Origin: Algoriphagus lutimaris
GTDB lineage: Bacteria; Bacteroidota; Bacteroidia; Cytophagales; Cyclobacteriaceae
NCBI RefSeq assembly: GCF_017051705.1
Contig: NZ_JAFIDJ010000001.1
Span: 2,447,786 to 2,511,785, forward strand
DNA: 64,000 nucleotides
Direction: 5' to 3'
The notes under the pieces were generated by a model. That model was given only the letters and a program-made list of their open reading frames with translations. It was not told where the DNA came from and did no database searches. The translations under genes and the position numbers were made by a program. Shown here in pieces: positions 1-64,000 of this stretch. Every line of letters begins with the position of its first letter. The first letter of the stretch is position 1.

Positions 1-240
1 CAGTTCGAGCAATTCCCTTTCGGAGCCTAATTGCTGGTTAGGGTATACTTTGACCTTGATTTTTCCATTTGATTTTTTCTCAATTTGCTTGGCCATAAAC
101 AACATCGCTTCATGTACCGGATGACTAACCACCTGGGCATGACCTAGTTTGATGATTTTAAATTTGAGCGGAGAGGAACAGGAAAACGGAAGAACTCCTA
201 AAAAAATGGTGATCACTAAAATTGAAAGGGTTCTTTTCAT
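1..240 (-). CDS. TRAP transporter solute-binding lipoprotein, DctP family (partial, 3' end outside window)
   Basis: Only the first 80 codons are inside the window; the gene continues past position 1. The start is the ATG read at 240-238. The N-terminus is a lipoprotein signal (hydrophobic stretch, then PFSCSS with a lipobox-like Cys near residue 21), so the protein should sit tethered in the periplasm. The mature part begins with HAQVVSHPVHEAM and continues to YPNQQLGSERELLE, which matches the start of DctP-type binding proteins that capture organic acids for TRAP transporters. It is divergent from uxaA and shares the upstream region holding the LacI-type operator, so a hexuronate or related uronate is the likely ligand (inference). 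The membrane subunits would be further left. Confidence 0.82.
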   Translation of the reverse strand, partial: MKRTLSILVITIFLGVLPFSCSSPLKFKIIKLGHAQVVSHPVHEAMLFMAKQIEKKSNGKIKVKVYPNQQLGSERELLEL

Positions 241-485
241 GGGTTTATTTGAAATATAGGCATTTAACAATAATAACTTTTTCCTGACTCAGTTGCCCGA
301 TGATTTACGGAATCGATTTAAAAACCTGTATACAAGGGTAATTTCTTGTCTAAGCTTAAAAAGATGTCCTTAATTGAAAACTGAATTCTATTCTTTTTAG
401 CCTCTTTCCTTAAAATCCCGGCATACTCTACCACAGAGATAGCAATACAATAATTTTTCATTCTTTTCTTTTACCAAAGAAACCC

Positions 486-493
486 TATCTTTG
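486..493 (+). promoter_or_regulatory. Bacteroidota -7 promoter box of uxaA
   Basis: TATCTTTG fits the Bacteroidota -7 consensus TAnnTTTG and lies 34 bp before the uxaA start codon. No clear -33 TTG was found at the usual distance. The box directly abuts the palindromic operator, so a bound repressor would cover the start of transcription. Confidence 0.55.
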
Positions 494-494
494 C

Positions 495-506
495 GCAATC
501 GATTGC
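495..506. promoter_or_regulatory. LacI-family operator (GCAATCGATTGC) between the TRAP gene and uxaA
   Basis: Perfect 12-bp palindrome with a central CG, matching the general LacI-family operator form (TGnAAnCGnTTnCA). The identical 12-mer recurs at 9412-9423 and a degenerate copy at 9569-9580, all in front of pectin/uronate genes. It immediately follows the TATCTTTG box, a position suited to repression. The likely ligand protein is the LacI regulator at 11275-12291. Confidence 0.72.
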
Positions 507-527
507 ACAATATAACTAATTAAACCC

Positions 528-2171
528 ATGAACCATAGGGTAATACAAATTCATCCCAAGGACAATGTTTTAGTAGCCTTACAGGATTTAGAAGCAGGAG
601 AACCATATTCCATTGCAGGTATAGAAGGAATCTTACAGGCTCCGGTTTCTGCTAAACATAAATTCGCAATGGAGGACCTATGCAAGGGAGATTTAATTTA
701 TATGTATGGAGGTATTGTGGGCAAAGCAGTGGTAGATATTCCTTCAGGCTATCCCCTGACCACATCCAATATCAGTCATGAAGCAGAAAGCTTTGGAGAA
801 AAAACAGAAGATTACCACTGGGAAGCTCCTGATGTAAGCAAATTTCAAAACAGGACCTTTCAAGGTTTTCACCGAAGTGACGGACAAGTTGGAACGGATA
901 ATTACTGGTTGGTTATTCCCTTGGTATTTTGTGAAAATCGAAATGTAGATACTATCAAGGAAGCTTTTTTGGAAGAATTAGGATTTGCCAAACCTAATCC
1001 ATACAAGCAACTGGTCAAGGAAATGGCTTTGCACTACCAAGCGGGAGACCAAGCAGCAATCGCCAATCTTTCAGTTTCCACATTTACAGAAAGGAAGGAT
1101 TCAAAATTATTTCAACATGTAGATGGTATTAAATTTCTAAATCATCAGGGAGGATGTGGTGGAGTAAGACAGGATTCCGAAGCTCTTTGCACCTTACTGG
1201 CTGGATACATCAATAATCCTAATACAGCCGGAGCAACGGTCTTAAGCTTGGGATGTCAAAATGCACAAGCTTCCATCTTAGAACAGAAACTGAAAGAGAT
1301 GAATCCTGATTTCCAAAAACCATTGATCATTTTGGAGCAGCAAAAGGAAGGAACAGAGCAGCAATTATTGACCCATGCCATCAAAGAAACATTCCTTGGA
1401 TTAGCTGAGGTAAATAAACTACGTAGGCAACCCGCTCCATTGAATAAATTGACGGTGGGATTAGAGTGTGGTGGTTCAGATGGTTTTTCTGGTATTTCAG
1501 CCAATCCATCTGTGGGATATGCTGCGGATCTCATCGTCGCTCTTGGAGGAAAAGCAATTCTATCTGAATTCCCTGAACTATGCGGAGTGGAACAAGAACT
1601 GATCAACAGATGCGTAACCCATGAAAGTGCAGAGAAATTTTCAGCATTAATGAGATCTTATGCTTCTGCTGCAGAGGCAGTAGGTTCCGGTTTTGACATG
1701 AACCCCTCTCCTGGAAATATCAAAGATGGATTGATCACAGATGCAATGAAATCTTCGGGAGCCGCAAAAAAAGGAGGTACCTCTCCAGTCACAGATGTAT
1801 TGGATTACGGAGAAATTGTCAGAAAACCAGGTCTAAATTTGCTTTGCACCCCTGGGAATGATGTGGAAAGCACCACTGCAATGGCTGGTTCTGGAGCCAA
1901 TGTGATTCTTTTCACTACAGGTTTAGGCACTCCCACCGGAAATCCAATCACACCAGTTATCAAAGTATCCAGCAACCGCCGTTTGGCGGAAAGGATGCCA
2001 GATATCATAGACGTCAACACGGGGCATGTGATTTCCGGAGAGAAATCCATTCAACAAATGGGTGAGGAAATTTTAGAGCAGGTCATTGCTGTCGCAAGTG
2101 GAAAAATGACCAAAGCCCAGCAATTGGGGCAAGATGATTTTATCCCTTGGAAAAGAGGAGTATCCCTTTAA
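528..2171 (+). CDS. uxaA: altronate dehydratase UxaA
   Basis: 547 residues, the full length for Bacteroidota UxaA. The enzyme dehydrates D-altronate to 2-keto-3-deoxygluconate in the galacturonate branch of pectin catabolism (cytosol). Residues about 1-90 form the SAF-type N-terminal domain. The remainder is the catalytic domain, with conserved Cys/Gly motifs HQGGCGG, LECGGSDGFSG and LCTPGNDVEST that fit an iron-dependent dehydratase. The start ATG lies downstream of a -7 box and the palindromic operator. It converges on the oxidoreductase at 2168, and the two genes overlap tail to tail by 4 bp. With uxaB at 12389 it gives two of the three isomerase-pathway steps; uxaC is not in the window. 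Confidence 0.93.
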   Translation: MNHRVIQIHPKDNVLVALQDLEAGEPYSIAGIEGILQAPVSAKHKFAMEDLCKGDLIYMYGGIVGKAVVDIPSGYPLTTSNISHEAESFGEKTEDYHWEAPDVSKFQNRTFQGFHRSDGQVGTDNYWLVIPLVFCENRNVDTIKEAFLEELGFAKPNPYKQLVKEMALHYQAGDQAAIANLSVSTFTERKDSKLFQHVDGIKFLNHQGGCGGVRQDSEALCTLLAGYINNPNTAGATVLSLGCQNAQASILEQKLKEMNPDFQKPLIILEQQKEGTEQQLLTHAIKETFLGLAEVNKLRRQPAPLNKLTVGLECGGSDGFSGISANPSVGYAADLIVALGGKAILSEFPELCGVEQELINRCVTHESAEKFSALMRSYASAAEAVGSGFDMNPSPGNIKDGLITDAMKSSGAAKKGGTSPVTDVLDYGEIVRKPGLNLLCTPGNDVESTTAMAGSGANVILFTTGLGTPTGNPITPVIKVSSNRRLAERMPDIIDVNTGHVISGEKSIQQMGEEILEQVIAVASGKMTKAQQLGQDDFIPWKRGVSL

Positions 2172-3211
2172 CCTACTTTGTCTTTGAAAGGGAATTCTAC
2201 TTTTTGACCAGTTTTGGAGGATTGATACATGGCTCGAATCAACTCTACTGATTTTCGTGCAGTTTTCCCGTCTACTGTAGGAGTTGAGTTATTCTTGATG
2301 TCTTTTAAAAACAGTTCCCATTGTTGAAGGTGCAATTGGTAACCAATGGCATTAGGATCTGAAGAACCTGAGCCTGAACCTGGCTCCCCCTTTATTTCTG
2401 AAGCTTCTTCTCCCTTGATATTCCAGGCAATGATCTTACCTCCTTCCAGGATTGCACTTCCCTTGGTACCAAAGATCTCTACTCGTTCGGGGTATCCCGG
2501 ATACAAGGCGGTTGCAGAGGTGACATTCCCCAGGGCCCCATTTTTGAATTGAACTAAGCCCATTCCCAAATCTTCACCTTCTATTGGGTACAGAGTGGTT
2601 TGGACTTGCGCGTAGACATGCGCTACATCCCCCATTAAATCCAAAAGTAAATCAATGGTATGGATCCCCTGATTGATAAGGGCTCCTCCCCCATCGGCTT
2701 TCAAAGTACCTTTCCACTTACTGGTGGCATAATACGCATCATCCCTAAACCAATTGACATAGGCATTGCCTACCAACAATCTTCCGAAAACCCCTTCAAC
2801 AACTGCCTTCTTTAGTTTTATGAAATCCTCCGCAAATCTATTTTGAAAAATTACAGCCAGCTGAACCCCACTTTTCTCACATGCTGCAATTAATTGATCT
2901 GCTCTCGGCAAGGTGATTTCAATAGGTTTCTCTACCATCACATGTTTTCCAGCCTTGGCTGCAGCCAACCCAGGCTCCAAATGAATTCCGCTCGGAGTAC
3001 AAATGCATACTACATCTAAATTCGGAAGGCCTAAAAATTCATCTAATTCGGAATACACAGGAGCTGAAAATAACTCCTTTGCCACGTTGGCGCTGGAGGA
3101 ATTCGGGTTAAAAAGTGCCACCAATTCCGCACCTTTTAACTCTTCAATGGCCTGTGCATGTTTAACCGCGATAGATCCTGTACCTACTATTCCAATTCCG
3201 AATTTTTTCAT
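2168..3211 (-). CDS. Gfo/Idh/MocA family oxidoreductase
   Basis: 347 residues. The N-terminal Rossmann motif GIVGTGSIAVKHAQAI and the EKP motif (MVEKPIEITL, about residue 93) define the NAD(P)-dependent Gfo/Idh/MocA family, which oxidises or reduces sugars and sugar acids. Last gene of the leftward pectin operon; its ATG overlaps the stop of the upstream dehydrogenase by 4 bp (ATGA), implying translational coupling. The substrate cannot be read from the sequence; a uronate or its reduction product is likely from context. The family call is firm, the pathway role is inference. Confidence 0.88.
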   Translation of the reverse strand: MKKFGIGIVGTGSIAVKHAQAIEELKGAELVALFNPNSSSANVAKELFSAPVYSELDEFLGLPNLDVVCICTPSGIHLEPGLAAAKAGKHVMVEKPIEITLPRADQLIAACEKSGVQLAVIFQNRFAEDFIKLKKAVVEGVFGRLLVGNAYVNWFRDDAYYATSKWKGTLKADGGGALINQGIHTIDLLLDLMGDVAHVYAQVQTTLYPIEGEDLGMGLVQFKNGALGNVTSATALYPGYPERVEIFGTKGSAILEGGKIIAWNIKGEEASEIKGEPGSGSGSSDPNAIGYQLHLQQWELFLKDIKNNSTPTVDGKTARKSVELIRAMYQSSKTGQKVEFPFKDKVG

Positions 3212-4227
3212 TTTTCTAACTCATTTAAAATTTGACTCCAGACTTCCCTGTTTACAGGAATTCCTTTTTTTCTATTTTTCTCTCTTGTTCTAAGGACATT
3301 CTCTCCCGGATACAAGACTTCCTTTCCTTCAAACACCTTGGAACTTTTGAGTTCATTTATAATCTCATTTCCTTTTTGATCGAACCAATCCTCCAATTCC
3401 AATTTCTTGGGATCAAAGCATAAAAACACCTGGGAAAGCCCAATTTCTTCACCGGATTGATCTACTTCATGGGTACTATCTCCCCCAGAAAGTAAAGTGG
3501 CTAACATATCTAAAATCAAGGACAATCCTGCTCCTTTCCACATACCTGCCGGAATTGCCATCTCATTTTCTATTATGGTTTTCGGATCATTTGTAAGATT
3601 CCCCTCCTGATCAAATCCAGCTGCATATGGAGCTTTTTTTCCTGCCATGGAAAACACGGAAAGTTTCCCGTAGGCAAATTGAGACATGGCCATGTCCAAC
3701 ACCACCGGGCCTTCTGATCGGGGTATACCTATCACTAATGGATTGTTCCCAAGCTTAGGTTCACTACCTCCCCAAGCGGGCATATTAGCTTTGGTATTAG
3801 TAAAGCAAATCCCAATTTTACCTGCATTTACCGCCTGCCAACCGAAATTCCCTCCGCGCATCCAATGGTTGGTGTTTTTTAAAGCGACACAGCCTATCCC
3901 AAATTGCTCGGAAATCTTTATAGCTCTTGCCATGGCAAAATCAGCATTAAGGTTCCCTACCCCCAATTGACCATTCCAACGCTCAAACACCCCAAGATTA
4001 CTTTCTATTTCAGGCTCCTTTTTTGGATCGACATAACCTTTCCGAATAAAGTTCAGAAGTTTTAAAAATCGATTTACGCCATGAGACCGAACCCCATCTA
4101 AATCCGTTTGAGCAAAAAGCAATGCACATTTTTCAGCTCTTTGAGCATCAAAGCCATAGCGCTGCAGCACACTTTCCAATGTATTGGACAGTTTCTCAAA
4201 ACTTATGTTCAGATCATTCATAGGCAT
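3208..4227 (-). CDS. malate/L-lactate dehydrogenase family oxidoreductase (YiaK-like)
   Basis: About 340 residues. The fold family (LDH2/YiaK/malate dehydrogenase, NAD(P)-dependent 2-oxoacid reductases) is recognisable from SHGVNRF near residue 50, the TNHWMRGGNFGWQAV segment, WGGSEPKLGNNPLVIGIP and PAGMWKGAGLSLILDML. YiaK in E. coli reduces 2,3-diketo-L-gulonate. The reading frame also offers a TTG three codons upstream (4236) and another ATG at 4221; I chose the ATG at 4227 because a GGAG lies about 10 bp before it. It sits between the VOC protein and the Gfo/Idh oxidoreductase (4-bp overlap), suggesting a linked redox step on a sugar acid. Confidence 0.87.
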   Translation of the reverse strand: MPMNDLNISFEKLSNTLESVLQRYGFDAQRAEKCALLFAQTDLDGVRSHGVNRFLKLLNFIRKGYVDPKKEPEIESNLGVFERWNGQLGVGNLNADFAMARAIKISEQFGIGCVALKNTNHWMRGGNFGWQAVNAGKIGICFTNTKANMPAWGGSEPKLGNNPLVIGIPRSEGPVVLDMAMSQFAYGKLSVFSMAGKKAPYAAGFDQEGNLTNDPKTIIENEMAIPAGMWKGAGLSLILDMLATLLSGGDSTHEVDQSGEEIGLSQVFLCFDPKKLELEDWFDQKGNEIINELKSSKVFEGKEVLYPGENVLRTREKNRKKGIPVNREVWSQILNELEK

Positions 4228-4256
4228 ATCAAACAATTCTCCATTCTTAAACTCTA

Positions 4257-4643
4257 CTATGAAATCATGGGAGTGGCCCTTTTACATAATTGCAAACAAA
4301 TGCCCCAAGGGTCTCTCAGCATAACTAAATGGGAACCATCTGGTAAAATATCATCAGAAAACTCCGTGGCCCCAGCTGCTATTAATCGGTTTTTATCCAC
4401 TGTCGGATCTTGAGAAACTAAAGCAATATGAACCGCAAGTGGGTGCAATTTTTCAAATTCCAGCGTCTCCCCTTTTGGGTTGTTATAAAGCTCAAGCATG
4501 ATGGTGCCGCTATCATCTGCCAGAAAAATCATATTTGGAGCTTCCTCCATTTTCTTTTTTACCGTAAGACCTAAATGTTCCTCGTACCAAAAAGCAGTCG
4601 CTTTTGCATTGGGAACATTGATGGCGAAGTGTTCAAATTTCAT
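4257..4643 (-). CDS. VOC (glyoxalase/bleomycin-resistance) family protein
   Basis: 128 residues with the two beta-alpha-beta-beta-beta modules of the vicinal oxygen chelate superfamily: it starts KFEHFAINVPN, ATAFWYEEHLGL follows, the second half begins HIALVS, and RDPWGICLQL closes the metal/substrate site. The family includes lyases, isomerases and dioxygenases; the reaction here is unknown. It lies 20-30 bp upstream of the YiaK-like gene and about 90 bp after the pectinesterase, so it probably belongs to the same leftward transcript. Confidence 0.82.
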   Translation of the reverse strand: MKFEHFAINVPNAKATAFWYEEHLGLTVKKKMEEAPNMIFLADDSGTIMLELYNNPKGETLEFEKLHPLAVHIALVSQDPTVDKNRLIAAGATEFSDDILPDGSHLVMLRDPWGICLQLCKRATPMIS

Positions 4644-4731
4644 ATTCTGGTGTGGTTATTTTCTTATCAAGTTACTCATCGGAAATGAAAAGTTTGGTAG
4701 GAACAAACTTTGAATCCCTACTCAATTTATA

Positions 4732-6633
4732 TTAATAGTTTAAAATCTTGCTTAAAAATTCTTCCATCAAATCGACGGTAGGTTGAAACCAAGGCTCATA
4801 AAACCAAAATGGGTGTGGACTTTCAGAAAAAGTGTGAACTTCCGAATAAACTCCGGCAACATTTAACTTTTCGATCAATTCATCCCTCCCTGCATGAAAC
4901 CTTGGGAATTGGGAATTGATAAATAGCATAGGAACATACTCGGGATGCTTTAAATATAAAGGAGATGCATAGGCCCAAACCTCAGGTTTTTGCTCATAAG
5001 TACCACCCAACCATTCTGAGGCAACCTGGCCTTCTGCAGATTCAGGATGATGAAAAGCCAAGACCCCATCCATGTCAATGATTGCTTGAACTTTTGAACT
5101 AGCTTCCAAAGCGCTTTCACCCTCGTACTCAAAAGACTTGGTCAGACCTACTAAGGCAGCAATTTGTCCTCCGGCAGAACTTCCGGAAATAGCCACTTTG
5201 TTGCTGTCCAGACCAAATTCATTTGCATGCACTTTCAGCCATCGAATCGCCTCTTTCACATCATGAATTCCTGCAGGATATTGCGCTTCGGGCGAAAGCC
5301 TATATTCCACCACAGCAGTCACAAATCCTCTTCCCGCCAAAGCCATAGCCATTGGAACCTGAAGTTCTTTTTCTCCAGACTTCCAACCTCCCCCATGCAC
5401 CATTACTATTCCTGGACTTAACGATTCCATGCTTTTTGGAGCAAAAACATCCATTTGCAGTTTTCGATCTCCCAGGCTTTTGTATACTTGATTTCTTAGC
5501 TCCAAGACATCTACATTCCTTGTAGCATATACTGGTTTGATTTGAGGAAAATTCTTAACATCCTTTTTCCAAGCACCCTCCAGGTTGAAAGAACTGTCTT
5601 TTGCATAGCCAAACCATCTGTTACCATAATAGTCAGCATCGTGATTACTTCCAGAAAAAATAAGGTCATTGCGATACTGTAGCAATTGATCCTCAGAAAG
5701 CTGAAAAGTCCATTCTGCTCTGCCTTCTTTAGTTGACCCTGGACCATAACTCCCATATTCTGCATAAAAAACTGTTTTTTCAGCATGTTCCCTTCCCCAA
5801 TTATGCCAGCCTTCCGGAAGTATAGACTCAGGCATTTCAGTATTGATAAAAACAGTTTTTGCAAAATCTCTCCATGGCCTTCCCAAGTAAACTTTAGAAA
5901 TATCCGCTGCTGAGGTAATCCTACAATTTTTGAATACATAACCATAATCTACCCAAGCTGGTGTGGAAGCCGCTGTGATATAGGAGTTAGATTTTGCGTG
6001 AATTTCACAATTTTCAAACACGGCAGTAGCCGATCCAAAAATAAAATCTACCGTCCCCTCGATATAACAATTCTTATAAAGCTGTCGGGCATTTTCACCT
6101 GAGGCAAACATAGTGTCCTGATTGCCTAAAAAACGACAATTTTCAAAAACCAAGCGATCTCCCTCCGCATGTAAGGCTACAGCTTGACCTACTTGCCCAG
6201 CCCTGTTTTGAATCGTTAGATTTTTAAAAGTAAGGGAGTTTCCAAGTACCTTGAGCGTATAGGTTTCGAAGGTTCCCATATTATCCTTTGCTGCAAAATC
6301 ATCATAAGTGATGATGGTGTTTTCAGGATTTTCGCCAACAAAATTCACGTTCGTCACAGGCCCGTGGATGACTAATTTCTCCTTATAAATACCTGGCCTA
6401 ATGTACACTGTCAAAGGTTTTGGCAAGTAAACACGGATCGCATCCAATGCTTCGCCTATAGTCTTAAAATGACCAGTCCCATCTTGGGCCACCACAATAT
6501 CATGCTCTATTTTTCCTTTTAACTCTTCCGAATCCAAAGGTTTGGGATCCACCCATTCTCCTTGGGAAAATGATGGCTGAATTAAGGTGGCGCTCAAAAG
6601 CAGAATGAAAAACTGAATTCGAATAAAATTCAT
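4732..6633 (-). CDS. secreted pectin methylesterase (CE8) fused to an alpha/beta-hydrolase esterase
   Basis: 633 residues with an N-terminal signal peptide (MNFIRIQFFILLLSATL...SFSQG). Residues about 40-340 are a CE8 pectinesterase beta-helix with its key motifs: LGNQDTMF (Asp acid, about 173), GTVDFIFGSA (Asp nucleophile, about 195) and YLGRPW (Arg). Residues about 370-633 are a separate alpha/beta-hydrolase of the HSL/carboxylesterase type: HGGG oxyanion hole (about 412), GSSAGG nucleophile elbow (about 484) and a late His in ESPHPFW (about 606). The likely job is combined removal of methyl and acetyl or other ester groups from pectin outside the cytoplasm. It lies 54 bp downstream of the CE12 gene in the operon. 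Acetyl specificity of the second domain is inference. Confidence 0.9.
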   Translation of the reverse strand: MNFIRIQFFILLLSATLIQPSFSQGEWVDPKPLDSEELKGKIEHDIVVAQDGTGHFKTIGEALDAIRVYLPKPLTVYIRPGIYKEKLVIHGPVTNVNFVGENPENTIITYDDFAAKDNMGTFETYTLKVLGNSLTFKNLTIQNRAGQVGQAVALHAEGDRLVFENCRFLGNQDTMFASGENARQLYKNCYIEGTVDFIFGSATAVFENCEIHAKSNSYITAASTPAWVDYGYVFKNCRITSAADISKVYLGRPWRDFAKTVFINTEMPESILPEGWHNWGREHAEKTVFYAEYGSYGPGSTKEGRAEWTFQLSEDQLLQYRNDLIFSGSNHDADYYGNRWFGYAKDSSFNLEGAWKKDVKNFPQIKPVYATRNVDVLELRNQVYKSLGDRKLQMDVFAPKSMESLSPGIVMVHGGGWKSGEKELQVPMAMALAGRGFVTAVVEYRLSPEAQYPAGIHDVKEAIRWLKVHANEFGLDSNKVAISGSSAGGQIAALVGLTKSFEYEGESALEASSKVQAIIDMDGVLAFHHPESAEGQVASEWLGGTYEQKPEVWAYASPLYLKHPEYVPMLFINSQFPRFHAGRDELIEKLNVAGVYSEVHTFSESPHPFWFYEPWFQPTVDLMEEFLSKILNY

Positions 6634-6687
6634 AAGAACGTATTTTGGGCAAATTTGTAATAGGGCAAAGACCTTTTCCTCAACAAC

Positions 6688-7446
6688 TCAGTCTTTTAAA
6701 AACTTAACTAGCTCAGGAAGCTCTCTCTTTAATTCTTCCACCGCTAAATCGCTTACCTTGAAAGCTCCTGATGGAGACAAATGAGTATTATCTTCTTTTC
6801 CTTCTGGAAAAACCGAATAATCACCAGGTCGGTAATGAAGGAATAATTCCTTGGATTTTTCTACTCCAAATTGATTGAGGAGCAAGACTGTTTTTGCATG
6901 CAAATCAAACAAAGGCACTTCATATTCCTCTGACACCTCTCTTACTACTTCCGAATATCTTCCATGAGTATCAATCAAGACGCCATTTTCATCGAAGCTT
7001 CTTCTCGAAATAGGAGTCGCCAAAATGGGATTACCTCCTTTGCCTCTGACATCCTTAATGAATCGAATTAAATTATCCCGATAGGTAGAATCCGCAAAAG
7101 CATAGCGATCCTTGGAATTTATTTTCTGATCATTATGACCAAATTCAATGATCACATAATCTCCTTCCTGCAATCTTTCCATCACCACATCCCACCTGCC
7201 TTCATCCCTAAAACTTTTGGTACTTCTTCCGTTCTTGGCGTGATTTTCAAAGCGAATCCCCTCTTTGAAATACAAAGGAAATACCTGTCCCCAACCCTTT
7301 TCAGGATTACTTCCAGCATATGGCTTATCAGCCATGGTCGAGTCTCCAACCATAAAAAAAGTAATCTCCTTCTCTGATACTTTATCACCAAAAATCACAG
7401 CAACACCTAAGAAGAATAGAGAAAGTAGGATCACAAATAACTTCAT
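6688..7446 (-). CDS. SGNH/GDSL esterase, rhamnogalacturonan acetylesterase-like (CE12)
   Basis: 252 residues with an N-terminal signal segment (MKLFVILLSLFFLGVAVIF). SGNH blocks are present in order: block I FMVGDSTMADK (Ser near residue 36), block III IEFGHNDQ, block V EDNTHLSPSGA (catalytic Asp-His). This pattern is that of CE12 rhamnogalacturonan acetylesterases, which deacetylate the pectin backbone. It follows the GH28 gene with a 1-bp gap and precedes the CE8 fusion, so the three secreted pectin enzymes are co-transcribed. Confidence 0.9.
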   Translation of the reverse strand: MKLFVILLSLFFLGVAVIFGDKVSEKEITFFMVGDSTMADKPYAGSNPEKGWGQVFPLYFKEGIRFENHAKNGRSTKSFRDEGRWDVVMERLQEGDYVIIEFGHNDQKINSKDRYAFADSTYRDNLIRFIKDVRGKGGNPILATPISRRSFDENGVLIDTHGRYSEVVREVSEEYEVPLFDLHAKTVLLLNQFGVEKSKELFLHYRPGDYSVFPEGKEDNTHLSPSGAFKVSDLAVEELKRELPELVKFLKD

Positions 7447-7447
7447 C

Positions 7448-9121
7448 CTATTTCAATTTTACAGCAGAGGCTGGTAGATCATTTCCTTTTGAAATCTGAT
7501 CGGGACTTGAAAAATCTGCCCGATCTAATTCAATTTGATCAGAATTCCCTAAGATGCGAATGGCTGGTTTTCCATTTTTCTCAAATTCAAAACCACTAAC
7601 AGTGACTCCTTGGCTATTGTAGATTGTCAGTGGTACTTCATCAGTACCCAAGACACGTACATTGATCAACTCTAGACCTGCCGCATCAATGGCCGTAATT
7701 CCTTTTTTGGCTTCCAAAACAGCATTTTCCAATCTCACGTTTTCAAGCTTCATCTCAGGCAAACCCATAAAGAAAGCAGCTGTTTCAGAATTGGTCACAT
7801 GGATATTTTTCATGCTGATATTTCTGAAAATAGGCGTTTCCTCAGTAACCGGCATCTTCTTCTCTTCTCTCGCCTCATCTTCTTCGCTTTGGTCTTCCTC
7901 GATTATTGGGCTATTCCCAGTATAAAACATATTAAACCCGATCGCTTCTGTTGGGATACCAATCATATCCACATTGGAAATCCAGATATTTTCTACCACT
8001 CCGCCACGTCCACGTGTACTTTTGAATCTCAGTCCTATGTCTGTGCCGATAAAAGTGCAGTTGGAAACATGAACATTTTTCACTCCACTGGACATTTCAC
8101 TTCCCACTGTCACTCCTCCATGTCCGTGATAAACGATATTATTTTTAATGATCACATTCTCTGTAGGGATCGCTCGGTCTCGACCATCTTTGTCTTTACC
8201 GGATTTGATGCAAATGGCATCGTCTCCAACATCAAAGGTATTGTTATAGATCAGTACATTTTTACAAGATTCCAAGTCCAAGCCATCTCCATTTTGAGAA
8301 TACCAAGGGTTTCGGACATTCAGGTTACGAATAATCACATCCTCACTCATCAAAGGATGAATGTTCCATGCTGGAGAATTCTGAAAAGTAGGGCCATCCA
8401 ATAAAACCCTTTTACTTTCCCTAATACTGATCATCACTGGACGGAGAAAATCTTTCATTTTTTCCAATTCCTTAAGATCAGTAATATCCGGCACATTGAA
8501 GCTGCTGCTGGCATTGTATCCATCTAAAAAAGACTGAGAAGGAAACCAATTTGATCCCTCCACAATCCCCCCTGATTTCACTAAGTTATTCCATTGGCTC
8601 TCCGTCATTTTACCTCGCTTCACAAATCTCCAAGCATCTCCGCTTCCATCTATTGTGCCTTTTCCGGTAATTGCAATATTTTCTACCTTATAAGCATTGA
8701 TGGGTGAAATACATCTAACGGTATTCAGACCTTCAAAACTGGTTTCCACCAATGGATAATCATCCTTATCCTCACTAAAAATAATTAAGGCTCCATCTTC
8801 CAAATGCAGATTGATGTTGCTCAATAAGGTAATAGGGCCAGTCAACCAAATCCCCCTAGGTACAATCACTTTTCCTCCTCCCAATCTTGCCACTTCTTCT
8901 ATAGCAGTTTTGAAGGCATCTGAGTTTTTGGTCAAACCGTCTCCGACCGCTCCAAACTCCACAATGCTTTTCTTCAAATCCGGAAAACTGGTTTCTTTTA
9001 CTTTAGGCATCTCAAACTCCACTCCTACATAGATCGATTGAATGGACTCCTGGGCAATTAATTCACTTCCGATCATCAGGTGCAGAAGGATCTGAAAGCA
9101 AGCAAATTTTAATGGCTTCAT
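7448..9121 (-). CDS. secreted polygalacturonase, glycoside hydrolase family 28
   Basis: 557 residues with an N-terminal signal peptide (to about residue 23, ELIAQE). It opens with the usual VEFGAVGDGLTKNSDAF segment and GTIDGSGDAWR. The GH28 catalytic motifs follow: NGDGLDLES (about 276), GDDAICIKSG (two Asp, about 300), GHGGVTVGSE (His, about 330) and RFKSTRGRGG (about 365). It hydrolyses galacturonan or rhamnogalacturonan outside the cytoplasm. First gene of the leftward operon, with a 470-bp upstream region shared with kduI that contains both 9.4-9.6 kb operator copies. An acidic insert (EEDQSEEDEAREEKK) at about residue 410 is unusual. Confidence 0.93.
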   Translation of the reverse strand: MKPLKFACFQILLHLMIGSELIAQESIQSIYVGVEFEMPKVKETSFPDLKKSIVEFGAVGDGLTKNSDAFKTAIEEVARLGGGKVIVPRGIWLTGPITLLSNINLHLEDGALIIFSEDKDDYPLVETSFEGLNTVRCISPINAYKVENIAITGKGTIDGSGDAWRFVKRGKMTESQWNNLVKSGGIVEGSNWFPSQSFLDGYNASSSFNVPDITDLKELEKMKDFLRPVMISIRESKRVLLDGPTFQNSPAWNIHPLMSEDVIIRNLNVRNPWYSQNGDGLDLESCKNVLIYNNTFDVGDDAICIKSGKDKDGRDRAIPTENVIIKNNIVYHGHGGVTVGSEMSSGVKNVHVSNCTFIGTDIGLRFKSTRGRGGVVENIWISNVDMIGIPTEAIGFNMFYTGNSPIIEEDQSEEDEAREEKKMPVTEETPIFRNISMKNIHVTNSETAAFFMGLPEMKLENVRLENAVLEAKKGITAIDAAGLELINVRVLGTDEVPLTIYNSQGVTVSGFEFEKNGKPAIRILGNSDQIELDRADFSSPDQISKGNDLPASAVKLK

Positions 9122-9411
9122 ATTTTGGGTCTTGATTTTTCTTTTTTTCTAATTCTTGAATTTTTTTGAATCAAAAAACTAAAAGCATAACATCCCAGAT
9201 TACTTTTTCTGCTTTGAAACTTTATATTTTAAAACAATTCAGAAAAAATGACTGTTGGAGTATTCTCACGCAGGCACATGGCTTTTCATCAAAAACCTGG
9301 ATCTACAAAATCTTAGAGAAAGCCCCTTTTTAATCCTTTAAATATAAACTCCTAATTATCAATTATTTACAAACATGATTCGGTTAATAGCCATGATAAA
9401 TCATCATTTGA

Positions 9412-9423
9412 GCAATCGATTGC
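9412..9423. promoter_or_regulatory. LacI-family operator (GCAATCGATTGC), exact copy
   Basis: Identical 12-bp palindrome to the one at 495-506. It lies about 290 bp from the GH28 start and 170 bp from the kduI start, so it could serve either divergent promoter or pair with the site at 9569 by looping. Confidence 0.7.
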
Positions 9424-9568
9424 ATATTATAAACTTTTGATTGGATTTAAAAATCAAAAATTAATTAATCACATAGAAGCGCATTAAATCAATAAGTTAT
9501 GCAAGCTATTCAACCAATCTACAAAAGTTATTTCACCGAAAAAATCTAAGATTAATTGATTATATTGT

Positions 9569-9580
9569 GCAAACGATTAC
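9569..9580. promoter_or_regulatory. degenerate LacI-family operator in front of kduI
   Basis: GCAAACGATTAC matches the palindrome at 10 of 12 positions and ends 13 bp before the kduI ATG. It directly follows TATATTGT, which resembles the -7 box, so the box-operator arrangement mirrors that at uxaA. Confidence 0.55.
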
Positions 9581-9593
9581 ATTAATTATCTAA

Positions 9594-10433
9594 ATGAATA
9601 CTGAAATAACCACTCGATATTCTTCGCACCCAGAGGATTTTAAAACCTATCCAACTTCAGAAATCAGAGATAAATATTTAATCGTAGATTTATTCAAGGT
9701 CGATAAAATCTCAGGAGTTTACACCATGGAAGATCGCCTAATTGTGGGAGGTATTCACCCGGTTCATTCCCCTATCCAATTAGAAGCAGTAGATCAATTA
9801 AAAGCAGAAAATTTCCTGGATCGAAGAGAAATAGGGATTATAAATGTTGGTACAAAGACCAAAATTGATATAGACGGCGAGTCTGTAGAACTGGATCATA
9901 AAGAAGCTTTATACATTGGAAAAGGAGTGAAAGAAGTTATTTTTCACCCTTCCCCAACGGGTGAGACTTATCTGTACTTTAATTCTGCTCCTGCCCATCA
10001 AGAGTTCCCAACTCGGAAAATCACCAGAAAAGATGCTGAGGTCGTGACCCTAGGCTCCCTTGAAAATTCCAATCATCGTACGATTTATAAACTGTTGGTA
10101 AATTCAGTTCTGGAAACCTGTCAACTTCAAATGGGAATGACAGAATTAAAGCCTGGATCAGTTTGGAATACCATGCCTGCACATACCCATGACAGAAGAA
10201 TGGAAGCCTACTTCTATTTTGACCTAAGTGAGGAGAATGTAGTATCTCATTTTATGGGGCAAGCAGACGAGACAAGGCATATTTGGTTAAAGAATCATCA
10301 TGCGATCATTTCACCACCATGGTCAATCCATAGTGGCGCGGGAACTTCCAATTATTCCTTTATCTGGGGGATGGCCGGAGAAAACATGGATTACACAGAT
10401 ATGGATGGAATCAAACCTGTGGATTTAAGATAA
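9594..10433 (+). CDS. kduI: 5-dehydro-4-deoxy-D-glucuronate isomerase KduI
   Basis: 279 residues, full length for KduI. This cupin enzyme isomerises 4-deoxy-L-threo-5-hexosulose uronate, the product of unsaturated galacturonate, to 3-deoxy-D-glycero-2,5-hexodiulosonate. The metal-binding motif is visible as MPAHTHDRRMEAYFYFDL (two His and Glu) with a later His in SPPWSIHSGAGT. It is followed 2 bp later by kduD, the next pathway step, and preceded by a degenerate LacI-type operator. Confidence 0.95.
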   Translation: MNTEITTRYSSHPEDFKTYPTSEIRDKYLIVDLFKVDKISGVYTMEDRLIVGGIHPVHSPIQLEAVDQLKAENFLDRREIGIINVGTKTKIDIDGESVELDHKEALYIGKGVKEVIFHPSPTGETYLYFNSAPAHQEFPTRKITRKDAEVVTLGSLENSNHRTIYKLLVNSVLETCQLQMGMTELKPGSVWNTMPAHTHDRRMEAYFYFDLSEENVVSHFMGQADETRHIWLKNHHAIISPPWSIHSGAGTSNYSFIWGMAGENMDYTDMDGIKPVDLR

Positions 10434-10435
10434 GT

Positions 10436-11224
10436 ATGAAACCCAATTTTGATTTAAAAGGAAAAACAGCACTAGTTACTGGAGCCACCCACGGATTGGG
10501 AATGGCCATGGCTAAGGCATTGGCACTTAGCGGAGCAAATTTGGTAGTCAATGGCCACACCCCTTCAAAAATGGAAGCTGCCATTGAAAAGTATACAAAT
10601 GCTGGCATTCGAGTTCATCCTTACCTTTTCAATGTATCCGATGAAATCGCTGTGAATAATTCTATTTCAAAAATAGAATCAGAAGTGGGGCCTATAGACA
10701 TTTTAATCAATAATGCAGGGTTGATTCAACGAACACCTGCCTTGGAAATGAATCCCGGTGACTTTAGAAAAATCATTGATATTGATTTAGTCTCCCCATT
10801 CATCGTTTCCCAAAGAGTAGCAAAATCAATGGTCAAAAGAAAAGAAGGAGGGAAAATCATCAACATTTGTTCGATGATGAGTGAATTGGGTCGAGATACG
10901 GTAAGTGCCTATGCTGCAGCAAAAGGCGGTTTAAAGATGCTTACACGTAACCTAGCTACCGAATGGGCAAAATATGACATTCAAGTCAATGGGATTGGAC
11001 CAGGCTATTTTGCAACGGAACAAACAGCCCCCATTAGAGTCAACGGACATCCTTTCAACGATTTTATTATTGATAGAACACCTGCGGGAAGATGGGGAAA
11101 TCCTGAAGATCTCGGAGGTGTTGCAGTCTTCTTGGCTAGTGAAGCCAGCAATTTCATCAATGGTCAGGTCATTTATGTTGATGGAGGTATCTTGGCAACA
11201 ATTGGAAAACCTCATGAAGAATAA
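10436..11224 (+). CDS. kduD: 2-dehydro-3-deoxy-D-gluconate 5-dehydrogenase KduD (SDR family)
   Basis: 262 residues, classical short-chain dehydrogenase. The cofactor motif TGATHGLGMAMA is near residue 14, NNAG (about 90) follows, and the catalytic Ser plus YxxxK (YAAAKGG, about 160) are intact. It reduces 3-deoxy-D-glycero-2,5-hexodiulosonate to 2-keto-3-deoxygluconate. Gene spacing of 2 bp to kduI and the shared pathway make the KduD assignment strong among SDRs. Confidence 0.92.
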   Translation: MKPNFDLKGKTALVTGATHGLGMAMAKALALSGANLVVNGHTPSKMEAAIEKYTNAGIRVHPYLFNVSDEIAVNNSISKIESEVGPIDILINNAGLIQRTPALEMNPGDFRKIIDIDLVSPFIVSQRVAKSMVKRKEGGKIINICSMMSELGRDTVSAYAAAKGGLKMLTRNLATEWAKYDIQVNGIGPGYFATEQTAPIRVNGHPFNDFIIDRTPAGRWGNPEDLGGVAVFLASEASNFINGQVIYVDGGILATIGKPHEE

Positions 11225-11274
11225 CCTATCATTTACTATATCAAGAATCAATAAACCCAAAAACCAGAGTTGTA

Positions 11275-12291
11275 ATGAAAAAACAAAAAGCAACGATTCA
11301 TGATATTGCTGAGAAACTTAACATAACAGCCAGTACTGTATCAAGAGCCCTTAATAATCACCCTAGAATATCTGAGGCTACCAAGAAGAAAGTTCTAAAG
11401 GTAGCAAAGCAACTCAATTATCAACCCAATCACATTGCATCCGCACTGAGGAGTGGTAGAAGCAGGCTGATTGGGGTGATCGTACCTACAGCCAACCGGA
11501 ATTTCTTCTCCTCGGTCATTCGAGGAATTGAAGAAATTGCGAATAATCTGGATTATAAAATTGTGATCTCCCAATCCTACGATGAGTTTGAAAAGGAGGC
11601 ACAAACAGTAGAAACTTTACTGAACGCAAGAGTAGATGGCGTCATTGCTTCCATTGGCAAGGCCACGGAAAATTTTGAACACTTCGAAAAAATCATTCAA
11701 AAAGGAATCCCATTGGTACTTTTCGATCGGGTGTCTAATGATTTGGAGGTGAGTCAGGTAGTCATAGATGATTTTTTGGGAGCCTATCAAACGGTAGAAC
11801 ACTTGATAAAAAATGGTGCTCGAAGGATCGTTCATTTTACCAGCTCACAAAGAATCAATATCTACAAAGAAAGGAAAAGAGGATATGAAGAAGCTCTAAA
11901 GGACAATGGAATAGAACTTGATCCTGATTTGATAATAAATAGCAAAATGCAATTGGAAGACGGGAGGCAAATGACAGAGGAGCTGCTTAAAAAAGGAGTC
12001 CAATTTGACGCGATCTTTTCATCCTCCGATTATTCAGTCATGGGCGCTATGCAGGTCTTGAAAGAACATGGCTTGAAAATACCCCAAGATGTAAAATTAG
12101 CGGGTTTTGGAAATGAACCTTTTACTTCCTTTACTGAACCTGCAATTACTACAGTAGATCAAAAAAGTATTCCAATGGGGAAAATTACTGCAGAAACTTT
12201 TTTCGAATTATTGAATAATGACAAACCAAACTCCTTGGCAAAAAGGACCATCTTGAAACCAGAATTGATTATCCGAGGATCTTCTTCTTAA
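11275..12291 (+). CDS. LacI family transcriptional regulator (probable hexuronate/pectin regulator)
   Basis: 338 residues. An N-terminal helix-turn-helix (ATIHDIAEKLNITASTVSRA, residues about 5-24) and hinge helix (NHIASALRSGRSRLIG) are followed by the periplasmic-binding-protein-like effector domain. It lies 50 bp after kduD and is probably co-transcribed with it. The recurring palindrome GCAATCGATTGC next to uxaA, GH28 and kduI is of LacI type, so this protein is the natural candidate to bind it. The effector (for example KDG or a uronate) is not deducible. Confidence 0.9.
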   Translation: MKKQKATIHDIAEKLNITASTVSRALNNHPRISEATKKKVLKVAKQLNYQPNHIASALRSGRSRLIGVIVPTANRNFFSSVIRGIEEIANNLDYKIVISQSYDEFEKEAQTVETLLNARVDGVIASIGKATENFEHFEKIIQKGIPLVLFDRVSNDLEVSQVVIDDFLGAYQTVEHLIKNGARRIVHFTSSQRINIYKERKRGYEEALKDNGIELDPDLIINSKMQLEDGRQMTEELLKKGVQFDAIFSSSDYSVMGAMQVLKEHGLKIPQDVKLAGFGNEPFTSFTEPAITTVDQKSIPMGKITAETFFELLNNDKPNSLAKRTILKPELIIRGSSS

Positions 12292-12388
12292 CTATTACAC
12301 TATATATCCAACAGGATAGAACGATAACCCCCTATTCGTAACTTACATTTTACAAATTTTTCCACTTCTCCGAAATCTATTAATACCC

Positions 12389-13795
12389 ATGAAAAAACTT
12401 TCAAAATTAGAAATCAACCCCAAAGAAAGACCCGTAAAAATTCTCCAATATGGAAATGGAAACTTTCTCAGGGGCTTTACAGATTTCATGGTAGACGAGG
12501 CAAATAAGAAAGGAGTTTTTGATGGAAACATACAGGTGGTTCAAGTACATTCTCCAGTAGCCGACCCCAAAATGATTGCACAAGACTGTTTATTTCATGT
12601 CGTCATACGCGGGTTAAAAGATGGAAAAAAGGTAGATGAAGTAAAATTAATCACGTCCATCTCTGGAATCAGTAATCCGAATGAGGACTACAAATCCTAT
12701 CTCCAATTAGGAGAAAACCCGGATTTACGCTTTATCATTTCAAACACCACCGAGGCAGGAATCCTGTTTGATCCTTACGATGTAGATCCTAGCAAAATTC
12801 CAGACTCTTTCCCTGCCAAGGTTGCTGCGCTGTTATACCACAGATTTGAACACTTTAAAGGAGATCCAGACAAGGGTTTGATCTTTATTCCATGTGAACT
12901 GATAGAGAACAATGGCGCTAGCCTTAAGGAATGCATTGATCGGTATGCTACACTTTGGAAGCTTCCAAATGATTTTACTGAATGGCTATTCTCTTCTTGC
13001 ATTTTTTGCAATACGCTGGTGGACAGAATAGTGCCAGGCTTCCCAAAAGACGACATTGACGAAATCCAGAATAAAACAGGATTTAAAGATCAACTAACTG
13101 TAATGGCTGAACCATTTCATCTTTGGGTAATTGAAGGCCCTGATCAGGTGAAACAGGAGTTCCCCCTGCACTTGGCTGGTCTCGATGTGAAATATGTCAA
13201 GGATTTGACCCCTTACCGAACCAGAAAAGTCAGAATCTTAAATGGCGGACACAGCTCCATGGTTCCGTTTGCATACCTATCGGGAATCAGAACGGTACGT
13301 GAGGCAGTAAATGATCCGGCAATGGGCCAATTCATAAAAAATGTAGTATTCAATGAAATCATTCCTTCCTTGGATATGCCTAAAGAGGAATTAGAGCAAT
13401 TTGCCAATGATGTATTGGAACGATTTGCAAATCCTTTTATCCACCATGAGCTTATTTCAATCGCTCTAAATTCCATCTCAAAATTTAAAGTAAGAGTACT
13501 CCCCTCATTATTGGAATATCATGAAAAGCACAAAACTTGGCCTCCCTTGCTAGTAAAATCTCTGGCCGCCTTGCTGGTATTTTATAGGGGAAAAACCCTA
13601 GATGGAGAAACCATACCATTGAAAGATGATCCCAGCATTTTAGAGGCATTCAAGTCCGCATGGGAACTTCCCTCCACTGAACAGACCATTTCAAAACTAC
13701 TTTCTTACGAAGAGTTTTGGGGGCAAACCCTCAATGAATTGAAAGGCTTACCAGAACTTGTAGTAAAGGAATCTAAGGCGCTTCTTACTTCATAA
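12389..13795 (+). CDS. uxaB: tagaturonate reductase UxaB
   Basis: 468 residues of the mannitol dehydrogenase/altronate oxidoreductase family. It carries the N-terminal nucleotide-binding segment (ILQYGNGNFLRGFTDFMVDEA), then SNTTEAGI, and the catalytic region RKVRILNGGHSSMVP with the conserved Lys/Asn/His of polyol dehydrogenases. It interconverts D-tagaturonate and D-altronate with NAD(H), feeding UxaA. It is 97 bp downstream of the regulator and its 3' end overlaps the convergent MtfA-like gene by 11 bp. Confidence 0.92.
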   Translation: MKKLSKLEINPKERPVKILQYGNGNFLRGFTDFMVDEANKKGVFDGNIQVVQVHSPVADPKMIAQDCLFHVVIRGLKDGKKVDEVKLITSISGISNPNEDYKSYLQLGENPDLRFIISNTTEAGILFDPYDVDPSKIPDSFPAKVAALLYHRFEHFKGDPDKGLIFIPCELIENNGASLKECIDRYATLWKLPNDFTEWLFSSCIFCNTLVDRIVPGFPKDDIDEIQNKTGFKDQLTVMAEPFHLWVIEGPDQVKQEFPLHLAGLDVKYVKDLTPYRTRKVRILNGGHSSMVPFAYLSGIRTVREAVNDPAMGQFIKNVVFNEIIPSLDMPKEELEQFANDVLERFANPFIHHELISIALNSISKFKVRVLPSLLEYHEKHKTWPPLLVKSLAALLVFYRGKTLDGETIPLKDDPSILEAFKSAWELPSTEQTISKLLSYEEFWGQTLNELKGLPELVVKESKALLTS

Positions 13796-14585
13796 TCCAA
13801 ACCCGGGGATCTTGCCTCAACAAGCGGACAATAGCTCCATATAAATCTGGATTATAGCTGAAAAATTCATGTGGCCTTTCAAAGAAATTCTCAATGGCTA
13901 CCGCAAAGAATTCATGCTCATTGACTCCCCCCTCTTTCCTGAAAAATGAGGAGGAATCTGTAGCAAGGATTTTAAGCTCCTTTTCAGCTAATTGGGAATA
14001 TTCAAGATAGGTTTCTGGATTAAAGAAGTCGCTTTCCCCATTACTTTTTATCAAATTTTCAAGTTTTAAGGCGTGGGCGATTTCATGAATCCCCAAATTC
14101 ACCCCATCCTTTTCATCAGCCATACCTTCAAGGAAACTACTCCAAGAAACGACAATGACACCCAATTTAGGATTCACCTCTCCTTTGTGATAACTCTTGG
14201 AAATCGAGCTATAATACACATTGGGATAAATTAATATTCTTTTGAACTGAGGTAGTCTAATTTTCTTCCAGCCAAAAGTTACCATGACAATAGTAGCTCC
14301 AATCAAAAGCTCCATTTCCTGACTAACCATATGGATACCTCCCCTGCCTATAAATTCTTTGGTGGTAAGTATCACCTCTAATTTTTCACAAAACTCCTTT
14401 TTATGGATAGTAGAAAGCCTTGAATAATAAGGGAATTTACTTTCTAGGATAAAAAGATCAGATGCTTCCAACTTGCGTTTAAAAAAGCTTGTTCTTAAAT
14501 CCTCGAAAAAACGAATAGTACTACTTAATTTATAGGCAATCATAATCTTAAAAAAAAACGGCAGATACCCAAAGGTAACTGCCAT
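13785..14585 (-). CDS. MtfA-like zinc metallopeptidase (M90 family)
   Basis: About 266 residues from the ATG at 14585; a TTG five codons upstream (14600) is the alternative start. The zinc motif HEIAHAL (about residue 166) and the downstream NEHEFFAVAIENFFERP block are characteristic of the MtfA/M90 family. In enterobacteria MtfA binds the Mlc repressor; in Bacteroidota the partner is unknown. There is a hydrophobic N-terminus and another hydrophobic stretch (ELLIGATIVMVTFGW) before the catalytic part. It lies 21 bp downstream of rny and overlaps the 3' end of uxaB. Confidence 0.85.
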   Translation of the reverse strand: MAVTFGYLPFFFKIMIAYKLSSTIRFFEDLRTSFFKRKLEASDLFILESKFPYYSRLSTIHKKEFCEKLEVILTTKEFIGRGGIHMVSQEMELLIGATIVMVTFGWKKIRLPQFKRILIYPNVYYSSISKSYHKGEVNPKLGVIVVSWSSFLEGMADEKDGVNLGIHEIAHALKLENLIKSNGESDFFNPETYLEYSQLAEKELKILATDSSSFFRKEGGVNEHEFFAVAIENFFERPHEFFSYNPDLYGAIVRLLRQDPRVWIMK

Positions 14586-14606
14586 ATCATATTTTAGCAA
14601 CAGTTA

Positions 14607-16172
14607 TTACCTTGCGTAATTCACTGCTCTCATTTCCCTGATCACTGTGATTTTGATCTGTCCAGGATATTGCATTTCCTTCTCTATCTTTTGTGAAATA
14701 TCAAAAGATAGTTTGCCAGCTGTAGAATCATCCACATTATCGGCATCCACCAACACGCGAAGTTCTCTTCCTGCCTGCATTGCAAAACACTTATTTACCC
14801 CATCAAAACTCAAGGCAAGCTCTTCCAAATCTTTTAGACGCTTGATATAGCTATCCATTACTTCACGTCTTGCTCCAGGTCTCGCACCGGAAATAGCATC
14901 CGAAGCTTGAACGATTGGAGAGATCATAGAAGTCATCTCAATCTCATCGTGGTGTGCACCTATCGCATTGCAAACCTCAGGATGTTCCTTGTATCTTTTG
15001 GCGATTTCCATCCCCAAAACTGCGTGAGGAAGTTCTTGTTCTTCAGGCCATACTTTTCCAATATCATGAAGTAAACCTGCTCGCTTGGCCAGCTTGGCAT
15101 TGAGCCCCATTTCCGCTGCCATGGTAGCAGATAACTTCGCCACTTCTCTAGAGTGCTGAAGCAAGTTCTGCCCATAGGAGGAACGGAATCTCATTCTTCC
15201 GACCATCTTGATCAACTCAGGGTGAAGACCATGCACTCCAAGATCGATACATGTTCTTTCTCCGATTTCAACAATTTCTTCTTCGATGTTTTTCTCAGTC
15301 TTAGCAACGACCTCTTCAATTCTTGCTGGGTGGATTCTTCCATCCTGAACCAATCTATGAAGAGACAATCTCGCTACCTCTCTTCTTACCGGATCAAAGC
15401 CTGAAATAATGATCGCTTCTGGAGTGTCGTCTACGACAATTTCCACGCCGGTAGCAGATTCCAGTGCACGGATATTTCTACCTTCTCTCCCAATAATCTT
15501 ACCTTTGATATCATCACTTTCGATATTGAAAACGGATACACAGTTTTCTACCGCATGTTCAGTAGCAGTTCTTTGGATGGTATCCAAAACAATCTTTTTG
15601 GCTTGTTTGGTAGCTGACAATTTCGCCTCGTCCAGGATATCCTTGATCTGAGAAGATGCCTTGGTCTGCGCCTCTTCGGTCAGCATGGTTACCAGTTGCT
15701 CACGAGCTTCCTCACGAGTCAAAGCTGCCACTTTTTCCAAGTCTGCGATTCGTTGATTAGTTACTTTTTCTAACTCCTCTTTCTTCACTTTCACCGCATG
15801 AAGCTGAGCATTCAAATTCTCTTTTTTGCTATCCAGTTCAGCTTCTTTTCTTTTTAATTGCTCCAATTCCTTGGATACTTGTTGCTCTCTTTGCTTGACC
15901 TTATTCTCATTGGAAATAATAATATTCTTCTTATTATTTACCTCTTCATCAAACTCAGATTTGAGCTTCAAATACTTTTCTTTGGCTTCAAGAATTCTAT
16001 CCTTCTTAATGGCTTCGGCATTGATCTCTGCCTCTCTGAGCATGGATTTAACGCGCTCTTTAGTCTCCTCTTCGAGTTTTTGGTTTTTATTTTTAATCAA
16101 TAAACCCGCTATCGCGGCTCCCGCACCAAGCCCTACCAGGGCGGCTAGGATTATGTATAATATATCTCCCAT
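14607..16172 (-). CDS. rny: ribonuclease Y
   Basis: 521 residues, standard length. One N-terminal membrane helix (residues 4-24), a long charged coiled coil (about 30-180), a KH RNA-binding domain with [14 protein letters not shown] (about 223-236) and an HD phosphohydrolase domain with [12 protein letters not shown] (about 367) give the complete RNase Y architecture. It is a membrane-anchored endoribonuclease starting mRNA decay. It follows zapA by about 70 bp in a leftward cluster beginning at pheT. Confidence 0.96.
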
Positions 16173-16241
16173 AGGTTATTTATATATGAAATTCACCTGC
16201 GGAGAATCTGAAAATTCCTGAAATAAGTGGGCAACAAATAT

Positions 16242-16526
16242 TTACAAGGCTTTGGTCAGCAAAGCATTCAAATGGGATAAACTCCTGCGAATATGTTCAC
16301 TATCTTCTGCATTCACTTCATTGGTTTCCAATGACTCTACCATGCAGTCAAAAGCTACCATGGCTAGCAAATCCTGATTATCATCCAATCCAAACTCCTC
16401 CTTGTACCTTTTCAATTTTTCATTTATCAACTTGCCTGCATGCCTAATCTTGGCTTCATCCTCGATTTTGACGCGCATAGGATACTCTCTATCCCCAATT
16501 TTTACTTTTATGGCAAGTGTCTCCAT
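16242..16526 (-). CDS. zapA: cell division protein ZapA
   Basis: 94 residues. It shows the ZapA pattern: a short beta-rich N-terminus (LAIKVKIGDREYPMRVKIEDE), then long helices beginning IRHAGKLINEKLKRYKE and DLLAMVAFDCM. ZapA binds and bundles FtsZ filaments at the division site. It starts 2 bp after the stop of the coiled-coil gene at 16528, so the two are co-translated. Confidence 0.87.
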   Translation of the reverse strand: METLAIKVKIGDREYPMRVKIEDEAKIRHAGKLINEKLKRYKEEFGLDDNQDLLAMVAFDCMVESLETNEVNAEDSEHIRRSLSHLNALLTKAL

Positions 16527-16527
16527 A

Positions 16528-16812
16528 TCACTCGGATAAGTAGGCGATTAAATGATCGATTTCTTGTATATAATTATTGATTAATTCACTCATTTCGGTG
16601 GAATCTCCTGAATTCACCGGTCGGCTATCCACAATGTTACTAATTTTAATCTTATTTTTAAAATATTCGATTTCCTGCTCTTTTCGACTCAATTCTGACT
16701 CCATTTTGGTCATTTTTGACCTCAATTGCTCATTTTCTTCAGTTAAATGAATCAATTTCTTACTGGCTTGATGCACCAGTTTTTCCAATTTTTGCAGTTC
16801 GTCGTGGATCAT
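16528..16812 (-). CDS. small coiled-coil protein of unknown function between pheT and zapA
   Basis: 94 residues, no signal peptide or membrane helix. Residues about 5-52 are predicted by eye to be a continuous coiled coil (LEKLVHQASKKLIHLTEENE, then LRSKMTKMESELSRKEQEIE), with a short helical C-terminus. Gaps of 3 bp (pheT) and 2 bp (zapA) place it tightly in the operon. A partner role with ZapA, analogous to ZapB, is an inference from position and shape only. Confidence 0.75.
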   Translation of the reverse strand: MIHDELQKLEKLVHQASKKLIHLTEENEQLRSKMTKMESELSRKEQEIEYFKNKIKISNIVDSRPVNSGDSTEMSELINNYIQEIDHLIAYLSE

Positions 16813-16815
16813 TTT

Positions 16816-19230
16816 CTAAGTACGGATCAATGCACCTACTTCTTTTTCAAAGGCTTGAATCAATTTACTCATTGTTTTATCAATTACCTTATCAGTCAGG
16901 GTATTTTCCTGATCTTGTAGATGAAAACTCAATGCGTATGCCTTTTTACCCGCATCGATTTTATCACCTTGGTACACATCAAAAACGCCAATTCTTCTTA
17001 ATAATTTTCCTCCGAACTTAATTCCTACGGATTTTACTTGATCAAAGGTTACCGATTTATCAATTACCAAAGACAAGTCTCTTCGGACTTCCGGGAATTT
17101 TGAGATCTCCTGGTACTTTTTGAGACCACTCGCCTTCTTGCACAACAAGTCCCAATCCAACTCTGCGAAGAACACTTCCTGTCTTACTTCTGCTAGCTTC
17201 AGAATTTTGTCATCCAACAGTCCAATGGTACCAATCTCTTTTTGTCCCAGCATCAATTTCAGTCCATAAGCGTAAGGAGCTGATTCCACCATGGAAACAT
17301 CCCCAACGCTGATGTTCAGTTTTTCAAGGATTTTCTCTACTGTGGAATAAAGATCTGAAAAGCCAAAAGGCTTGGTCGGCTCCAGCCAACTCTCTGAGGA
17401 TTTATTTCCAGAAAGGAAGATGGATAATTTCCTTCCTTCCTGATATCCCTCTTCTGTTTTATGGTAAACCGTTCCAAATTCAAAAGTTTTTAAATCAGTC
17501 TGTCTTCTATTGATATTTCTAGCCAAGACCTCCAAACCAGTAAAGAGCAATGTTTGCCTCATTACCCCTAAATCCTCACTTAACTTGTTGTAGATTTCTA
17601 CACTTTTGGAAGCATCCAAAAACCCAGACTTCTCGGCATACCCTGGCTTTGTCAAACTATTGGTAATCATTTCAAAATACCCTTGAGATGAGAGAATCTC
17701 AGTCATTCGGTATTGAAGTTTATTCAAATCCTTGACGGGATGCTCAGCCAGGTATTCCGTTTTTAAATTTTCGGACAACAAGACCTGATGGAAGCCATGA
17801 ATTCTTAAGATTTCTTCAATGATATCCGCTTCACGCGTCACATCTACACGGTAAGGCTTTGCAATGGCCGTGAAACCGGTCTCTGTTTCATTCTCTACCT
17901 TTATTTCCAGGCTTTCCAAAATAGACCTTACTTCAGATGGTTCAATCTTTTTACCGATCAAACGATTGACATGTCCATACTCCACTTCAATCACAAAATC
18001 CTGAATAGGATTAGGATATAGATCAATAATCTCGGAGGCTACTTTGCCTCCTGCTAATTCCTGAAGTAGTTTCACCGCCTGCTTCAACGCATAAACCGGC
18101 ATATTAGGATCAGTCCCTCTTTCAAACCTGAAAGAAGCATCCGTTTTCAAACCATGGAACTGGCTTCCTTTTCGAACCACATCGGGAGAGAAATAGGCAG
18201 ACTCCAAGAAAATTGAAGTAGTAGTGTCAGAAACACCCGAACCTTCTCCTCCAAAAATCCCTGCAATACATAAGCCTCCTTTAGGATCCTTGATCATCAA
18301 CTCCTCACCAGAGAGCTTTCGCTCTTTCTCATCCAAGGTGGTAAACTTGGTGTCTTTTGGAAGTTTGCCTACGATGATTTCACCTTGATCAATTTTCTCC
18401 GCATCAAATGCATGCAGCGGTTGACCCAAATCATGCAAAATGAAATTGGTAATATCTACCACGTTATTGATTGGTTCCAAATCAAGGGATTTCAGGAAAT
18501 CCTGAAGCCATTGCGGAGATGGACCTACTTTTAAATCTGTAATCACCACTCCCGCATAGCGAGGGCAATCTTCATAGTTTTCTACTTTAACCGAAATCTT
18601 TGGACCTGAAGCTTCTACAGTTAGCTCAGACTCTTCTGGCAACTGGATTTTCTGCCCCAACAAAGCCTGAAGATCTCTTGCTACCCCTAAATGGGAAGCT
18701 GCATCTGCTCTATTTGGTGTCAGCCCAATTTCGAGCACTTGATCCTGCGAGATTTCCAAGTATTCAGATGCTGGAGTTCCATTAGCCAATGACGTTTCCA
18801 ACACCATGATGCCTGCATGACTGGTACCAATTCCCAATTCATCTTCTGCACAAATCATCCCTTCAGATACCTGTCCTCTGATTTTTGCTTTTCTAAGGGT
18901 CAATGGATCCCCAGAAGTGGGGTAAATGGTGGCACCTACTTTGGCTACCAGTACTTTTTGACCTTGGGCCACATTGGGTGCTCCACAAACGATTTGTACC
19001 GGATTATCTTCCCCAATATCCACCGTAGTCAAGCTCAACTTGTCCGCATCGGGATGCTTTTCACAGGTGAGGACTTCTCCGATCACTACACCTTCTAAAG
19101 CTCCTTTGATGGACTCAAATTCTTCCAGACCTTCCACCTCAAGCCCTGACCTGGTCAACAAAGCCGAAATTTCTTCCGGACTTTCTGTTAGCTGGAGGTA
19201 ATGCTTAAGTCTATTTATTGAAATTTTCAT
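16816..19230 (-). CDS. pheT: phenylalanine--tRNA ligase beta subunit
   Basis: 804 residues, full length. Domains in order: N-terminal B1 region, EMAP-like tRNA-binding domain (about 40-150, VVIGEVLTCEKHPDADKLSL), B3/B4 editing domain (about 215-370), B5 (about 405-475), catalytic-like core, and the C-terminal FDX-ACB anticodon-binding domain (about 710-803, SKFPEVRRDLSLVID). It pairs with PheS to charge tRNA-Phe. First gene of the leftward cluster. A short inverted repeat (ACGAATC/GATTCGT, about 19250-19267) lies just upstream of its start; its role is unclear. Confidence 0.97.
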   Translation of the reverse strand: MKISINRLKHYLQLTESPEEISALLTRSGLEVEGLEEFESIKGALEGVVIGEVLTCEKHPDADKLSLTTVDIGEDNPVQIVCGAPNVAQGQKVLVAKVGATIYPTSGDPLTLRKAKIRGQVSEGMICAEDELGIGTSHAGIMVLETSLANGTPASEYLEISQDQVLEIGLTPNRADAASHLGVARDLQALLGQKIQLPEESELTVEASGPKISVKVENYEDCPRYAGVVITDLKVGPSPQWLQDFLKSLDLEPINNVVDITNFILHDLGQPLHAFDAEKIDQGEIIVGKLPKDTKFTTLDEKERKLSGEELMIKDPKGGLCIAGIFGGEGSGVSDTTTSIFLESAYFSPDVVRKGSQFHGLKTDASFRFERGTDPNMPVYALKQAVKLLQELAGGKVASEIIDLYPNPIQDFVIEVEYGHVNRLIGKKIEPSEVRSILESLEIKVENETETGFTAIAKPYRVDVTREADIIEEILRIHGFHQVLLSENLKTEYLAEHPVKDLNKLQYRMTEILSSQGYFEMITNSLTKPGYAEKSGFLDASKSVEIYNKLSEDLGVMRQTLLFTGLEVLARNINRRQTDLKTFEFGTVYHKTEEGYQEGRKLSIFLSGNKSSESWLEPTKPFGFSDLYSTVEKILEKLNISVGDVSMVESAPYAYGLKLMLGQKEIGTIGLLDDKILKLAEVRQEVFFAELDWDLLCKKASGLKKYQEISKFPEVRRDLSLVIDKSVTFDQVKSVGIKFGGKLLRRIGVFDVYQGDKIDAGKKAYALSFHLQDQENTLTDKVIDKTMSKLIQAFEKEVGALIRT

Positions 19231-19274
19231 TGATTTAAAGCAATTGCTAACGAATCAAAGATTCGTTTGGATAA

Positions 19275-19296
19275 ACAAAAAGGGTTCGAAAACCCC
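19275..19296 (-). terminator. possible intrinsic terminator after the DUF1684 gene
   Basis: On the minus strand a 5-bp stem GGGTT/AACCC with loop TTCG is followed by TTTTTGTTT, 53 nt after the DUF1684 stop codon. The stem is short, so strength is uncertain. Confidence 0.45.
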
Positions 19297-19348
19297 AAAT
19301 TGATTAGAATAAGGTACAAATTTAAGAGAATTGCGGTAGGCAAAAAGG

Positions 19349-19966
19349 CTATTTATCGTAATTTTTCTCGCCAACAGGAATTGGGATTTCCAGGATATTC
19401 TCTTTTGGTGGAATTGGGCAGGCATAATCTGGATTATAAGCACAATAAGGATTGTAAGCCAAATTAAAATCCAAGGTAATACTACTCTTCCCATCTTGAC
19501 GGGCATTGATATATCGTCCACCTCCATATGTTTCCAGACCACTGGTTTCATCCGCAAATGCCAAAAAGAAGTTACGCTTATCTGGCTCATCCATGGATTG
19601 TAAGAGCAATAGTTTTTGAGCTTTCCCTGCCAATTCGAATTCCGCATAAGAATGCTCAATGTATCTTTCCTTGGAACCATCTGTCAATGGCACTTCACGA
19701 ACCTTTTTGTTTTCTATAGGAACCATTAAGGCTTTCACCTTATAGGCTGGATCGATGGGGTAAAAATTCAGCTCATTAAAATTCCGTTTTTGCTCTTCTG
19801 TCAAAGGAGAGTCTATATTGAAGCGGATAAATTTAAATTGACGCTCACGCTCAGCTTCAATTTTTTCAATGTACGCTTCAGGACTTTCTGTCCCAGTCAA
19901 GGTATAAGCAATCGCAGCCACAATCACTGCCGCTACAAATAAGAATAAAATATTTTTTGGTTTCAT
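19349..19966 (-). CDS. DUF1684 domain-containing protein, membrane anchored
   Basis: About 205 residues from the ATG at 19966. An in-frame upstream start exists at 20002, but the later ATG gives a clean N-terminal membrane anchor (MKPKNILFLFVAAVIVAAIAY). The C-terminal signature YNPYCAYNPDYACPIPPKEN is typical of DUF1684. Function unknown. It stands between pheT and radC on the same strand, with its own likely terminator. Confidence 0.85.
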   Translation of the reverse strand: MKPKNILFLFVAAVIVAAIAYTLTGTESPEAYIEKIEAERERQFKFIRFNIDSPLTEEQKRNFNELNFYPIDPAYKVKALMVPIENKKVREVPLTDGSKERYIEHSYAEFELAGKAQKLLLLQSMDEPDKRNFFLAFADETSGLETYGGGRYINARQDGKSSITLDFNLAYNPYCAYNPDYACPIPPKENILEIPIPVGEKNYDK

Positions 19967-20077
19967 GTGTTTAATTCGGTCTACCCAAGGATGTCCTCGC
20001 AATTTGCTTTAGAATTGCCGCATGTCATTTAACCCTTCCAAGAGGGTGACTGTTTCAGCATGCAAGACTTCATTCTT

Positions 20078-20773
20078 TTAGATCATTCCTTCATCGGCGA
20101 AGCTAAAGTAGCCAACATCTGTAAAAATAACATGATCCAATATGGGCAAATCCATTTCCCTTCCCACTTTGACCAATCTTTCCGTCAATCTTTTGTCTTG
20201 TTCAGAGGGTTTAAGGTTCCCACTGGGATGGTTATGTACCAGAATCATAGATTGAGCCAGATATTCCAAAGCCGCTTTAAAAACCAATTTGGTATCAACC
20301 ACCGTTCCAGCAGTTCCTCCCTGAGAAATGAGATGCTTCTTTAACACTTGGTTGGACCGACTTAGCAACACTAAATAAAAATACTCGATCTGCTCATCTT
20401 GAAGATCAGGCTTCATCAACTCATAAATATCCTGCGAACAAGTGATTTTAGGCCGCAAAATGGGTTCAGAATCCTTTCTCCTTCTTCCCAATTCTAAGGC
20501 GGCAATGATGGAAATGGCCTTTGCCTCCCCTATTCCTTTAAATTTCTTGAGATCCTGAATGGTTAAGCGAGCCAATGAAAAGAGGTCATCATTGACTTTG
20601 GATAAAATATGTCTGGATAAATCTACTGCACTCATGGAAGGTGTTCCAGATCCTATTAAAATCGCAATCAACTCTGCATCAGATAAGGCGGACTTCCCTT
20701 TTAGAAGTAATTTCTCACGGGGTCGATCTGCTTCAGCTAGTTGGGAAATTTTAATAGAGGAGTAATTTTCCAT
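20078..20773 (-). CDS. radC: RadC family JAB/MPN-domain protein
   Basis: 231 residues. An N-terminal helix-hairpin-helix-like region (LKKFKGIGEAKAISIIAALELG) is followed by the RadC JAB/MPN metalloprotein domain with the VHNHPSGN motif (about 178) and a downstream Asp in SEQDKRLTERL. The name derives from a historical DNA-repair claim; the real role is uncertain. It lies between the DUF1684 gene and rpsT on the same strand. Confidence 0.9.
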   Translation of the reverse strand: MENYSSIKISQLAEADRPREKLLLKGKSALSDAELIAILIGSGTPSMSAVDLSRHILSKVNDDLFSLARLTIQDLKKFKGIGEAKAISIIAALELGRRRKDSEPILRPKITCSQDIYELMKPDLQDEQIEYFYLVLLSRSNQVLKKHLISQGGTAGTVVDTKLVFKAALEYLAQSMILVHNHPSGNLKPSEQDKRLTERLVKVGREMDLPILDHVIFTDVGYFSFADEGMI

Positions 20774-20820
20774 AATAACGTATAAAAAAGTTCACCTAAA
20801 AATACTAACTTAAAGACAAT

Positions 20821-20850
20821 AAAAAAACCCCGACAAGCAGGGTTTTTTTT
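20821..20850 (-). terminator. intrinsic terminator of rpsT
   Basis: AAAAAAACCC and GGGTTTTTTTT flank a short loop, giving an A-tail/T-tail hairpin 20 bp after the rpsT stop. By its symmetry it could also act in the opposite direction. Confidence 0.8.
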
Positions 20851-20869
20851 AAAGATAAATCTTTATGGA

Positions 20870-21124
20870 TTATCCAAGAGCGTTAACCAACTTGGCTAAT
20901 CTTGATTTCTTATTATTAGCGTTGTTTTTGTGAATCACATTCTTCTTCGCCAATTTATCCAACATAGAAACTACTTTTTTGTAAAGCTCAGTTGCTTCAA
21001 CTTTATCAGTAGTAGCTTTCAATCTTTTGATGAAAGTTCTAGTCGTTTTGGCTTGGTATCTGTTTCTCAAACGCTTCGCTTCGTTTGCACGAATTCTCTT
21101 AAGTGCTGATTTGTGATTTGCCAT
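20870..21124 (-). CDS. rpsT: 30S ribosomal protein S20
   Basis: 84 residues, very basic. The N-terminus [21 protein letters not shown] and the helical C-terminus ([20 protein letters not shown]) are those of bS20, which binds 16S rRNA in the small subunit. Monocistronic, with its own promoter (21177-21206) and terminator (20821-20850). Confidence 0.97.
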
Positions 21125-21176
21125 ATCTAGTTATAATAAATAAATTCTTTACGTTCCCCTATTCCGAATTGGAGTG

Positions 21177-21206
21177 CAAAGTTATCAGAAATTATTTACA
21201 CTGCCA
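21177..21206 (-). promoter_or_regulatory. promoter of rpsT (Bacteroidota type)
   Basis: On the minus strand the -7 box TAACTTTG (21184-21177) is preceded by TTG (21206-21204) with 19 bp between them, matching the Bacteroidota TTG-N19-TAnnTTTG pattern, about 53 bp before the start codon. Confidence 0.65.
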
Positions 21207-21334
21207 ATTTATTTCTCAGATTACTGTAAATAGAAGCTACCACCAATTGAAAAAACTGGATTAAACGCCTATTCAGGCACAAATATAGGTGTTTTCAAAA
21301 GTTTAACACTGGAAAATTTTAAGATTTTTATTTC

Positions 21335-22279
21335 ATGAGGTTACTCTTTTTCCTTCTGATTTTTCCATTACTCTATAATTCCCCTCCTAAAAACTGGGGT
21401 TTTTTCGCTCATTCTTTAATCAACCGAATGGCTGTTTTCTCCTTACCACCCGAATTAATACAGTTTTATAAACCTCATATTCAATTCATTAGTGAAAAAG
21501 CCGTCAATCCAGATCGAAGAAGGTATGCAGTCGAAGGCGAAGCAGAGAAACACTACATTGATCTCGACCGATTTGGGGACGAGCCACTTAAAAAAATACC
21601 AGTATTCTGGTCCGAAGCAGTAGAAAAATTCACCGAAGACACTCTTAGAGCACATGGAATTGGCCCATGGGCAGCTTATTTCACCTTTATTCAGCTCACC
21701 CAAGCCTTTGAAAACAAGGACCCAAACGGTATTCTAAGACTCTCAGCCGATTTAGGCCATTATTTAGCGGACTTGAATGTTCCATTACATACCACCCAAA
21801 ACTATAATGGTCAGCTCTCAGGGCAGGAAGGGATTCATGGGTTTTGGGAAAGCAGGATACCCGAGCTGATGAGCTCTGACTATGCGCTCTGGGTGGGAAA
21901 AGCAGAGTATATTTCACAACCTCAACAAGCCATTTGGGAAGCCATCGCTCAAGCTCATGCCCAAGTGGATTCGGTATTAACGTTTGAAAAGACACTTACA
22001 GAATCCTTTGACCCCGACCGTAAATATGGATTTGAAGAGCGGAACAGCCTGACTGTAAGAGTGTATTCTAAAGAATTCACCAAGACCTATGCATTGGCCC
22101 TGGATCATCAAGTGGAACGGCAAATGAAAAAAGCCATTAAGATGATCGCCGATTTTTGGTATACCGCCTGGATCAATGCAGGGCAACCAGACCTCCGCAA
22201 ATTAGAAGGCAATGAGTCAGACGAGATAAATTTTTTACCAAACCCAAAAGTCAAGGCAAGAAAGCATGATTTTGAGTAG
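21335..22279 (+). CDS. zinc-dependent phospholipase C / S1-P1 nuclease-like protein
   Basis: 314 residues with an N-terminal signal segment (MRLLFFLLIFPLLYNS), so exported. Features of the zinc-dependent phospholipase C/P1 nuclease fold: an N-terminal WGFFAHSLINRMAV that can supply Trp and His zinc ligands, KHYIDLDRFG (about 70), and LGHYLADLNVPLHTTQNYNG followed by GIHGFWE (about 145-175). These form a three-zinc phosphoesterase site. Whether the substrate is phospholipid or nucleic acid cannot be read. Upstream and downstream genes are unrelated; 7-bp tandem repeats follow the stop. Confidence 0.82.
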   Translation: MRLLFFLLIFPLLYNSPPKNWGFFAHSLINRMAVFSLPPELIQFYKPHIQFISEKAVNPDRRRYAVEGEAEKHYIDLDRFGDEPLKKIPVFWSEAVEKFTEDTLRAHGIGPWAAYFTFIQLTQAFENKDPNGILRLSADLGHYLADLNVPLHTTQNYNGQLSGQEGIHGFWESRIPELMSSDYALWVGKAEYISQPQQAIWEAIAQAHAQVDSVLTFEKTLTESFDPDRKYGFEERNSLTVRVYSKEFTKTYALALDHQVERQMKKAIKMIADFWYTAWINAGQPDLRKLEGNESDEINFLPNPKVKARKHDFE

Positions 22280-22282
22280 GTA

Positions 22283-22374
22283 GGTAGGCAGTGGTCAGTG
22301 ATCAGTGATCGGTGGTCAGCGATCAGTGGGCAGTATTCAGTGGGCAGTGGGCAGTGGTCAGCTCGCTTTCTGTA
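22283..22374. repeat. degenerate 7-bp tandem repeat (CAGTGGT/CAGTGAT units)
   Basis: About 90 bp of imperfect (CAGTGRT/CAGTGGG) units right after the phospholipase-like gene. The same unit, often in the reverse orientation (GACCACT), recurs near 24607, 26192, 38633, 40279, 41790, 42911, 44240, 47368 and 51018. Confidence 0.75.
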
Positions 22375-22421
22375 GGTAGGTTAACAATAATGAATCAAAA
22401 TATAATAGAAAAATCCTGACT

Positions 22422-22793
22422 ATGACTTACAAAGATCTTTTAGCATTCAGAAAAAGCTTCGACCTAGCAATGGAAATTTTTCTTGTTTCAAAAAACTTCC
22501 CTAAAGAAGAAAAATAATCATTGACAGATCAGATTAGAAGATCCAGTCGATCCGTTTCGGCATGTATTGCTGAATCTTATAGAAAAAGAGCATATACAGC
22601 CCATTTTAAATCCAAACTTAGTGATGCTGATATGGAAAATAGTGAAACTGGAGTTTGGTTAGATTTTGCTCTAGCCTGTGAATACATCCAACCTAAAAAA
22701 CACCAAGAGCTAATCGAACAGTCCGAAGAAGTTGGCAAACTAATCAACTATATGATTTTAAACCCTAACAAATTTGGCTCAATAAAAAGATAA
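22422..22793 (+). pseudogene. four-helix-bundle protein (23S rRNA IVS-type family), broken by a nonsense codon
   Basis: ATG at 22422 opens MTYKDLLAFRKSFDLAMEIF, continues to FPKEEK, and meets TAA at 22515-22517. The same frame continues without a break as SLTDQIRRSSRSVSACIAES to GSIKR and a stop at 22791-22793. Intact relatives read through this point with an aromatic residue (typically Tyr in PKEEKYSLTDQIRRSS), so one base change (TAT or TAC to TAA) explains the break. The family folds as a four-helix bundle; members occur in rRNA intervening sequences and in diversity-generating retroelements. Restart at the TTG at 22521 would give only about 90 residues and is unlikely to be native. Confidence 0.82.
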
Positions 22794-22873
22794 TGTGTCG
22801 GTGCCTGAGATGTGTTGACCGTTTTTGCCTTCTTAATACCAATCAAAAAATATCAAGACGAGAACAATTTATA

Positions 22874-23005
22874 ATGAGTGAGCCCGAGCGAAGAGTTCGT
22901 AGGTTTAGTGACAATTTCAAGAAAGAAAAAGTAAAGGATCTGGAGCTGGGTACAGTAAGTTTCCGGGAAAACACCCTAAGGATCAAATATCACACTAGAA
23001 TATGA
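22874..23005 (+). pseudogene. IS3-type transposase OrfA fragment (N-terminus only)
   Basis: ATG at 22874 starts MSEPERRVRRFSDNFKKEKV followed by KDLELGTVS, the helix-turn-helix start typical of IS3-family OrfA proteins in this phylum. The similarity stops within about 35 residues and the frame ends at 23005. No OrfB, no inverted repeats and no further transposase sequence were found, so this is a relic. Confidence 0.6.
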
Positions 23006-23180
23006 ACGATTATTATAAGTAAACAGTAAGGTAAATCGGTCAACGTATTTTAGGCATTGAGAATGAAACACTGATCACTGCTACTGAATACTGATCACTT
23101 TTTATAAAAAACCATTAATTGAGAACCAATTTCTCATGACTGACTTTTCAGCCTTCATACTTTAGCCTTCTGAATTCAAA

Positions 23181-24485
23181 TTATGATTGCAAATAACTCC
23201 GAATCGCTTTCCCCAGTCTTCTAAAGGTGTCTTTAAACACCTCCTCATTTTCCTCCAACAAAGTCACTCGAAAACCTCGTAAATCCGAACAGAAAGAGGA
23301 AATCGGCACCACACAGATTCGTTCCGATACCAATAAATAATACACAAATCGCTTATCCAGCGGCATATCCGGATCGGTCAACCAACCCTCCAACAAAGAT
23401 TTTAACTTTGGATCTTCTATGGGTAAGGATTGCTGTGGTGTTAATAAGGTCTCATCAAAGACAATGGTATTATAAAAAGCTCCTTGAGTAGGGTTAAATT
23501 TAATACCTTGTATATCACCTAATATTTCAGACATCCAATCACTTCTCTTTCCAATCTGAGCGTTGGCCTCCTCTCTATATTTAAAGTATTCCGGATGGGA
23601 CATGATTTTCGGGATCGCCAATTGGGGTAATATCGTAGAACATACCTCAATCATTTTGGCATTCTCCAAGGTGGTACACAACTTAGAGAATTCCTTGGAA
23701 GACTCCCTATTATAAAACTCCATCCAACCACATCTGGAACCAGGCCATGGGAATTCCTTGGAAATTCCTTTCAATGAAATAGCTGGCCGATCTCCAATTA
23801 CCTCCGCTAAAGAAACCGCTTTGATCCCATTGTAGGTGATGTTTTGATAAATCTCATCGGTGATCAAAAGCAGATTAAACTCATCCGCAATTTTCACGAA
23901 TGCTTCCAAGACCTCTTTTGGATACACCATACCGGTTGGATTATCCGGATTGATGATCAAAATCCCAACAATGGAAGGATTATACCTCACTTTAAGATAT
24001 AAGTCTTCCATATCCGGTAACCATTGGTTGTCCGGATCCAATTTATAAGTAATCGGAGCCGCATTAGCATGTGCCGCCTCGGCTGAACTATGTGTGGAAT
24101 AAGCCGGAGAAGGTCCAATGATCCTCGCAGTTGGAATTAAGAATTGATACAGCTTGGCAATCGCATCTCCCAATCCATTAAAAAATAGGATGTCTTCTGC
24201 AGAAATGGTCGTTCCTCCTTTTTCATTGGTCAGATCAGCCAAATAGGTTCGGGTCTCCAGTACTCCTTTGGAATCGGCATATCCATACGATTTATTCTCT
24301 TTGACTAAATCAGCCACAATGGATTTCATCCAGTCCGGAACTTGATTACTTTTCTGAATAGGATCCCCGATATTTTCCCAGGTCATGGGATAGCCCAAGG
24401 CTTCAATCTGACGGGCTTTTTTAACGATCCCCCGGATTTCATAATTTAATTCTTCTGCTCCGGGTCTGAGGAGTAATTGTCTCAT
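23181..24485 (-). CDS. pyridoxal-phosphate aminotransferase, class I/II
   Basis: 434 residues. It has the fold type I aminotransferase landmarks: SYGYADSKGVLETR (about 68), INPDNPTGMVYP with the conserved Asn-Pro (about 178-190), TDEIYQNITYN (about 215) and SLKGISKEFPWPGSRCGWM carrying the PLP Lys and phosphate-binding Arg (about 240). The C-terminus supplies the carboxylate-binding Arg in CSDLRGFRVTLLE. The amino-acid substrate is not certain; an alanine or aspartate type is plausible. Flanked on both sides by repeat-containing, gene-poor DNA. Confidence 0.88.
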   Translation of the reverse strand: MRQLLLRPGAEELNYEIRGIVKKARQIEALGYPMTWENIGDPIQKSNQVPDWMKSIVADLVKENKSYGYADSKGVLETRTYLADLTNEKGGTTISAEDILFFNGLGDAIAKLYQFLIPTARIIGPSPAYSTHSSAEAAHANAAPITYKLDPDNQWLPDMEDLYLKVRYNPSIVGILIINPDNPTGMVYPKEVLEAFVKIADEFNLLLITDEIYQNITYNGIKAVSLAEVIGDRPAISLKGISKEFPWPGSRCGWMEFYNRESSKEFSKLCTTLENAKMIEVCSTILPQLAIPKIMSHPEYFKYREEANAQIGKRSDWMSEILGDIQGIKFNPTQGAFYNTIVFDETLLTPQQSLPIEDPKLKSLLEGWLTDPDMPLDKRFVYYLLVSERICVVPISSFCSDLRGFRVTLLEENEEVFKDTFRRLGKAIRSYLQS

Positions 24486-24939
24486 AGTTCAATAGGCTTG
24501 ATTCGGAATAAATCCGCCACAAAGAAACAAAAAAGGAAAAGAAAATTGCCAAATCGGGTGAAAGAAGAAATTATTTAAAAGAGATGTTTGGAAAGGTAGT
24601 TTTACCAGTGGTCAGTAGTCGGTAGGCAGTGTCAGAAGCCAGTATTCAGCATGCCAGAGGTAAATGGTATATCGACGATGGACAGTGGACTGTTAACAAG
24701 GAACCCTAATTCAAAAAGCTCCCAAGGCAACCTCCAATTTGCGAAGAAAGAGTAAGCCGAAAAAAGAGCCATCTCGCCATCTCCTTTGAACCTGAATTTG
24801 TTCTATCTTCAAATAATTCCCAATTTTCGCAACCAGCCAGGTAATTACCTGCGTATCATGGTTTAACTACATTTCCCCAGTCCAAAAAAAAGGAACGTAT
24901 TTAGCTCCTTTTCACCACACCCTATTAAAACTAACCCAC
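24486..24939. other. gene-free spacer with a 7-bp repeat patch
   Basis: No credible ORF. Degenerate CAGTGGT/CAGTAGT repeats occupy about 24607-24650. The rest is unremarkable; the right half must hold the promoter of the metallophosphoesterase gene but no good -7 box was seen. Confidence 0.5.
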
Positions 24940-26193
24940 GTGTTTCCTTTGATTATTCGAATTGCATTTGTCCTAGCCCTCTTCTTCCTGATCGATTGGT
25001 ATTCCTTCCAAGCGTTCAAAACGGTGTTTCCTAACCAAGTTTGGGTGAAAGTCTTGTTTTGGGTCTTTTCTGTCTCCGTTTACATCTTTGTTACGTATGG
25101 TTTTTTATTCTTCGATCGAAGCAGCAATAATAACATCAACCTAGGCAGGATGGTATCCTTACTTGTGCTGTCTCTGATTCCAAAGCTGATCATACTGGGC
25201 TTAATGTTCGGAGAGGACATCATCCGTTTTCTTACCGGTACTTTCCAATCGGTTTCCGGAACTAGAGAGGGTGATTTCTTGCCTGATCGACGGAAATTCA
25301 TCAGTCAAACGGCGCTGGCTCTTTCTGCCATCCCTTTTTTGGGCATCCTGCACGGGGTATTGGTAGGGAAATACCGCTATCGGGTGGTGAACCATACGCT
25401 GGAATTTGACGACCTGCCCGAAGAGTTTGACGGATTCACCATCACTCAGATATCGGATATTCACTCAGGCAGCTTTGATGATAAAAAGAAACTAGAATAC
25501 GGAATAGACTTGATCAACCAGCAGGAATCCGATGTCATCCTATTTACAGGTGATCTGGTCAACAACCATGCTGGGGAGATGGAACCTTGGGTGGACACCT
25601 TTAAGAAGCTTCAAGCTCCCATGGGCAAATACTCCATTCTGGGCAACCATGATTACGGAGATTACATGTCCTGGCCTAGTCAAGAAGCCAAAGAGGCGAA
25701 CTTGAACAGACTGGCAGACATTCAGAAAGAACTGGGATTTCAGCTTCTCCGAAATGAGAACGTAAAACTACAAAAACCTGCTCGAAACGGAGACGAAGGG
25801 GCTGTAGCCAGCATCGATCTGATCGGCGTAGAAAACTGGGGAAAGGGATTTGCCCAATATGGAGACCTGGGAAAAGCCGTCTCCAACCTCAGCGAACAAA
25901 GTTTTAAAATCCTGATGAGCCATGATCCTTCCCATTTCGATGAGGAGGTGAAGAGCTTCTCTCAGCTGATCCATCTGACCTTGAGTGGACATACCCATGG
26001 GATGCAGTTTGGAATCGAGATTCCTGGTTTTATCAAATGGAGTCCTGCCTCCTTCCGCTACCCCAAATGGGCCGGATTATATCAGGAGCTAGGCCGTTAC
26101 TTGCATGTGAACCGTGGCTTTGGGTTTTTAGCCTTCCCCGGCCGAGTAGGGATCTGGCCAGAGATTACGGTGCTGAAGTTGAAAAGGAAATAG
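24940..26193 (+). CDS. membrane-anchored metallophosphoesterase (calcineurin-like)
   Basis: 417 residues starting at GTG (24940-24942). Four or so N-terminal membrane segments (residues about 2-20, 30-50, 65-90, 125-145) precede a calcineurin-like domain. All metal motifs are present: QISDIHSG (about 172), TGDLVNN (about 205), GNHDYGDY (about 233), SHDPSHF and SGHTHGMQFG (about 349). The catalytic domain probably faces the periplasm. The substrate is unknown; YkuE/YaeI-like phosphoesterases share this layout. Confidence 0.88.
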   Translation: MFPLIIRIAFVLALFFLIDWYSFQAFKTVFPNQVWVKVLFWVFSVSVYIFVTYGFLFFDRSSNNNINLGRMVSLLVLSLIPKLIILGLMFGEDIIRFLTGTFQSVSGTREGDFLPDRRKFISQTALALSAIPFLGILHGVLVGKYRYRVVNHTLEFDDLPEEFDGFTITQISDIHSGSFDDKKKLEYGIDLINQQESDVILFTGDLVNNHAGEMEPWVDTFKKLQAPMGKYSILGNHDYGDYMSWPSQEAKEANLNRLADIQKELGFQLLRNENVKLQKPARNGDEGAVASIDLIGVENWGKGFAQYGDLGKAVSNLSEQSFKILMSHDPSHFDEEVKSFSQLIHLTLSGHTHGMQFGIEIPGFIKWSPASFRYPKWAGLYQELGRYLHVNRGFGFLAFPGRVGIWPEITVLKLKRK

Positions 26194-26247
26194 TGGTCAG
26201 TAGGCAGTGGTCAGGGATCAGTGGTCAGTGGTCAGTAGGCAGTGGTC
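26192..26247. repeat. 7-bp tandem repeat patch (CAGTGGT units)
   Basis: About eight imperfect units (GTCAGTG, GGCAGTG and variants) beginning at the stop codon of the metallophosphoesterase gene. Same family as at 22283 and, reversed, at 38-51 kb. Confidence 0.75.
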
Positions 26248-27106
26248 ACAAAAAAACTAGTTTCAAATCAGTTTTAGGATTGATAATATAGGAAGGTGGG
26301 TAGTGTGTGAGAAAGAGATTAAGAGAAGAGAGATTCAAAGAGAGATCGGTAATTTATTTTAAAAAGATAGGCCTGCGGCCAGATAGGAATACTTCTGGTC
26401 GATCAGATAATAAAGCTAGGAATCTAGATTATGTCCTTAACTAACCTTTGAGGTTTTGAAAACCTCGAAGGTTTAGTTTTTAAGCCAAGTATTCAAATTC
26501 ATAACCAAACGATAGAATATTCAATTCTTTTAGATGGAATTGATGGAATGGATATCCAGGGTCCCGGTTTGACCATCAACCCATGGTTGAAACCGTGGGC
26601 ATTAAGTAAGATCATTTTTACATATAAATTGAACAAACACAGCCCCGAGTTTTACCCCGACAATTGTCGAGGGCGAGGATTTGTTTGAAATCCCCATCAC
26701 CACCAGAATGGCTTCAGCCATTTCAGCCTACCTTATCAAGGCCGATTTTTTTCAAAAATTCTTCGTATTCCTTCTGGAACGAAATCTTTTGATGATGATT
26801 CTTCTGATTTGGAATGTAAATATATACCCTCTCCTTAATGGATTCTGATCGAAATTGTTTGCACTTTTAGATTATTAAAAATACCCAGTATTGGGTATTG
26901 TGATTTGGCTTTAGGTTCCCGATCTTCAAAAATTCATTTTTTGGAAGGACCTATTTCCAAAAATAATAACTGATTGAAAAGCGACAACAAACGTTTGTTG
27001 TCATTTGTTGTCGAGTGATTTAATTAATCACCTGATTTACATTCTCTTATTAAGAAACCTTTCAAAAAAATTATAAGAGATATATACGCACGGCGTATAC
27101 ACAAAT
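26248..27106. other. gene-free spacer with several palindromes
   Basis: No credible ORF in about 860 bp. It holds the 14-bp inverted repeat at 26444-26472, the hairpin CCCATGGTT/ACCGTGGG at 26580-26599, the palindrome CGACAATTGTCG at 26658-26669, and a hairpin TATACGC/GCGTATA at about 27082-27098 that marks the left edge of the NTPase cassette. The palindromes resemble short interspersed elements, not a decayed gene. Confidence 0.5.
26444..26480 (+). terminator. palindrome/terminator-like element (ACCTTTGAGGT...)
   Basis: ACCTTTGAGGTTTT pairs with AAAACCTCGAAGGT (13 of 14) and is followed by TTTAGTTTTT. A close relative lies at 53530-53558 directly after ettA, so this is probably a dispersed palindrome able to act as a terminator. 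Confidence 0.5.
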
Positions 27107-27115
27107 GTTACCTGC
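27107..27115 (+). other. left boundary of the NTPase cassette (GTTACCTGC)
   Basis: GTTACCTGC follows a short hairpin and lies 64 bp before the NTPase start. Its exact reverse complement GCAGGTAAC is found 9 bp after the NTPase stop (30964-30972). This terminal pairing is what integron cassettes show between their 5' end and the R'' box of attC. Confidence 0.55.
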
Positions 27116-27178
27116 AAGGTTAAAAGAACATCCAACATCAATTGAAAATTTTAAACTAAAAAAACTAATCTACATAAT

Positions 27179-30100
27179 ATGATTGAAGCCATTTTAGTAA
27201 GCATCGCTGCAAATATTGTGACAGGTCTTGGTCAGAAAACTCTGAAGCGAATTATTAAAAATGATAGTCTTGAAGCTGAAATAGAAAAAGCTTTTAACGA
27301 AGCTTTGGATAAATGGACTGTTAATTATGGCATTAAGGAAAAGGAAAAAATATTTACAAGTAGAAGGTTTGATACATTAATTGATTGTATAAAAGAACCT
27401 GAAAAAATTCACGATTTGGATAAAAGTACATCCGATATTATTGAATATTTCAAACAAGAACTACAAAAAAGCACAACAGCATGGAATTATATTCAAGATG
27501 TTCAGTTTCAAGAGGCTCTTAATAGATTCAATTTAATTGAACATCACCTTAATGGATTAAAGAAAGAGCTTCTCGCACAATTAGAGCATATAGAAAAACA
27601 ATTTGATGATGCCCTTTTATCGTACAAAGATGCTTTTAGTCAGCTTCTAAATCCTGAAAATAAAGACTTGCCGAATCAGTTTCAGAACACGTTTATTGGT
27701 CGAGAATCTGATTTAGAAAGTATTGACTACCTATTAAAAGTGTCTGATTACAAAGTAATTTCTATAATATCTGACGGAGGATATGGAAAAACAAGGTTGT
27801 GTATTGAATATTTTCAGAAATACGTTGATACAGATGAAAACATTGATGCATGGGTACTAAATACAACCGCATTTAAAAATCTAAATCTTTCATCCAAGCT
27901 GAAAGAAGGGAATCAAACAATAATACTAATTGATGACGCGCACAAGTATCCCAAAATTTTAAATGATGTAGTAAATATTACTAATCGAAATAGCAATGTA
28001 AAAATACTGATGACAGTTAGAAATGCATTGTACGATGTTACCGTTTCAGAGTTTGCATCACATAACAGAAATATAGCCTCTCATTCAATTGAAAGACTTT
28101 CATATGAAGAAACACAAGAACTTTTTAAATCACAATTACCTTGGTTAGGTGGTGTTGAGATTAAAAGACTTGCACAACATTCCAAAGGTATTCCTATCGT
28201 CATTCTAGGTCTATGTCAAGTTACGATTAATGGAAAATATAAGTCGGAAATATCGGAGGAAGAAAACTTTAGACTATTTGTACAAGAGCAAAAACAACAA
28301 GTAATCAATGATATTAATGCTAAATATTTTATCGACAAAGGCAATGTCAATAAAACGATTGAACTATTAAGTTTCTTTGCACCAATAAAAAACACAGATG
28401 AAGAAATTACACAAATCTCTAGTCTAAATGGCATTAATGTAGATGAATCAGCCTTAATATTAGACTATCTAGAAAAGTATGGGTTTATTGTAAGAAACAA
28501 TGAAATTGTTATAACACCAGACCCATATAGTGATACGATTTTATTAGATTCTTCACCAAGAATAAAATACTTACTTCAGTCCGAAATTTCTGTATTCCTT
28601 GATAGACTAATTCGAAATTTAATTGAGGTAGAAAAATCTGAACGCCTTACTATAAATATTGATAATCTGCTTTCAGATTTCATTTCATCATTTAAAAATA
28701 AAAGTACTGAATCTACTAGTGACATCTCAAGTTTAGTTTCAAATCTGGAAACTCTAAAATCATTCACTTATAAGAAACCTCGAATCTGCTTCTATGCAAT
28801 TAGAGACTTAATTGAATCCAAACTTAAAACGGAAGACTTTTGGCAAAATGAAGAAATGCATGTTTTGTATGAAAAGTCTTTCAAGGAGATACATGACAAT
28901 ATAGAAACTATATTATCAATTATTACTTTTAACACGCATGATTCACAAGAGCTTGAGGAGTTGTATGAATTAATATGGACATATAAAAATCACAAATCAG
29001 AAAGCTCCATTTTTGGAAAAGCGTTTGGGTATAAAGTATATGATTTCATTGAATATGGTTTCAGACAGAAATTTCCATTTCAAAGACAAAAATTTCTATT
29101 ATCAAAGCTCGATTCTCAACTCAAAGAAAAACCTGACAATGAGTTCATACATAATCACATTTTCGCTTGTGTAAAATTCCTAATGGTTGAAGATTTTGAA
29201 GGAGAATCTCATTATGACAAATACACTCATGCATTTTCATGGGCAAGACACCATGTTTACCAAAATGAACATACAGAAAAGATTAGATTAGATTCATTGA
29301 ATTTGTTATTTAGAATCTATGAATTAGTGCGCTATAAAGAACATTCCAAAAATTGTTTTGACAAAATTATCCATGTCCTTTATTTTATGTCTAAGACTTT
29401 ACAGGATAAAAATCATCTTGACCAGACTAAAGAAGTCGAAATAGTTTTAGATTTTTTACACACAATATTGGATAAAGATCCAAGTATAAAAGAACGCAGC
29501 AAAATTATACGACAACTAAAAATTTATGAGCGTAGAGAAATTAAGGAAGAGTATAAAGCACAAAGGGATGAACTACTTCTTAAATCCGAAAGTGTTGATA
29601 CTGTTAAAGAAAGACTTTCCTTATTATTTTTGGATGAGTATTTCTCATTGAAAAATAACATTGATTCTATTTTTAAGGAAATAATAGCCAAGTATAATGA
29701 CAATTTAAGTTTCTTCGAAGATATTATTGAAGTTAAGAGAGAACTTATTAATAATGATTATTCCAATTTTAATGAACTTCTTTCATACCTAATTGCGAAT
29801 CATCCCACCTTGTCTAAAGAATTACTGGATTTCGTTATTACGAATCATCCTGAACATGTTTGTGACTTTAGAACTCTTGTTAAAGCAAACTATAAAGACA
29901 ACGAATATTTTTACTTAATTATCAATAAAGTATGGAGTTTTGATTTCGAATGTTCAAAGGGCTCAGTACTATGGATGCTAACAAATGGTCGTAATAGAGA
30001 GGTTGAATACTATAGAGAAGATGATTTAAAATACTTTGAGGATGTTGTCAAAAACAAGTTAAGCAAACAACTTTGGAGTACATCTTTTTCTTTACCAAAG

Positions 30101-30955
30101 TACATTTTAATCAATCCTGAAAGAACATTAAATTTAATCACATCAATTTTTGAAATAAGTGAAAATGAAAGAGAAGATGGATACTTACTTCATTCAATCT
30201 TTGAAGACAAAGAAATAATTGAAAATAATACTGAACTAATTAAAACATTTGTCTTTAGTAGCACTCATCATTTTCCAATTGACTATCATTACCTAGGAGA
30301 AGTATTAAACTTTTTGGAGAATTATTTTGGTTTTGATACCCTTTTAAAGTATTTGATTGAAAAAATAAAATTCATCGAGAAAAGTCAAAAACCAATTTAT
30401 TTATCATACCACAAACGTTACACGAACCCAAACAAATCCTTAGAACAGACAGAAAAAGACTTTATACAAGTCATTAAATGGTATGCTGAATTAGAATCAA
30501 AATCTGATTATATCCATAAAGTACTGGTTGAATTCTTACGACCCGAAATTATTGAATCTGAGAGTTTCAAAACAAGTTTTAAAGAATTAGTTGAAAGTTC
30601 TGGAGATGATATTGACAAAGTGGTTGAATTGTGTAGAGCATTGGATGTTTTCGAAAATAAAGGAGAGTACTTAATTTCCCTACTGATAGAGGTGGCAAAC
30701 GAGATATGCAATAAATATAAAATTGACAATCAAAAGCTTATAACCATACTCGGAAGAGACTACATATTTAATAATGGGACAAAGTCGGGACCAGCGGGAG
30801 GACCTTTCCCTCAAGACTTAGCAAAAAAGAAAGAAATTAAAAGAATCCTCGGTAAATACGACATGCATCCAGATGTTAAGTCTATTTTTGACTATGCACT
30901 TAAAAATGTAAACGGAGATATTAAAAGAGATTTATTTAGAGATGAAAAATGGTAG
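27179..30955 (+). CDS. large STAND-type P-loop NTPase, probable defence or sensor protein
   Basis: 1258 residues, AT-rich. N-terminal about 180 residues are mostly helical with no domain I can name. A P-loop NTPase core follows: FIGRESDLESIDYLL, Walker A DGGYGKTR (about 200), Walker B TIILIDDAHKY (about 250) and the sensor-like MTVRNALYD. The remaining 750 residues are helical repeat-like. This three-part plan (effector-like N-terminus, NTPase, long repeat sensor) is that of STAND proteins such as bacterial antiphage NLR-like proteins. The effector chemistry is not recognisable. It is alone between two boundary elements of an integron-like cassette (27107 and 30964-31091). A defence role is inference. 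Confidence 0.72.
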   Translation: MIEAILVSIAANIVTGLGQKTLKRIIKNDSLEAEIEKAFNEALDKWTVNYGIKEKEKIFTSRRFDTLIDCIKEPEKIHDLDKSTSDIIEYFKQELQKSTTAWNYIQDVQFQEALNRFNLIEHHLNGLKKELLAQLEHIEKQFDDALLSYKDAFSQLLNPENKDLPNQFQNTFIGRESDLESIDYLLKVSDYKVISIISDGGYGKTRLCIEYFQKYVDTDENIDAWVLNTTAFKNLNLSSKLKEGNQTIILIDDAHKYPKILNDVVNITNRNSNVKILMTVRNALYDVTVSEFASHNRNIASHSIERLSYEETQELFKSQLPWLGGVEIKRLAQHSKGIPIVILGLCQVTINGKYKSEISEEENFRLFVQEQKQQVINDINAKYFIDKGNVNKTIELLSFFAPIKNTDEEITQISSLNGINVDESALILDYLEKYGFIVRNNEIVITPDPYSDTILLDSSPRIKYLLQSEISVFLDRLIRNLIEVEKSERLTINIDNLLSDFISSFKNKSTESTSDISSLVSNLETLKSFTYKKPRICFYAIRDLIESKLKTEDFWQNEEMHVLYEKSFKEIHDNIETILSIITFNTHDSQELEELYELIWTYKNHKSESSIFGKAFGYKVYDFIEYGFRQKFPFQRQKFLLSKLDSQLKEKPDNEFIHNHIFACVKFLMVEDFEGESHYDKYTHAFSWARHHVYQNEHTEKIRLDSLNLLFRIYELVRYKEHSKNCFDKIIHVLYFMSKTLQDKNHLDQTKEVEIVLDFLHTILDKDPSIKERSKIIRQLKIYERREIKEEYKAQRDELLLKSESVDTVKERLSLLFLDEYFSLKNNIDSIFKEIIAKYNDNLSFFEDIIEVKRELINNDYSNFNELLSYLIANHPTLSKELLDFVITNHPEHVCDFRTLVKANYKDNEYFYLIINKVWSFDFECSKGSVLWMLTNGRNREVEYYREDDLKYFEDVVKNKLSKQLWSTSFSLPKYILINPERTLNLITSIFEISENEREDGYLLHSIFEDKEIIENNTELIKTFVFSSTHHFPIDYHYLGEVLNFLENYFGFDTLLKYLIEKIKFIEKSQKPIYLSYHKRYTNPNKSLEQTEKDFIQVIKWYAELESKSDYIHKVLVEFLRPEIIESESFKTSFKELVESSGDDIDKVVELCRALDVFENKGEYLISLLIEVANEICNKYKIDNQKLITILGRDYIFNNGTKSGPAGGPFPQDLAKKKEIKRILGKYDMHPDVKSIFDYALKNVNGDIKRDLFRDEKW

Positions 30956-30963
30956 AAAACCCA

Positions 30964-31091
30964 GCAGGTAACACTTTGTATAAGTAATGGATGTAGCAAA
31001 CATCGAGGTTTGTAGCCCGCTCAAACTGCATTGCGGTTTGACAGGAAAGTACCACGCAGTCTGCCACTACTCATACAATTTACCGTTGCAT
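30964..31091 (+). other. attC-like site closing the NTPase cassette
   Basis: Starts with GCAGGTAAC (exact reverse complement of 27107-27115). TTGTAT (30976-30981) pairs with ATACAA (31073-31078), and AGTAATGG (30983-30990) pairs with CCACTACT (31064-31071) at 7 of 8. It ends ACC-GTTGCAT. Length 128 bp, an imperfect stem and terminal AAC...GTT cores all fit an attC fold. Confidence 0.58.
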
Positions 31092-31198
31092 TTAATAAAC
31101 GTCATGAAAATAACACATTAAACTACTTAACTAATGGATGTAAACTAATATCAGGATTTAAACATTAACCTGTAAACTTTTTTTAGGACGAGTCATAC
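31092..31198. other. short spacer between the NTPase cassette and the minisatellite
   Basis: AT-rich, no ORF or motif recognised. Confidence 0.4.
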
Positions 31199-31256
31199 CA
31201 CCTCCCCCCGGTGTCTACCCCCCCTCCCCCCGGGTATATACCCCCCAGGGGGGAGT
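31199..31256. repeat. C/G-run palindromic tract
   Basis: Runs of five to seven C interrupted by GG, TATATA and AGGGGGG, for example CCCCCCAGGGGGG and CCCGGGTATATACCC. Strikingly GC-rich inside AT-rich DNA and able to form strong hairpins or G-quadruplex-like structures on the minus strand. It directly abuts the 21-bp minisatellite. Confidence 0.75.
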
Positions 31257-31510
31257 AAAAAGAATCTCCCGAGATTCTTTTTATATCATCGGAGACTCTT
31301 TTTGTATCTCGGGAGACTCTTTTAATATCAACAGAGATTCTTTTTGTATCTCGCGAGATACTCTTAATATCAAGCGAGACTCTTTTCATATCTCGTGAGA
31401 TTCTCTTTGAATCAATCGAGACTCTTTTTGTATCTATTGAGATATTCTTTGTATCAACGAAGACTCTTTTTATCTCTCCCGAGACACCTTTTGCATCAAG
31501 AGAGATTCAT
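31257..31510. repeat. 21-bp tandem repeat (minisatellite), about 12 copies
   Basis: Units resemble GAGACTCTTTTTGTATCTCG, with alternate units containing ATCTCnnGAGAT palindromes. On the minus strand the frame reads as seven-residue units K-R-(V/I)-S-x-D-(I/T) without a stop from about 31507, but there is no ATG until 31389. Coding use is doubtful, as the predicted tail is Gly-rich and derived from the C/G tract. Confidence 0.8.
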
Positions 31511-31581
31511 TTTTAGATCTAAGGATTTACAAAAAATTTCCAGAAACGGGCTTTTGTAAGAAAAAGAAGAGGATATAATGA

Positions 31582-31620
31582 AATAAAAAACCAGCAGTTC
31601 CGAAAAGGAATCTGCTGGTG
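31582..31620 (-). terminator. intrinsic terminator of the gene at 31659
   Basis: On the minus strand ACCAGCAGATTCC pairs with GGAACTGCTGGT (one mismatch region) and is followed by TTTTTTATTT, about 40 bp after the stop codon. Confidence 0.82.
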
Positions 31621-31658
31621 AGCGTTAAGTTTATATCTAGGGCTAATGCAACTTTACA

Positions 31659-32141
31659 TTAAGCGGCTTGCGAACTTTCTTCGCTGGAATTCTTATCGAA
31701 TCGTTTCTTAAGATCCTCATAGATTCCTTTGGCACCTGGCGCATTCATTCTAGCTGCATATTTTACGGTGTTGTAATAACTCAAGGCTCCATCAAAACTT
31801 TCGGATCCAGCCAACATCAATGTGTCACTGAGGTTATCATTAAATAAATTAGCTGAATTTAATATGGGGCCCAATCCTTTTACTGCTCCCCAGTCTTTTT
31901 TTAATTCTTCCACAGGAAGATAAGGAGGCAAAAATTGAGGTTCAGAGTCAACATAATCCATGACCTTTTCTACAAAAGGCCTGGAACCATCCGACATTTT
32001 CAAAAGATCCTTCCGCTGCGTCGGAGTCAGCGCGATTAAATAAGGGGCTAAAAGTTCCCTTGCTTCATTTAATTTACCCAGAGCATCCGCTAATACAGCT
32101 TCTGGGATTTCGATTGAATTACGATTTTCTATCGCCATCAT
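31659..32141 (-). CDS. hypothetical protein, helical, soluble
   Basis: 160 residues, no signal peptide or membrane helix. It begins MMAIENRNSIEIPEAVLADA. The middle contains ALTPTQRKDLLKMSDGSRPF and YVDSEPQFLPPYLPVEELKK; the end is Ser/Ala-rich. I recognise it as a conserved type of Bacteroidota hypothetical but can give no function. It is the only minus-strand gene between 24.5 and 53.5 kb and has a strong terminator, so it is probably a monocistronic resident gene between mobile cassettes. Confidence 0.72.
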   Translation of the reverse strand: MMAIENRNSIEIPEAVLADALGKLNEARELLAPYLIALTPTQRKDLLKMSDGSRPFVEKVMDYVDSEPQFLPPYLPVEELKKDWGAVKGLGPILNSANLFNDNLSDTLMLAGSESFDGALSYYNTVKYAARMNAPGAKGIYEDLKKRFDKNSSEESSQAA

Positions 32142-32449
32142 AAAAGTATTTAGGTAAATGATAAAAACTAACTAAAAGTAATTTAATAGATTATTTTCAT
32201 AAAAATAAATTCTTAGGTCACTAAAATTAAAGTTCGTTACTTCCAGCATAATCCCCACTTTCAAATCCAAGTGACATCCCCTCCGCTATTTCTCACCTTT
32301 GACCCTAAAACCGGAAGCAGCCACTAAGCAGGAATTCCCCAAAATCCTTAAATTGTTGGAAACAAGCCAAACAACCTAGCCATCGACAGCCTACAAGCCG
32401 GTAGTAGATTCATTCATAGATGTACCGCTGGCTGTCTCAACCTTCGCCC
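32142..32449. other. spacer before the first DUF6090 gene
   Basis: About 300 bp without an ORF I trust. It should hold divergent promoters for the genes at 32141 and 32450. None of the long repeat modules seen further right is present here. Confidence 0.4.
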
Positions 32450-33208
32450 ATGATAAACTTTTTTCAAAAAATCCGACAACAATTGCTTTCAAATGGAAAC
32501 ACCGGGAAATACCTGAAATATGCCTTGGGTGAAATTGTGCTAGTAATGATAGGGATTCTGCTGGCGCTACAGGTGAATAATTGGAATCAGGATCGACTCA
32601 ATCAGCAACTGAAGCAATCATACATAGAAAACTTATTGGTGGATCTGCAAAAGGATATTTCCTCCATCGAAGAACAAAAGGAGATCAATACTTATACAGA
32701 ACAAGAGGGGCAATACTTGGAAGCGTTTTTGGGCCAGCAACTCACGGAGATAGATACTTTCCGACTTACACGCTCACTTATCATGACGGCATTCATTCCC
32801 AACGCCACCATTACCAACTCCACCTATAATGACCTGATCAATAGCAACCATTTTCACTTATTTCAAGATGCCCAGTTAAAAAGGCTGTTGGACGACTATT
32901 ACATCCCTAATAATTGGGCAGTGCTATTTAATGAACGAATTCTTCAAACTGCCTGGTTTGATTACCGGGATGAAATGGTTAAATTCCATAGCCCGCTTTT
33001 GTATCGGGATTTTTATGAGTTGGACGATCCCGTGGAACTGAGTTATTCTCCAACATACCAGATCGATTGGAAAGGCATCCAGCAGAATGCGTATTTAAAA
33101 ACTCAAGTGGGGATGATTGTGGCCTATAGACAGCAAATTCGAAAATTCCAGGAAGATCTACTTCAAAAAGCTCAGAAAGTAGTGGAGTATTTGGATCAAG
33201 AAAATTAA
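32450..33208 (+). CDS. DUF6090 family membrane protein, copy 1 of 6
   Basis: 252 residues from the ATG at 32450. The frame opens 10 codons earlier at 32420, but the family always starts MIxFFxKIR. Residues 1-20 are basic (MINFFQKIRQQLL), residues about 25-45 form one membrane helix (GEIVLVMIGILLALQVNNWN), and the rest is a helical extracytoplasmic domain with the family motif around STYNDLINSNHFHLFQ. Function unknown. This copy lacks the conserved upstream repeat module of later copies, so it may be the oldest or a boundary copy. Confidence 0.85.
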   Translation: MINFFQKIRQQLLSNGNTGKYLKYALGEIVLVMIGILLALQVNNWNQDRLNQQLKQSYIENLLVDLQKDISSIEEQKEINTYTEQEGQYLEAFLGQQLTEIDTFRLTRSLIMTAFIPNATITNSTYNDLINSNHFHLFQDAQLKRLLDDYYIPNNWAVLFNERILQTAWFDYRDEMVKFHSPLLYRDFYELDDPVELSYSPTYQIDWKGIQQNAYLKTQVGMIVAYRQQIRKFQEDLLQKAQKVVEYLDQEN

Positions 33209-33363
33209 GGAAAGCGCTTGGAGCAGTATTTGGTGATCCTAAAAAGGGATCTTTTTAGAAAGAAAAACTTGTATACCCTGCGTGACCAAGCAGAATTGAT
33301 GAAGGGGGGGATGAGTGGTTGCAGGGGATGATTCTATGAGCATCCATCTTTATTATAGCTATC

Positions 33364-34074
33364 ATGAAACAACTCTCAAAAGCACAATCCATCCTGTATC
33401 ATTTTTACCCTGGCGTGATCATTACTTTCTTTTTTATCTTGATCACCCCTATCCTATTGGAAAAAGGATTTCCCCCTCAGTTTTCAATGCTCCTCGCCGG
33501 CGGCCTTGTGGTGGTCCCTGTTTTTCTGATCCATTTAAGAAGCGCAAAATCAAAGGAGGGCGTTCCACGAATCAGCGACCTAATGGTTTACAAAGAGAAA
33601 ATACCCACCAAAAAAATGGTGCTGTATACTGCCGGGTTGATCCTATTTGCTTTTTTGATCTACGGACTCACCCAGCCCCTCAATGTGCTGTTGACCGAAA
33701 AACTCTTGTTCTGGCTGCCCGACTGGTATCAGGTGAGAGACTTTGAAGGGTATTCGAAAAAAATAATTCTGATCACCTTGTTGTTAAACCTCCTTCTCAA
33801 CGGGCTATTGGCTCCCTTTTTTGAGGAGCTGTATTTTAGGGGATATTTATTGCCAAGAATGGAAACCTGGGGCAAGTATGCTCCGGTGCTGAGTGCTGTT
33901 TTATTTTCACTCTATCATTTTTGGCAGCCCCAAATCTATTTGACCTTGATCCTTGCGCTGCTTCCCATGACCTATTTGGTTTGGAAAACCCAGAGTTTAC
34001 GATTGGCAATCTATGTTCACTGTGGGCTCAATATCATCGGGACTTTGTTATCCTTAGGAATGCTTGGACAGTAG
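33364..34074 (+). CDS. CPBP family intramembrane metalloprotease (Rce1/Abi-like)
   Basis: 236 residues with six or more membrane segments. The CPBP signature FFEELYFRGYLLPRM (EExxxR, about 152) is followed by YHFWQP (His, about 183) and YVHCGLN (His/Asn near the end), forming the predicted metal site in the membrane. Family members cleave prenylated peptides or act in bacteriocin self-immunity; the role here is unknown. It stands alone between two DUF6090 genes. Confidence 0.87.
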   Translation: MKQLSKAQSILYHFYPGVIITFFFILITPILLEKGFPPQFSMLLAGGLVVVPVFLIHLRSAKSKEGVPRISDLMVYKEKIPTKKMVLYTAGLILFAFLIYGLTQPLNVLLTEKLLFWLPDWYQVRDFEGYSKKIILITLLLNLLLNGLLAPFFEELYFRGYLLPRMETWGKYAPVLSAVLFSLYHFWQPQIYLTLILALLPMTYLVWKTQSLRLAIYVHCGLNIIGTLLSLGMLGQ

Positions 34075-34514
34075 GAAACCACTAGGATTTTTTAATATTT
34101 GTCAGCCTTTGGATCTCTTTAGGTACCCCATCTGAGACTTCTCTGTTCCCGAATAATCGGGACTGGCAGTTCTCCTTCGAAAGGACCAACTTGCAACACA
34201 GAAAATCTAGCTTTAGTAGGGAAGTTGAACACCTGCTTCTGGGAGGCAGGCTACCTACTGAACACTGATCAAAATACCGTTTTCTACAAACCTTCGAGGA
34301 GCCCCTCTATCCTTTTTTTATTCGTAAACGGTCCGTCTAAACCTCCACGATTTTAATCCTTGAATTCCAAAACTTAATACAAGGATCAAGGAGAAAGTCC
34401 ACGAAATCCTTAACTTAATTTTACCAAACCAAACCACGTGTGAGTCAATTGAATAAAACCAGCGGGATCAGAATTGAACTGGAGCAAAGCAAGTGATTTA
34501 CGACACCAACACCC
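34075..34514. repeat. repeat-bearing spacer
   Basis: Contains a copy of the dispersed sequence TCCCGAATAATCGGGACTGG (with small differences, about 34145-34170) and a degenerate CAAACCTTCGAGGAGC...GTAAACGG segment (about 34277-34332). Both recur in the 40-53 kb spacers. No ORF. Confidence 0.55.
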
Positions 34515-35297
34515 ATGATTAATTTCTTTAGAAAAATTCGCTATCGGCTTATGGAGCATCAGTTAATCGGGAAGTATATGAAGTATGCGGTCGGGGAAAT
34601 TATCCTGGTGGTGATCGGTATCCTGATCGCTTTCCAGTTGAATGAATGGAACGATCATCGCAAACAGGTAAAATTAGAACAGGAATATTATTGCCGGTTA
34701 CTGGATGATGTCCGGTTGGATGAGAAACAAACACAAATTTTGTTAGAGCAAGCCGAAGAGCGTCTGGTAGCATCCAATCATGCTGTCCGATTACTCTTGG
34801 AAGACAACTCGGAAAAAATTGAAATTGCTTCTCAGATAACGCGCTCCACCAAAGCTGTATTCTCTGATTTTAAGCCAAATAATTCGGCTTTTGACGATTT
34901 AAAATCTGGAGCTAATCTCAATATCATCAGCGATAAACTCATCATCAAGGCGCTAAACCGTTATTTCAATAGGTTTGAAGAGCTAAAGAGTATCATCATG
35001 GTAAATGGGAAGCATGCGGTAGATATTTTGTTTGCGCATGAGGATTACTTTGCAAATGGTGCTGTCCAAGCCTCTATTAGAGAGGGGAGATTCAAAGATG
35101 GGCTGGATGAAGACTTGAAAGAAGCTATTCTGGTCCTTGACGATGATATTCTTACATCCCAAATGAGAAGGAGATTACTCAATGAATCCTTAGAGTTTGT
35201 AAGCGTGAACACCCGGCAAATCGAACTTTATCAATTGCTACTTCAGGAAACCAACGCCTTGAAAGTGCAATTAGAAGTAAAATGTGCAGCGCAATAA
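34515..35297 (+). CDS. DUF6090 family membrane protein, copy 2 of 6
   Basis: 260 residues. The conserved head is MINFFRKIRYRLMEHQLIGK, then KYAVGEIILVVIGILIAFQL (membrane helix, about 28-46) and NEWNDH. The extracytoplasmic part is helical and charged, with SAFDDLKSGANLNIISDK matching the family's central motif. It has two Cys residues near the start of the outer domain and near the C-terminus, unlike the other copies. Function unknown. Confidence 0.87.
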   Translation: MINFFRKIRYRLMEHQLIGKYMKYAVGEIILVVIGILIAFQLNEWNDHRKQVKLEQEYYCRLLDDVRLDEKQTQILLEQAEERLVASNHAVRLLLEDNSEKIEIASQITRSTKAVFSDFKPNNSAFDDLKSGANLNIISDKLIIKALNRYFNRFEELKSIIMVNGKHAVDILFAHEDYFANGAVQASIREGRFKDGLDEDLKEAILVLDDDILTSQMRRRLLNESLEFVSVNTRQIELYQLLLQETNALKVQLEVKCAAQ

Positions 35298-35701
35298 AGA
35301 AACCCGGTGATGCGATCATTCCGATCCAGGCTACTATAAACCTACCGCTGATAGGTAAGCTGCTGTTCGGGTTCCAATATCCTTCCTGGATGTAATCTTG
35401 AACCTAAATCATAGGATTTTAAATCCGCGTTATTGAAAGATCGGTATTATTCCTCTTAAATGATTTAACCAAGAGGTTTACAAGACTTTGGATCCTAATT
35501 CAAGATTACAACTGCGATATTTATCAGGTCTCGAATAGCTACGAAAATCAAAATCTATAATAACCGATTATAGTCAGTTGTTTTGATCAGTTATAATACT
35601 AAATTGATTGTCAAATACTTGAAAAATATACCAGTAGAGGTAGTTGACAACCAATACTGAAAAATAGCAGGATCTTTTTTAAACTTTTTTCATTTCAACT
35701 T
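35298..35701. repeat. repeat-bearing spacer
   Basis: Holds one copy of a hairpin element centred on AATCCT/AGGATT (about 35388-35429; related copies at 37019 and 47214) and one copy of the ACAACCGCGATATTTATC element (about 35505, here ACAACTGCGATATTTATC). No ORF. The promoter of the sugar-dehydrogenase gene is not obvious. Confidence 0.55.
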
Positions 35702-36943
35702 ATGCAACGATTACTTTATGTTTTGCTGGCGGCATCACTTCTAGCATGCAATGGCAAAAACAATGATAAAGCCCAAGAATCGGCTACATCTTCCTCTTCA
35801 AATATGGACACAATACATGTTGAGTTGGAAGAAGTAATCGGGGGATTGGAAAATCCTGTTCAACTAAAAAGCTTACAGGGTTCGGACAGATTATTCATTG
35901 TTTTGCAAGGGGGTAAAATCCTTCTTAAGGATAGAAATAGTCCTTCCCAAGAAGTGTTCTTGGATATTACTGACCGGGTAGATCATCAGCTCCCTGATTT
36001 CACAGAATTAGGGTTATTGGGATTGGAGTTTCACCCAAATTTTGAAGAAAACGGCCGATTATTCGCATTCTACAGTCATCAAATCAATGATGACAAAAAC
36101 GGAGTAAACGTTCGAATTTCAGAATTTACGCTTCAAAAAGACGATTCAGGACTTGCTGATCCGGATTCGGAGCGAGTACTAATGGAATTGGATTACAGTG
36201 GTCTATTCATTATAGGGGGGAATTTATCCTTTGGGCCTGATGGGATGCTCTATATTGGGGTGGGCACAGGCAAAAGCGATGAAGCAAAATGGAATGCACA
36301 AAATTTAACTAATGTATTCGGCTCCATTTTAAGGATTGATGTAGACAAAGGGCAACCCTATTCCATACCAGAAGATAATCCTTTTGTAAATGGAAAGGCA
36401 CCTGAAATTTGGGCTTATGGCTTTAGAAATCCCTATCGATTTGATTTTGACTCTGAAACAGGAGCTTTGGTTTGCATAGATGTTGGGGATAGACTCAAAG
36501 AAGAGGTGAACATCATTACCAAAGGTGGAAACTACGGTTGGCCTCTATATGAGGGCACCATTCTAACTGAAAACCAATCCATTGATTCAATTAATGGAAA
36601 ACTGATTTTACCTGCGATTGAATACGATCACATTCTGGGATGGGGCGAGGCAATAGTCGGTTCCTTTCAATATAGAGGGAATAATTTCCCCGTCTTTCAG
36701 GACAAAGTTTTGATTTCAGATTGGAGTGGGCAAATGTTTCTTGCCAGCGATTTCGAAAATCCGAAGTTAGCTCCCATTGTATCAAACAGCATCAACATGC
36801 CCTCACAAGAAGATGTCAATCTAGGGGACAGATATTTTATCAATGGAATGATGGAATCCGAAGCTGGTGAAATTTATTTAACGGTACAAAAGGGTTTAGG
36901 TGATGGAAATGGTTTAGGGTCGATTTTTAGAATTAAGTATTAA
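35702..36943 (+). CDS. PQQ-dependent sugar dehydrogenase-like lipoprotein (glucose/sorbosone dehydrogenase family)
   Basis: 413 residues. Lipoprotein signal MQRLLYVLLAASLLACNGKN (lipobox Cys at about 16), then a beta-propeller with typical family motifs: LLGLEFHPNFEENGRLF (about 113), LSFGPDGMLYIGVGTG (about 180), EIWAYGFRNPYRFDFD (about 237) and GGNYGWPLYEGT (about 275). The family oxidises aldose sugars with PQQ, outside the cytoplasm; PQQ use here is inferred from the family. It is a single gene between repeats; no PQQ synthesis genes are nearby. Confidence 0.87.
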   Translation: MQRLLYVLLAASLLACNGKNNDKAQESATSSSSNMDTIHVELEEVIGGLENPVQLKSLQGSDRLFIVLQGGKILLKDRNSPSQEVFLDITDRVDHQLPDFTELGLLGLEFHPNFEENGRLFAFYSHQINDDKNGVNVRISEFTLQKDDSGLADPDSERVLMELDYSGLFIIGGNLSFGPDGMLYIGVGTGKSDEAKWNAQNLTNVFGSILRIDVDKGQPYSIPEDNPFVNGKAPEIWAYGFRNPYRFDFDSETGALVCIDVGDRLKEEVNIITKGGNYGWPLYEGTILTENQSIDSINGKLILPAIEYDHILGWGEAIVGSFQYRGNNFPVFQDKVLISDWSGQMFLASDFENPKLAPIVSNSINMPSQEDVNLGDRYFINGMMESEAGEIYLTVQKGLGDGNGLGSIFRIKY

Positions 36944-37353
36944 CCCATCTCGATTTTAGGTAAATGGATTCTGAATCTATTAATCAGTTTCCGCTGTTCA
37001 GGTCCTGATGGCTATCGTGGATGAAATCCTGAACCTATATCATAGGATTTAAAATCCGAGTAAATAAGAAAGAGCGTAGTGTTGTCTTTAAGTGTTTTGA
37101 TCGAGAAGATAAAAACCTTTTGATCATACTTCGGGATTACAACCGCGATATTTATCGGTTTGAGAAGAGCGGAGTTCAAAAGCCTTATGGTCAAAAACTT
37201 TTAAGATCGGATAAAGAAAGAAATCATTGAAATTCTTATTTTAAGTTCAATACCAACTAACCCACTATCATCAAAACAACTAGTTAATCAATAGGATAGT
37301 TGTAATCGGGCTTTTTACTAAGTGTTGTGCTTCATTTTACCAACCAATAATCA
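36944..37353. repeat. repeat-bearing spacer with full R5-type module
   Basis: In order: AATCCT/AGGATT hairpin element (37019-37060), ACAACCGCGATATTTATC element (37131-37160), then a degenerate copy of the module GGTCAAAAACTTTTAAGATC...GAAATTCTTATTTTA (37170-37235), and finally AAGTGTTGTGCTTC (37320-37333), the conserved leader of the DUF6090 gene. No ORF. Confidence 0.65.
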
Positions 37354-38085
37354 ATGATAAAATTCTTCAGGAAAATTAGGCAAAACTTGCTGGAAAAGGG
37401 TCAGACTGGAAAGTACCTAAAATATGCGCTTGGGGAGATCGTACTTGTTGTTATTGGAATCTTAATAGCACTTCAGATCAACAATGCGAATGAAAGCTTA
37501 AAGCAAAAACGCAAAGCTAAAAACTACGAAAAGACTTTAATTACTGAACTTAACGCTGATTTGATGAGGATCAATCAGTTAGATACCTTATGTCAGAAAA
37601 TGCAAAAAGACATCAATGATTACCTCTCCTATTTCAAAAATCCGGATAAGGAATATAATGTAGTCATTCAAGAAATGGAAAAGGTGAACTATTACGGTGA
37701 TTTCTACCAAAGTATTGCCTATACCATCGATGATATTATTAATACGGGCAACCTAGAGCTATTTAACAAAGAGATCAAAAATGCCATTTTAGAATATAAA
37801 GCCACGCAGGATTTTTATGAAAAAAACAGAGATGAAGTGGTACAAAAATATGTTTTGAGTGATCTTGAATTTGAAAATGCGGTAGATATACTTTCATTTA
37901 GCGATCTCCCATCTGATAAATCTAAAAACCTGAATGACTGGCTATTTGATTTCAAATCAGAACAATACAAATTGTTCAATAATCGAGCGCTTTCTATTTT
38001 ACGGACTTACTATTTCCGGTCCGACCAAAACAATAAAATGAGACTTAGCATTGAAAACCTGCTAACAGAATTGGAAAAAGATTAA
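37354..38085 (+). CDS. DUF6090 family membrane protein, copy 3 of 6
   Basis: 243 residues. Head MIKFFRKIRQNLLEKGQTGK, membrane helix in GEIVLVVIGILIALQINNAN (about 30-48), then a helical outer domain with TIDDIINTGNLELFNKEIKN in the family's central position. The leader GTTGTGCTTCATTTTACCAA starting 30 bp upstream is almost the same as in copies 4, 5 and 6. A short hairpin with AAC...GTT ends follows the stop (38099-38149). Function unknown. Confidence 0.88.
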   Translation: MIKFFRKIRQNLLEKGQTGKYLKYALGEIVLVVIGILIALQINNANESLKQKRKAKNYEKTLITELNADLMRINQLDTLCQKMQKDINDYLSYFKNPDKEYNVVIQEMEKVNYYGDFYQSIAYTIDDIINTGNLELFNKEIKNAILEYKATQDFYEKNRDEVVQKYVLSDLEFENAVDILSFSDLPSDKSKNLNDWLFDFKSEQYKLFNNRALSILRTYYFRSDQNNKMRLSIENLLTELEKD

Positions 38086-38098
38086 ATAATGAAGCCAT

Positions 38099-38149
38099 AA
38101 CAACCCTTAAAATGAATGTTCTTACAGAATATTTTGAAAGTGTTGCTGC
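38099..38149 (+). other. short attC-like hairpin after DUF6090 copy 3
   Basis: AAC-CCTTAAAAT-GAATG-TTCT-TAC-AGAA-T-ATTTTGAAAG-T-GTT: nested stems AAAAT/ATTTT and TTCT/AGAA with unpaired bases, closed by AAC and GTTGCTGC. The expected complement GCACAAC of this cassette's 5' end is only partly present (GCCATAAC). Confidence 0.4.
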
Positions 38150-38229
38150 AAAATTGATTTTATAAAGGAATAGCAGATGGGACATAACCTAATCTCAGTT
38201 AGACCTTGCAATTTGTAACTAAAACAGCT

Positions 38230-38565
38230 ATGAAGAGTAAATTAATTTTATTTTCCCTCCTCTTATTAGTTTCATGTTCCAGTAAAAAAATCGAGGCAGA
38301 ATTTATTGAAATTGAGAATAACAATGCTCGATTTGAAATTGTGAATAACAGTGAGGAAGATATTGGCAAAATCACATTTGAAATAAGATACTTAGACAGT
38401 TCAGATGGCATATTACTTTTAGACACGGTATCCTATCAAATGAGTAATGAGGGTCAAAATGAGCCCCTTCCATTTTTAAAAGCGAATGATAGAACCTTTA
38501 TCGTTCAACGTGCACCTGATCAATGCAATAAGGCAGAAATAATGGTATTGGAAATTGGTCATTGA
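38230..38565 (+). CDS. small lipoprotein of unknown function
   Basis: 111 residues from the ATG at 38230; the frame is open eight codons further upstream without a better start. N-terminus MKSKLILFSLLLLVSCSSKK is a clear lipoprotein signal (Cys about 16). The mature part is a short beta-rich domain (FIEIENNNARFEIVNNSEED, ITFEIRYLD) resembling an immunoglobulin-like fold. No family recognised. It lies alone between repeats. Confidence 0.7.
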   Translation: MKSKLILFSLLLLVSCSSKKIEAEFIEIENNNARFEIVNNSEEDIGKITFEIRYLDSSDGILLLDTVSYQMSNEGQNEPLPFLKANDRTFIVQRAPDQCNKAEIMVLEIGH

Positions 38566-38882
38566 GAAGCAGATAATACATATAAACTAGCTTCAATACG
38601 ATAGAATGACCCTTGCGGTGAAACTCCCAAATTGACCACTGACCACTGACCACTGACCACTGAAAACTAATTCAGGATACTACAAACCTAGCAATAGCTC
38701 TTTTTCATTCATTATGTGGAAGTTATAAACCTGGTGATCAAAATCTTTAGGGAATTGTAAAGATGGAATCCAATGAAATCCATAATTTGGGTGAAACAGC
38801 GACACCCATATGGACATTGCAGATATATTCGCAATGGAATATTGTAGTTACGTATATACATGTGTTGGAAAAATAGACAAAT
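38566..38882. repeat. repeat-bearing spacer with GACCACT array and terminal hairpin
   Basis: Perfect 7-bp GACCACT array at 38633-38664, then the TGAAAACTAATTCAGGATAC element, a copy of the R5-type module (about 38712-38780), and a hairpin (about 38840-38866, GATATATTCGC...GTATATACATGTGTTGG) ending 16 bp before the next gene. No ORF. Confidence 0.65.
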
Positions 38883-40004
38883 ATGAAAATTAAGCTTTTG
38901 CTCATAACTGGAATTTGCATGCTCGCAATAGCATGCCAGAATCAAAAAGATGAATCACAGGCAGGTTCTGAAAGTGAGAATTCGGAAAATCAATTTGACT
39001 TACCTGATAGTTTGTCAACCAGAAGAATTTCTTTCGTTCTAAACCTGAAAAAATCTGTTGCTGAAAGGAATTGGCCTGAGTTTGGGGAAAAGAATAATGA
39101 AGGAACTTTAATTTACTTCGATGCAGATCGGTCTGAAGTGTTCTTCCCAGATTCACATGTAAATAAGAAATTGCACAACCCCAAAAAACACAGTGATAAT
39201 TATTGGCTAACAGGAAGGATAGACAGCATTCCTTATCACATGGAGGTAATGATCAGTTTCAATGAAGAAGATTCTTTAGAGTTCTTTTTTAAAAACCCTG
39301 TAGAACAATATTCTTCTGTGGAGGAAATAGGGAAATACATCCCTTCCGTTGAAAGTACAGAAATGTGGTCAACTATGGTTATTCATGAAATGTTTCATCA
39401 CTTTCAATACAACAATGAGAACTACTTGGAGTATGCTGAATCCGATATTGGAATTTTACCTTTTGACATTAGAAACTTGGTGGCATTATGTCAGGAAGAC
39501 AAGCAATTTCTAGCTATGATTCAGGATGAAAATAATATTCTAATGAAAGCCATTTCTGAGGATAGTAAAGATAATCGCGATTCTTTAATTACATCCTACT
39601 TGGACCAAAGGAAAAAGCGGATCACTAAATACGGTTCAGAACATCCCCATCTAGAACAGGTAGAAAACTATTATGTCATTCAAGAAGGATCGGCTAGGTA
39701 CATTGAGTATTACAGCATGTTTTCCCTTAATAATTACTTCAATAATTCTGATGCTCCAATAATCCATAACGATCCAAAGTTTATTTCTTATTCAGAATTT
39801 GAAGAAATTGATTTGGAAAATCATGCTTTTAATTATTTAGTCTATGCTGGTCCAACGGACTATCATTATACGATTGGCTTTAACATCATGCGCCTTTTGG
39901 ATGAATTGAAAATTGAGTACAAGAAATATCTGCTTAATAATCCAGAAAAAGGATTACACCAATATTTAGAGGATTATATAACTACTTTGCCAAACAAAAG
40001 CTAA
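38883..40004 (+). CDS. lipoprotein with gluzincin-like zinc protease motif
   Basis: 373 residues. Lipoprotein signal MKIKLLLITGICMLAIACQN (Cys 18). In mid-protein TMVIHEMFHHFQYN gives an HExxH motif (about residue 166-170), and YYVIQEGSARYIEYYSMF about 95 residues later supplies a candidate Glu zinc ligand, the pattern of gluzincin metallopeptidases. The peptidase family is not recognised and activity is inference. A single gene just after a GTGTTGG-ending hairpin. Confidence 0.68.
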   Translation: MKIKLLLITGICMLAIACQNQKDESQAGSESENSENQFDLPDSLSTRRISFVLNLKKSVAERNWPEFGEKNNEGTLIYFDADRSEVFFPDSHVNKKLHNPKKHSDNYWLTGRIDSIPYHMEVMISFNEEDSLEFFFKNPVEQYSSVEEIGKYIPSVESTEMWSTMVIHEMFHHFQYNNENYLEYAESDIGILPFDIRNLVALCQEDKQFLAMIQDENNILMKAISEDSKDNRDSLITSYLDQRKKRITKYGSEHPHLEQVENYYVIQEGSARYIEYYSMFSLNNYFNNSDAPIIHNDPKFISYSEFEEIDLENHAFNYLVYAGPTDYHYTIGFNIMRLLDELKIEYKKYLLNNPEKGLHQYLEDYITTLPNKS

Positions 40005-40563
40005 TAGCAATATCGTCCTGCTGGACATTACTGTTCATAGACAGACCGTCATTGAAAACCCTTTGAAGAGTTCCTGCTTACCGTTCTTATTTGTGAACGG
40101 AAAGGACATCCTTCAAAGGGTTTTATGTTTTACATCAGCCTTCGTCTCCGCTCAACCTGATAGTTTTACTTTGATATTTCGAAAGAAGATTTCTCAGTTC
40201 TCGAATAATCAGGGCTGGCAATTCCTCCTTCGAAATGACCTAATCACTATAGCGCCAACCTACCTCCGGCAGGCAAGCTGATCACTGATCACTGACCACT
40301 GACCACTGACCACTGACCACTGACCACTGAAAACTAATTCAGTATACTACAAACCTTTCAAAAATTCTTTTTCATCAAATGGGAGGAGATCATAAATCTT
40401 GTTATCATAAACTTTTGGGATAGGATAAAGATAGATTTCAATGAAATCCTTATATTAAATAAGGCACTTCACCTACTTGTGGATAATTGTGATATATACG
40501 CAATAGATTTTTGGAGTTGTGTATATACAAGTGTTGTGCTTCATTATGACCAACCAATAACCA
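40005..40563. repeat. long repeat-bearing spacer
   Basis: No ORF. In order: CCCTTTGAAGAGTTCC...GTGAACGG (about 40057-40100), the TTTCTCAGTTCTCGAATAAT element (40190-40245), a GACCACT array (40279-40328), the ACTAATTCAGTATACTACAA element, the R5-type module (40378-40455), and the terminal hairpin 40470-40539. Confidence 0.7.
40470..40539 (+). other. hairpin with GTGTT end in front of DUF6090 copy 4
   Basis: ACTTGT...TATATAC pairs with GTATATA...ACAAGT, the two arms separated by about 25 bp, and the element ends GTGTTGTGC. The same hairpin with small changes precedes most single genes of the array (for example 43080-43149, 49878-49953, 51207-51282). GTTGTGC (40533-40539) is the exact complement of GCACAAC at 41454-41460 after the gene. 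Confidence 0.6.
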
Positions 40564-41397
40564 ATGATTAAATTTTTTAGAAAAATTCGTCAAAACTTAC
40601 TAATGGAAAACAAAACTGGAAAGTATTTAAAATATGCTGTCGGTGAGATCTTACTCGTAATGGTCGGCATATTATTGGCTCTACAAGTAAACAATTGGAA
40701 TGAAAAACAAAAGAATGTTAAACTCGAAGTACATTATCTTAATAGACTTTTGAAAGATTTAGAACTGGACCTTGAGGATCTTGGCACAGTAATTATTTCA
40801 AATACAGTTAACTTAGTTTTGGCTGAAGACGCCTTATTAAAATTAGGTGCGGATACTACAATTTTGAGGCGTGATGCCCCTTCCGAGATTGCACATAAAG
40901 AAGCTACAATTATTGATCAATCAGTTATTTACTCAGGTTCAATTATTACGGACTACTCATTTCGCTTGGAGTCATTTGGCCACCAATTAACCCGACTTTT
41001 GCAGACTAGAGGATTTGATCTAACCCAAACGACAATTAATGACCTCCTATCCACGGGTAAGATTGAAGTAATCAGAAATAAAAATTTAAGACAAAAAATT
41101 CAATCGTACTATGCTGTGATGCAAAGTAACATTGGAAATGAGGAAGATTTGATTAATCGACACAGATACTACCTCCAGAGTGTTTTAAACGACGCTGGGA
41201 TTCCACCTTGGAGTAAATTGACCCTGGAAGAAGTAAAGGATATTACTGGAGTAGATAAAAGTCTTAAAACAGCCTTATATAATATTTATGAGGGCACTCA
41301 TATATCACTCAGAATCAACTACACAAATGATGGCTCGCTTTTTAAAAAAATACAACAATTGAAGAAAGAAATTAACGCTGAATTGGACTTATTATAG
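40564..41397 (+). CDS. DUF6090 family membrane protein, copy 4 of 6
   Basis: 277 residues, the longest copy. Head MIKFFRKIRQNLLMENKTGK, membrane helix VGEILLVMVGILLALQVNNW (about 29-47). The outer domain has an extra segment (RRDAPSEIAHKEATIIDQSV) before the central motif TTINDLLSTGKIEVIRNKNL. Both boundaries are well defined: TTGTGCTTCATTATGACC begins 30 bp upstream and GCACAAC plus a hairpin with an extrahelical A lie 57-118 bp downstream. Function unknown. Confidence 0.88.
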   Translation: MIKFFRKIRQNLLMENKTGKYLKYAVGEILLVMVGILLALQVNNWNEKQKNVKLEVHYLNRLLKDLELDLEDLGTVIISNTVNLVLAEDALLKLGADTTILRRDAPSEIAHKEATIIDQSVIYSGSIITDYSFRLESFGHQLTRLLQTRGFDLTQTTINDLLSTGKIEVIRNKNLRQKIQSYYAVMQSNIGNEEDLINRHRYYLQSVLNDAGIPPWSKLTLEEVKDITGVDKSLKTALYNIYEGTHISLRINYTNDGSLFKKIQQLKKEINAELDLL

Positions 41398-41453
41398 TTA
41401 CTTTAAGTATGGCAACTTAAATAATAAATTGAATAAATAAATAAATAACGAAA

Positions 41454-41521
41454 GCACAACAAAGCATAAAATGCTAATGGCTCCCATTCTGTCGCCACGC
41501 CATTTATGCGGGGCGTTTATC
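41454..41521 (+). other. attC-like site after DUF6090 copy 4
   Basis: GCACAAC (complement of the cassette's own first bases, GTTGTGC at 40533), then GCATAAA(A)TG pairing with CATTTATGC with one extrahelical A, inner TGGC/GCCA, closing GGGCGTTTATC. About 68 bp. Extrahelical bases and R''/R' complementarity are both integron attC hallmarks. Confidence 0.58.
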
Positions 41522-42067
41522 CATTTTGAATAGATTTGATCAGGAGGGCAATTTTCTTTTGTTCTTACCTCGGGATTGTAACCTCGATATTTATCTGATT
41601 TCGAGGAGCACATCCCGAAGAGTGGATAGCCTAAATAAAAAACCTCCGATATCTTCTCGACTCCGGAGGTTTACATTTTTCGGATATATTACGTTACTAG
41701 AGATTTCTCAGTTCCCGATAATCGGAACTTGAAGTTCCTCCTTCGAAATGACCTAATCACTATAGCGCCAACCTACCTCCGGCAGCCAATCTGACCACTG
41801 ACCACTGACCACTGACCACTGACCACTGACCACTGAAAACTAATTCAGTATACTACAAACCTAGCAATAGTTCTTTTTCATTTATTGTGTGGAAGTTATA
41901 AACCTGGTGATCAAAAACTTTAAGGTATGGTAGAGATGGAAGCCAATGAAATCCTTATTTTGGATTACCCAACACTGAACTAATACGGTTGAAGACCATG
42001 CAAATAGGTTTGCATAGGATATAGATTATTAGGTTTATACCCGTGTTGTCTAAAATTAATAAACGAT
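41522..42067. repeat. ORF-less repeat block N1
   Basis: Begins (from 41516) TTTATCCATTTTGAATAGAT, like the blocks at 43962, 50710 and 53244. In order: nested hairpin around ATTGTAACCTCGATATTTAT (41570-41625), terminator-like AACCTCCG/CGGAGGTT (41641-41671), TTTCTCAGTTCCCGATAATC element (about 41700), GACCACT array (41790-41837), R5-type module (41885-41962) and terminal hairpin to GTGTTGTC (41965-42050). No ORF. Confidence 0.68.
41637..41680. terminator. terminator-like hairpin AACCTCCG...CGGAGGTT
   Basis: Eight- or nine-bp stem with A- and T-rich flanks on both sides, so active in either direction. Related copies: 53348-53385 (good) and about 44087-44130 (decayed). Confidence 0.55.
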
Positions 42068-42877
42068 ATGAAAGGGTTACTTGTACTTGGATTGATTTTG
42101 ATTTCTCAATTTTCGATGGCTCAAGACACGATCTGTATAAACAAAACCATTGAGCACAAAATATATTCTGAATACTTAGAAGAAGAACGAAGCTATTGGA
42201 TTAGTTTACCGCTTAATTATTCAGATACATTAAGCTATCCTGTCATCTATGTCTTAGATGCCGAATGGAGGTTTGACTTAATAAGAAATATCACTTTTTA
42301 TTTAGGTGCAGACGGGAAAATTCAAAACTCAATCATTGTCGGTATTCCCCATATTGACTGGGAAGAAAAAAGAGGTCGAGACCTAACCTTTAGTCAATCA
42401 AGAAATGAATATGATGGAGAAAAAGTTGATTCAACCTGGTACAATGAGGCAAATTCAGGACAGGGCATGAAATTCTATCATTATTTTATTCATGAATTGA
42501 TTCCTGAAGTAAACAACAACTACCCCACCAATAGTTACGAAACATTGATCGGCCACTCTTATGGAGGTTATTTTGGAGGATATATCTTATCCTTAAATCA
42601 TCCCTTCGAAGTGATTCATATGTACGATCCTTCAATTTGGTTTAGCAATGGAGAAGTTATTAATAGGCTAAAAAACAATAATTTACAGAAGGAGGTAAAA
42701 ATACATTTAACGTATCAGCCTATCCCAGAATTCCACAAAAGTAAAATTGAAGAATTCATATCAGAGCTAGAGAAGAACCAGAAAGTAAGTTTAACAACTG
42801 AATTTTATAGGGATGAAACCCACAATTCTTTGTTTCTGGATAGTTTTTACCAAGGAATTACGAAAACTAATAAATGA
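42068..42877 (+). CDS. exported alpha/beta-hydrolase, esterase D/IroE-like
   Basis: 269 residues with a signal peptide (MKGLLVLGLILISQFSMAQD). The early YPVIYVLDAEWRFD strand, the nucleophile elbow TLIGHSYGGYFGG (Ser about 163) and a late DETHNSLF (His about 257) match the putative-esterase family that includes IroE, Fes and S-formylglutathione hydrolase relatives. The substrate is unknown. A single gene after a GTGTTGTC-ending hairpin; no downstream attC-like complement was found. Confidence 0.83.
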   Translation: MKGLLVLGLILISQFSMAQDTICINKTIEHKIYSEYLEEERSYWISLPLNYSDTLSYPVIYVLDAEWRFDLIRNITFYLGADGKIQNSIIVGIPHIDWEEKRGRDLTFSQSRNEYDGEKVDSTWYNEANSGQGMKFYHYFIHELIPEVNNNYPTNSYETLIGHSYGGYFGGYILSLNHPFEVIHMYDPSIWFSNGEVINRLKNNNLQKEVKIHLTYQPIPEFHKSKIEEFISELEKNQKVSLTTEFYRDETHNSLFLDSFYQGITKTNK

Positions 42878-43174
42878 CCTGATTTCACCACTGCCAACCT
42901 CCCTCCGGCAAGCAAGCTGATCACTGTCCACTGATCACTTTGAACTCATTCAGTATCCTAAAAACCTTTCAAAAGTTATTTTTCATCAATTGGGAGGAGA
43001 TCAAAAGCTTTTTGATCAAAAAAATTTTAGGATTGGATAAAGATAAATTTCAATGAAATCCTTAAATTATTATAGTCGCTCCACCTTCTTGTGGATAATT
43101 GTGATATATACACAATAGATTTTCGGAGTTGTATATACAAGTGTTGTGCTTCATTATGACCAACCACTGAGCAT
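42878..43174. repeat. repeat-bearing spacer with R5-type module and hairpin
   Basis: CTCCCTCCGGCAAGCAAGCTG-type element with short GATCACT repeats (42895-42945), R5-type module (about 43000-43068), terminal hairpin to GTGTTGTGC (43080-43149). No ORF. Confidence 0.68.
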
Positions 43175-43891
43175 ATGATAAAATTCTTTAAAAAGATTCG
43201 ACAAAGATTATTGACCGAAAATAAATTTAGTAAATACATCTTTTACGCGATAGGTGAAATTATTTTGGTTGTGGTTGGTATTCTAATAGCATTACAGGTT
43301 AATACCTGGAATGAATGGAGAAAGGACAGAAAACAAGAAAAAGAGATTTTAATCGACCTAAAACTGAACCTTGAAAATAACATAACCATTTTTAGAGCAA
43401 GAATAGATTATTTTAATTTTGGTCAAAAATCAGGTAAGATTATTATGGACGTGATTGATAATAAACTACCAAATCATGACTCACTGGGAATTTACTTTTT
43501 TAAGGCAACAGGAGGATATGGAGGAGCTGATGTAATTTCTTTCGTAGGCTATGAAGCATTTAGAAACAATGGATTTAGTCTTGTCGCTAATAAATCTTTA
43601 AAAGATGAGATATTGAAGTTGTTCGAAAACACTTATAGTCATTTAATTTCTATTGATGGAACATTTGTTCAACACAACTCATATCAAAGAGAGATTTTAG
43701 GGCAACTCTTCTATCAGAACGAAGATGATTCACTTATGCCTTATGACTATGATATGATTCTGAAATCTCAAACATACTATTCTTCGCTGACTGATTTCTA
43801 TCACAATTATGGATGGATGAAAGAGGAAACAAACAAAGGATTATCAGAAACTCGTAGAGTGCTAAAACTAATAAATGAAGAATTAGAATAA
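43175..43891 (+). CDS. DUF6090 family membrane protein, copy 5 of 6
   Basis: 238 residues. Head MIKFFKKIRQRLLTENKFSK, membrane helix IGEIILVVVGILIALQVNTW (about 29-47). The outer-domain motif GYEAFRNNGFSLVANKSLKD with EILKLFENTYSHL is closely matched by copy 6 (GYEMLKISGFDLLQSKSLKK), so copies 5 and 6 form a subgroup. Boundaries: TTGTGC leader at 43144 and an attC-like site at 43900-43967. Function unknown. Confidence 0.88.
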   Translation: MIKFFKKIRQRLLTENKFSKYIFYAIGEIILVVVGILIALQVNTWNEWRKDRKQEKEILIDLKLNLENNITIFRARIDYFNFGQKSGKIIMDVIDNKLPNHDSLGIYFFKATGGYGGADVISFVGYEAFRNNGFSLVANKSLKDEILKLFENTYSHLISIDGTFVQHNSYQREILGQLFYQNEDDSLMPYDYDMILKSQTYYSSLTDFYHNYGWMKEETNKGLSETRRVLKLINEELE

Positions 43892-43899
43892 AAACGAAC

Positions 43900-43967
43900 C
43901 ACCAACAGTGCATAAAATGTTCATTGCGAGCAAAAGCTCGCAACGCCATTTATGCTAACCGTTGTAT
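43900..43967 (+). other. attC-like site after DUF6090 copy 5
   Basis: CACCAAC, then GCATAAAATG (43910-43919) pairing with CATTTATGC (43947-43955) with one extra A, a perfect inner 8-bp stem TTGCGAGC/GCTCGCAA, and the end CCGTTGTAT. The expected complement of the cassette's first bases would be GCACAAC; CACCAAC differs by an insertion and an end base. Confidence 0.5.
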
Positions 43968-44548
43968 CCAATTTGAATAGCTTTGATAAAGAAGGTAATA
44001 TTCCTTTTAATAATACTTCGGGATTGCAACCGCGATATTTTTCGGGTCCCGAAGAGCACATCCCGAAGAGTAGATAACCAAAATAAAAAAAACTCTGAAA
44101 TCTTCCTGACTCAGGAGGTTTATATCTTTCAGCTTTTGTGCATTGCACAAGAGATTTCTCAGTTCCCAAATAACCGGGGCTGGCAGTTCCCCCTTCGAAA
44201 TGACCCAATCACCATATTGTCAACCTCCCTCAGGCAAGCAAGCTGATCACTGTCCACTGATCACTTTGAACTCATTCAGTATCCTACAAACCTTTCAAAA
44301 GTTATTTTTCATCAATTGGGAGGAGCTTATAACTCTTGTGATCAAAAAATTTTGGGCAAGGATAAAGATGGAAGTCGCTGAAAATCTTATTTTTATAAAA
44401 AGCACCATACCAACTCGTGGCTAATTGGGGTGTATTCGCTAAAGCATATTGGTGTCACATAAGTACAAGTGTTGGCAGCAATCAGGATAGTTCGATAACA
44501 ATAGCAAAACGATAAAAAGATTTTTAAAAATATTAGAGGCTTTAAAGG
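43962..44548. repeat. ORF-less repeat block N2
   Basis: Begins TTGTATCCAATTTGAATAG. Contains the nested hairpin CTTCGGGAT/ATCCCGAAG around ATTGCAACCGCGATATTTTT (44017-44072), a decayed terminator-like copy (44087-44130), the TTTCTCAGTTCCCAAATAAC element (about 44155-44210), short GATCACT repeats, the R5-type module (44320-44396) and a terminal hairpin whose end is GTGTTGGCAGC (44469-44479). No ORF. Confidence 0.68.
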
Positions 44549-45112
44549 ATGAAAAGTATGAGAAGCAAAAAAAAGGAAAATTTAATATTTATATGGCGAA
44601 TTACTGTGGCGCATACCATTGCATATTTCTGCGCTGGAATTTTTGCACTATTCGTAATAGATTATAAATCCTGGTTTTCAGAAGGTGCTATTTCATCTTT
44701 CATGTTACCAACGGATACGCCAATTGTTGCACTCGGGCCTGCATTCCAAATTATTAGAGGACTTATAATGGCGATGGTGTTATTGCCTTTGAGAAAAATA
44801 TTTATAGACGGGAATTACGGTTTTTTTAAGTTGTGGCTTTTGATATTAGGGCTTTCGGTATTTTCTACTTTCGCAGCCGCCATGGGTTCACTTGACGGGT
44901 TCATCTATACAAATGTTCCAATTATTGAACAAATAATGGGTTATCCTGAAGCATTATTGTGGGTTACACTATTCGTCGGAATATTAAAAGCATTTTATAA
45001 ATTGGAGAGCCGAGCGATCAACGTAATTGCCATCGTTTTTTTTGCTTTGATTATTTTCATGAGCATTATGGGATATTTAGAAGGGTTGGGAATTCTTGAT
45101 ACACAACAATAA
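44549..45112 (+). CDS. hypothetical integral membrane protein
   Basis: 187 residues with five likely membrane segments (about 12-36, 58-78, 90-112, 125-145, 155-177) and a basic N-terminus (MKSMRSKKKENLIF). No family recognised. It starts 78 bp after GTTGGCAGC (44471-44479). GTTGCTAAC (45128-45136), 15 bp after the stop, matches the expected complement GCTGCCAAC at 7 of 9, and both differences are C-to-T changes that still allow G-T pairing. Confidence 0.72.
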   Translation: MKSMRSKKKENLIFIWRITVAHTIAYFCAGIFALFVIDYKSWFSEGAISSFMLPTDTPIVALGPAFQIIRGLIMAMVLLPLRKIFIDGNYGFFKLWLLILGLSVFSTFAAAMGSLDGFIYTNVPIIEQIMGYPEALLWVTLFVGILKAFYKLESRAINVIAIVFFALIIFMSIMGYLEGLGILDTQQ

Positions 45113-45401
45113 AGGACATAAATGCCTGTTGCTAACATTTTGTATAGGTAATGTCCCTATCATACCATTTTCTGCCCAACAGATACCTTCGAGGAGCTAC
45201 TGTGTCCGGTTTTTACCAGTAAACGGAAAGGAACTTTTAACTCTTAGGTCAAAAACTTTTAGGATAAGGTAGAGATGAAAGTCATTGAAAATCTTAATTT
45301 GGATTGAACAATAACCAATTCACTCTGAACCAATTGAATAGTCACGAAATAGACTAAGCAGAACTAGGCTCTTATAAGAAGCGTTGGCAAACTTTGCAAA
45401 A
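45113..45401. repeat. repeat-bearing spacer
   Basis: GTTGCTAACATTTTGTATAG (attC-like left half), an ACCTTCGAGGAGCTACTGTG...GTAAACGG segment shared with 34277 and 40057, a shortened R5-type module (45238-45300), and an imperfect hairpin ending GCGTTGGC (45305-45389). No ORF. Confidence 0.6.
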
Positions 45402-47144
45402 ATGAAATCAAAAAATGAAATCACTCCATCTGAACTATTAGAAATCATAAAGCATGGGGCTCAGGTATGGGAGGAATGGCTGAAAAAAAATGCGCTTACT
45501 GAAAATTTTGACGAATATTTTAACAGCAATTTTCTTGATTCGGATATTGAATATATATCTCAAAAGGAGATGTTGGAAAGGAGAGTCAAAATCAATGGGC
45601 TATGCGAACTTGATCTTAGTGGTTTTGACCTACAGGAGTTTGATTTAAGATTTTTTCTTTTGAGAGGAGTAAATTTGGAAGGAGCGAATCTCTCAAATGC
45701 CAACTTGGAAGGAGTAAATCTCGAAAAAGCAAACCTTAAGGGAGCAACTCTTAAAGGGGTTATTCTTAAAGGAGCTAACCTTAAAGGAGCAAATCTCGAA
45801 AGAGTTAATCCCACAAAGGCAAGTGATTTAGATGATCCTTTTTTTTCAGAAAATCTTAGATCAAATCCAGGTAAAGCGGCAGATTTTTCAGGGGCAAATA
45901 TGGAAGGGGCTATTCTTGCCCATGCAAATCTTTATGGAGACAATCTATATGAAGCAAATCTAAAAGAGGCAATTCTCACAGAAGTCATTCTAACGGAAGC
46001 ATCTCTCGGTTCAGTAGATTTTACAAAAGCAAATCTTGTAAAAGCAAATCTTTGTAAAGCAGGTATTGGGTATGCGAATTTCACAGAGGCAAATCTTTAT
46101 AAAGCATATATCCCATATTCAAGTCTTTTTCATGTAGATCTTACAGGAGCAAATCTTCAAGAAGCAGATCTTGAAGAATCAGATCTTAAAGAAGCAAATC
46201 TATCAGGAGCAAACCTTGAAGGAGCAAACCTTGAAAAAACAAATCTTGAAAAAGCAAATCTGGAAGGTGCTAATCTTACACAAGTCGTTCTTACTCAAGC
46301 AATTCTTTTGAGCGCAAATTTTACAGGTGCAACCATCAGAAATTCAATCCTGGCATATACAGTCATGATTGATACGAATCTTTCTAATGCAGACTTAACT
46401 AATACCATCTTGACTGGATCTAATTTTACATATACTAAAATAGAGAACGCCATTTTTGATGGATGCAATGTATATGGAATTTCAGTTTGGGATTTAATCG
46501 GAGAACCAGCTTCACAAAATAATTTGGTTATTACCAATCAACAAGAACCTAATGTTAACCCTATTATTACGGTAGATGATATTGAAGTAGCTCAGTTTAT
46601 TTATTTGATGCTGAATAACACTAAAATTCGAAAAATTTTGACCACGATAACAGGTAAGGGAGTGTTAATTCTAGGTCGATTTTCTCCAGAAAGAAAGAAA
46701 ATATTAGATGCTATTCGTAATAAGTTAAGAGAATTGGATTTTGTCCCTATGATGTTTGATTTTGAACAAGTGGAATCCAGAGATTATACGGAGACCATTC
46801 AAATTTTAGCAGGTATGTCCAGGTTTGTTATCGCAGATATTACTAGCCCTAAAAGTAGTCCTCTTGAACTTCAAGCTACAGTTCCCAATTTTAAAATCCC
46901 ACTTATTCCAATTATTCAAGAAGATGAACAGGCGTTTGCCATGTTTTCAGATTTAAAAGGAAAATACAAATGGGTGCTGGAAGAATTAAAATATACAAGT
47001 GAAGTTGATTTAATTAAAGCATTTCAAAAAGGAATAATTGATCGTGCAATTGAAAAAGAGAAAGAATTATTTAAAGAGAAAGAGAAGCCAAAATTTGATG
47101 AAGATGTAAAGGATAATCGCCCCTCTACCTCTGATTATTTTTAA
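45402..47144 (+). CDS. pentapeptide-repeat protein with C-terminal Rossmann/TIR-like domain
   Basis: About 580 residues from the ATG at 45402; the frame extends to a TTG at 45384 that is part of the boundary element. N-terminal about 70 residues contain HGAQVWEEWLKKN. Residues about 75-375 are a right-handed pentapeptide-repeat helix (A(D/N)Lxx units such as LEGANLSNANLEGVNLEKAN). From about residue 418, GVLILGRFSPERKKILDAIR, FDFEQVESRDYTET and MSRFVIADITSPKSSP form a Rossmann-like domain reminiscent of TIR or nucleoside-deoxyribosyltransferase folds. This combination is also found in cyanobacteria. Role unknown; a signalling or defence function is speculative. Confidence 0.82.
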   Translation: MKSKNEITPSELLEIIKHGAQVWEEWLKKNALTENFDEYFNSNFLDSDIEYISQKEMLERRVKINGLCELDLSGFDLQEFDLRFFLLRGVNLEGANLSNANLEGVNLEKANLKGATLKGVILKGANLKGANLERVNPTKASDLDDPFFSENLRSNPGKAADFSGANMEGAILAHANLYGDNLYEANLKEAILTEVILTEASLGSVDFTKANLVKANLCKAGIGYANFTEANLYKAYIPYSSLFHVDLTGANLQEADLEESDLKEANLSGANLEGANLEKTNLEKANLEGANLTQVVLTQAILLSANFTGATIRNSILAYTVMIDTNLSNADLTNTILTGSNFTYTKIENAIFDGCNVYGISVWDLIGEPASQNNLVITNQQEPNVNPIITVDDIEVAQFIYLMLNNTKIRKILTTITGKGVLILGRFSPERKKILDAIRNKLRELDFVPMMFDFEQVESRDYTETIQILAGMSRFVIADITSPKSSPLELQATVPNFKIPLIPIIQEDEQAFAMFSDLKGKYKWVLEELKYTSEVDLIKAFQKGIIDRAIEKEKELFKEKEKPKFDEDVKDNRPSTSDYF

Positions 47145-47604
47145 GAGACTGATTGTTACTATTAAAAATGGCAATTATTTGATTTTATGATGTTCAAGTA
47201 ATTATTGCCATTTTGGATGCAATCCTGAACCCAAATCATAGGATTTAAATCTGTATTTTAAAAGCCCAGTATTTTTTCATCTTAAATGATTTAACCAAGA
47301 AGTTTACCAGCCTTTTGATCATTCTTTGAGATTACAACCGCGATAATTATCAGACCTAGAAGTGGGGAGTGATCACTGCAAACTGACCACTGAAAACTAA
47401 TTAAGGATACTATAAGCCTTATGATCAAAGACTTTTGGGATAGGGTAGAGATGGAAGTCATTGAAATCCTTATTTTAGAATAAACAACAAGTAATTCACT
47501 CTGAACCAATTGAATAGTTATGAAATAGGCTAGCCCAACCCAGGCTTTTACAAGTAATAGCAGTACTGATAAATTTTATCCCTGTCATTTTAAAATTCGA
47601 CGAT
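47145..47604. repeat. repeat-bearing spacer with terminator-like hairpin
   Basis: Terminator-like hairpin (47165-47214), the AATCCT/AGGATT hairpin element (47214-47253), ACAACCGCGATAATTATC element (about 47333), a short GACCACT patch (47368-47395), an R5-type module (about 47415-47480) and a degenerate boundary hairpin before 47605. No ORF. Confidence 0.65.
47165..47214 (+). terminator. hairpin after the pentapeptide gene
   Basis: AAAATGGCAATTATT pairs with AATTATTGCCATTTT with minor mismatches, 20 bp after the stop and ending in TTTT. Could be a terminator or another attC-like end. Confidence 0.5.
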
Positions 47605-48732
47605 ATGTCCACAATAAAAAAAGCTTTTCCATTCCGAAATTTTCTCCTTTCATGCATTTTACTACAGAGCATTAATGCGTTTGGTCAAGGCCAGGAAAAA
47701 ACAGAACCCCAGTTAATTAATGCCAGTCCAACAGATAATTTACCTCCCTATATAAAACTTGTAAGCGGCTTTGGAGAACGTCCGGATTGGTCTCATGATG
47801 GCCGGTTCATTTTGTTTTTAGACAAACCAATGGGCGAAGTATATGAAATGGAATTAGCAACTGGAATAATCCGTCCAAAAACCAGACATTTCAATCATTA
47901 CGGTTTTACCAGAGCCATGTATTTATCAAATGGGGACATTCTACTTTCAGGTCCCAATGCACCATTTGACCCTACCAACATTGAAGAAAGGGATAAAGCG
48001 CGTGACTTAACCTGGTTGTATGTCATGGATAAAAATGGAAATACACCCCCGGTTTCATTAAACACACTCTGTGCTGAAGGTCCAGCTGTTTCCAGAAATA
48101 GGATGAGAATAGCCTGGACTCACCGGGACCGGCAATTACCTGAGCTAGGAAAAAACAGGGCAAAGCTATTAATGGCCGAAATAATTTATCAGGATGGAAT
48201 TCCTAAGCTAGCCAACGAAAGGGAGATTTTTGATTCAAAACAATTACCCTTTTCACTGGGTCATGCAAGTCTTGAAACACAAAGCCTTGTCCCTCCCGAA
48301 GATGTAAAAGTAACTTTCGCTGTTTATACCATTGATAATGGGAATAATACGGATGTTTATATGGTTGACAGCGAAACCGGAGAATACAGGACGATCACTA
48401 ATTCCCCTTGCTGCTACGATGAGCCCGAAGGAATATTCCCTGATGGGTTACACACCTTAGTCGAACACGGGAATTCTGAGAAAAATGCCTGGCCTTTGCT
48501 AGATCTGTATAAATTGAAATTAGATGGTTCAGGGGCAATGCAAAGATTAACGCATTTCACTGACTACAAGGGATACAAGGCCAATCAAGGAGTAATTTCA
48601 GACGATGGAAGATATTTATGTTTTCAGATAGGAAAAGATAATACAGAACCTGGCGTAGGCTTTGGTTTTCTAATCATGGATTTGGAAGAAGCTTCAAAAC
48701 ACCTGGAAGATTTTAAAACATATGATAAATAA
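47605..48732 (+). CDS. exported TolB-like beta-propeller protein of unknown function
   Basis: 375 residues. Signal peptide through about residue 28 (LLQSINAFGQGQ). Repeated WSHDGRFILFLDKP, IFPDGLHTLVE and ISDDGRYLCFQIG strands are typical of WD40-like/TolB propeller blades. No catalytic domain is attached. A CC pair occurs in NSPCCYDEPEG. Single gene between repeats. Confidence 0.75.
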   Translation: MSTIKKAFPFRNFLLSCILLQSINAFGQGQEKTEPQLINASPTDNLPPYIKLVSGFGERPDWSHDGRFILFLDKPMGEVYEMELATGIIRPKTRHFNHYGFTRAMYLSNGDILLSGPNAPFDPTNIEERDKARDLTWLYVMDKNGNTPPVSLNTLCAEGPAVSRNRMRIAWTHRDRQLPELGKNRAKLLMAEIIYQDGIPKLANEREIFDSKQLPFSLGHASLETQSLVPPEDVKVTFAVYTIDNGNNTDVYMVDSETGEYRTITNSPCCYDEPEGIFPDGLHTLVEHGNSEKNAWPLLDLYKLKLDGSGAMQRLTHFTDYKGYKANQGVISDDGRYLCFQIGKDNTEPGVGFGFLIMDLEEASKHLEDFKTYDK

Positions 48733-49168
48733 TAGAACTACAGCTACCAGTGTATTTAAGTACATGCAGGTTCGGGGCTATATTGAAATATGAAAACTTA
48801 ATTCAAAGGGCAGCATTCACTGATAAGTTGAGGAGTTAAAACCCAGGATTACATATAAAAGAACCCTCCTTTAAAAACTTTCAGTAGCTCCTTTCTTTAG
48901 ATCTATTTCATAGACGAAAAGGAGATTTTAAATCTTGTGATCAAAAACCTTTTGGAATAGGATAGAGATGAAACCCGCCGAAATCCCTATTTTGTTTACC
49001 ACAACACTGAATTAATACTTATAAAAACCTTGCGGAAATTTACCAAAAGGGTATAGATTATTGAGTTTAAACAAGTGTTGTACTTATCACGGGGCAAGTC
49101 ATTTTTAGCGAGAAAATCAGGAAAACCAATACGTTAATATAATTTAATAATCAACTAACTATAAAATC
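48733..49168. repeat. repeat-bearing spacer with R5-type module and hairpin
   Basis: CAGCTACCAGTGTATTTAAG after the stop (possible degenerate attC left arm), an R5-type module (about 48920-48995), then the hairpin 49002-49083 in which ACAACACT pairs with AGTGTTGT. The next gene starts 92 bp after GTTGTAC. No ORF. Confidence 0.62.
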
Positions 49169-49576
49169 ATGACCATTGAACAAAACATTGAAATTATTGA
49201 ATCATTATACAACGCTTTCTCAACTGGTGATATGCCAACCGTATTGGGGCTAATGCATCCTGATATCGAATGGAATGAGGCCGAAAGTAATTCCCTTGCC
49301 GAAGGAAACCCATACATTGGGCCAGATGCAATTTTAGAAGGCGTATTTACTAACCTTGGAAATAAACATGAATACTTTGGATTACAGGATATAAAAATCC
49401 ATGGCATGAATAATAATATGATCCTAGCTACTCTACGGTACGATGCTAAAGTAAAATCTACAGGTAAGGCTTATAATGCACAGGCTGCACATTTATGGAC
49501 CCTTAATGATGAAGGAAAAATTATTGCCTTTCAACAATATGTAGACACCAAGAAATTGGCGGATTCAGAAGTATAG
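49169..49576 (+). CDS. SnoaL-like/nuclear transport factor 2 family protein
   Basis: 135 residues. Starts IEQNIEIIESLYNAFSTGDM and continues MHPDIEWNEAE, with the cone-shaped alpha+beta order of NTF2/SnoaL proteins (ketosteroid-isomerase related). Such proteins are small ligand-binding or isomerase domains; no substrate can be inferred. A single gene between boundary elements. Confidence 0.85.
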   Translation: MTIEQNIEIIESLYNAFSTGDMPTVLGLMHPDIEWNEAESNSLAEGNPYIGPDAILEGVFTNLGNKHEYFGLQDIKIHGMNNNMILATLRYDAKVKSTGKAYNAQAAHLWTLNDEGKIIAFQQYVDTKKLADSEV

Positions 49577-49969
49577 GATTGATTAAGGCTACTGCCTAGA
49601 AATTTTATATTAACAATAGCTCAATATTGTATAACCGTAATTATTTCGGGTTCGACTATGTCCGAATCCACATGGAGTTGCTATGGTCTGTGCCTGACAG
49701 ATAAGCCGTATCTTAAAACCCGTAACTGACGGTTACACAATCCGCCCTAAAAAATCCTTCGAGCCCCCAGCACCCCTTTATTTATCGAGGGCTAAAAAGG
49801 AGATCATCAGCCTTGTGATCAAAAAAATTAAGGGTAGGAAAAAGATAGAAGTCACTGAAATCCTTAATTTTATACGAAGCACTGCTCCTATCTTGTGGAT
49901 AATTGTGATATAAACGCAATTGATTTTTGGAGTTTCTTATACAAGTGCTACCTATCACCAATCTTAACT
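49577..49969. repeat. degenerate attC-like site and R5-type module
   Basis: AACAATAGCTCAATATTGTATAACCG...CGTAACTGACGGTTACAC (about 49612-49745) is a decayed relative of the intact site at 52234-52369. It is followed by a CCTTCGAG segment, an R5-type module (49797-49870) and a terminal hairpin to GTGCTACC (49878-49953). No ORF. Confidence 0.6.
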
Positions 49970-50689
49970 ATGAAAAAAATCCTTCTTGCATTTATCTTTT
50001 TTACCTGTTGCTATTCATCAAAACTTTCTGCTCAAAATGGAATAGATTCCACGTTATTAAAAGAATTAGAGCGAATGTTTGAAATTGATCAGTTAGCAGC
50101 ATCTAAGTCCAGAAGCTCTTCGAGTTTATCGACTACTGAGTGGGCTGACAGTGTTTACCAGGCTCATCAAATATTTCTTGAAAATACTCTTAATAAGTTT
50201 GGCTATCCTGGTTATGACAAGTTGGGTAAAAGAGGCTCTAATCTTTATTGGGTGATGGTTCAACATTCTGATTTTGATACAAATTTTCAGAAACGAGTTC
50301 TCGATTCGTTGTATCAAGAAGTACAGATTAACAATGCTGACCCTGTTAACTATGCCTATTTATTGGATAGAATTAAGATGAACTTGGGTGAAAAGTTGGT
50401 TTATGGCACGCAAGTAACTTATCATTGGTTTACAGGAAAAGCTCGCATTAGGCCTACAATTGACCCTGAAAATCTAAATAGTAGAAGAGCTGAGATTGGT
50501 CTAGAACCAATTGAAGTATATCTGGAAGAAATGAACGAGGTAAATAATTTACAGGGCAACTCAATTATAGGCGGAATAACAAATTTGGGGTTATTGTTGA
50601 TAATCACCTTAATAGTAATATCAACTTTAGTTGTACTCTTACTTTTTAAAAGGAAAAGAGCAATAGATAAAAAACCTAAACTGAATTAA
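49970..50689 (+). CDS. DUF6624-type exported protein with C-terminal membrane anchor
   Basis: 239 residues from the ATG at 49970; the frame opens 25 codons earlier inside the boundary hairpin, but the later ATG gives a clean signal peptide (MKKILLAFIFFTCCYSSKLS). The body has the DUF6624 pattern: MFEIDQLAAS, KFGYPGYDKLGKRGSNLYW, VMVQHSDFD, YAYLLDRIKMNLGEKLVYGT. A C-terminal helix (LGLLLIITLIVISTLVVLLL) followed by KRKRAIDKK anchors it. Function unknown. Confidence 0.8.
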   Translation: MKKILLAFIFFTCCYSSKLSAQNGIDSTLLKELERMFEIDQLAASKSRSSSSLSTTEWADSVYQAHQIFLENTLNKFGYPGYDKLGKRGSNLYWVMVQHSDFDTNFQKRVLDSLYQEVQINNADPVNYAYLLDRIKMNLGEKLVYGTQVTYHWFTGKARIRPTIDPENLNSRRAEIGLEPIEVYLEEMNEVNNLQGNSIIGGITNLGLLLIITLIVISTLVVLLLFKRKRAIDKKPKLN

Positions 50690-51296
50690 TACGCAGTTTA
50701 GCCAAACCGCTGTATCCAATTTGAATAGATTTAATCAGGAAAGTTATATTCTTTTTGATCATACTTTGGGGTTACATCCGCTATCAGATCCCGAAGAGCG
50801 GTTAATTGGTCTTTGATATTTTGAAAGAGATTTCTCAGTTGTTCCTCCTTCGAAATGACCTTTCTACTACTCTGCATGATGATCACAGATCATTGCCCCT
50901 AATTACTGCAACTGCCTACTTGTTTCAGATTCAGCTATTATGAATTGCCAAAGAGATTTATCAGTTCACGAATAATCGGGATCGGCAGTTCCTTCTTCGA
51001 AATTACCTGATCACTATTCTGCAAGCTGATCACTGATCACTGACCACTGACCACTGACCACTGACCACTGAAAACTAATTCAGTATCCTGCAAACCTTTC
51101 AAAAGTTATTTTTCATCAATTGGAAGGAGATTATAAATCTTGTGCTCAAAAACTTTTGGGATAGGGTAGAGATGAAAGTCACTGAAAACCTTAATTTTAT
51201 AACAAGGACTCCACCTACTTGTGGATAATTGCGATTTATACGCAATAGATTTTTGGAGCAGCGTATGTACAAGTGTTTCCACACATTTAAAAAAAG
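50690..51296. repeat. ORF-less repeat block N3
   Basis: Starts after AAACC-GCTGTATCCAATTTG (50709). Shortened ACATCCGCTATC element (about 50765-50800), two copies of the TTTCTCAGTT/TTTATCAGTT element (50827 and 50955), a GACCACT array (51018-51070), the ACTAATTCAGTATCCTGCAA element, an R5-type module (51120-51195) and the terminal hairpin 51207-51284 ending GTGTTTCCACAC. No ORF. Confidence 0.68.
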
Positions 51297-52226
51297 ATGA
51301 TGACAAGAAAAGTATACTTCACAATATTTGTTTTGATTGTGTCCTGTAATTTGACTTTTGGACAATGGCCAATGTCAAACGACCCTGAATTTAACTCTGA
51401 AGTAAAAGAGCCAACTTATAAAAAGGGGAAAGGACCAAAAATACTCTTAGATGGTGCTCACCATAACTTTTTTATTCAATGGGATTTTATAAAACCTTTC
51501 TCTGACCTGGCAAAAGCTGATGGATACCAAACAATAGTAGATAGTTCAAAATTTACACCTGAATATTTAAAACGCTTTGACGTTGTAATGATTATTACGT
51601 CTCTTCCATTCAACTTCACCACTAAAAATCAGGTAACAGATGAATCTACGTTCTCTAAAGACGAGATAAATAGCTTGTATGATTGGGTTAACAACGGTGG
51701 TTCACTTTTAGTTTTTAGTGAACATGCACCATTTGACCAAGCAATCAACCCACTTCTAAATCAGTTTGGAATTGAGTCGAGTATTGGAACAACAATTGAC
51801 AGTTTGAACTATAACAAAGAAATTGGAAGAACAGGATGGATAGAATTTACCAAGGATAATGGACTTCTAAATATTGAACATCCAATAGTTAAAGGGAGAA
51901 CACCGTCGAATCAAGTTAATCGCTTGCTGACATTTGGAGGTAGTGGACTTAATGGAAAGAATTATACCAACCTGTTAAGGTTGTCTGAATCATCAGAAAA
52001 CGTAGTTCATAGTACAGGAGTTGGGCCAATTGGAAAAGGTAATTCACAGGCTTTGGCAGGAAATGTCGGTAAAGGAAAAGTAGTTGCTCTTGGAGATTCG
52101 AACGGATTTACAGCAATGGTTTTTGACCAAAATGATGGAACAAAACAAAAAGCTGGTATGAATTTAGAAAATTACGATTGGAAACAATTTGTATTGAATA
52201 CTTTATACTGGCTATCAACTGAATAA
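51297..52226 (+). CDS. exported DUF4350-like protein
   Basis: 309 residues with a signal peptide (VYFTIFVLIVSCNLTFGQWP). The body begins GKGPKILLDGAHHNFFIQWD and contains VVMIITSLPF, LYDWVNNGGSLLVFSEHAPF and GKGKVVALGDSNGFTA, a Rossmann/GATase1-like layout as in DUF4350 and the GldG-like ABC accessory proteins. The function is unknown. It is flanked by the best-defined cassette boundaries of the array (51275 and 52234-52369). Confidence 0.78.
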   Translation: MMTRKVYFTIFVLIVSCNLTFGQWPMSNDPEFNSEVKEPTYKKGKGPKILLDGAHHNFFIQWDFIKPFSDLAKADGYQTIVDSSKFTPEYLKRFDVVMIITSLPFNFTTKNQVTDESTFSKDEINSLYDWVNNGGSLLVFSEHAPFDQAINPLLNQFGIESSIGTTIDSLNYNKEIGRTGWIEFTKDNGLLNIEHPIVKGRTPSNQVNRLLTFGGSGLNGKNYTNLLRLSESSENVVHSTGVGPIGKGNSQALAGNVGKGKVVALGDSNGFTAMVFDQNDGTKQKAGMNLENYDWKQFVLNTLYWLSTE

Positions 52227-52233
52227 AAAAAAC

Positions 52234-52369
52234 GTGTGGTAACAATGTATAACCGCAATTACGGTGGATTCGACTACGTCCGAATCCACTAGGAATTGCT
52301 AAAGTCAGTGCCATACCGAAAATTACCGCATATTAACCCGTAACTGACAGTTATACGAGACCGTTAGGC
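52234..52369 (+). other. attC-like site closing the DUF4350 cassette
   Basis: R''-like GTGTGGTAAC (52234-52243) is the reverse complement of the cassette start GTTTCCACAC (51275-51284) at 9 of 10. Stems: GTATAAC/GTTATAC (7 bp, 52247-52253 with 52350-52356), TTACGG/CCGTAA (52259-52264 with 52338-52343), GTGGATTCG/CGAATCCAC (52264-52272 with 52281-52289). It ends GACC-GTTAGGC, which fits the canonical integron core GTTRRRY. 136 bp. Confidence 0.62.
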
Positions 52370-52392
52370 TTCATTATGACCTACCTTTAGCA

Positions 52393-53112
52393 ATGATAAA
52401 ATTGTTTAGAAATATTCGTCAAAATTTGCTTTCCGAGGGAAAAACTGGAAAGTATATGAAATACGCCATTGGAGAAATTATTTTGGTAGTTATTGGTATT
52501 TTGATTGCATTAGCGATAAACAATTGGAATGAGGCAAGAAAAAATAGGGTTAAAGAAAAAGACATTCTTTTTGAAATTGCAGAAACCCTAGAAGTTAATG
52601 CAAAAACACTCGATTCTAGTATTTTTTGGGGAAATAGATTTATTAAAGAGCGGCAAAACTATCTTAAATCAGTTAGGGAGAAAAAACCTTATAATGACAC
52701 AATGCAACAAGGTTTTCAACGTATGAATTTGGGATTTTCTCGTACAGCTCTTTCAAAATCTGGATATGAAATGCTAAAGATTAGTGGATTTGATTTATTA
52801 CAATCAAAGTCCTTAAAAAAAGAAATACTTAATTTATTTGAAGTTACTTATCCTAATTTAGAACTCAGAGAAAATGATAATCGCCTAAATATTATACTAG
52901 AAAATGTCCAATTATACTATTGGCAAAATTTCATGGATACAGACAGTGGCAAATTTCCTATTAATTATGAGCAGCTTTTAAATGATAACTACTTTTATGA
53001 ACTGATAAATGCTTATCTGGAAAGGGAGACTTTATTACGTAATTGGAAAACGGAAACCTTCGATGAAAATAACCGAGTTCTACAATTAATTAATGATGAA
53101 TTAAAAAATTAA
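52393..53112 (+). CDS. DUF6090 family membrane protein, copy 6 of 6
   Basis: 239 residues. Head MIKLFRNIRQNLLSEGKTGK, membrane helix AIGEIILVVIGILIALAINN (about 29-47), central motif GYEMLKISGFDLLQSKSLKK with EILNLFEVTYPNLE as in copy 5. It starts 30 bp after GTTAGGC and shares the leader CTTCATTATGACC with copies 4 and 5, although it follows a different type of boundary. Function unknown. Confidence 0.88.
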   Translation: MIKLFRNIRQNLLSEGKTGKYMKYAIGEIILVVIGILIALAINNWNEARKNRVKEKDILFEIAETLEVNAKTLDSSIFWGNRFIKERQNYLKSVREKKPYNDTMQQGFQRMNLGFSRTALSKSGYEMLKISGFDLLQSKSLKKEILNLFEVTYPNLELRENDNRLNIILENVQLYYWQNFMDTDSGKFPINYEQLLNDNYFYELINAYLERETLLRNWKTETFDENNRVLQLINDELKN

Positions 53113-53529
53113 CGAAAGCACAATACCGGCTATAATTCATTGCTTCTGACTTTCCTCGCTGAAAGTCCTTGCAAATTTGCTATCCTCAGTTTACGGTTGA
53201 AAATCCTTGCGGATTTTATCGCAGCGAAACCCTTGCCAAACCGCTGTATCCAATTTGAATAGATTTAATCAGGAAAGTTATATTCTTTTCATACTTTGGA
53301 ATTACAACCGCGATATTTATGGGGTCCCCAAAAGCGGGAAGTCTACATAAAAACCCTCCGAAATCTTCACGACTCCGGAGGTTTATATCTTTCAGCTATT
53401 GCGTATTACCTAAGAGATTTCTCAGTCCCCGATAATCGAGACTTGTAGTACCTCCTTCGAAATGGCCTGACTACTACGCAGCTTGCTGATCACTGAGACT
53501 GCCCACAGCGATTATCTAATTCAAATAAA
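53113..53529. repeat. ORF-less repeat block N4 (right end of the array)
   Basis: GCACAATACCGGCTATAATTC (53119 on), then imperfect inverted repeats with CCTTGC words, AAACC-GCTGTATCCAATTTG (53239 on), ACAACCGCGATATTTATG element (about 53305), terminator-like hairpin (53348-53385), TTTCTCAGTCCCCGATAATC element (about 53413) and a GATCACTGAG remnant. GCACAA is the complement expected for a cassette starting TTGTGC, but this gene's cassette starts TTAGGC. No ORF. Confidence 0.6.
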
Positions 53530-53558
53530 ACCTTCGAGGTCCCAAAGACCTCAAAGGT
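53530..53558 (-). terminator. terminator of ettA, built from the dispersed ACCTTTGAGGT palindrome
   Basis: ACCTTCGAGGTC and GACCTCAAAGGT pair (11 of 12) around a 5-nt loop, and on the minus strand the hairpin is followed by TTTTATTTG. It begins at the ettA stop codon. Same palindrome family as 26444-26472. Confidence 0.7.
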
Positions 53559-55237
53559 TATCTTAGATTTTTATATCGAATTCGCTTCGGTGTCACATCA
53601 CCCAGACGCTTTTTCTTGTTCTCTTCATAGTCGGAGAAGTTACCCTCAAACCAGACCACCTGAGAATCGCCTTCGAATGCCAGGATATGCGTACAGATCC
53701 TATCCAGGAACCATCTGTCGTGGGAAATTACTACGGCACAACCTCCAAAGTTCTCCAGAGCTTCTTCTAAGGCTCTTAGCGTATTTACATCCAAATCGTT
53801 GGTAGGCTCATCGAGTAACAGCAAGTTACCACCTTCTTTTAGCGTTAAAGCCAGATGAACCCGGTTCCGTTCTCCACCAGAAAGTACTCCTACCTTCTTC
53901 TCCTGGTCTCCTCCTCCGAAGTTAAATTTGGAAACATAAGCTCTTGAATTCACTTCCTTGTTGCCCAGCTTCATCAATTCATTTCCTTCAGAAATCGTCT
54001 GGTATACGGTTTTATTCGGATCCAGAATATCATGTCCCTGATCCACATAGGCAAGTTGAACGGTCTCCCCTACTTCGAAATTCCCAGCATCTGGTTTTTC
54101 CTGTCCTGTGATCAGCTTGAAAAGCGTGGATTTACCTGCACCATTCGGTCCGATCACACCGACAATCCCACCTTGTGGCAAGGCAAAAGATAAGTTTTCG
54201 AACAAAAGCTTATCGCCATAGGCTTTGGATACGCCGTTTACCTCTATCACCTTAGCTCCCAATCGTGGCCCCGGTGGAATAAACAACTCCAATTTTGCTT
54301 CTCTTTCCTTAGACTCCTCTCCGACTAATTTATCATAGGCGCTCAAACGGGCTTTTCCTTTTGCCTGTCGGGCTTTCGGAGTCATTCTGATCCATTCCAG
54401 CTCTCGTTCCAAGGTCTTCTGACGCTTGGACTCCGTTTTTTCCTCCTGCTTCAATCGGTTTTGTTTCTGATCCAACCAAGAAGAGTAATTGCCTTTCCAT
54501 GGAATCCCTTCCCCACGGTCCAGTTCCAAAATCCATCCCGCCACATTATCCAAGAAATAACGGTCGTGCGTCACGGCAATGACAGTACCTTTGTAATTCT
54601 GTAAATGTTGCTCCAACCAATGTACAGATTCCGCATCCAGGTGGTTGGTCGGTTCGTCGAGTAACAAGACATCCGGTTCCTGTAATAAAAGTCGACAAAG
54701 TGCCACTCTTCTTTTTTCACCACCGGAAAGGTTTGCCACGTTGGCATCACTAGGGGGAAGTCGCAAAGCATCCATGGCTTTGTCCAGCATGACATCGAGT
54801 TCCCAGGCGTTGGCAGCATCCAGTTTTTCCTGTACTTCTCCTTGCTTGGTGATCAGTTTATCCATGGCATCCGGGTCCTCCATCAAGGCAGGATCCATGA
54901 ACTTCTCATTGATCTCTTCAAATTCTTTCAGCAAAGCAACCGTCTCGGCTACAGCCTCTTCAACCACCTCTTTTACGGTCTTAGAAGGGTCTAATTGAGG
55001 TTCTTGCTCCAGCATTCCCACGGAATACCCGGGAGACCAAACTACTTCACCTTGGTATTCTTTGTCCTTCCCAGCGATGATTTTCAGCAAGGAAGACTTA
55101 CCGGAACCATTGAGTCCGAGAACCCCAATTTTGGCTCCATAAAAAAATGAGAGATAGATATCCTTTAATACTTTTTTCTGCGGCGGATAGATTTTTGAGA
55201 CTCCAGCCATAGAAAAGATGATTTTTTCTGCACTCAT
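53558..55237 (-). CDS. ettA: ABC-F protein EttA (energy-dependent translational throttle)
   Basis: 559 residues, two fused ABC ATPase domains and no membrane part. Domain 1: [39 protein letters not shown]. Linker with [15 protein letters not shown] (P-site tRNA interaction motif region). Domain 2: [36 protein letters not shown]. Length and linker match EttA, which acts at the ribosomal E site according to energy state, rather than the antibiotic-resistance ABC-F proteins. It is monocistronic with a terminator overlapping its stop. Confidence 0.94.
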
Positions 55238-55367
55238 GTGGTATATTTTGCGTTACAATTTCACTAAATGGTAAAGATGGCAAAAAAACCCCTTTCTTAG
55301 GATAAGTGCTTTTGAATTAATTAATTTGCCAAAAATTGGAAACGACCACCTAACCTACTGTAGAGCA

Positions 55368-56615
55368 ATGGAGCATCCGTATGGATATATAAAGGATAAC
55401 AAAGTTTATTTAAAAGGATTTTTAGGTCAGGATGACAGGGTGATTGGAGAGGTTAAGGAAGACGAAGCCTCCACAATCAGCTATTTTGAAACAAGGTTCG
55501 ATCAACTCAAAGAGAAGGTCGAAAAGCTAAAATCCGATATTCAAGAAAACCAAAACAAAGGTTCTTTTTTGATGAAGTTGATTCATCTGAGAGATTCTTT
55601 GATGCAAGCGGATGCCTTAGGCGATTTTATTCCGCTGATTGAGGAGCTCAATAAGGAAGAAGAATACCTGAGTGAAATTATCCAGTCCAATCGTGCCAAA
55701 AACCTGGAAGTGAAAAAAGCATTGATTCTGGAAGCAGAGGAAATGAAGGATAACACGGATTGGAGAGAAACCACGGAGGCTTACAAAGACCTGAAAATGC
55801 GTTGGATCAAAACAGGTCCAGTGGAGAAGGAGTTGGAAGAAGAGATTGAAAAGAAATTCAACGACGCCGTACAGCATTTCTTCGAGAATAGAAGACATTA
55901 TTACGAAGGACTCGCTTTACAGGCTGAAGAAAATATTAAAGTATATGAGGCCTTGGTGGTGCAAGCCAGAGAGGCGCATGATTTCCCAGATGCCAAAGTT
56001 GCTTTTGAAATCAGTAAAAAAATTCAAAAGGAATGGAAAGCATCCGGAAAAGTCCCCGCTGAAAAACGTCAACCTTTATGGGATGAATTTTCTAGACTTA
56101 ACAACCGAATTTTCTCCAGGTACAAACGGACTTTGAATCCAGGGCCATCGATGCACCCTAGAGAGATCATTCGAAAGGCGGAGCAGCTGACGGACGAAAT
56201 CAAGAAGCTGGCAGGTCAGCCTACATCCTATGAGTTGATCGGTCAAGCCAAAAAAATTCAGGAAGAATGGAAGAAACTTCCGATGAGAAAGCCGAAAGAA
56301 GTGAATTTGACGGCAAGATCATACCAATTCTTTATGGATATCGTTTTCGAAAAAGCCTTTTTGGAAAAACTCGTACACGGTAAATACGAGGGTTTTGACG
56401 AAAAACCTGCAGAAGAGCAAAAACAAATAAAAATTGCTTTATTAAAGGATCTGCTTCATAGAGATCAGACTGAATTGGACACGGCTCAGAGTAATTCTGA
56501 TAATTTCCGCGTTCAGACTCAGGATTTTGAGATTATGATGCGAAAAAAACTTTCAGGACTGAAAAGAAAAGTGGATGTAAAAAATTATATTTTGAGACAA
56601 CTTTCTTTTAAATAA
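55368..56615 (+). CDS. DUF349 domain-containing protein
   Basis: 415 residues from the ATG at 55368; a TTG 14 codons upstream keeps the frame open. Almost entirely helical and highly charged, with repeated DUF349 segments of the form WKxxGxVPxxxxxxLWxxF (EWKASGKVPAEKRQPLWDEF, about 220) and DLKMRWIKTGPVEKELEEEI (about 145). Soluble and probably cytosolic. Function unknown. Divergent from ettA. Confidence 0.87.
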   Translation: MEHPYGYIKDNKVYLKGFLGQDDRVIGEVKEDEASTISYFETRFDQLKEKVEKLKSDIQENQNKGSFLMKLIHLRDSLMQADALGDFIPLIEELNKEEEYLSEIIQSNRAKNLEVKKALILEAEEMKDNTDWRETTEAYKDLKMRWIKTGPVEKELEEEIEKKFNDAVQHFFENRRHYYEGLALQAEENIKVYEALVVQAREAHDFPDAKVAFEISKKIQKEWKASGKVPAEKRQPLWDEFSRLNNRIFSRYKRTLNPGPSMHPREIIRKAEQLTDEIKKLAGQPTSYELIGQAKKIQEEWKKLPMRKPKEVNLTARSYQFFMDIVFEKAFLEKLVHGKYEGFDEKPAEEQKQIKIALLKDLLHRDQTELDTAQSNSDNFRVQTQDFEIMMRKKLSGLKRKVDVKNYILRQLSFK

Positions 56616-56623
56616 TCAGTACT

Positions 56624-56655
56624 TGATTACATATTTCAAAAAAAATATAATTTTG
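56624..56655 (+). promoter_or_regulatory. promoter of the DUF2795 gene (Bacteroidota type)
   Basis: TTG (56624-56626) and -7 box TAATTTTG (56648-56655) separated by 21 bp, 45 bp before the start codon. Confidence 0.6.
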
Positions 56656-56699
56656 CAACCCAATTAAAATCCGGAACACCTATTAATTAAATAAACACT

Positions 56700-56921
56700 A
56701 TGTACTGGACACTTGAACTTGCCTCTTATTTAGAAGATGCTCCCTGGCCTGCGACCAAGGATGAGTTAATTGATTACGGCATCAGATCTGGCGCGCCACT
56801 TGAAGTGGTCGAGAACCTCCAGGAATTAGAAGATGACGGCGAGCCTTATGAAACTATTGAGGAAATTTGGCCTGATTATCCGACCAAAGACGACTTCTTC
56901 TTTAACGAGGACGAATATTAA
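56700..56921 (+). CDS. DUF2795 domain-containing small protein
   Basis: 73 residues, very acidic. The sequence MYWTLELASYLEDAPWPATK continues IDYGIRSGAPLEVVENLQEL and ends DDFFFNEDEY, a form highly conserved across Bacteroidota. Function unknown; the strong conservation suggests a core cellular role. It has its own promoter and a hairpin just after the stop. Confidence 0.9.
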   Translation: MYWTLELASYLEDAPWPATKDELIDYGIRSGAPLEVVENLQELEDDGEPYETIEEIWPDYPTKDDFFFNEDEY

Positions 56922-56925
56922 ATTG

Positions 56926-56960
56926 AGAGCCCTGGCTAGCCTGGGGCTTTCTACTTTTCA
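56926..56960. terminator. hairpin between convergent genes
   Basis: AGCCC (56928) pairs with GGGCT (56948) around an inner GGC/GCC stem, followed by TTTCTACTTTT. It lies between the DUF2795 gene and the convergent response regulator gene. Confidence 0.5.
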
Positions 56961-57677
56961 TAATCCTAGTACCTGCCTAAGTCGAGAATAACCCGATTTA
57001 CTGACTGGCACTTGCTTCCCATTTCTGAGCTTAATCAAGAAATTCTCCCGCTCATAGGGTTCAATTTGGGTCACTTCATTTAAGTTGACCATAAAAGACC
57101 TATGCACTCTTGAAAATTTGGAGGGGTCCAACACCTCTTCCAGGGATTTCATGGTCATCTTTTTCAAGTATTTCCCATCCTTCACATGGATGGCGATGTA
57201 ATCGTCTTCTGCTTCAAAATACAGCACCTCTTTGATCGGAACGATTTTAATTTCGTTCTTTACCCGCACCACCAATCGCGTGCTTTTCTCCGCCAATTGA
57301 TTTACCCCCTCCTGTATCACCTCTGGAGATTGGTTCAGGTATTTCTCAATCGCTTGATTAAATCGAGCCTGAGAAAATGGTTTTAGGAGGTAATCGATCG
57401 CTTTTGAATCAAAAGCCTTTAGAGCATATTGATCAAATGCAGTAGTAAATATGACTACCGGTGGTTCCTCCAATAACTCCAACATTTCAAACCCAGTGAT
57501 TTTAGGCATCTGAACGTCCAAAAAAATCAGATCAGGCTGATAGGTTTGAATTGCTTTTAATCCCTGAAAACCATCCTGACATATTTCCAACACTTCAAAT
57601 TGTGGAAATGCTTTTAAATATTCCTCTACGATGGAAGCAGCCAATGGCTCGTCATCTATGATTAATGTTTTGATCAT
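56958..57677 (-). CDS. LytTR-family response regulator
   Basis: 239 residues. Receiver domain (about 1-120) with the acidic pair DDEP near residue 8, the phospho-acceptor Asp in PDLIFLDVQMPK (about 55) and a Lys in YLLKPF (about 105). The C-terminal LytTR DNA-binding domain (about 140-239) has VLYFEAEDDYIAIHV and FSRVHRSFMVNLNEV. It overlaps the kinase gene by 4 bp, so the two form a two-component system. Confidence 0.93.
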   Translation of the reverse strand: MIKTLIIDDEPLAASIVEEYLKAFPQFEVLEICQDGFQGLKAIQTYQPDLIFLDVQMPKITGFEMLELLEEPPVVIFTTAFDQYALKAFDSKAIDYLLKPFSQARFNQAIEKYLNQSPEVIQEGVNQLAEKSTRLVVRVKNEIKIVPIKEVLYFEAEDDYIAIHVKDGKYLKKMTMKSLEEVLDPSKFSRVHRSFMVNLNEVTQIEPYERENFLIKLRNGKQVPVSKSGYSRLRQVLGL

Positions 57678-58714
57678 TTCAATTGTGGAATTTTAAGGGT
57701 TACCGTAAATCTCCCTGCATTGGAATCTGTCTTCAGTAAATCAGATCTTCCAAATAGTAATTCAAGTCTTCTTTTGACAGAACTCAGTCCAAATCCCACA
57801 CCTGAAGAGGGAGTGCTTTCTTCATCAAAAGGGTTAACAATCTGGATCATCAGGTAATTCTGATCCTTGAAGGCTTTGATCTGAATACCCACGTCTCCTG
57901 TAAGACCATATAAACCATGTTTAATGGCGTTTTCTAATAAAGGCTGAACAAGGAGCTGCGGAAGCCTTAACCCCTCTGAGAACTCCCCAGAATCGATCTC
58001 TACATGCAAGCGATGTCCGAACCTGACCCGTTCGATGTCCAGGTACATTTTCAGATAACCCAACTCCTCATCCAGGCTTACCCATTCTTTATGATCTTTT
58101 CGAATGGTCCCTCTTAAAAAATCGGAGAGTTGGAGCACCATTTCCCGGGCCTTTTGGGGTTGGGAAACCACAAGTGCACTGATAGAATTCAAACTATTGA
58201 ACAAGAAGTGGGGCTGCAATTGCTGCCTGATGGAAGTCAACTCTGCTTCCCTGGAAAGCTGGTTAATTGTAGCTTCTCTTTTTTGCGTTTCCTCCTGTAG
58301 CTCCAGCTTAGAGATCACCAAGGCAATGACCGCGACCAGAATTTCAGGCACCGCCAAAAAAGCCCAACGGAGGTAAAAACTTTCCTGAAGCATTTCTAAG
58401 TAAAGAATCTCTTCACTGAAGAGCCATTGAAGGATCATTTTATGTGCTAGGACTTCCACTAAGCTTAATACGAAAGGAATACTGAAGAGCAACCAACTGT
58501 TTCTTCCTTTGGGTATGTAAAAGCCAAAAATGATTTCCAGTACAAATACCCCTGCTAAAAACACACCTGTATATGCCAAGGCATCAGGCCAGGCAAGATT
58601 TACTTCCACTCCAAAATTTCTCAAAATAAAAAAGCATCCCAGAAACCAGCCAGTAGCGGTCCCTGAGATGATGTATTTGATAAGCTGGGGTTTTGTAAAC
58701 GCCTTAAAAATCAA
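57674..58714 (-). CDS. LytS-type membrane sensor histidine kinase
   Basis: 346 residues, apparently starting at TTG (58714); no in-frame ATG exists before the upstream stop. Four membrane helices (about 12-33, 43-66, 75-95, 115-138), a short coiled coil, then the His_kinase domain with LQPHFLFNSLNSISALV (His about 169) and a degenerate HATPase region ending FGLSSVKRRLELLFG. The signal is unknown. The downstream partner is the LytTR regulator; a LiaF-like membrane protein lies 31 bp upstream. Confidence 0.9.
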   Translation of the reverse strand: MIFKAFTKPQLIKYIISGTATGWFLGCFFILRNFGVEVNLAWPDALAYTGVFLAGVFVLEIIFGFYIPKGRNSWLLFSIPFVLSLVEVLAHKMILQWLFSEEILYLEMLQESFYLRWAFLAVPEILVAVIALVISKLELQEETQKREATINQLSREAELTSIRQQLQPHFLFNSLNSISALVVSQPQKAREMVLQLSDFLRGTIRKDHKEWVSLDEELGYLKMYLDIERVRFGHRLHVEIDSGEFSEGLRLPQLLVQPLLENAIKHGLYGLTGDVGIQIKAFKDQNYLMIQIVNPFDEESTPSSGVGFGLSSVKRRLELLFGRSDLLKTDSNAGRFTVTLKIPQLK

Positions 58715-58745
58715 AATTTCTATGCTTTAGTTGGACCGAATTTCA

Positions 58746-59573
58746 TTAATAAGATTTGATTTCCAAACCTCCGAAGAGTACAGTCCCTTTTAAAATCAGC
58801 ACTTTCTCTGGATCGATCATTGAATCTCTGTATACACGCTTGTCGTCAATGCCAGCAGCAATATTGCTTACCTCGGATCTGACATCCCAATGAGGAGGCA
58901 CCACCAATTTCATTCCTCCAAAAATAACATCCACCTGAATGGTTACAGGCCCCTGAATATCTGCTTGGGTTAAATCCAAATCAATCCCGCCGAAGGCAGC
59001 AGTCAATTTACCTCCTTTGAGGTTCTTGGTCAAGATTCTCTTATTGACTCCGCTCAAAATGGCATCTATGTTTAGCGTATCTGAAAAGGAAGCACCGGAC
59101 ATGTTTCCAAAACTTGATTTAGCACCAGTCCCAGAATATGTTTTGGAATCAGAAGGATCTTCAATAACCTCTTCACCGGACGTCCCCATAGAACTTTTCT
59201 TTTGATTGACTTGCCATTTGGCCTGAATATCCCGGATCAAATCCTGCTCTTTCTTCTTTTTGGTAATCAGGTACACTCCTAGCAAAATCAAGGCAATAGG
59301 AAAAATGTATCGGTCCAAGGCAAGGTTAAATCCGAACTCATTTCTCAATAAGAAATAGGAACCCAAAAAAAGCATGAAGCCACCAAACAGGCTTTTAAAC
59401 TCGTGCTTAATCAGGGTAAACAAACCGATTGCGATTAATATCATCGGCCAGGTGAGAACCCAAGAAGGAATGAAAATGCCTACTTTTTTCAGTAAAAGAA
59501 GTACACCGATTATCAGAATAACAAATCCAAATATGATGCCTCCATCGTTTCGTGGGGAAGAATAATTTTTCAT
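58746..59573 (-). CDS. LiaF-like membrane protein
   Basis: 275 residues. Four N-terminal hydrophobic segments (about 12-30, 36-52, 58-76, 85-103) are followed by a Ser/Asp-rich linker (about 115-165) and a beta-helix-like C-terminal domain (about 165-275: KGGKLTAAFGGIDLDLTQAD, VDVIFGGMKLVVPPHW, LKGTVLFGGLEIKSY). This layout matches LiaF/DUF5668 proteins, which modulate a neighbouring two-component system in Gram-positives. A similar role for the LytTR pair here is inference. Confidence 0.85.
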   Translation of the reverse strand: MKNYSSPRNDGGIIFGFVILIIGVLLLLKKVGIFIPSWVLTWPMILIAIGLFTLIKHEFKSLFGGFMLFLGSYFLLRNEFGFNLALDRYIFPIALILLGVYLITKKKKEQDLIRDIQAKWQVNQKKSSMGTSGEEVIEDPSDSKTYSGTGAKSSFGNMSGASFSDTLNIDAILSGVNKRILTKNLKGGKLTAAFGGIDLDLTQADIQGPVTIQVDVIFGGMKLVVPPHWDVRSEVSNIAAGIDDKRVYRDSMIDPEKVLILKGTVLFGGLEIKSY

Positions 59574-59696
59574 GAGTGCATTGATTAAAATTGATAATCA
59601 AATGTATCTCTATCCACTTTATCCAGAAACGACAAATAGGTCAGGTGAAGCCAAGGGTCGGTAAGCGACCCTAAAAAGTCGGTAAAAATGGTAAGA

Positions 59697-60380
59697 TCAT
59701 TTTTCTTTTCCCTGAGAAAGCAAAAATTCCCCATAGGCCAAGTCTTCCGGGGTAGTGATTTTGATGTTCTCCAAATTTCCCGCAATCAAAGACACTTGCC
59801 AGCCCTGATGCTCGTAAACAGTGGCATCGTCTGTAAACTGTGGGATTTCTTTTACTTGAAAAGCTTTTTTGATTTTGGACAGCAAGAAGGTCTGTGGCGT
59901 TTGTACCAACCTAAAATCCTGTCTTTCCTGATAACAAGACTTGCCATCATCTCCTAGCTTTCTAATGGAGTCTTTCAGTGCAATGACAGCGATACCACTC
60001 CCGGATTGCCGGGCTTCATGAAAGGAATGTTCAATGACCTCTTTTTTCACAAAAGGACGAACCCCGTCATGGATTGCTACCAATCCTTCTTTCCATGTCA
60101 GAGTATCCAAGCCATTTCGTACCGATTGAAAACGTGAATTTCCTCCAGCCACCAGTTCATGTGGTATTTGGAATTGGTATTGGTCGCACAAGGCTTCCCA
60201 ATAAGAAAAGTCAGCTCCAGGAATTACAAGAATCAATTTGATGGAGGAATCTACCTCATGAAAAACCCGGAGTGTCCGCATCAATACCGGCTCTCCACCA
60301 ATGGGCAAATATTGCTTTGAAATCGGTGCTCCCATGCGGGTGCCTTTTCCTCCTGCAACAATAACCGCTGCTTTGTTCAT
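59697..60380 (-). CDS. ispD: 2-C-methyl-D-erythritol 4-phosphate cytidylyltransferase
   Basis: 227 residues, full length. The CTP-binding loop VAGGKGTRMGAPISKQYLPI (residues about 8-27), HDGVRPFV (about 104) and FTDDATVYEHQG with IKITTPEDLAY near the C-terminus are all intact. Third step of the MEP isoprenoid pathway (cytosol). Lies about 110 bp after queA on the same strand, separated from it by a terminator. Confidence 0.95.
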   Translation of the reverse strand: MNKAAVIVAGGKGTRMGAPISKQYLPIGGEPVLMRTLRVFHEVDSSIKLILVIPGADFSYWEALCDQYQFQIPHELVAGGNSRFQSVRNGLDTLTWKEGLVAIHDGVRPFVKKEVIEHSFHEARQSGSGIAVIALKDSIRKLGDDGKSCYQERQDFRLVQTPQTFLLSKIKKAFQVKEIPQFTDDATVYEHQGWQVSLIAGNLENIKITTPEDLAYGEFLLSQGKEK

Positions 60381-60456
60381 TTTGTGAATTTTGTGACAAA
60401 AATATCTAATTCAGTCCGATTAGATTTTCACTGCAAATTATCAAACCCTCAAGAAA

Positions 60457-60482
60457 TAAAAAAAGCTCCCTGAGGGAGCTTT
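60457..60482 (-). terminator. intrinsic terminator of queA
   Basis: Perfect 7-bp stem AGCTCCC/GGGAGCT with loop TGA or its complement; on the minus strand it is followed by TTTTTTTATTTC. It ends 8 bp after the queA stop. Confidence 0.88.
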
Positions 60483-60489
60483 CAATTTA

Positions 60490-61539
60490 TTAGAGGATCA
60501 ACATGGCGTCTCCGTAAGAGAAGAAGCGATATTTTTCTTTAATGGCTTCTTTATAAGCTTTCATAACCAAATCATAGCCTCCAAATGCTGCTGCAGTCAT
60601 CAACAAGGTAGACTCAGGTAAATGGAAGTTTGTGATCAAGGCATTTGCAATTTTGAACTCGTAAGGAGGAATGATGAATTTATCTGTCCATCCAGCGCTA
60701 GCTTTCAATCGACCATTTGCAGTTACTGAGGATTCTACCGTCTTCAAAGAAGTAGTACCTACTGCTACCACACGCTTTTTCTCATCCAAAGCTCTATTTA
60801 CCAATGCTACTGTCTCATCAGGAATGCTGTAATTCTCTGAATCCATTTTATGCTTGGTCAAATCTTCCACATCAACTTGACGGAAAGTACCTAGCCCCAC
60901 GTGTAAGGTAATCGGAGTTACGTCTACGCCCTGAAGCTCCAATCTCTTCAACAAATGTGGGGTAAAGTGCAAGCCTGCAGTAGGTGCTGCCACCGCTCCT
61001 ACATTCTTTGCAAATACAGTTTGATACCTCTCTCTATCTTCTGCTTCTACTTTTCTTTCGATAAACTCTTTCAACAATGGAGTTTCACCTAAAGAATCAA
61101 TGGTCTTGTGGAATTCTTCTTCTGTTCCATCAAAAAGGAAACGAATGGTTCTTCCTCTGGAAGTCGTATTGTCGATGACTTCTGCCACGAGGTCAGAATC
61201 TCCAAAATACAATTTATTTCCTACTCTGATTTTTCGAGCAGGATCCACTAGAACATCCCAAAGTCTAAGTTCAGCATTCAGTTCTCTCAACAAGAAAACT
61301 TCAATTTCTGCACCTGTTTTTTCTTTGTTTCCGTACAATCTGGCAGGAAATACCCTGGTGTCGTTGGTGACGAAAACATCACCTTCACCGAAGTATTCTA
61401 CAATATCTTTGAAAACTCTGTGTTCGATCTCCCCCGTGTCGCGGTGCAATACCATCAGACGGGATTCGTCTCTGTTTTCAGTTGGATAAAGGGAAACCAG
61501 TTTTTTTGGAACGTCAAATTTGAAATCCGATAATTTCAT
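60490..61539 (-). CDS. queA: S-adenosylmethionine:tRNA ribosyltransferase-isomerase
   Basis: 349 residues, full length. Motifs: [19 protein letters not shown] start, [14 protein letters not shown] (about 58), [17 protein letters not shown] (about 184), [20 protein letters not shown] and [11 protein letters not shown] (about 308). It transfers the ribosyl group of SAM to preQ1 in tRNA to make epoxyqueuosine. A Bacteroidota-type -7 box on the minus strand (TATCTTTG, 61605-61598) lies about 60 bp upstream. Confidence 0.96.
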
Positions 61540-61665
61540 AGGAAAGCTTTAGTAGTCTGAGCTTGATTTGTTTATTTTAGATTAACTCTAAAAAATGCAA
61601 AGATAATAACAATAATGCCCAATTTCAGCTATCTTAACAAATTGTTTTAACCAACTATTCTAAAC

Positions 61666-62913
61666 ATGCTCTTTTTCCAATTGACTTGGGAGAGTTTTCG
61701 GTTCGCAGTAACTGCCTTAAAAGCCAATATAACCAGAACTATCCTCTCTCTTTTAGGGGTTACCATCGGCATCTTTGCCATCATCGCAGTATTTACATTA
61801 GTAGATTCTCTAGAGAATAATATCAAGTCTTCTTTTTCATTTTTGGGAACCAACGTCATGCGGGTGGATCGCTTTCCTTTTGCCAGTGGACCTCAGGATT
61901 ACCCCTGGTGGAAATATTTCCGTAGACCTCCGGGAACCCTTTCGGAATATCGATTTCTACAAGATCGCTTGAAATCCGCAGAAGCAGTAACTATCTCAGC
62001 GTCTGCAAGTACTACTGTTCAAGCAGGTAGCAATGCTTATCAAGGCATGCAGTTGACAGGAGTGGAATACACCTATCCTGACGTATATGACCTACCTCTA
62101 GAGGAAGGAAGATTTTTTCTGGAATCCGAGATCAATGCTTCCAGAAACCTGGCCATTGTAGGAAGAGAAATTGCCAATACCCTTTATCCCAACCTTCCTA
62201 TTTTAGGAAAGGAAATAAAGATCAAAGGAATCAAATTTACAGTGATTGGAGTTTTTGAAGAGGAAGGCGAAGGGCTTTTTGATGCCCCATCCAAAGACGA
62301 AGCTTGTGTGATCCCCTATGGAGCATTCAGCAAAATGTTTTATACAGGGAAAAATGGAATTGAACCTACGATAGCCGCAAAAGGCAAAGAAGATGACATA
62401 GGTTTGGTTGCTTTGGAAAATGAGTTAACAGGATTAGTCAGAGCCAAAAGAGGTCTGAAACCTACCGAAGAAGATAACTTCGCTTTAAATAAGACCGAGT
62501 TTATTCAAAATGCCATCGGATCCATTTTCGATGTGATTTCCATTGCCGGATGGGTGATTGGAGGATTTTCCATTTTGGTCGGAGGATTTGGGATCGCTAA
62601 CATCATGTTTGTGTCTGTGAGAGAGCGAACCAACATCATTGGAATTCAAAAATCTTTGGGTGCCAAAAACTATTTTATCCTTTTCCAATTTCTATTTGAA
62701 TCTGTATTCCTCAGTTTAATTGGTGGGGCCACCGGAATCTTGATCGTGTTTGGCCTGAGCTTTATTCAGCTAGGGAGTTTAGAATTGATATTATCCTTTA
62801 AAAATATTGTACTTGGACTAGGAGTCTCCTCCATTATTGGGGTAGTTTCAGGGATTGTCCCAGCCACACTTGCTGCTAGAATGGATCCAGTGGAAGCTAT
62901 CAGAACGACATAA
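61666..62913 (+). CDS. ABC transporter permease, MacB/FtsX type
   Basis: 415 residues. One N-terminal membrane helix (about 20-48, SLLGVTIGIFAIIAVFTLVD), a large periplasmic MacB-PCD-like domain (about 50-275) and three C-terminal helices (about 285-315, 330-360, 370-400), with VRERTNIIGIQKSLGAK typical of FtsX/LolC/MacB permeases. No ATPase gene is adjacent in the window, so the partner is encoded elsewhere. Probable role in efflux or lipoprotein handling; the substrate is unknown. Confidence 0.9.
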   Translation: MLFFQLTWESFRFAVTALKANITRTILSLLGVTIGIFAIIAVFTLVDSLENNIKSSFSFLGTNVMRVDRFPFASGPQDYPWWKYFRRPPGTLSEYRFLQDRLKSAEAVTISASASTTVQAGSNAYQGMQLTGVEYTYPDVYDLPLEEGRFFLESEINASRNLAIVGREIANTLYPNLPILGKEIKIKGIKFTVIGVFEEEGEGLFDAPSKDEACVIPYGAFSKMFYTGKNGIEPTIAAKGKEDDIGLVALENELTGLVRAKRGLKPTEEDNFALNKTEFIQNAIGSIFDVISIAGWVIGGFSILVGGFGIANIMFVSVRERTNIIGIQKSLGAKNYFILFQFLFESVFLSLIGGATGILIVFGLSFIQLGSLELILSFKNIVLGLGVSSIIGVVSGIVPATLAARMDPVEAIRTT

Positions 62914-62930
62914 GAAGCATGAATTAGGCC

Positions 62931-62960
62931 AAAAAAAAGGGAAGCTTGAAGCTTCCCTTT
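62931..62960. terminator. bidirectional terminator between the ABC permease gene and recA
   Basis: AAAGGGAAGCTT and its complement form a perfect stem (GGGAAGC/GCTTCCC at its core) with an A-run on the left and TTT on the right, placed between two convergent genes. Confidence 0.88.
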
Positions 62961-62983
62961 CTCATATTGTGAGTTTATTCCAC

Positions 62984-64000
62984 TTATTCTTTTATTTCTT
63001 CAGCCACAGCGACTAATCCTGCTGCTGCTTTAATTTTAACTTCCAATTCTTCCATTAACTCCGGATTGTCCAATAGAAGACTCTTCACAGAATCTCTTCC
63101 CTGTCCCAACTTCTCACCATTGTAAGAGAACCAAGATCCCGCCTTCTTAATAATATCGAATTCCACTCCCAAGTCGATGATCTCTCCCACTTTGGAAATT
63201 CCTTGACCATACATAATGTCAAACTCCACTACTTTGAATGGAGGAGCCACTTTGTTTTTCACCACCTTTACTCGAGTACGATTTCCTAAAATATTGTCTG
63301 CGCTTTCTTTGATTTGGCCAATTCTTCGGATATCCAATCTAACAGATGCATAGAATTTCAGGGCATTACCCCCAGTAGTGGTTTCAGGATTCCCAAACAT
63401 CACCCCGATTTTCTCTCTCAGCTGGTTAATGAAGATACAGGAACATCCTGTTTTATTGATCGCTCCAGTTAATTTTCTCAAGGCTTGAGACATTAATCTA
63501 GCTTGCAATCCCATTTTGGAATCTCCCATGTCTCCTTCCAGCTCTCCCTTAGGAACCAAGGCAGCAACAGAGTCAATTACAATAATGTCGATGGCGCCAG
63601 AACGAATTAAATGCTCGGCAATTTCCAAGGCTTGTTCCCCATTGTCCGGCTGAGAAATCAACAAGTTTTCTGTGTCAATACCCAATTTTTCGGCATAGGT
63701 TTTGTCGAATGCATGTTCAGCATCAATAAACGCAGCTAAACCTCCGGCCTTTTGGGCTTCAGCGATACAATGCATGGTGAGTGTGGTTTTACCAGAAGAT
63801 TCCGGTCCATAAATTTCGATCACTCGGCCACGCGGAATCCCTCCCACACCTAATGCCATATCCAATCCAAGAGAGCCTGTGGAAATAGCAGGAATATCCA
63901 GCACCTTGTTGTCGCTAAGCTTCATCACAGTACCTTTTCCATAGGTTTTCTCCAATTTATCGATGGTAAGTTGGAGCGCTTTTAGTTTTTCTGCGTTATT
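62984..64000 (-). CDS. recA: recombinase RecA (5' end outside window)
   Basis: 339 codons are visible and the frame runs off the right edge. It reads in frame as [20 protein letters not shown], so the true start is only a few residues beyond 64000. Walker [11 protein letters not shown] (about 15-20% into the protein), Walker [11 protein letters not shown], loop L2 region [20 protein letters not shown] and the C-terminal acidic tail [19 protein letters not shown] are present. It catalyses homologous strand exchange and triggers SOS. It converges on the ABC permease gene with a shared terminator. Confidence 0.97.

Follow-up and report, generated by a model that had tools for sequence, protein, structure and literature searches.

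The window analysed here is a stretch of 64,000 nucleotides from Algoriphagus lutimaris, in which 18 mostly unrelated genes lie on the + strand between 27.2 and 53.1 kb together with a single opposing gene (31659-32141); the run of unrelated, mostly co-oriented genes described in the earlier note is thereby confirmed. As that note had also remarked, no IntI is visible, and the window is without any integrase match; scans against Rfam and for tRNA genes likewise found nothing in it. The first gene of the run, 27179, is called a STAND-type NTPase solely from sub-threshold NB-ARC/nSTAND matches, and PADLOC gave no match for it. DUF6090 genes recur along the run (Table 1).

Table 1. Features of the array. 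Bits and E values are from the attC model for attC-like sites and from the attI model for attI-like sites; a slash marks the point before GTT.
Feature	Position	Strand	Evidence
attI-like site TATACGC...GCGTATACACAAAT/GTT before first cassette	27068..27109	+	best attI-model match in window, 21.2 bits, E 0.053
Cassette with STAND-type NTPase gene (CDS 27179-30955), GTT to GTT	27107..31087	+	5' end TGTTACCTGC vs R'' GCAGGTAACA, 10/10
attC-like site of STAND cassette	30964..31091	+	60.5 bits, E 3.3e-12
DUF6090 gene	32420..33208	+	Pfam; no recombination site detected
DUF6090 gene	34515..35297	+	Pfam; no recombination site detected
DUF6090 gene, GTGTTGTGCTTC-type start in front	37354..38085	+	Pfam; sequence
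attI-like spacer 3' end	38806..38868	+	repeat family D14; alignment; no attI-model score
attI-like spacer 3' end	40480..40535	+	19.5 bits, E 0.12
DUF6090 cassette (CDS 40564-41397), short hairpin AACAAAGCATAAAATG...CATTTATGCGGGGCGTT	40533..41517	+	TGTTGTGCTT vs AAGCACAACA, 10/10
Spacer copy, noncoding	41506..42042	+	repeat families D5, D18; DNA search
attI-like spacer 3' end, weak	43101..43145	+	12.6 bits, E 3.4
DUF6090 gene	43175..43891	+	Pfam
attC-like site after DUF6090 gene 43175	43898..43967	+	14.2 bits, E 0.37; simple finder score 12
Spacer copy, noncoding, query in DNA search	43953..44480	+	repeat analysis; DNA search
attI-like spacer 3' end, weak	51222..51277	+	10.8 bits, E 8.5
Cassette (CDS 51297-52226)	51275..52365	+	GTTTCCACAC vs GTGTGGTAAC, 6/7 beyond GTT
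attC-like site, core GTTAGGC; next cassette directly 3'	52235..52369	+	22.3 bits, E 0.0042
DUF6090 cassette (CDS 52393-53112), joined without spacer	52363..53243	+	Pfam; sequence
Last spacer copy, without attI-like end, adjoining ABC-F gene	53235..53500	+	repeat families D10, D18, D19

A noncoding spacer of about 500 nt is repeated in the window, its copies being roughly 60-92% alike (60% is the floor of the tool). When the genome was searched with one copy (43953..44480), all 12 matches fell inside the window, with 40 of 48 candidates scored, and comparison of the spacer DNA with plasmids gave no match; we know of no counterpart of these spacer repeats in integrons. Hairpins ending in or near GTGTT precede genes at 27109 and at 38.86, 40.53, 42.04, 43.14, 44.47, 49.08 and 51.27 kb, and most hairpins of this type are the 3' ends of the spacer. 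The proposal that such a hairpin stands before each gene at 27.2 kb and from 38.8 kb on holds for several genes and fails for others, among them 45384 and 47605, which have no clear one. An attI model built from the 11 sites similar enough to be combined gave matches in the window that are all weak (E 0.05-8.5); the best of them is laid out like sites situated just 3' of integrase stop codons.

Three attC-like hairpins scored when the 64 kb were scanned, with filters off, by an attC covariance model built only from sites of other genomes, and nothing else in the window exceeded 10.3 bits. The AAC...GTT hairpins that had been described after several genes are thus borne out at 30964-31091, 43898-43967 and 52235-52369. 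Of the genes lying from 32 to 50 kb, the majority had no site above chance. The reverse-complement match between the 5' end of a cassette and its own R'', taken as agreement in 6 or more of the 7 bases that follow GTT, occurs in 4 of 18 window genes (27179, 40564, 49169 and 51297). Foreign gene pairs show it in 2 of 306 cases (Fisher 9.5e-5), both of these being other DUF6090 genes paired with R'' of the 40564 cassette. The match of 49169, which is not at a spacer end, is probably due to chance, and the rest of the genes do not show the proposed complementarity: gene 43175 matched its site at 43898 in only 2 of 7 bases and no match was found for the cassette 52363..53243. The short hairpin at 41454, with its perfect R'', received no attC-model score. 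Relatives of the attC at 30964-31091 without its cassette are present in other genomes of the genus, and in six loci read they start at AAC (30970) in four and end at GTT (31087 or 31088) in four; in another genome (G070, locus L229) a homologue of the STAND gene with 67% DNA identity begins 240 nt past an attC match. Demonstrable cassettes thus make up no more than a portion of the stretch from 27 to 53 kb.

The earlier note had advised looking for a tyrosine recombinase near other copies of the sites, and one adjoins the same attC class in the same genome, about 0.8 Mb from the window (G000:C1:1668675-1670036). The gene is followed by an attI-like site and by cassettes oriented as the integrase itself, with five attC-model matches within 20 kb downstream (best 89.9 bits) and one weak match (23.3 bits) upstream, behind an integrase remnant. 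The catalytic residues are present, R304, K329, H398, R401 and H424 being invariant and Y433 nearly so among 12 sequences, and in some members of the family two additional alpha/beta units precede the rest of the protein at the N terminus. The best solved relative is VchIntIA (2a3v), from which the integrase differs by the absence of about 40 residues including the I2 region (a gap in the PDB alignment); the segment from KGxKDR to HxLRH spans 64-69 residues in the Bacteroidota members compared and 106 in all four IntI with usable sequence. The IntI-specific additional domain (I2), which the standard definition of an integron asks of the integrase, is absent, and the protein scores 219.8 bits with the integron profile TIGR02249, below the cut-off of 265, and 210.9 bits with the archaeal XerA profile. 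The missing insertion alone is no mark of an integron integrase, because the distant relatives compared likewise lack it. In the tree, a long branch parts the integrase from the genome's own XerC and XerD; as to a possible nesting of IntI within the new family, grouping of the 39 Bacteroidota rows as one clade gave p-AU 0.077, and 0.29 with IntI added, IntI being represented by four sequences (three and IntI1), since 10 of 13 canonical IntI loci (L195-L202, L204, L205) yielded no usable ORF in a crude search and were left out.

Inspection by eye placed a similar attI-like site, an inverted repeat followed typically by CACAAAC/GTT, 33-106 nt past the stop codon in 13 of 16 integrases; no clear site was seen in the other three, and of 27 named loci only 2 gave a site with the attI model. 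On this sequence evidence, a putative attI site lies next to the integrase gene.

A cassette in these arrays consists of one or more genes and an imperfect hairpin, mostly of about 124 nt and running from AAC to GTT. A simple finder of AAC/GTT arms gave many chance matches and was replaced by the covariance model; 39 sites were picked from the finder's matches and 23 of them used in the model. In the alignment, 85.4% of cells were paired against 58.2% after shuffling and 29-39% after sliding, and double-changed cells numbered 119 against 40, while two of the five pairing measures were weak (pairs with double change, 15 against 13.5; further pair types, 36 against 30.5). Since arm pairing had counted in the finder's score when these sites were selected, the pairing result alone is partly circular; AAC and GTT are conserved while the pairing arms vary, and the model also finds sites independently in other genomes. 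Pairing of the arms is out of the classical register by about 4 nt, and there is a conserved A/C mismatch at alignment columns 24/111. The core reads CGTTRKSN, with GTTRRRY in 2 of 62 cores of other genomes (two of 64 sites had no core and were left out, and one of 65 + matches was not entered), which bears out the remark that the cores are mostly not canonical.

Among 80 named loci with related integrases, 67 attC matches were obtained in 25 loci, every one downstream of the integrase and 65 on its strand, the other two being mirror images of + matches; in loci L114-L163 the DNA searched amounted to 329 kb upstream and 184 kb downstream of the integrase. The other 55 loci gave no attC match, including 28 of the 30 most distant ones (mostly non-Bacteroidota); within L114-L163, 26 loci had 1.5 kb or more of downstream DNA, and 8 of these are without a match. 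For cassettes whose sites were chosen by the model alone, own R'' equalled own 5' end exactly in 29 of 39, against 16 of 1482 foreign comparisons (p 2e-41; one of 40 possible neighbouring pairs lacked a core and was dropped). This test was made without the keep rule of a first chain test (31 steps, mean 5.0 of 6 against 2.2 shuffled), which was biased because a match of 4 or more bases, or an arm score of 13 or more, was enough for a step to be retained. Such agreement would be expected if a cassette had once been a circle closed at that core, and the cassettes behave in this respect as former circles.

It might be argued that ordinary transcription terminators or repeats account for the hairpins and that chance produced the cassette signature, as some window hairpins do not rise above chance. 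This may apply to single unscored hairpins of the window; for the integrase-linked arrays it is contradicted by the exact R'' matches, the one-sided position relative to the integrase and the compensatory changes, and as a general explanation we give it almost no credence. Mobilisation of Xer/dif-type modules by XerCD deserves just as little credence: Xer proteins are relatives of the integrase family, but the sites form long, asymmetric hairpins, every one downstream of a single kind of integrase that differs from the XerC and XerD of the same genome.

Integrases of this kind were found in 217 of 396 Bacteroidia genomes at a threshold of E up to 1e-60, which may take in relatives other than integron integrases. 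With up to eight candidates per genome scored by Infernal, attC matches were present in 194 of the 217 integrase-positive genomes, absent from the other 23, and present in 88 of the 179 integrase-negative ones. Canonical IntI exceeded the curated cut-off in 2 of the 396 genomes, and in neither the genome studied here nor the four others of its genus in the sample. The general attC/attI layout, and IntI as the best solved relative of the integrase, would fit a CALIN derived from a classical IntI integron; given this scarcity of IntI, the rare GTTRRRY, the shifted arm register and the integrase without insertion beside the sites, such an origin is very improbable.

The arrays of two sister genomes are wholly different, and the shared flank starts exactly at C/GTT (CGTTAGCC) and extends over 36.7 kb at 91.5%, the left limit lying at the integrase gene and not at attI. 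A precise breakpoint at GTT, of the kind that the earlier note had called for, is thus seen at the integrase locus, and none was found inside the window array; of the outcomes named there as counting against its proposal, a model no better than chance and a lack of precise GTT breakpoints, neither came about. Within the genus the interval between the two genes flanking the window array varies from about 0.1 to 37 kb, and these hot-spot intervals hold few such attC in relatives (32 loci gave four matches with E of 1 or less, one of them at E 0.26). In genome G018 the shared genes 37354/38206, 45384 and 42068 are reordered, with limits that fall inside spacers and cannot be placed exactly. This reordering, the variable interval, the likeness of the spacer copies and the scoring attC missing from most genes could point to a hot spot reshuffled mainly by homologous recombination between spacers, where a few integron cassettes landed and the array as a whole was not built by an integrase. 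We consider this rather unlikely, as attI-like sites fall on the ends of spacers, where the cassettes 40533 and 51275 also have their GTT starts, and the attI-like site at 27107 shows the same coincidence.

With a probability of about 85%, we read the window array as a cassette array, partly decayed and without an integrase, that belongs to an integron system of Bacteroidota; this system would function like the classical one and use a tyrosine recombinase without the IntI-specific insertion. The integrase would join attI to folded attC and would excise and insert cassette circles, possibly acting on the window in trans from its distant locus. The spacers with attI-like ends may have acted as several landing sites and could subsequently have been scrambled through homologous recombination between copies. 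Beyond the window, the data probably reflect a second, class-wide integron family in Bacteroidia with the full anatomy of integrase, attI, attC and circular cassettes, whose integrase never had or has lost I2; it would be present in about half of the genomes, overlooked because searches require the I2 domain, and a hot spot in the lineage of the window would have multiplied its attI-like landing sites. A system that has the full cassette signature without I2 would demonstrate a different construction of an integron and make the origin of integrons from Xer-like recombinases testable. It would also mean that a phylum dominant in the environment contains a large pool of mobile cassettes still to be mapped.

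According to the literature, the I2 domain has been identified in no other proteins and enables integron integrases to accommodate the extrahelical bases of folded attC (PMC4792948), integron searches call integrases by an IntI-specific profile (PMC9668308), and one complete integron, that of Salinibacter ruber, is named in Bacteroidetes proper (IntegronFinder 2.0; PMC9024848). An 'integron-like' subgroup of simple tyrosine recombinases is likewise reported, with the insertion called essential for integron function and, in the sections consulted, no attC arrays described for members without it (PMC8138268). No published account of such a system was found in a search that covered mostly titles and beginnings of abstracts, few subscription papers and no preprints. 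The suggestion of a divergent Bacteroidota integron or CALIN is upheld in kind by the attC model, by an integrase at another place in the same genome, by the cassette signature that other genomes show and by the exact C/GTT limit between sister genomes. The array resembles a CALIN in having no integrase in cis, but fails the usual rule of at least two attC less than 4 kb apart with no integrase nearby (PMC9668308), because its three scoring sites lie 8-13 kb apart, with repeated spacers between them.

With archaeal and Xer recombinases (XerA 5hxy, XerC/D) the integrase has the fold and catalytic core in common, and it differs from them in its linkage to attI/attC arrays and in the long branch separating it from the XerC/XerD of its genome. 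The system shares with classical integrons a tyrosine recombinase, an attI beside the integrase, cassettes of gene and attC, AAC...GTT cores, the match of R'' to the cassette's own 5' end and the turnover of arrays at GTT. It departs from them in the shorter integrase (64-69 residues against 106, without the I2 region), the CGTTRKSN core in place of GTTRRRY, the shifted arms, the N-terminal extension of some members and the co-orientation of integrase and cassettes. In reverse-orientation integrons of the Treponema denticola type the integrase also points the same way as the cassettes; unlike the Bacteroidota integrase described here, the integrases of those integrons have the IntI-specific domain.

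A profile search of the own genome (G000) for integron integrases returned, as its strongest candidate, a 453-aa protein encoded at G000:C1:1668675-1670036, on the contig of the array and about 0.8 Mb away from it. The match to the profile falls into two blocks that leave out profile positions 185-238; at 219.8 bits it stays below the cut-off of 265, slightly ahead of the archaeal XerA profile (210.9 bits) and far ahead of XerC and XerD. Its best solved relative was VchIntIA (2a3v, E 4e-39), in the alignment to which chain residues 189-245 were skipped against 19 residues of the integrase. By alignment, the distance from KGxKDR to HxLRH was 106 residues in four canonical IntI proteins, 64-69 in the Bacteroidota family and 64-71 in relatives from other phyla. 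The C-terminal SPLDKL resembles the IntI tail, an ending that we take to be a mark of IntI. For the Aquiflexum relative at locus L114, an AlphaFold2 prediction (mean pLDDT 84.4, pTM 0.56) was read as a recombinase core plus two alpha/beta units at the N-terminus; the core had XerA and VchIntIA as its best structural matches. At the own-genome integrase locus, a second integrase survives as a decayed C-terminal fragment (L008:9708-9975); downstream of it come its own attI-like site (42.9 bits with the attI model, R2) and genes presumably encoding CPBP-protease-like and serine-hydrolase-like proteins. The 5.1-kb Acinetobacter baylyi plasmid record NZ_CP104735.1 carries at 1489-2202 a sequence 69% identical to integrase query residues 211-453.

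Related integrases were collected from named genomes, taking the best 80 of 589 candidates. Among these loci, all 67 matches of the attC covariance model (R1, E <=0.05) lay downstream of the integrase, 65 of them on its strand and the other two being mirror images. Of the 80 loci, 25 contained these matches; judging by record titles, all 25 are Bacteroidota, including Arundinibacter roseus, Flavobacterium aciduliphilum, F. psychrophilum, Algoriphagus ornithinivorans and Algibacter onchidii. For loci L114-L163, the search covered 329,232 bases on the upstream side and 183,614 on the downstream side. Where the downstream DNA reached 1.5 kb or more (26 of these loci), R1 matched in 18 and gave no match in 8; among L164-L193, mostly of other phyla, 28 of 30 loci had none. 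For neighbouring sites taken solely from the model, the six bases that follow GTT where a cassette starts were the exact reverse complement of its own R'' (the bases opening its downstream hairpin) in 29 of 39 own pairs vs 16 of 1482 foreign pairs. The own-genome array opens, past attI, with about 8.1 kb holding type I restriction-modification genes, from GTTGTGTGCC (L008:15071) up to an attC of 89.9 bits with R'' GGCACACAAC.

By eye, a similar attI-like site was found 33-106 nt past the integrase stop codon in 13 of 16 loci (in G017 after a broken integrase copy), and no clear site in the remaining three (G054, G009, G039). It typically reads TATACGCAAC..GTTGCGTATA and then CACAAAC|GTT, with downstream sequence differing per genome. 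Measured from AAC to GTT, most attC sites are about 124 nt long. Their core is CGTT with A or G as the next base in 61 of 62 sites, and fits GTTRRRY in 2 of 62. In 23 sites from integrase-linked arrays, 85.4% of cells were paired (shuffled 58.2%, slid 29-39%), 119 cells had changes in both partners, against 40.0 after shuffling, and covariation was 0.597 (shuffled 0.146), two further pairing measures being weak (15 vs 13.5 and 36 vs 30.5); since these sites were originally picked by a script rewarding arm pairing, the position and cassette tests outweigh them. Solitary attC-like sites of 26.5-67.6 bits occur elsewhere in the own genome (G000 C8:664408, C8:679782, C8:1051807, C30:143122).

Features of the window array, with model scores and support
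Feature	Position	Strand	Score or remark
Phosphoesterase-like gene (presumed)	24940-26193		left of array
ABC-F gene	53558-55237	minus	right of array
DUF6090 genes (six)	32420, 34515, 37354, 40564, 43175, 52393	+	
attC-like site	30964-31091		R1 60.5 bits
attC-like site	52235-52369		R1 22.3 bits
attC-like site	43898-43967		R1 14.2 bits, E 0.37
attI-like site	27068-27109		R2 top rank, E 0.053
attI-like site	40480-40535		R2 second rank, E 0.12
STAND cassette	27107-31087		well supported
Cassette	51275-52365		well supported
Cassette	40533-41517		supported via 10/10 5'/R'' match

Between the two flanking genes, the window holds 18 genes on the + strand, the DUF6090 genes among them, and one opposing gene. 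R1, trained on other genomes only, gave no match above 10.3 bits in the window beyond the three tabulated. R2 gave eight matches at E <=10, of which those at 43101 and 51222 were weaker than the top two and four lay elsewhere. In 4 of the 18 genes, six or more of seven bases at the cassette's 5' end agreed with the reverse complement of its own R'', vs 2 of 306 foreign pairs (Fisher 9.5e-5); one of the four, at 49169, is not located at a spacer end. Genes outside the three tabulated cassettes are thus not individually supported. Other genomes of the genus contain relatives of the STAND-cassette attC. Six such loci were read: the match starts at AAC 30970 in four and stops at GTT 31087 or 31088 in four, and in two it continues to 31099. 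In G070, a STAND-gene homologue begins 240 nt past an attC match (L229). The six DUF6090 genes (32420-53112) share a start region, several opening with GTTGTGCTTCATT. Next to the STAND cassette lies a noncoding tandem array of GAGACTCTTTTT-like units in 21-nt steps (31222-31512, repeat family D2), and a stretch of about 50-60 nt at 31139-31199 is found again in many genomes of the genus, frequently close to the end of a contig, as expected of repeated mobile DNA.

In the class sample, where related genomes are not independent counts, the integrase alignment matched 217 of 396 genomes (E <=1e-60), attC sites occurred in 282 (E <=1e-6) and canonical IntI exceeded its cut-off in 2; 194 genomes had integrase and attC, 23 integrase only, 88 attC only and 91 neither. 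In the phylum sample, canonical IntI was above cut-off in 85 of 296 genomes, and only one matching genome was marked as the same class. An integrase tree of 57 rows (four IntI, two Xer) joined IntI with the long-branched Prolixibacteraceae integrase of L165 (support 98/91), which is without the insertion yet is followed by four attC matches; IntI may have arisen inside the Bacteroidota integrase family.

Array turnover was compared between the integron loci of the sister genomes G000 and G018. The upstream flanks are 96% identical, and downstream homology resumes exactly at CGTTAGCC and continues for 36.7 kb at 91.5%; the arrays between integrase and CGTTAGCC, about 17 kb in one genome and 15 kb in the other, have no common match longer than 150 nt at E 1e-10. 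On the left, divergence of the integrases themselves (65% amino-acid identity) blurs the limit of the change. L073, of the window's genus, and L144, of Flavobacterium aciduliphilum, share a 2.7-kb segment (79% identity) downstream of their integrases.

Anatomy, cassette signature and turnover limit are shown by the sequence itself; the integrase would join attI to folded attC and move circular cassettes. The window array would then be a side array whose own integrase was lost or never present, and a 34-aa integrase remnant (65% identity), which G022 carries at this hot spot, hints that an integrase once sat there. Many array genes are separated by noncoding spacers of about 500 nt, starting near TTGTATCCAATTTGAATAG in several copies (four in repeat family D18) and often closing with a hairpin ahead of GTGTT. 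Copies are about 60-92% alike, 60% being the floor of the repeat tool, and in a DNA search of the own genome all 12 matches of a query copy lay inside the window. The attI-like spacers may represent multiplied landing sites; homologous recombination between spacers could account just as well for the gene order in G018, which is shuffled relative to the window. As a cassette system, the Bacteroidota integrase with its attI and attC would work like a classical integron; it is set apart because the defining IntI domain was tested for and is absent from its integrase, and because the core consensus of its attC differs.
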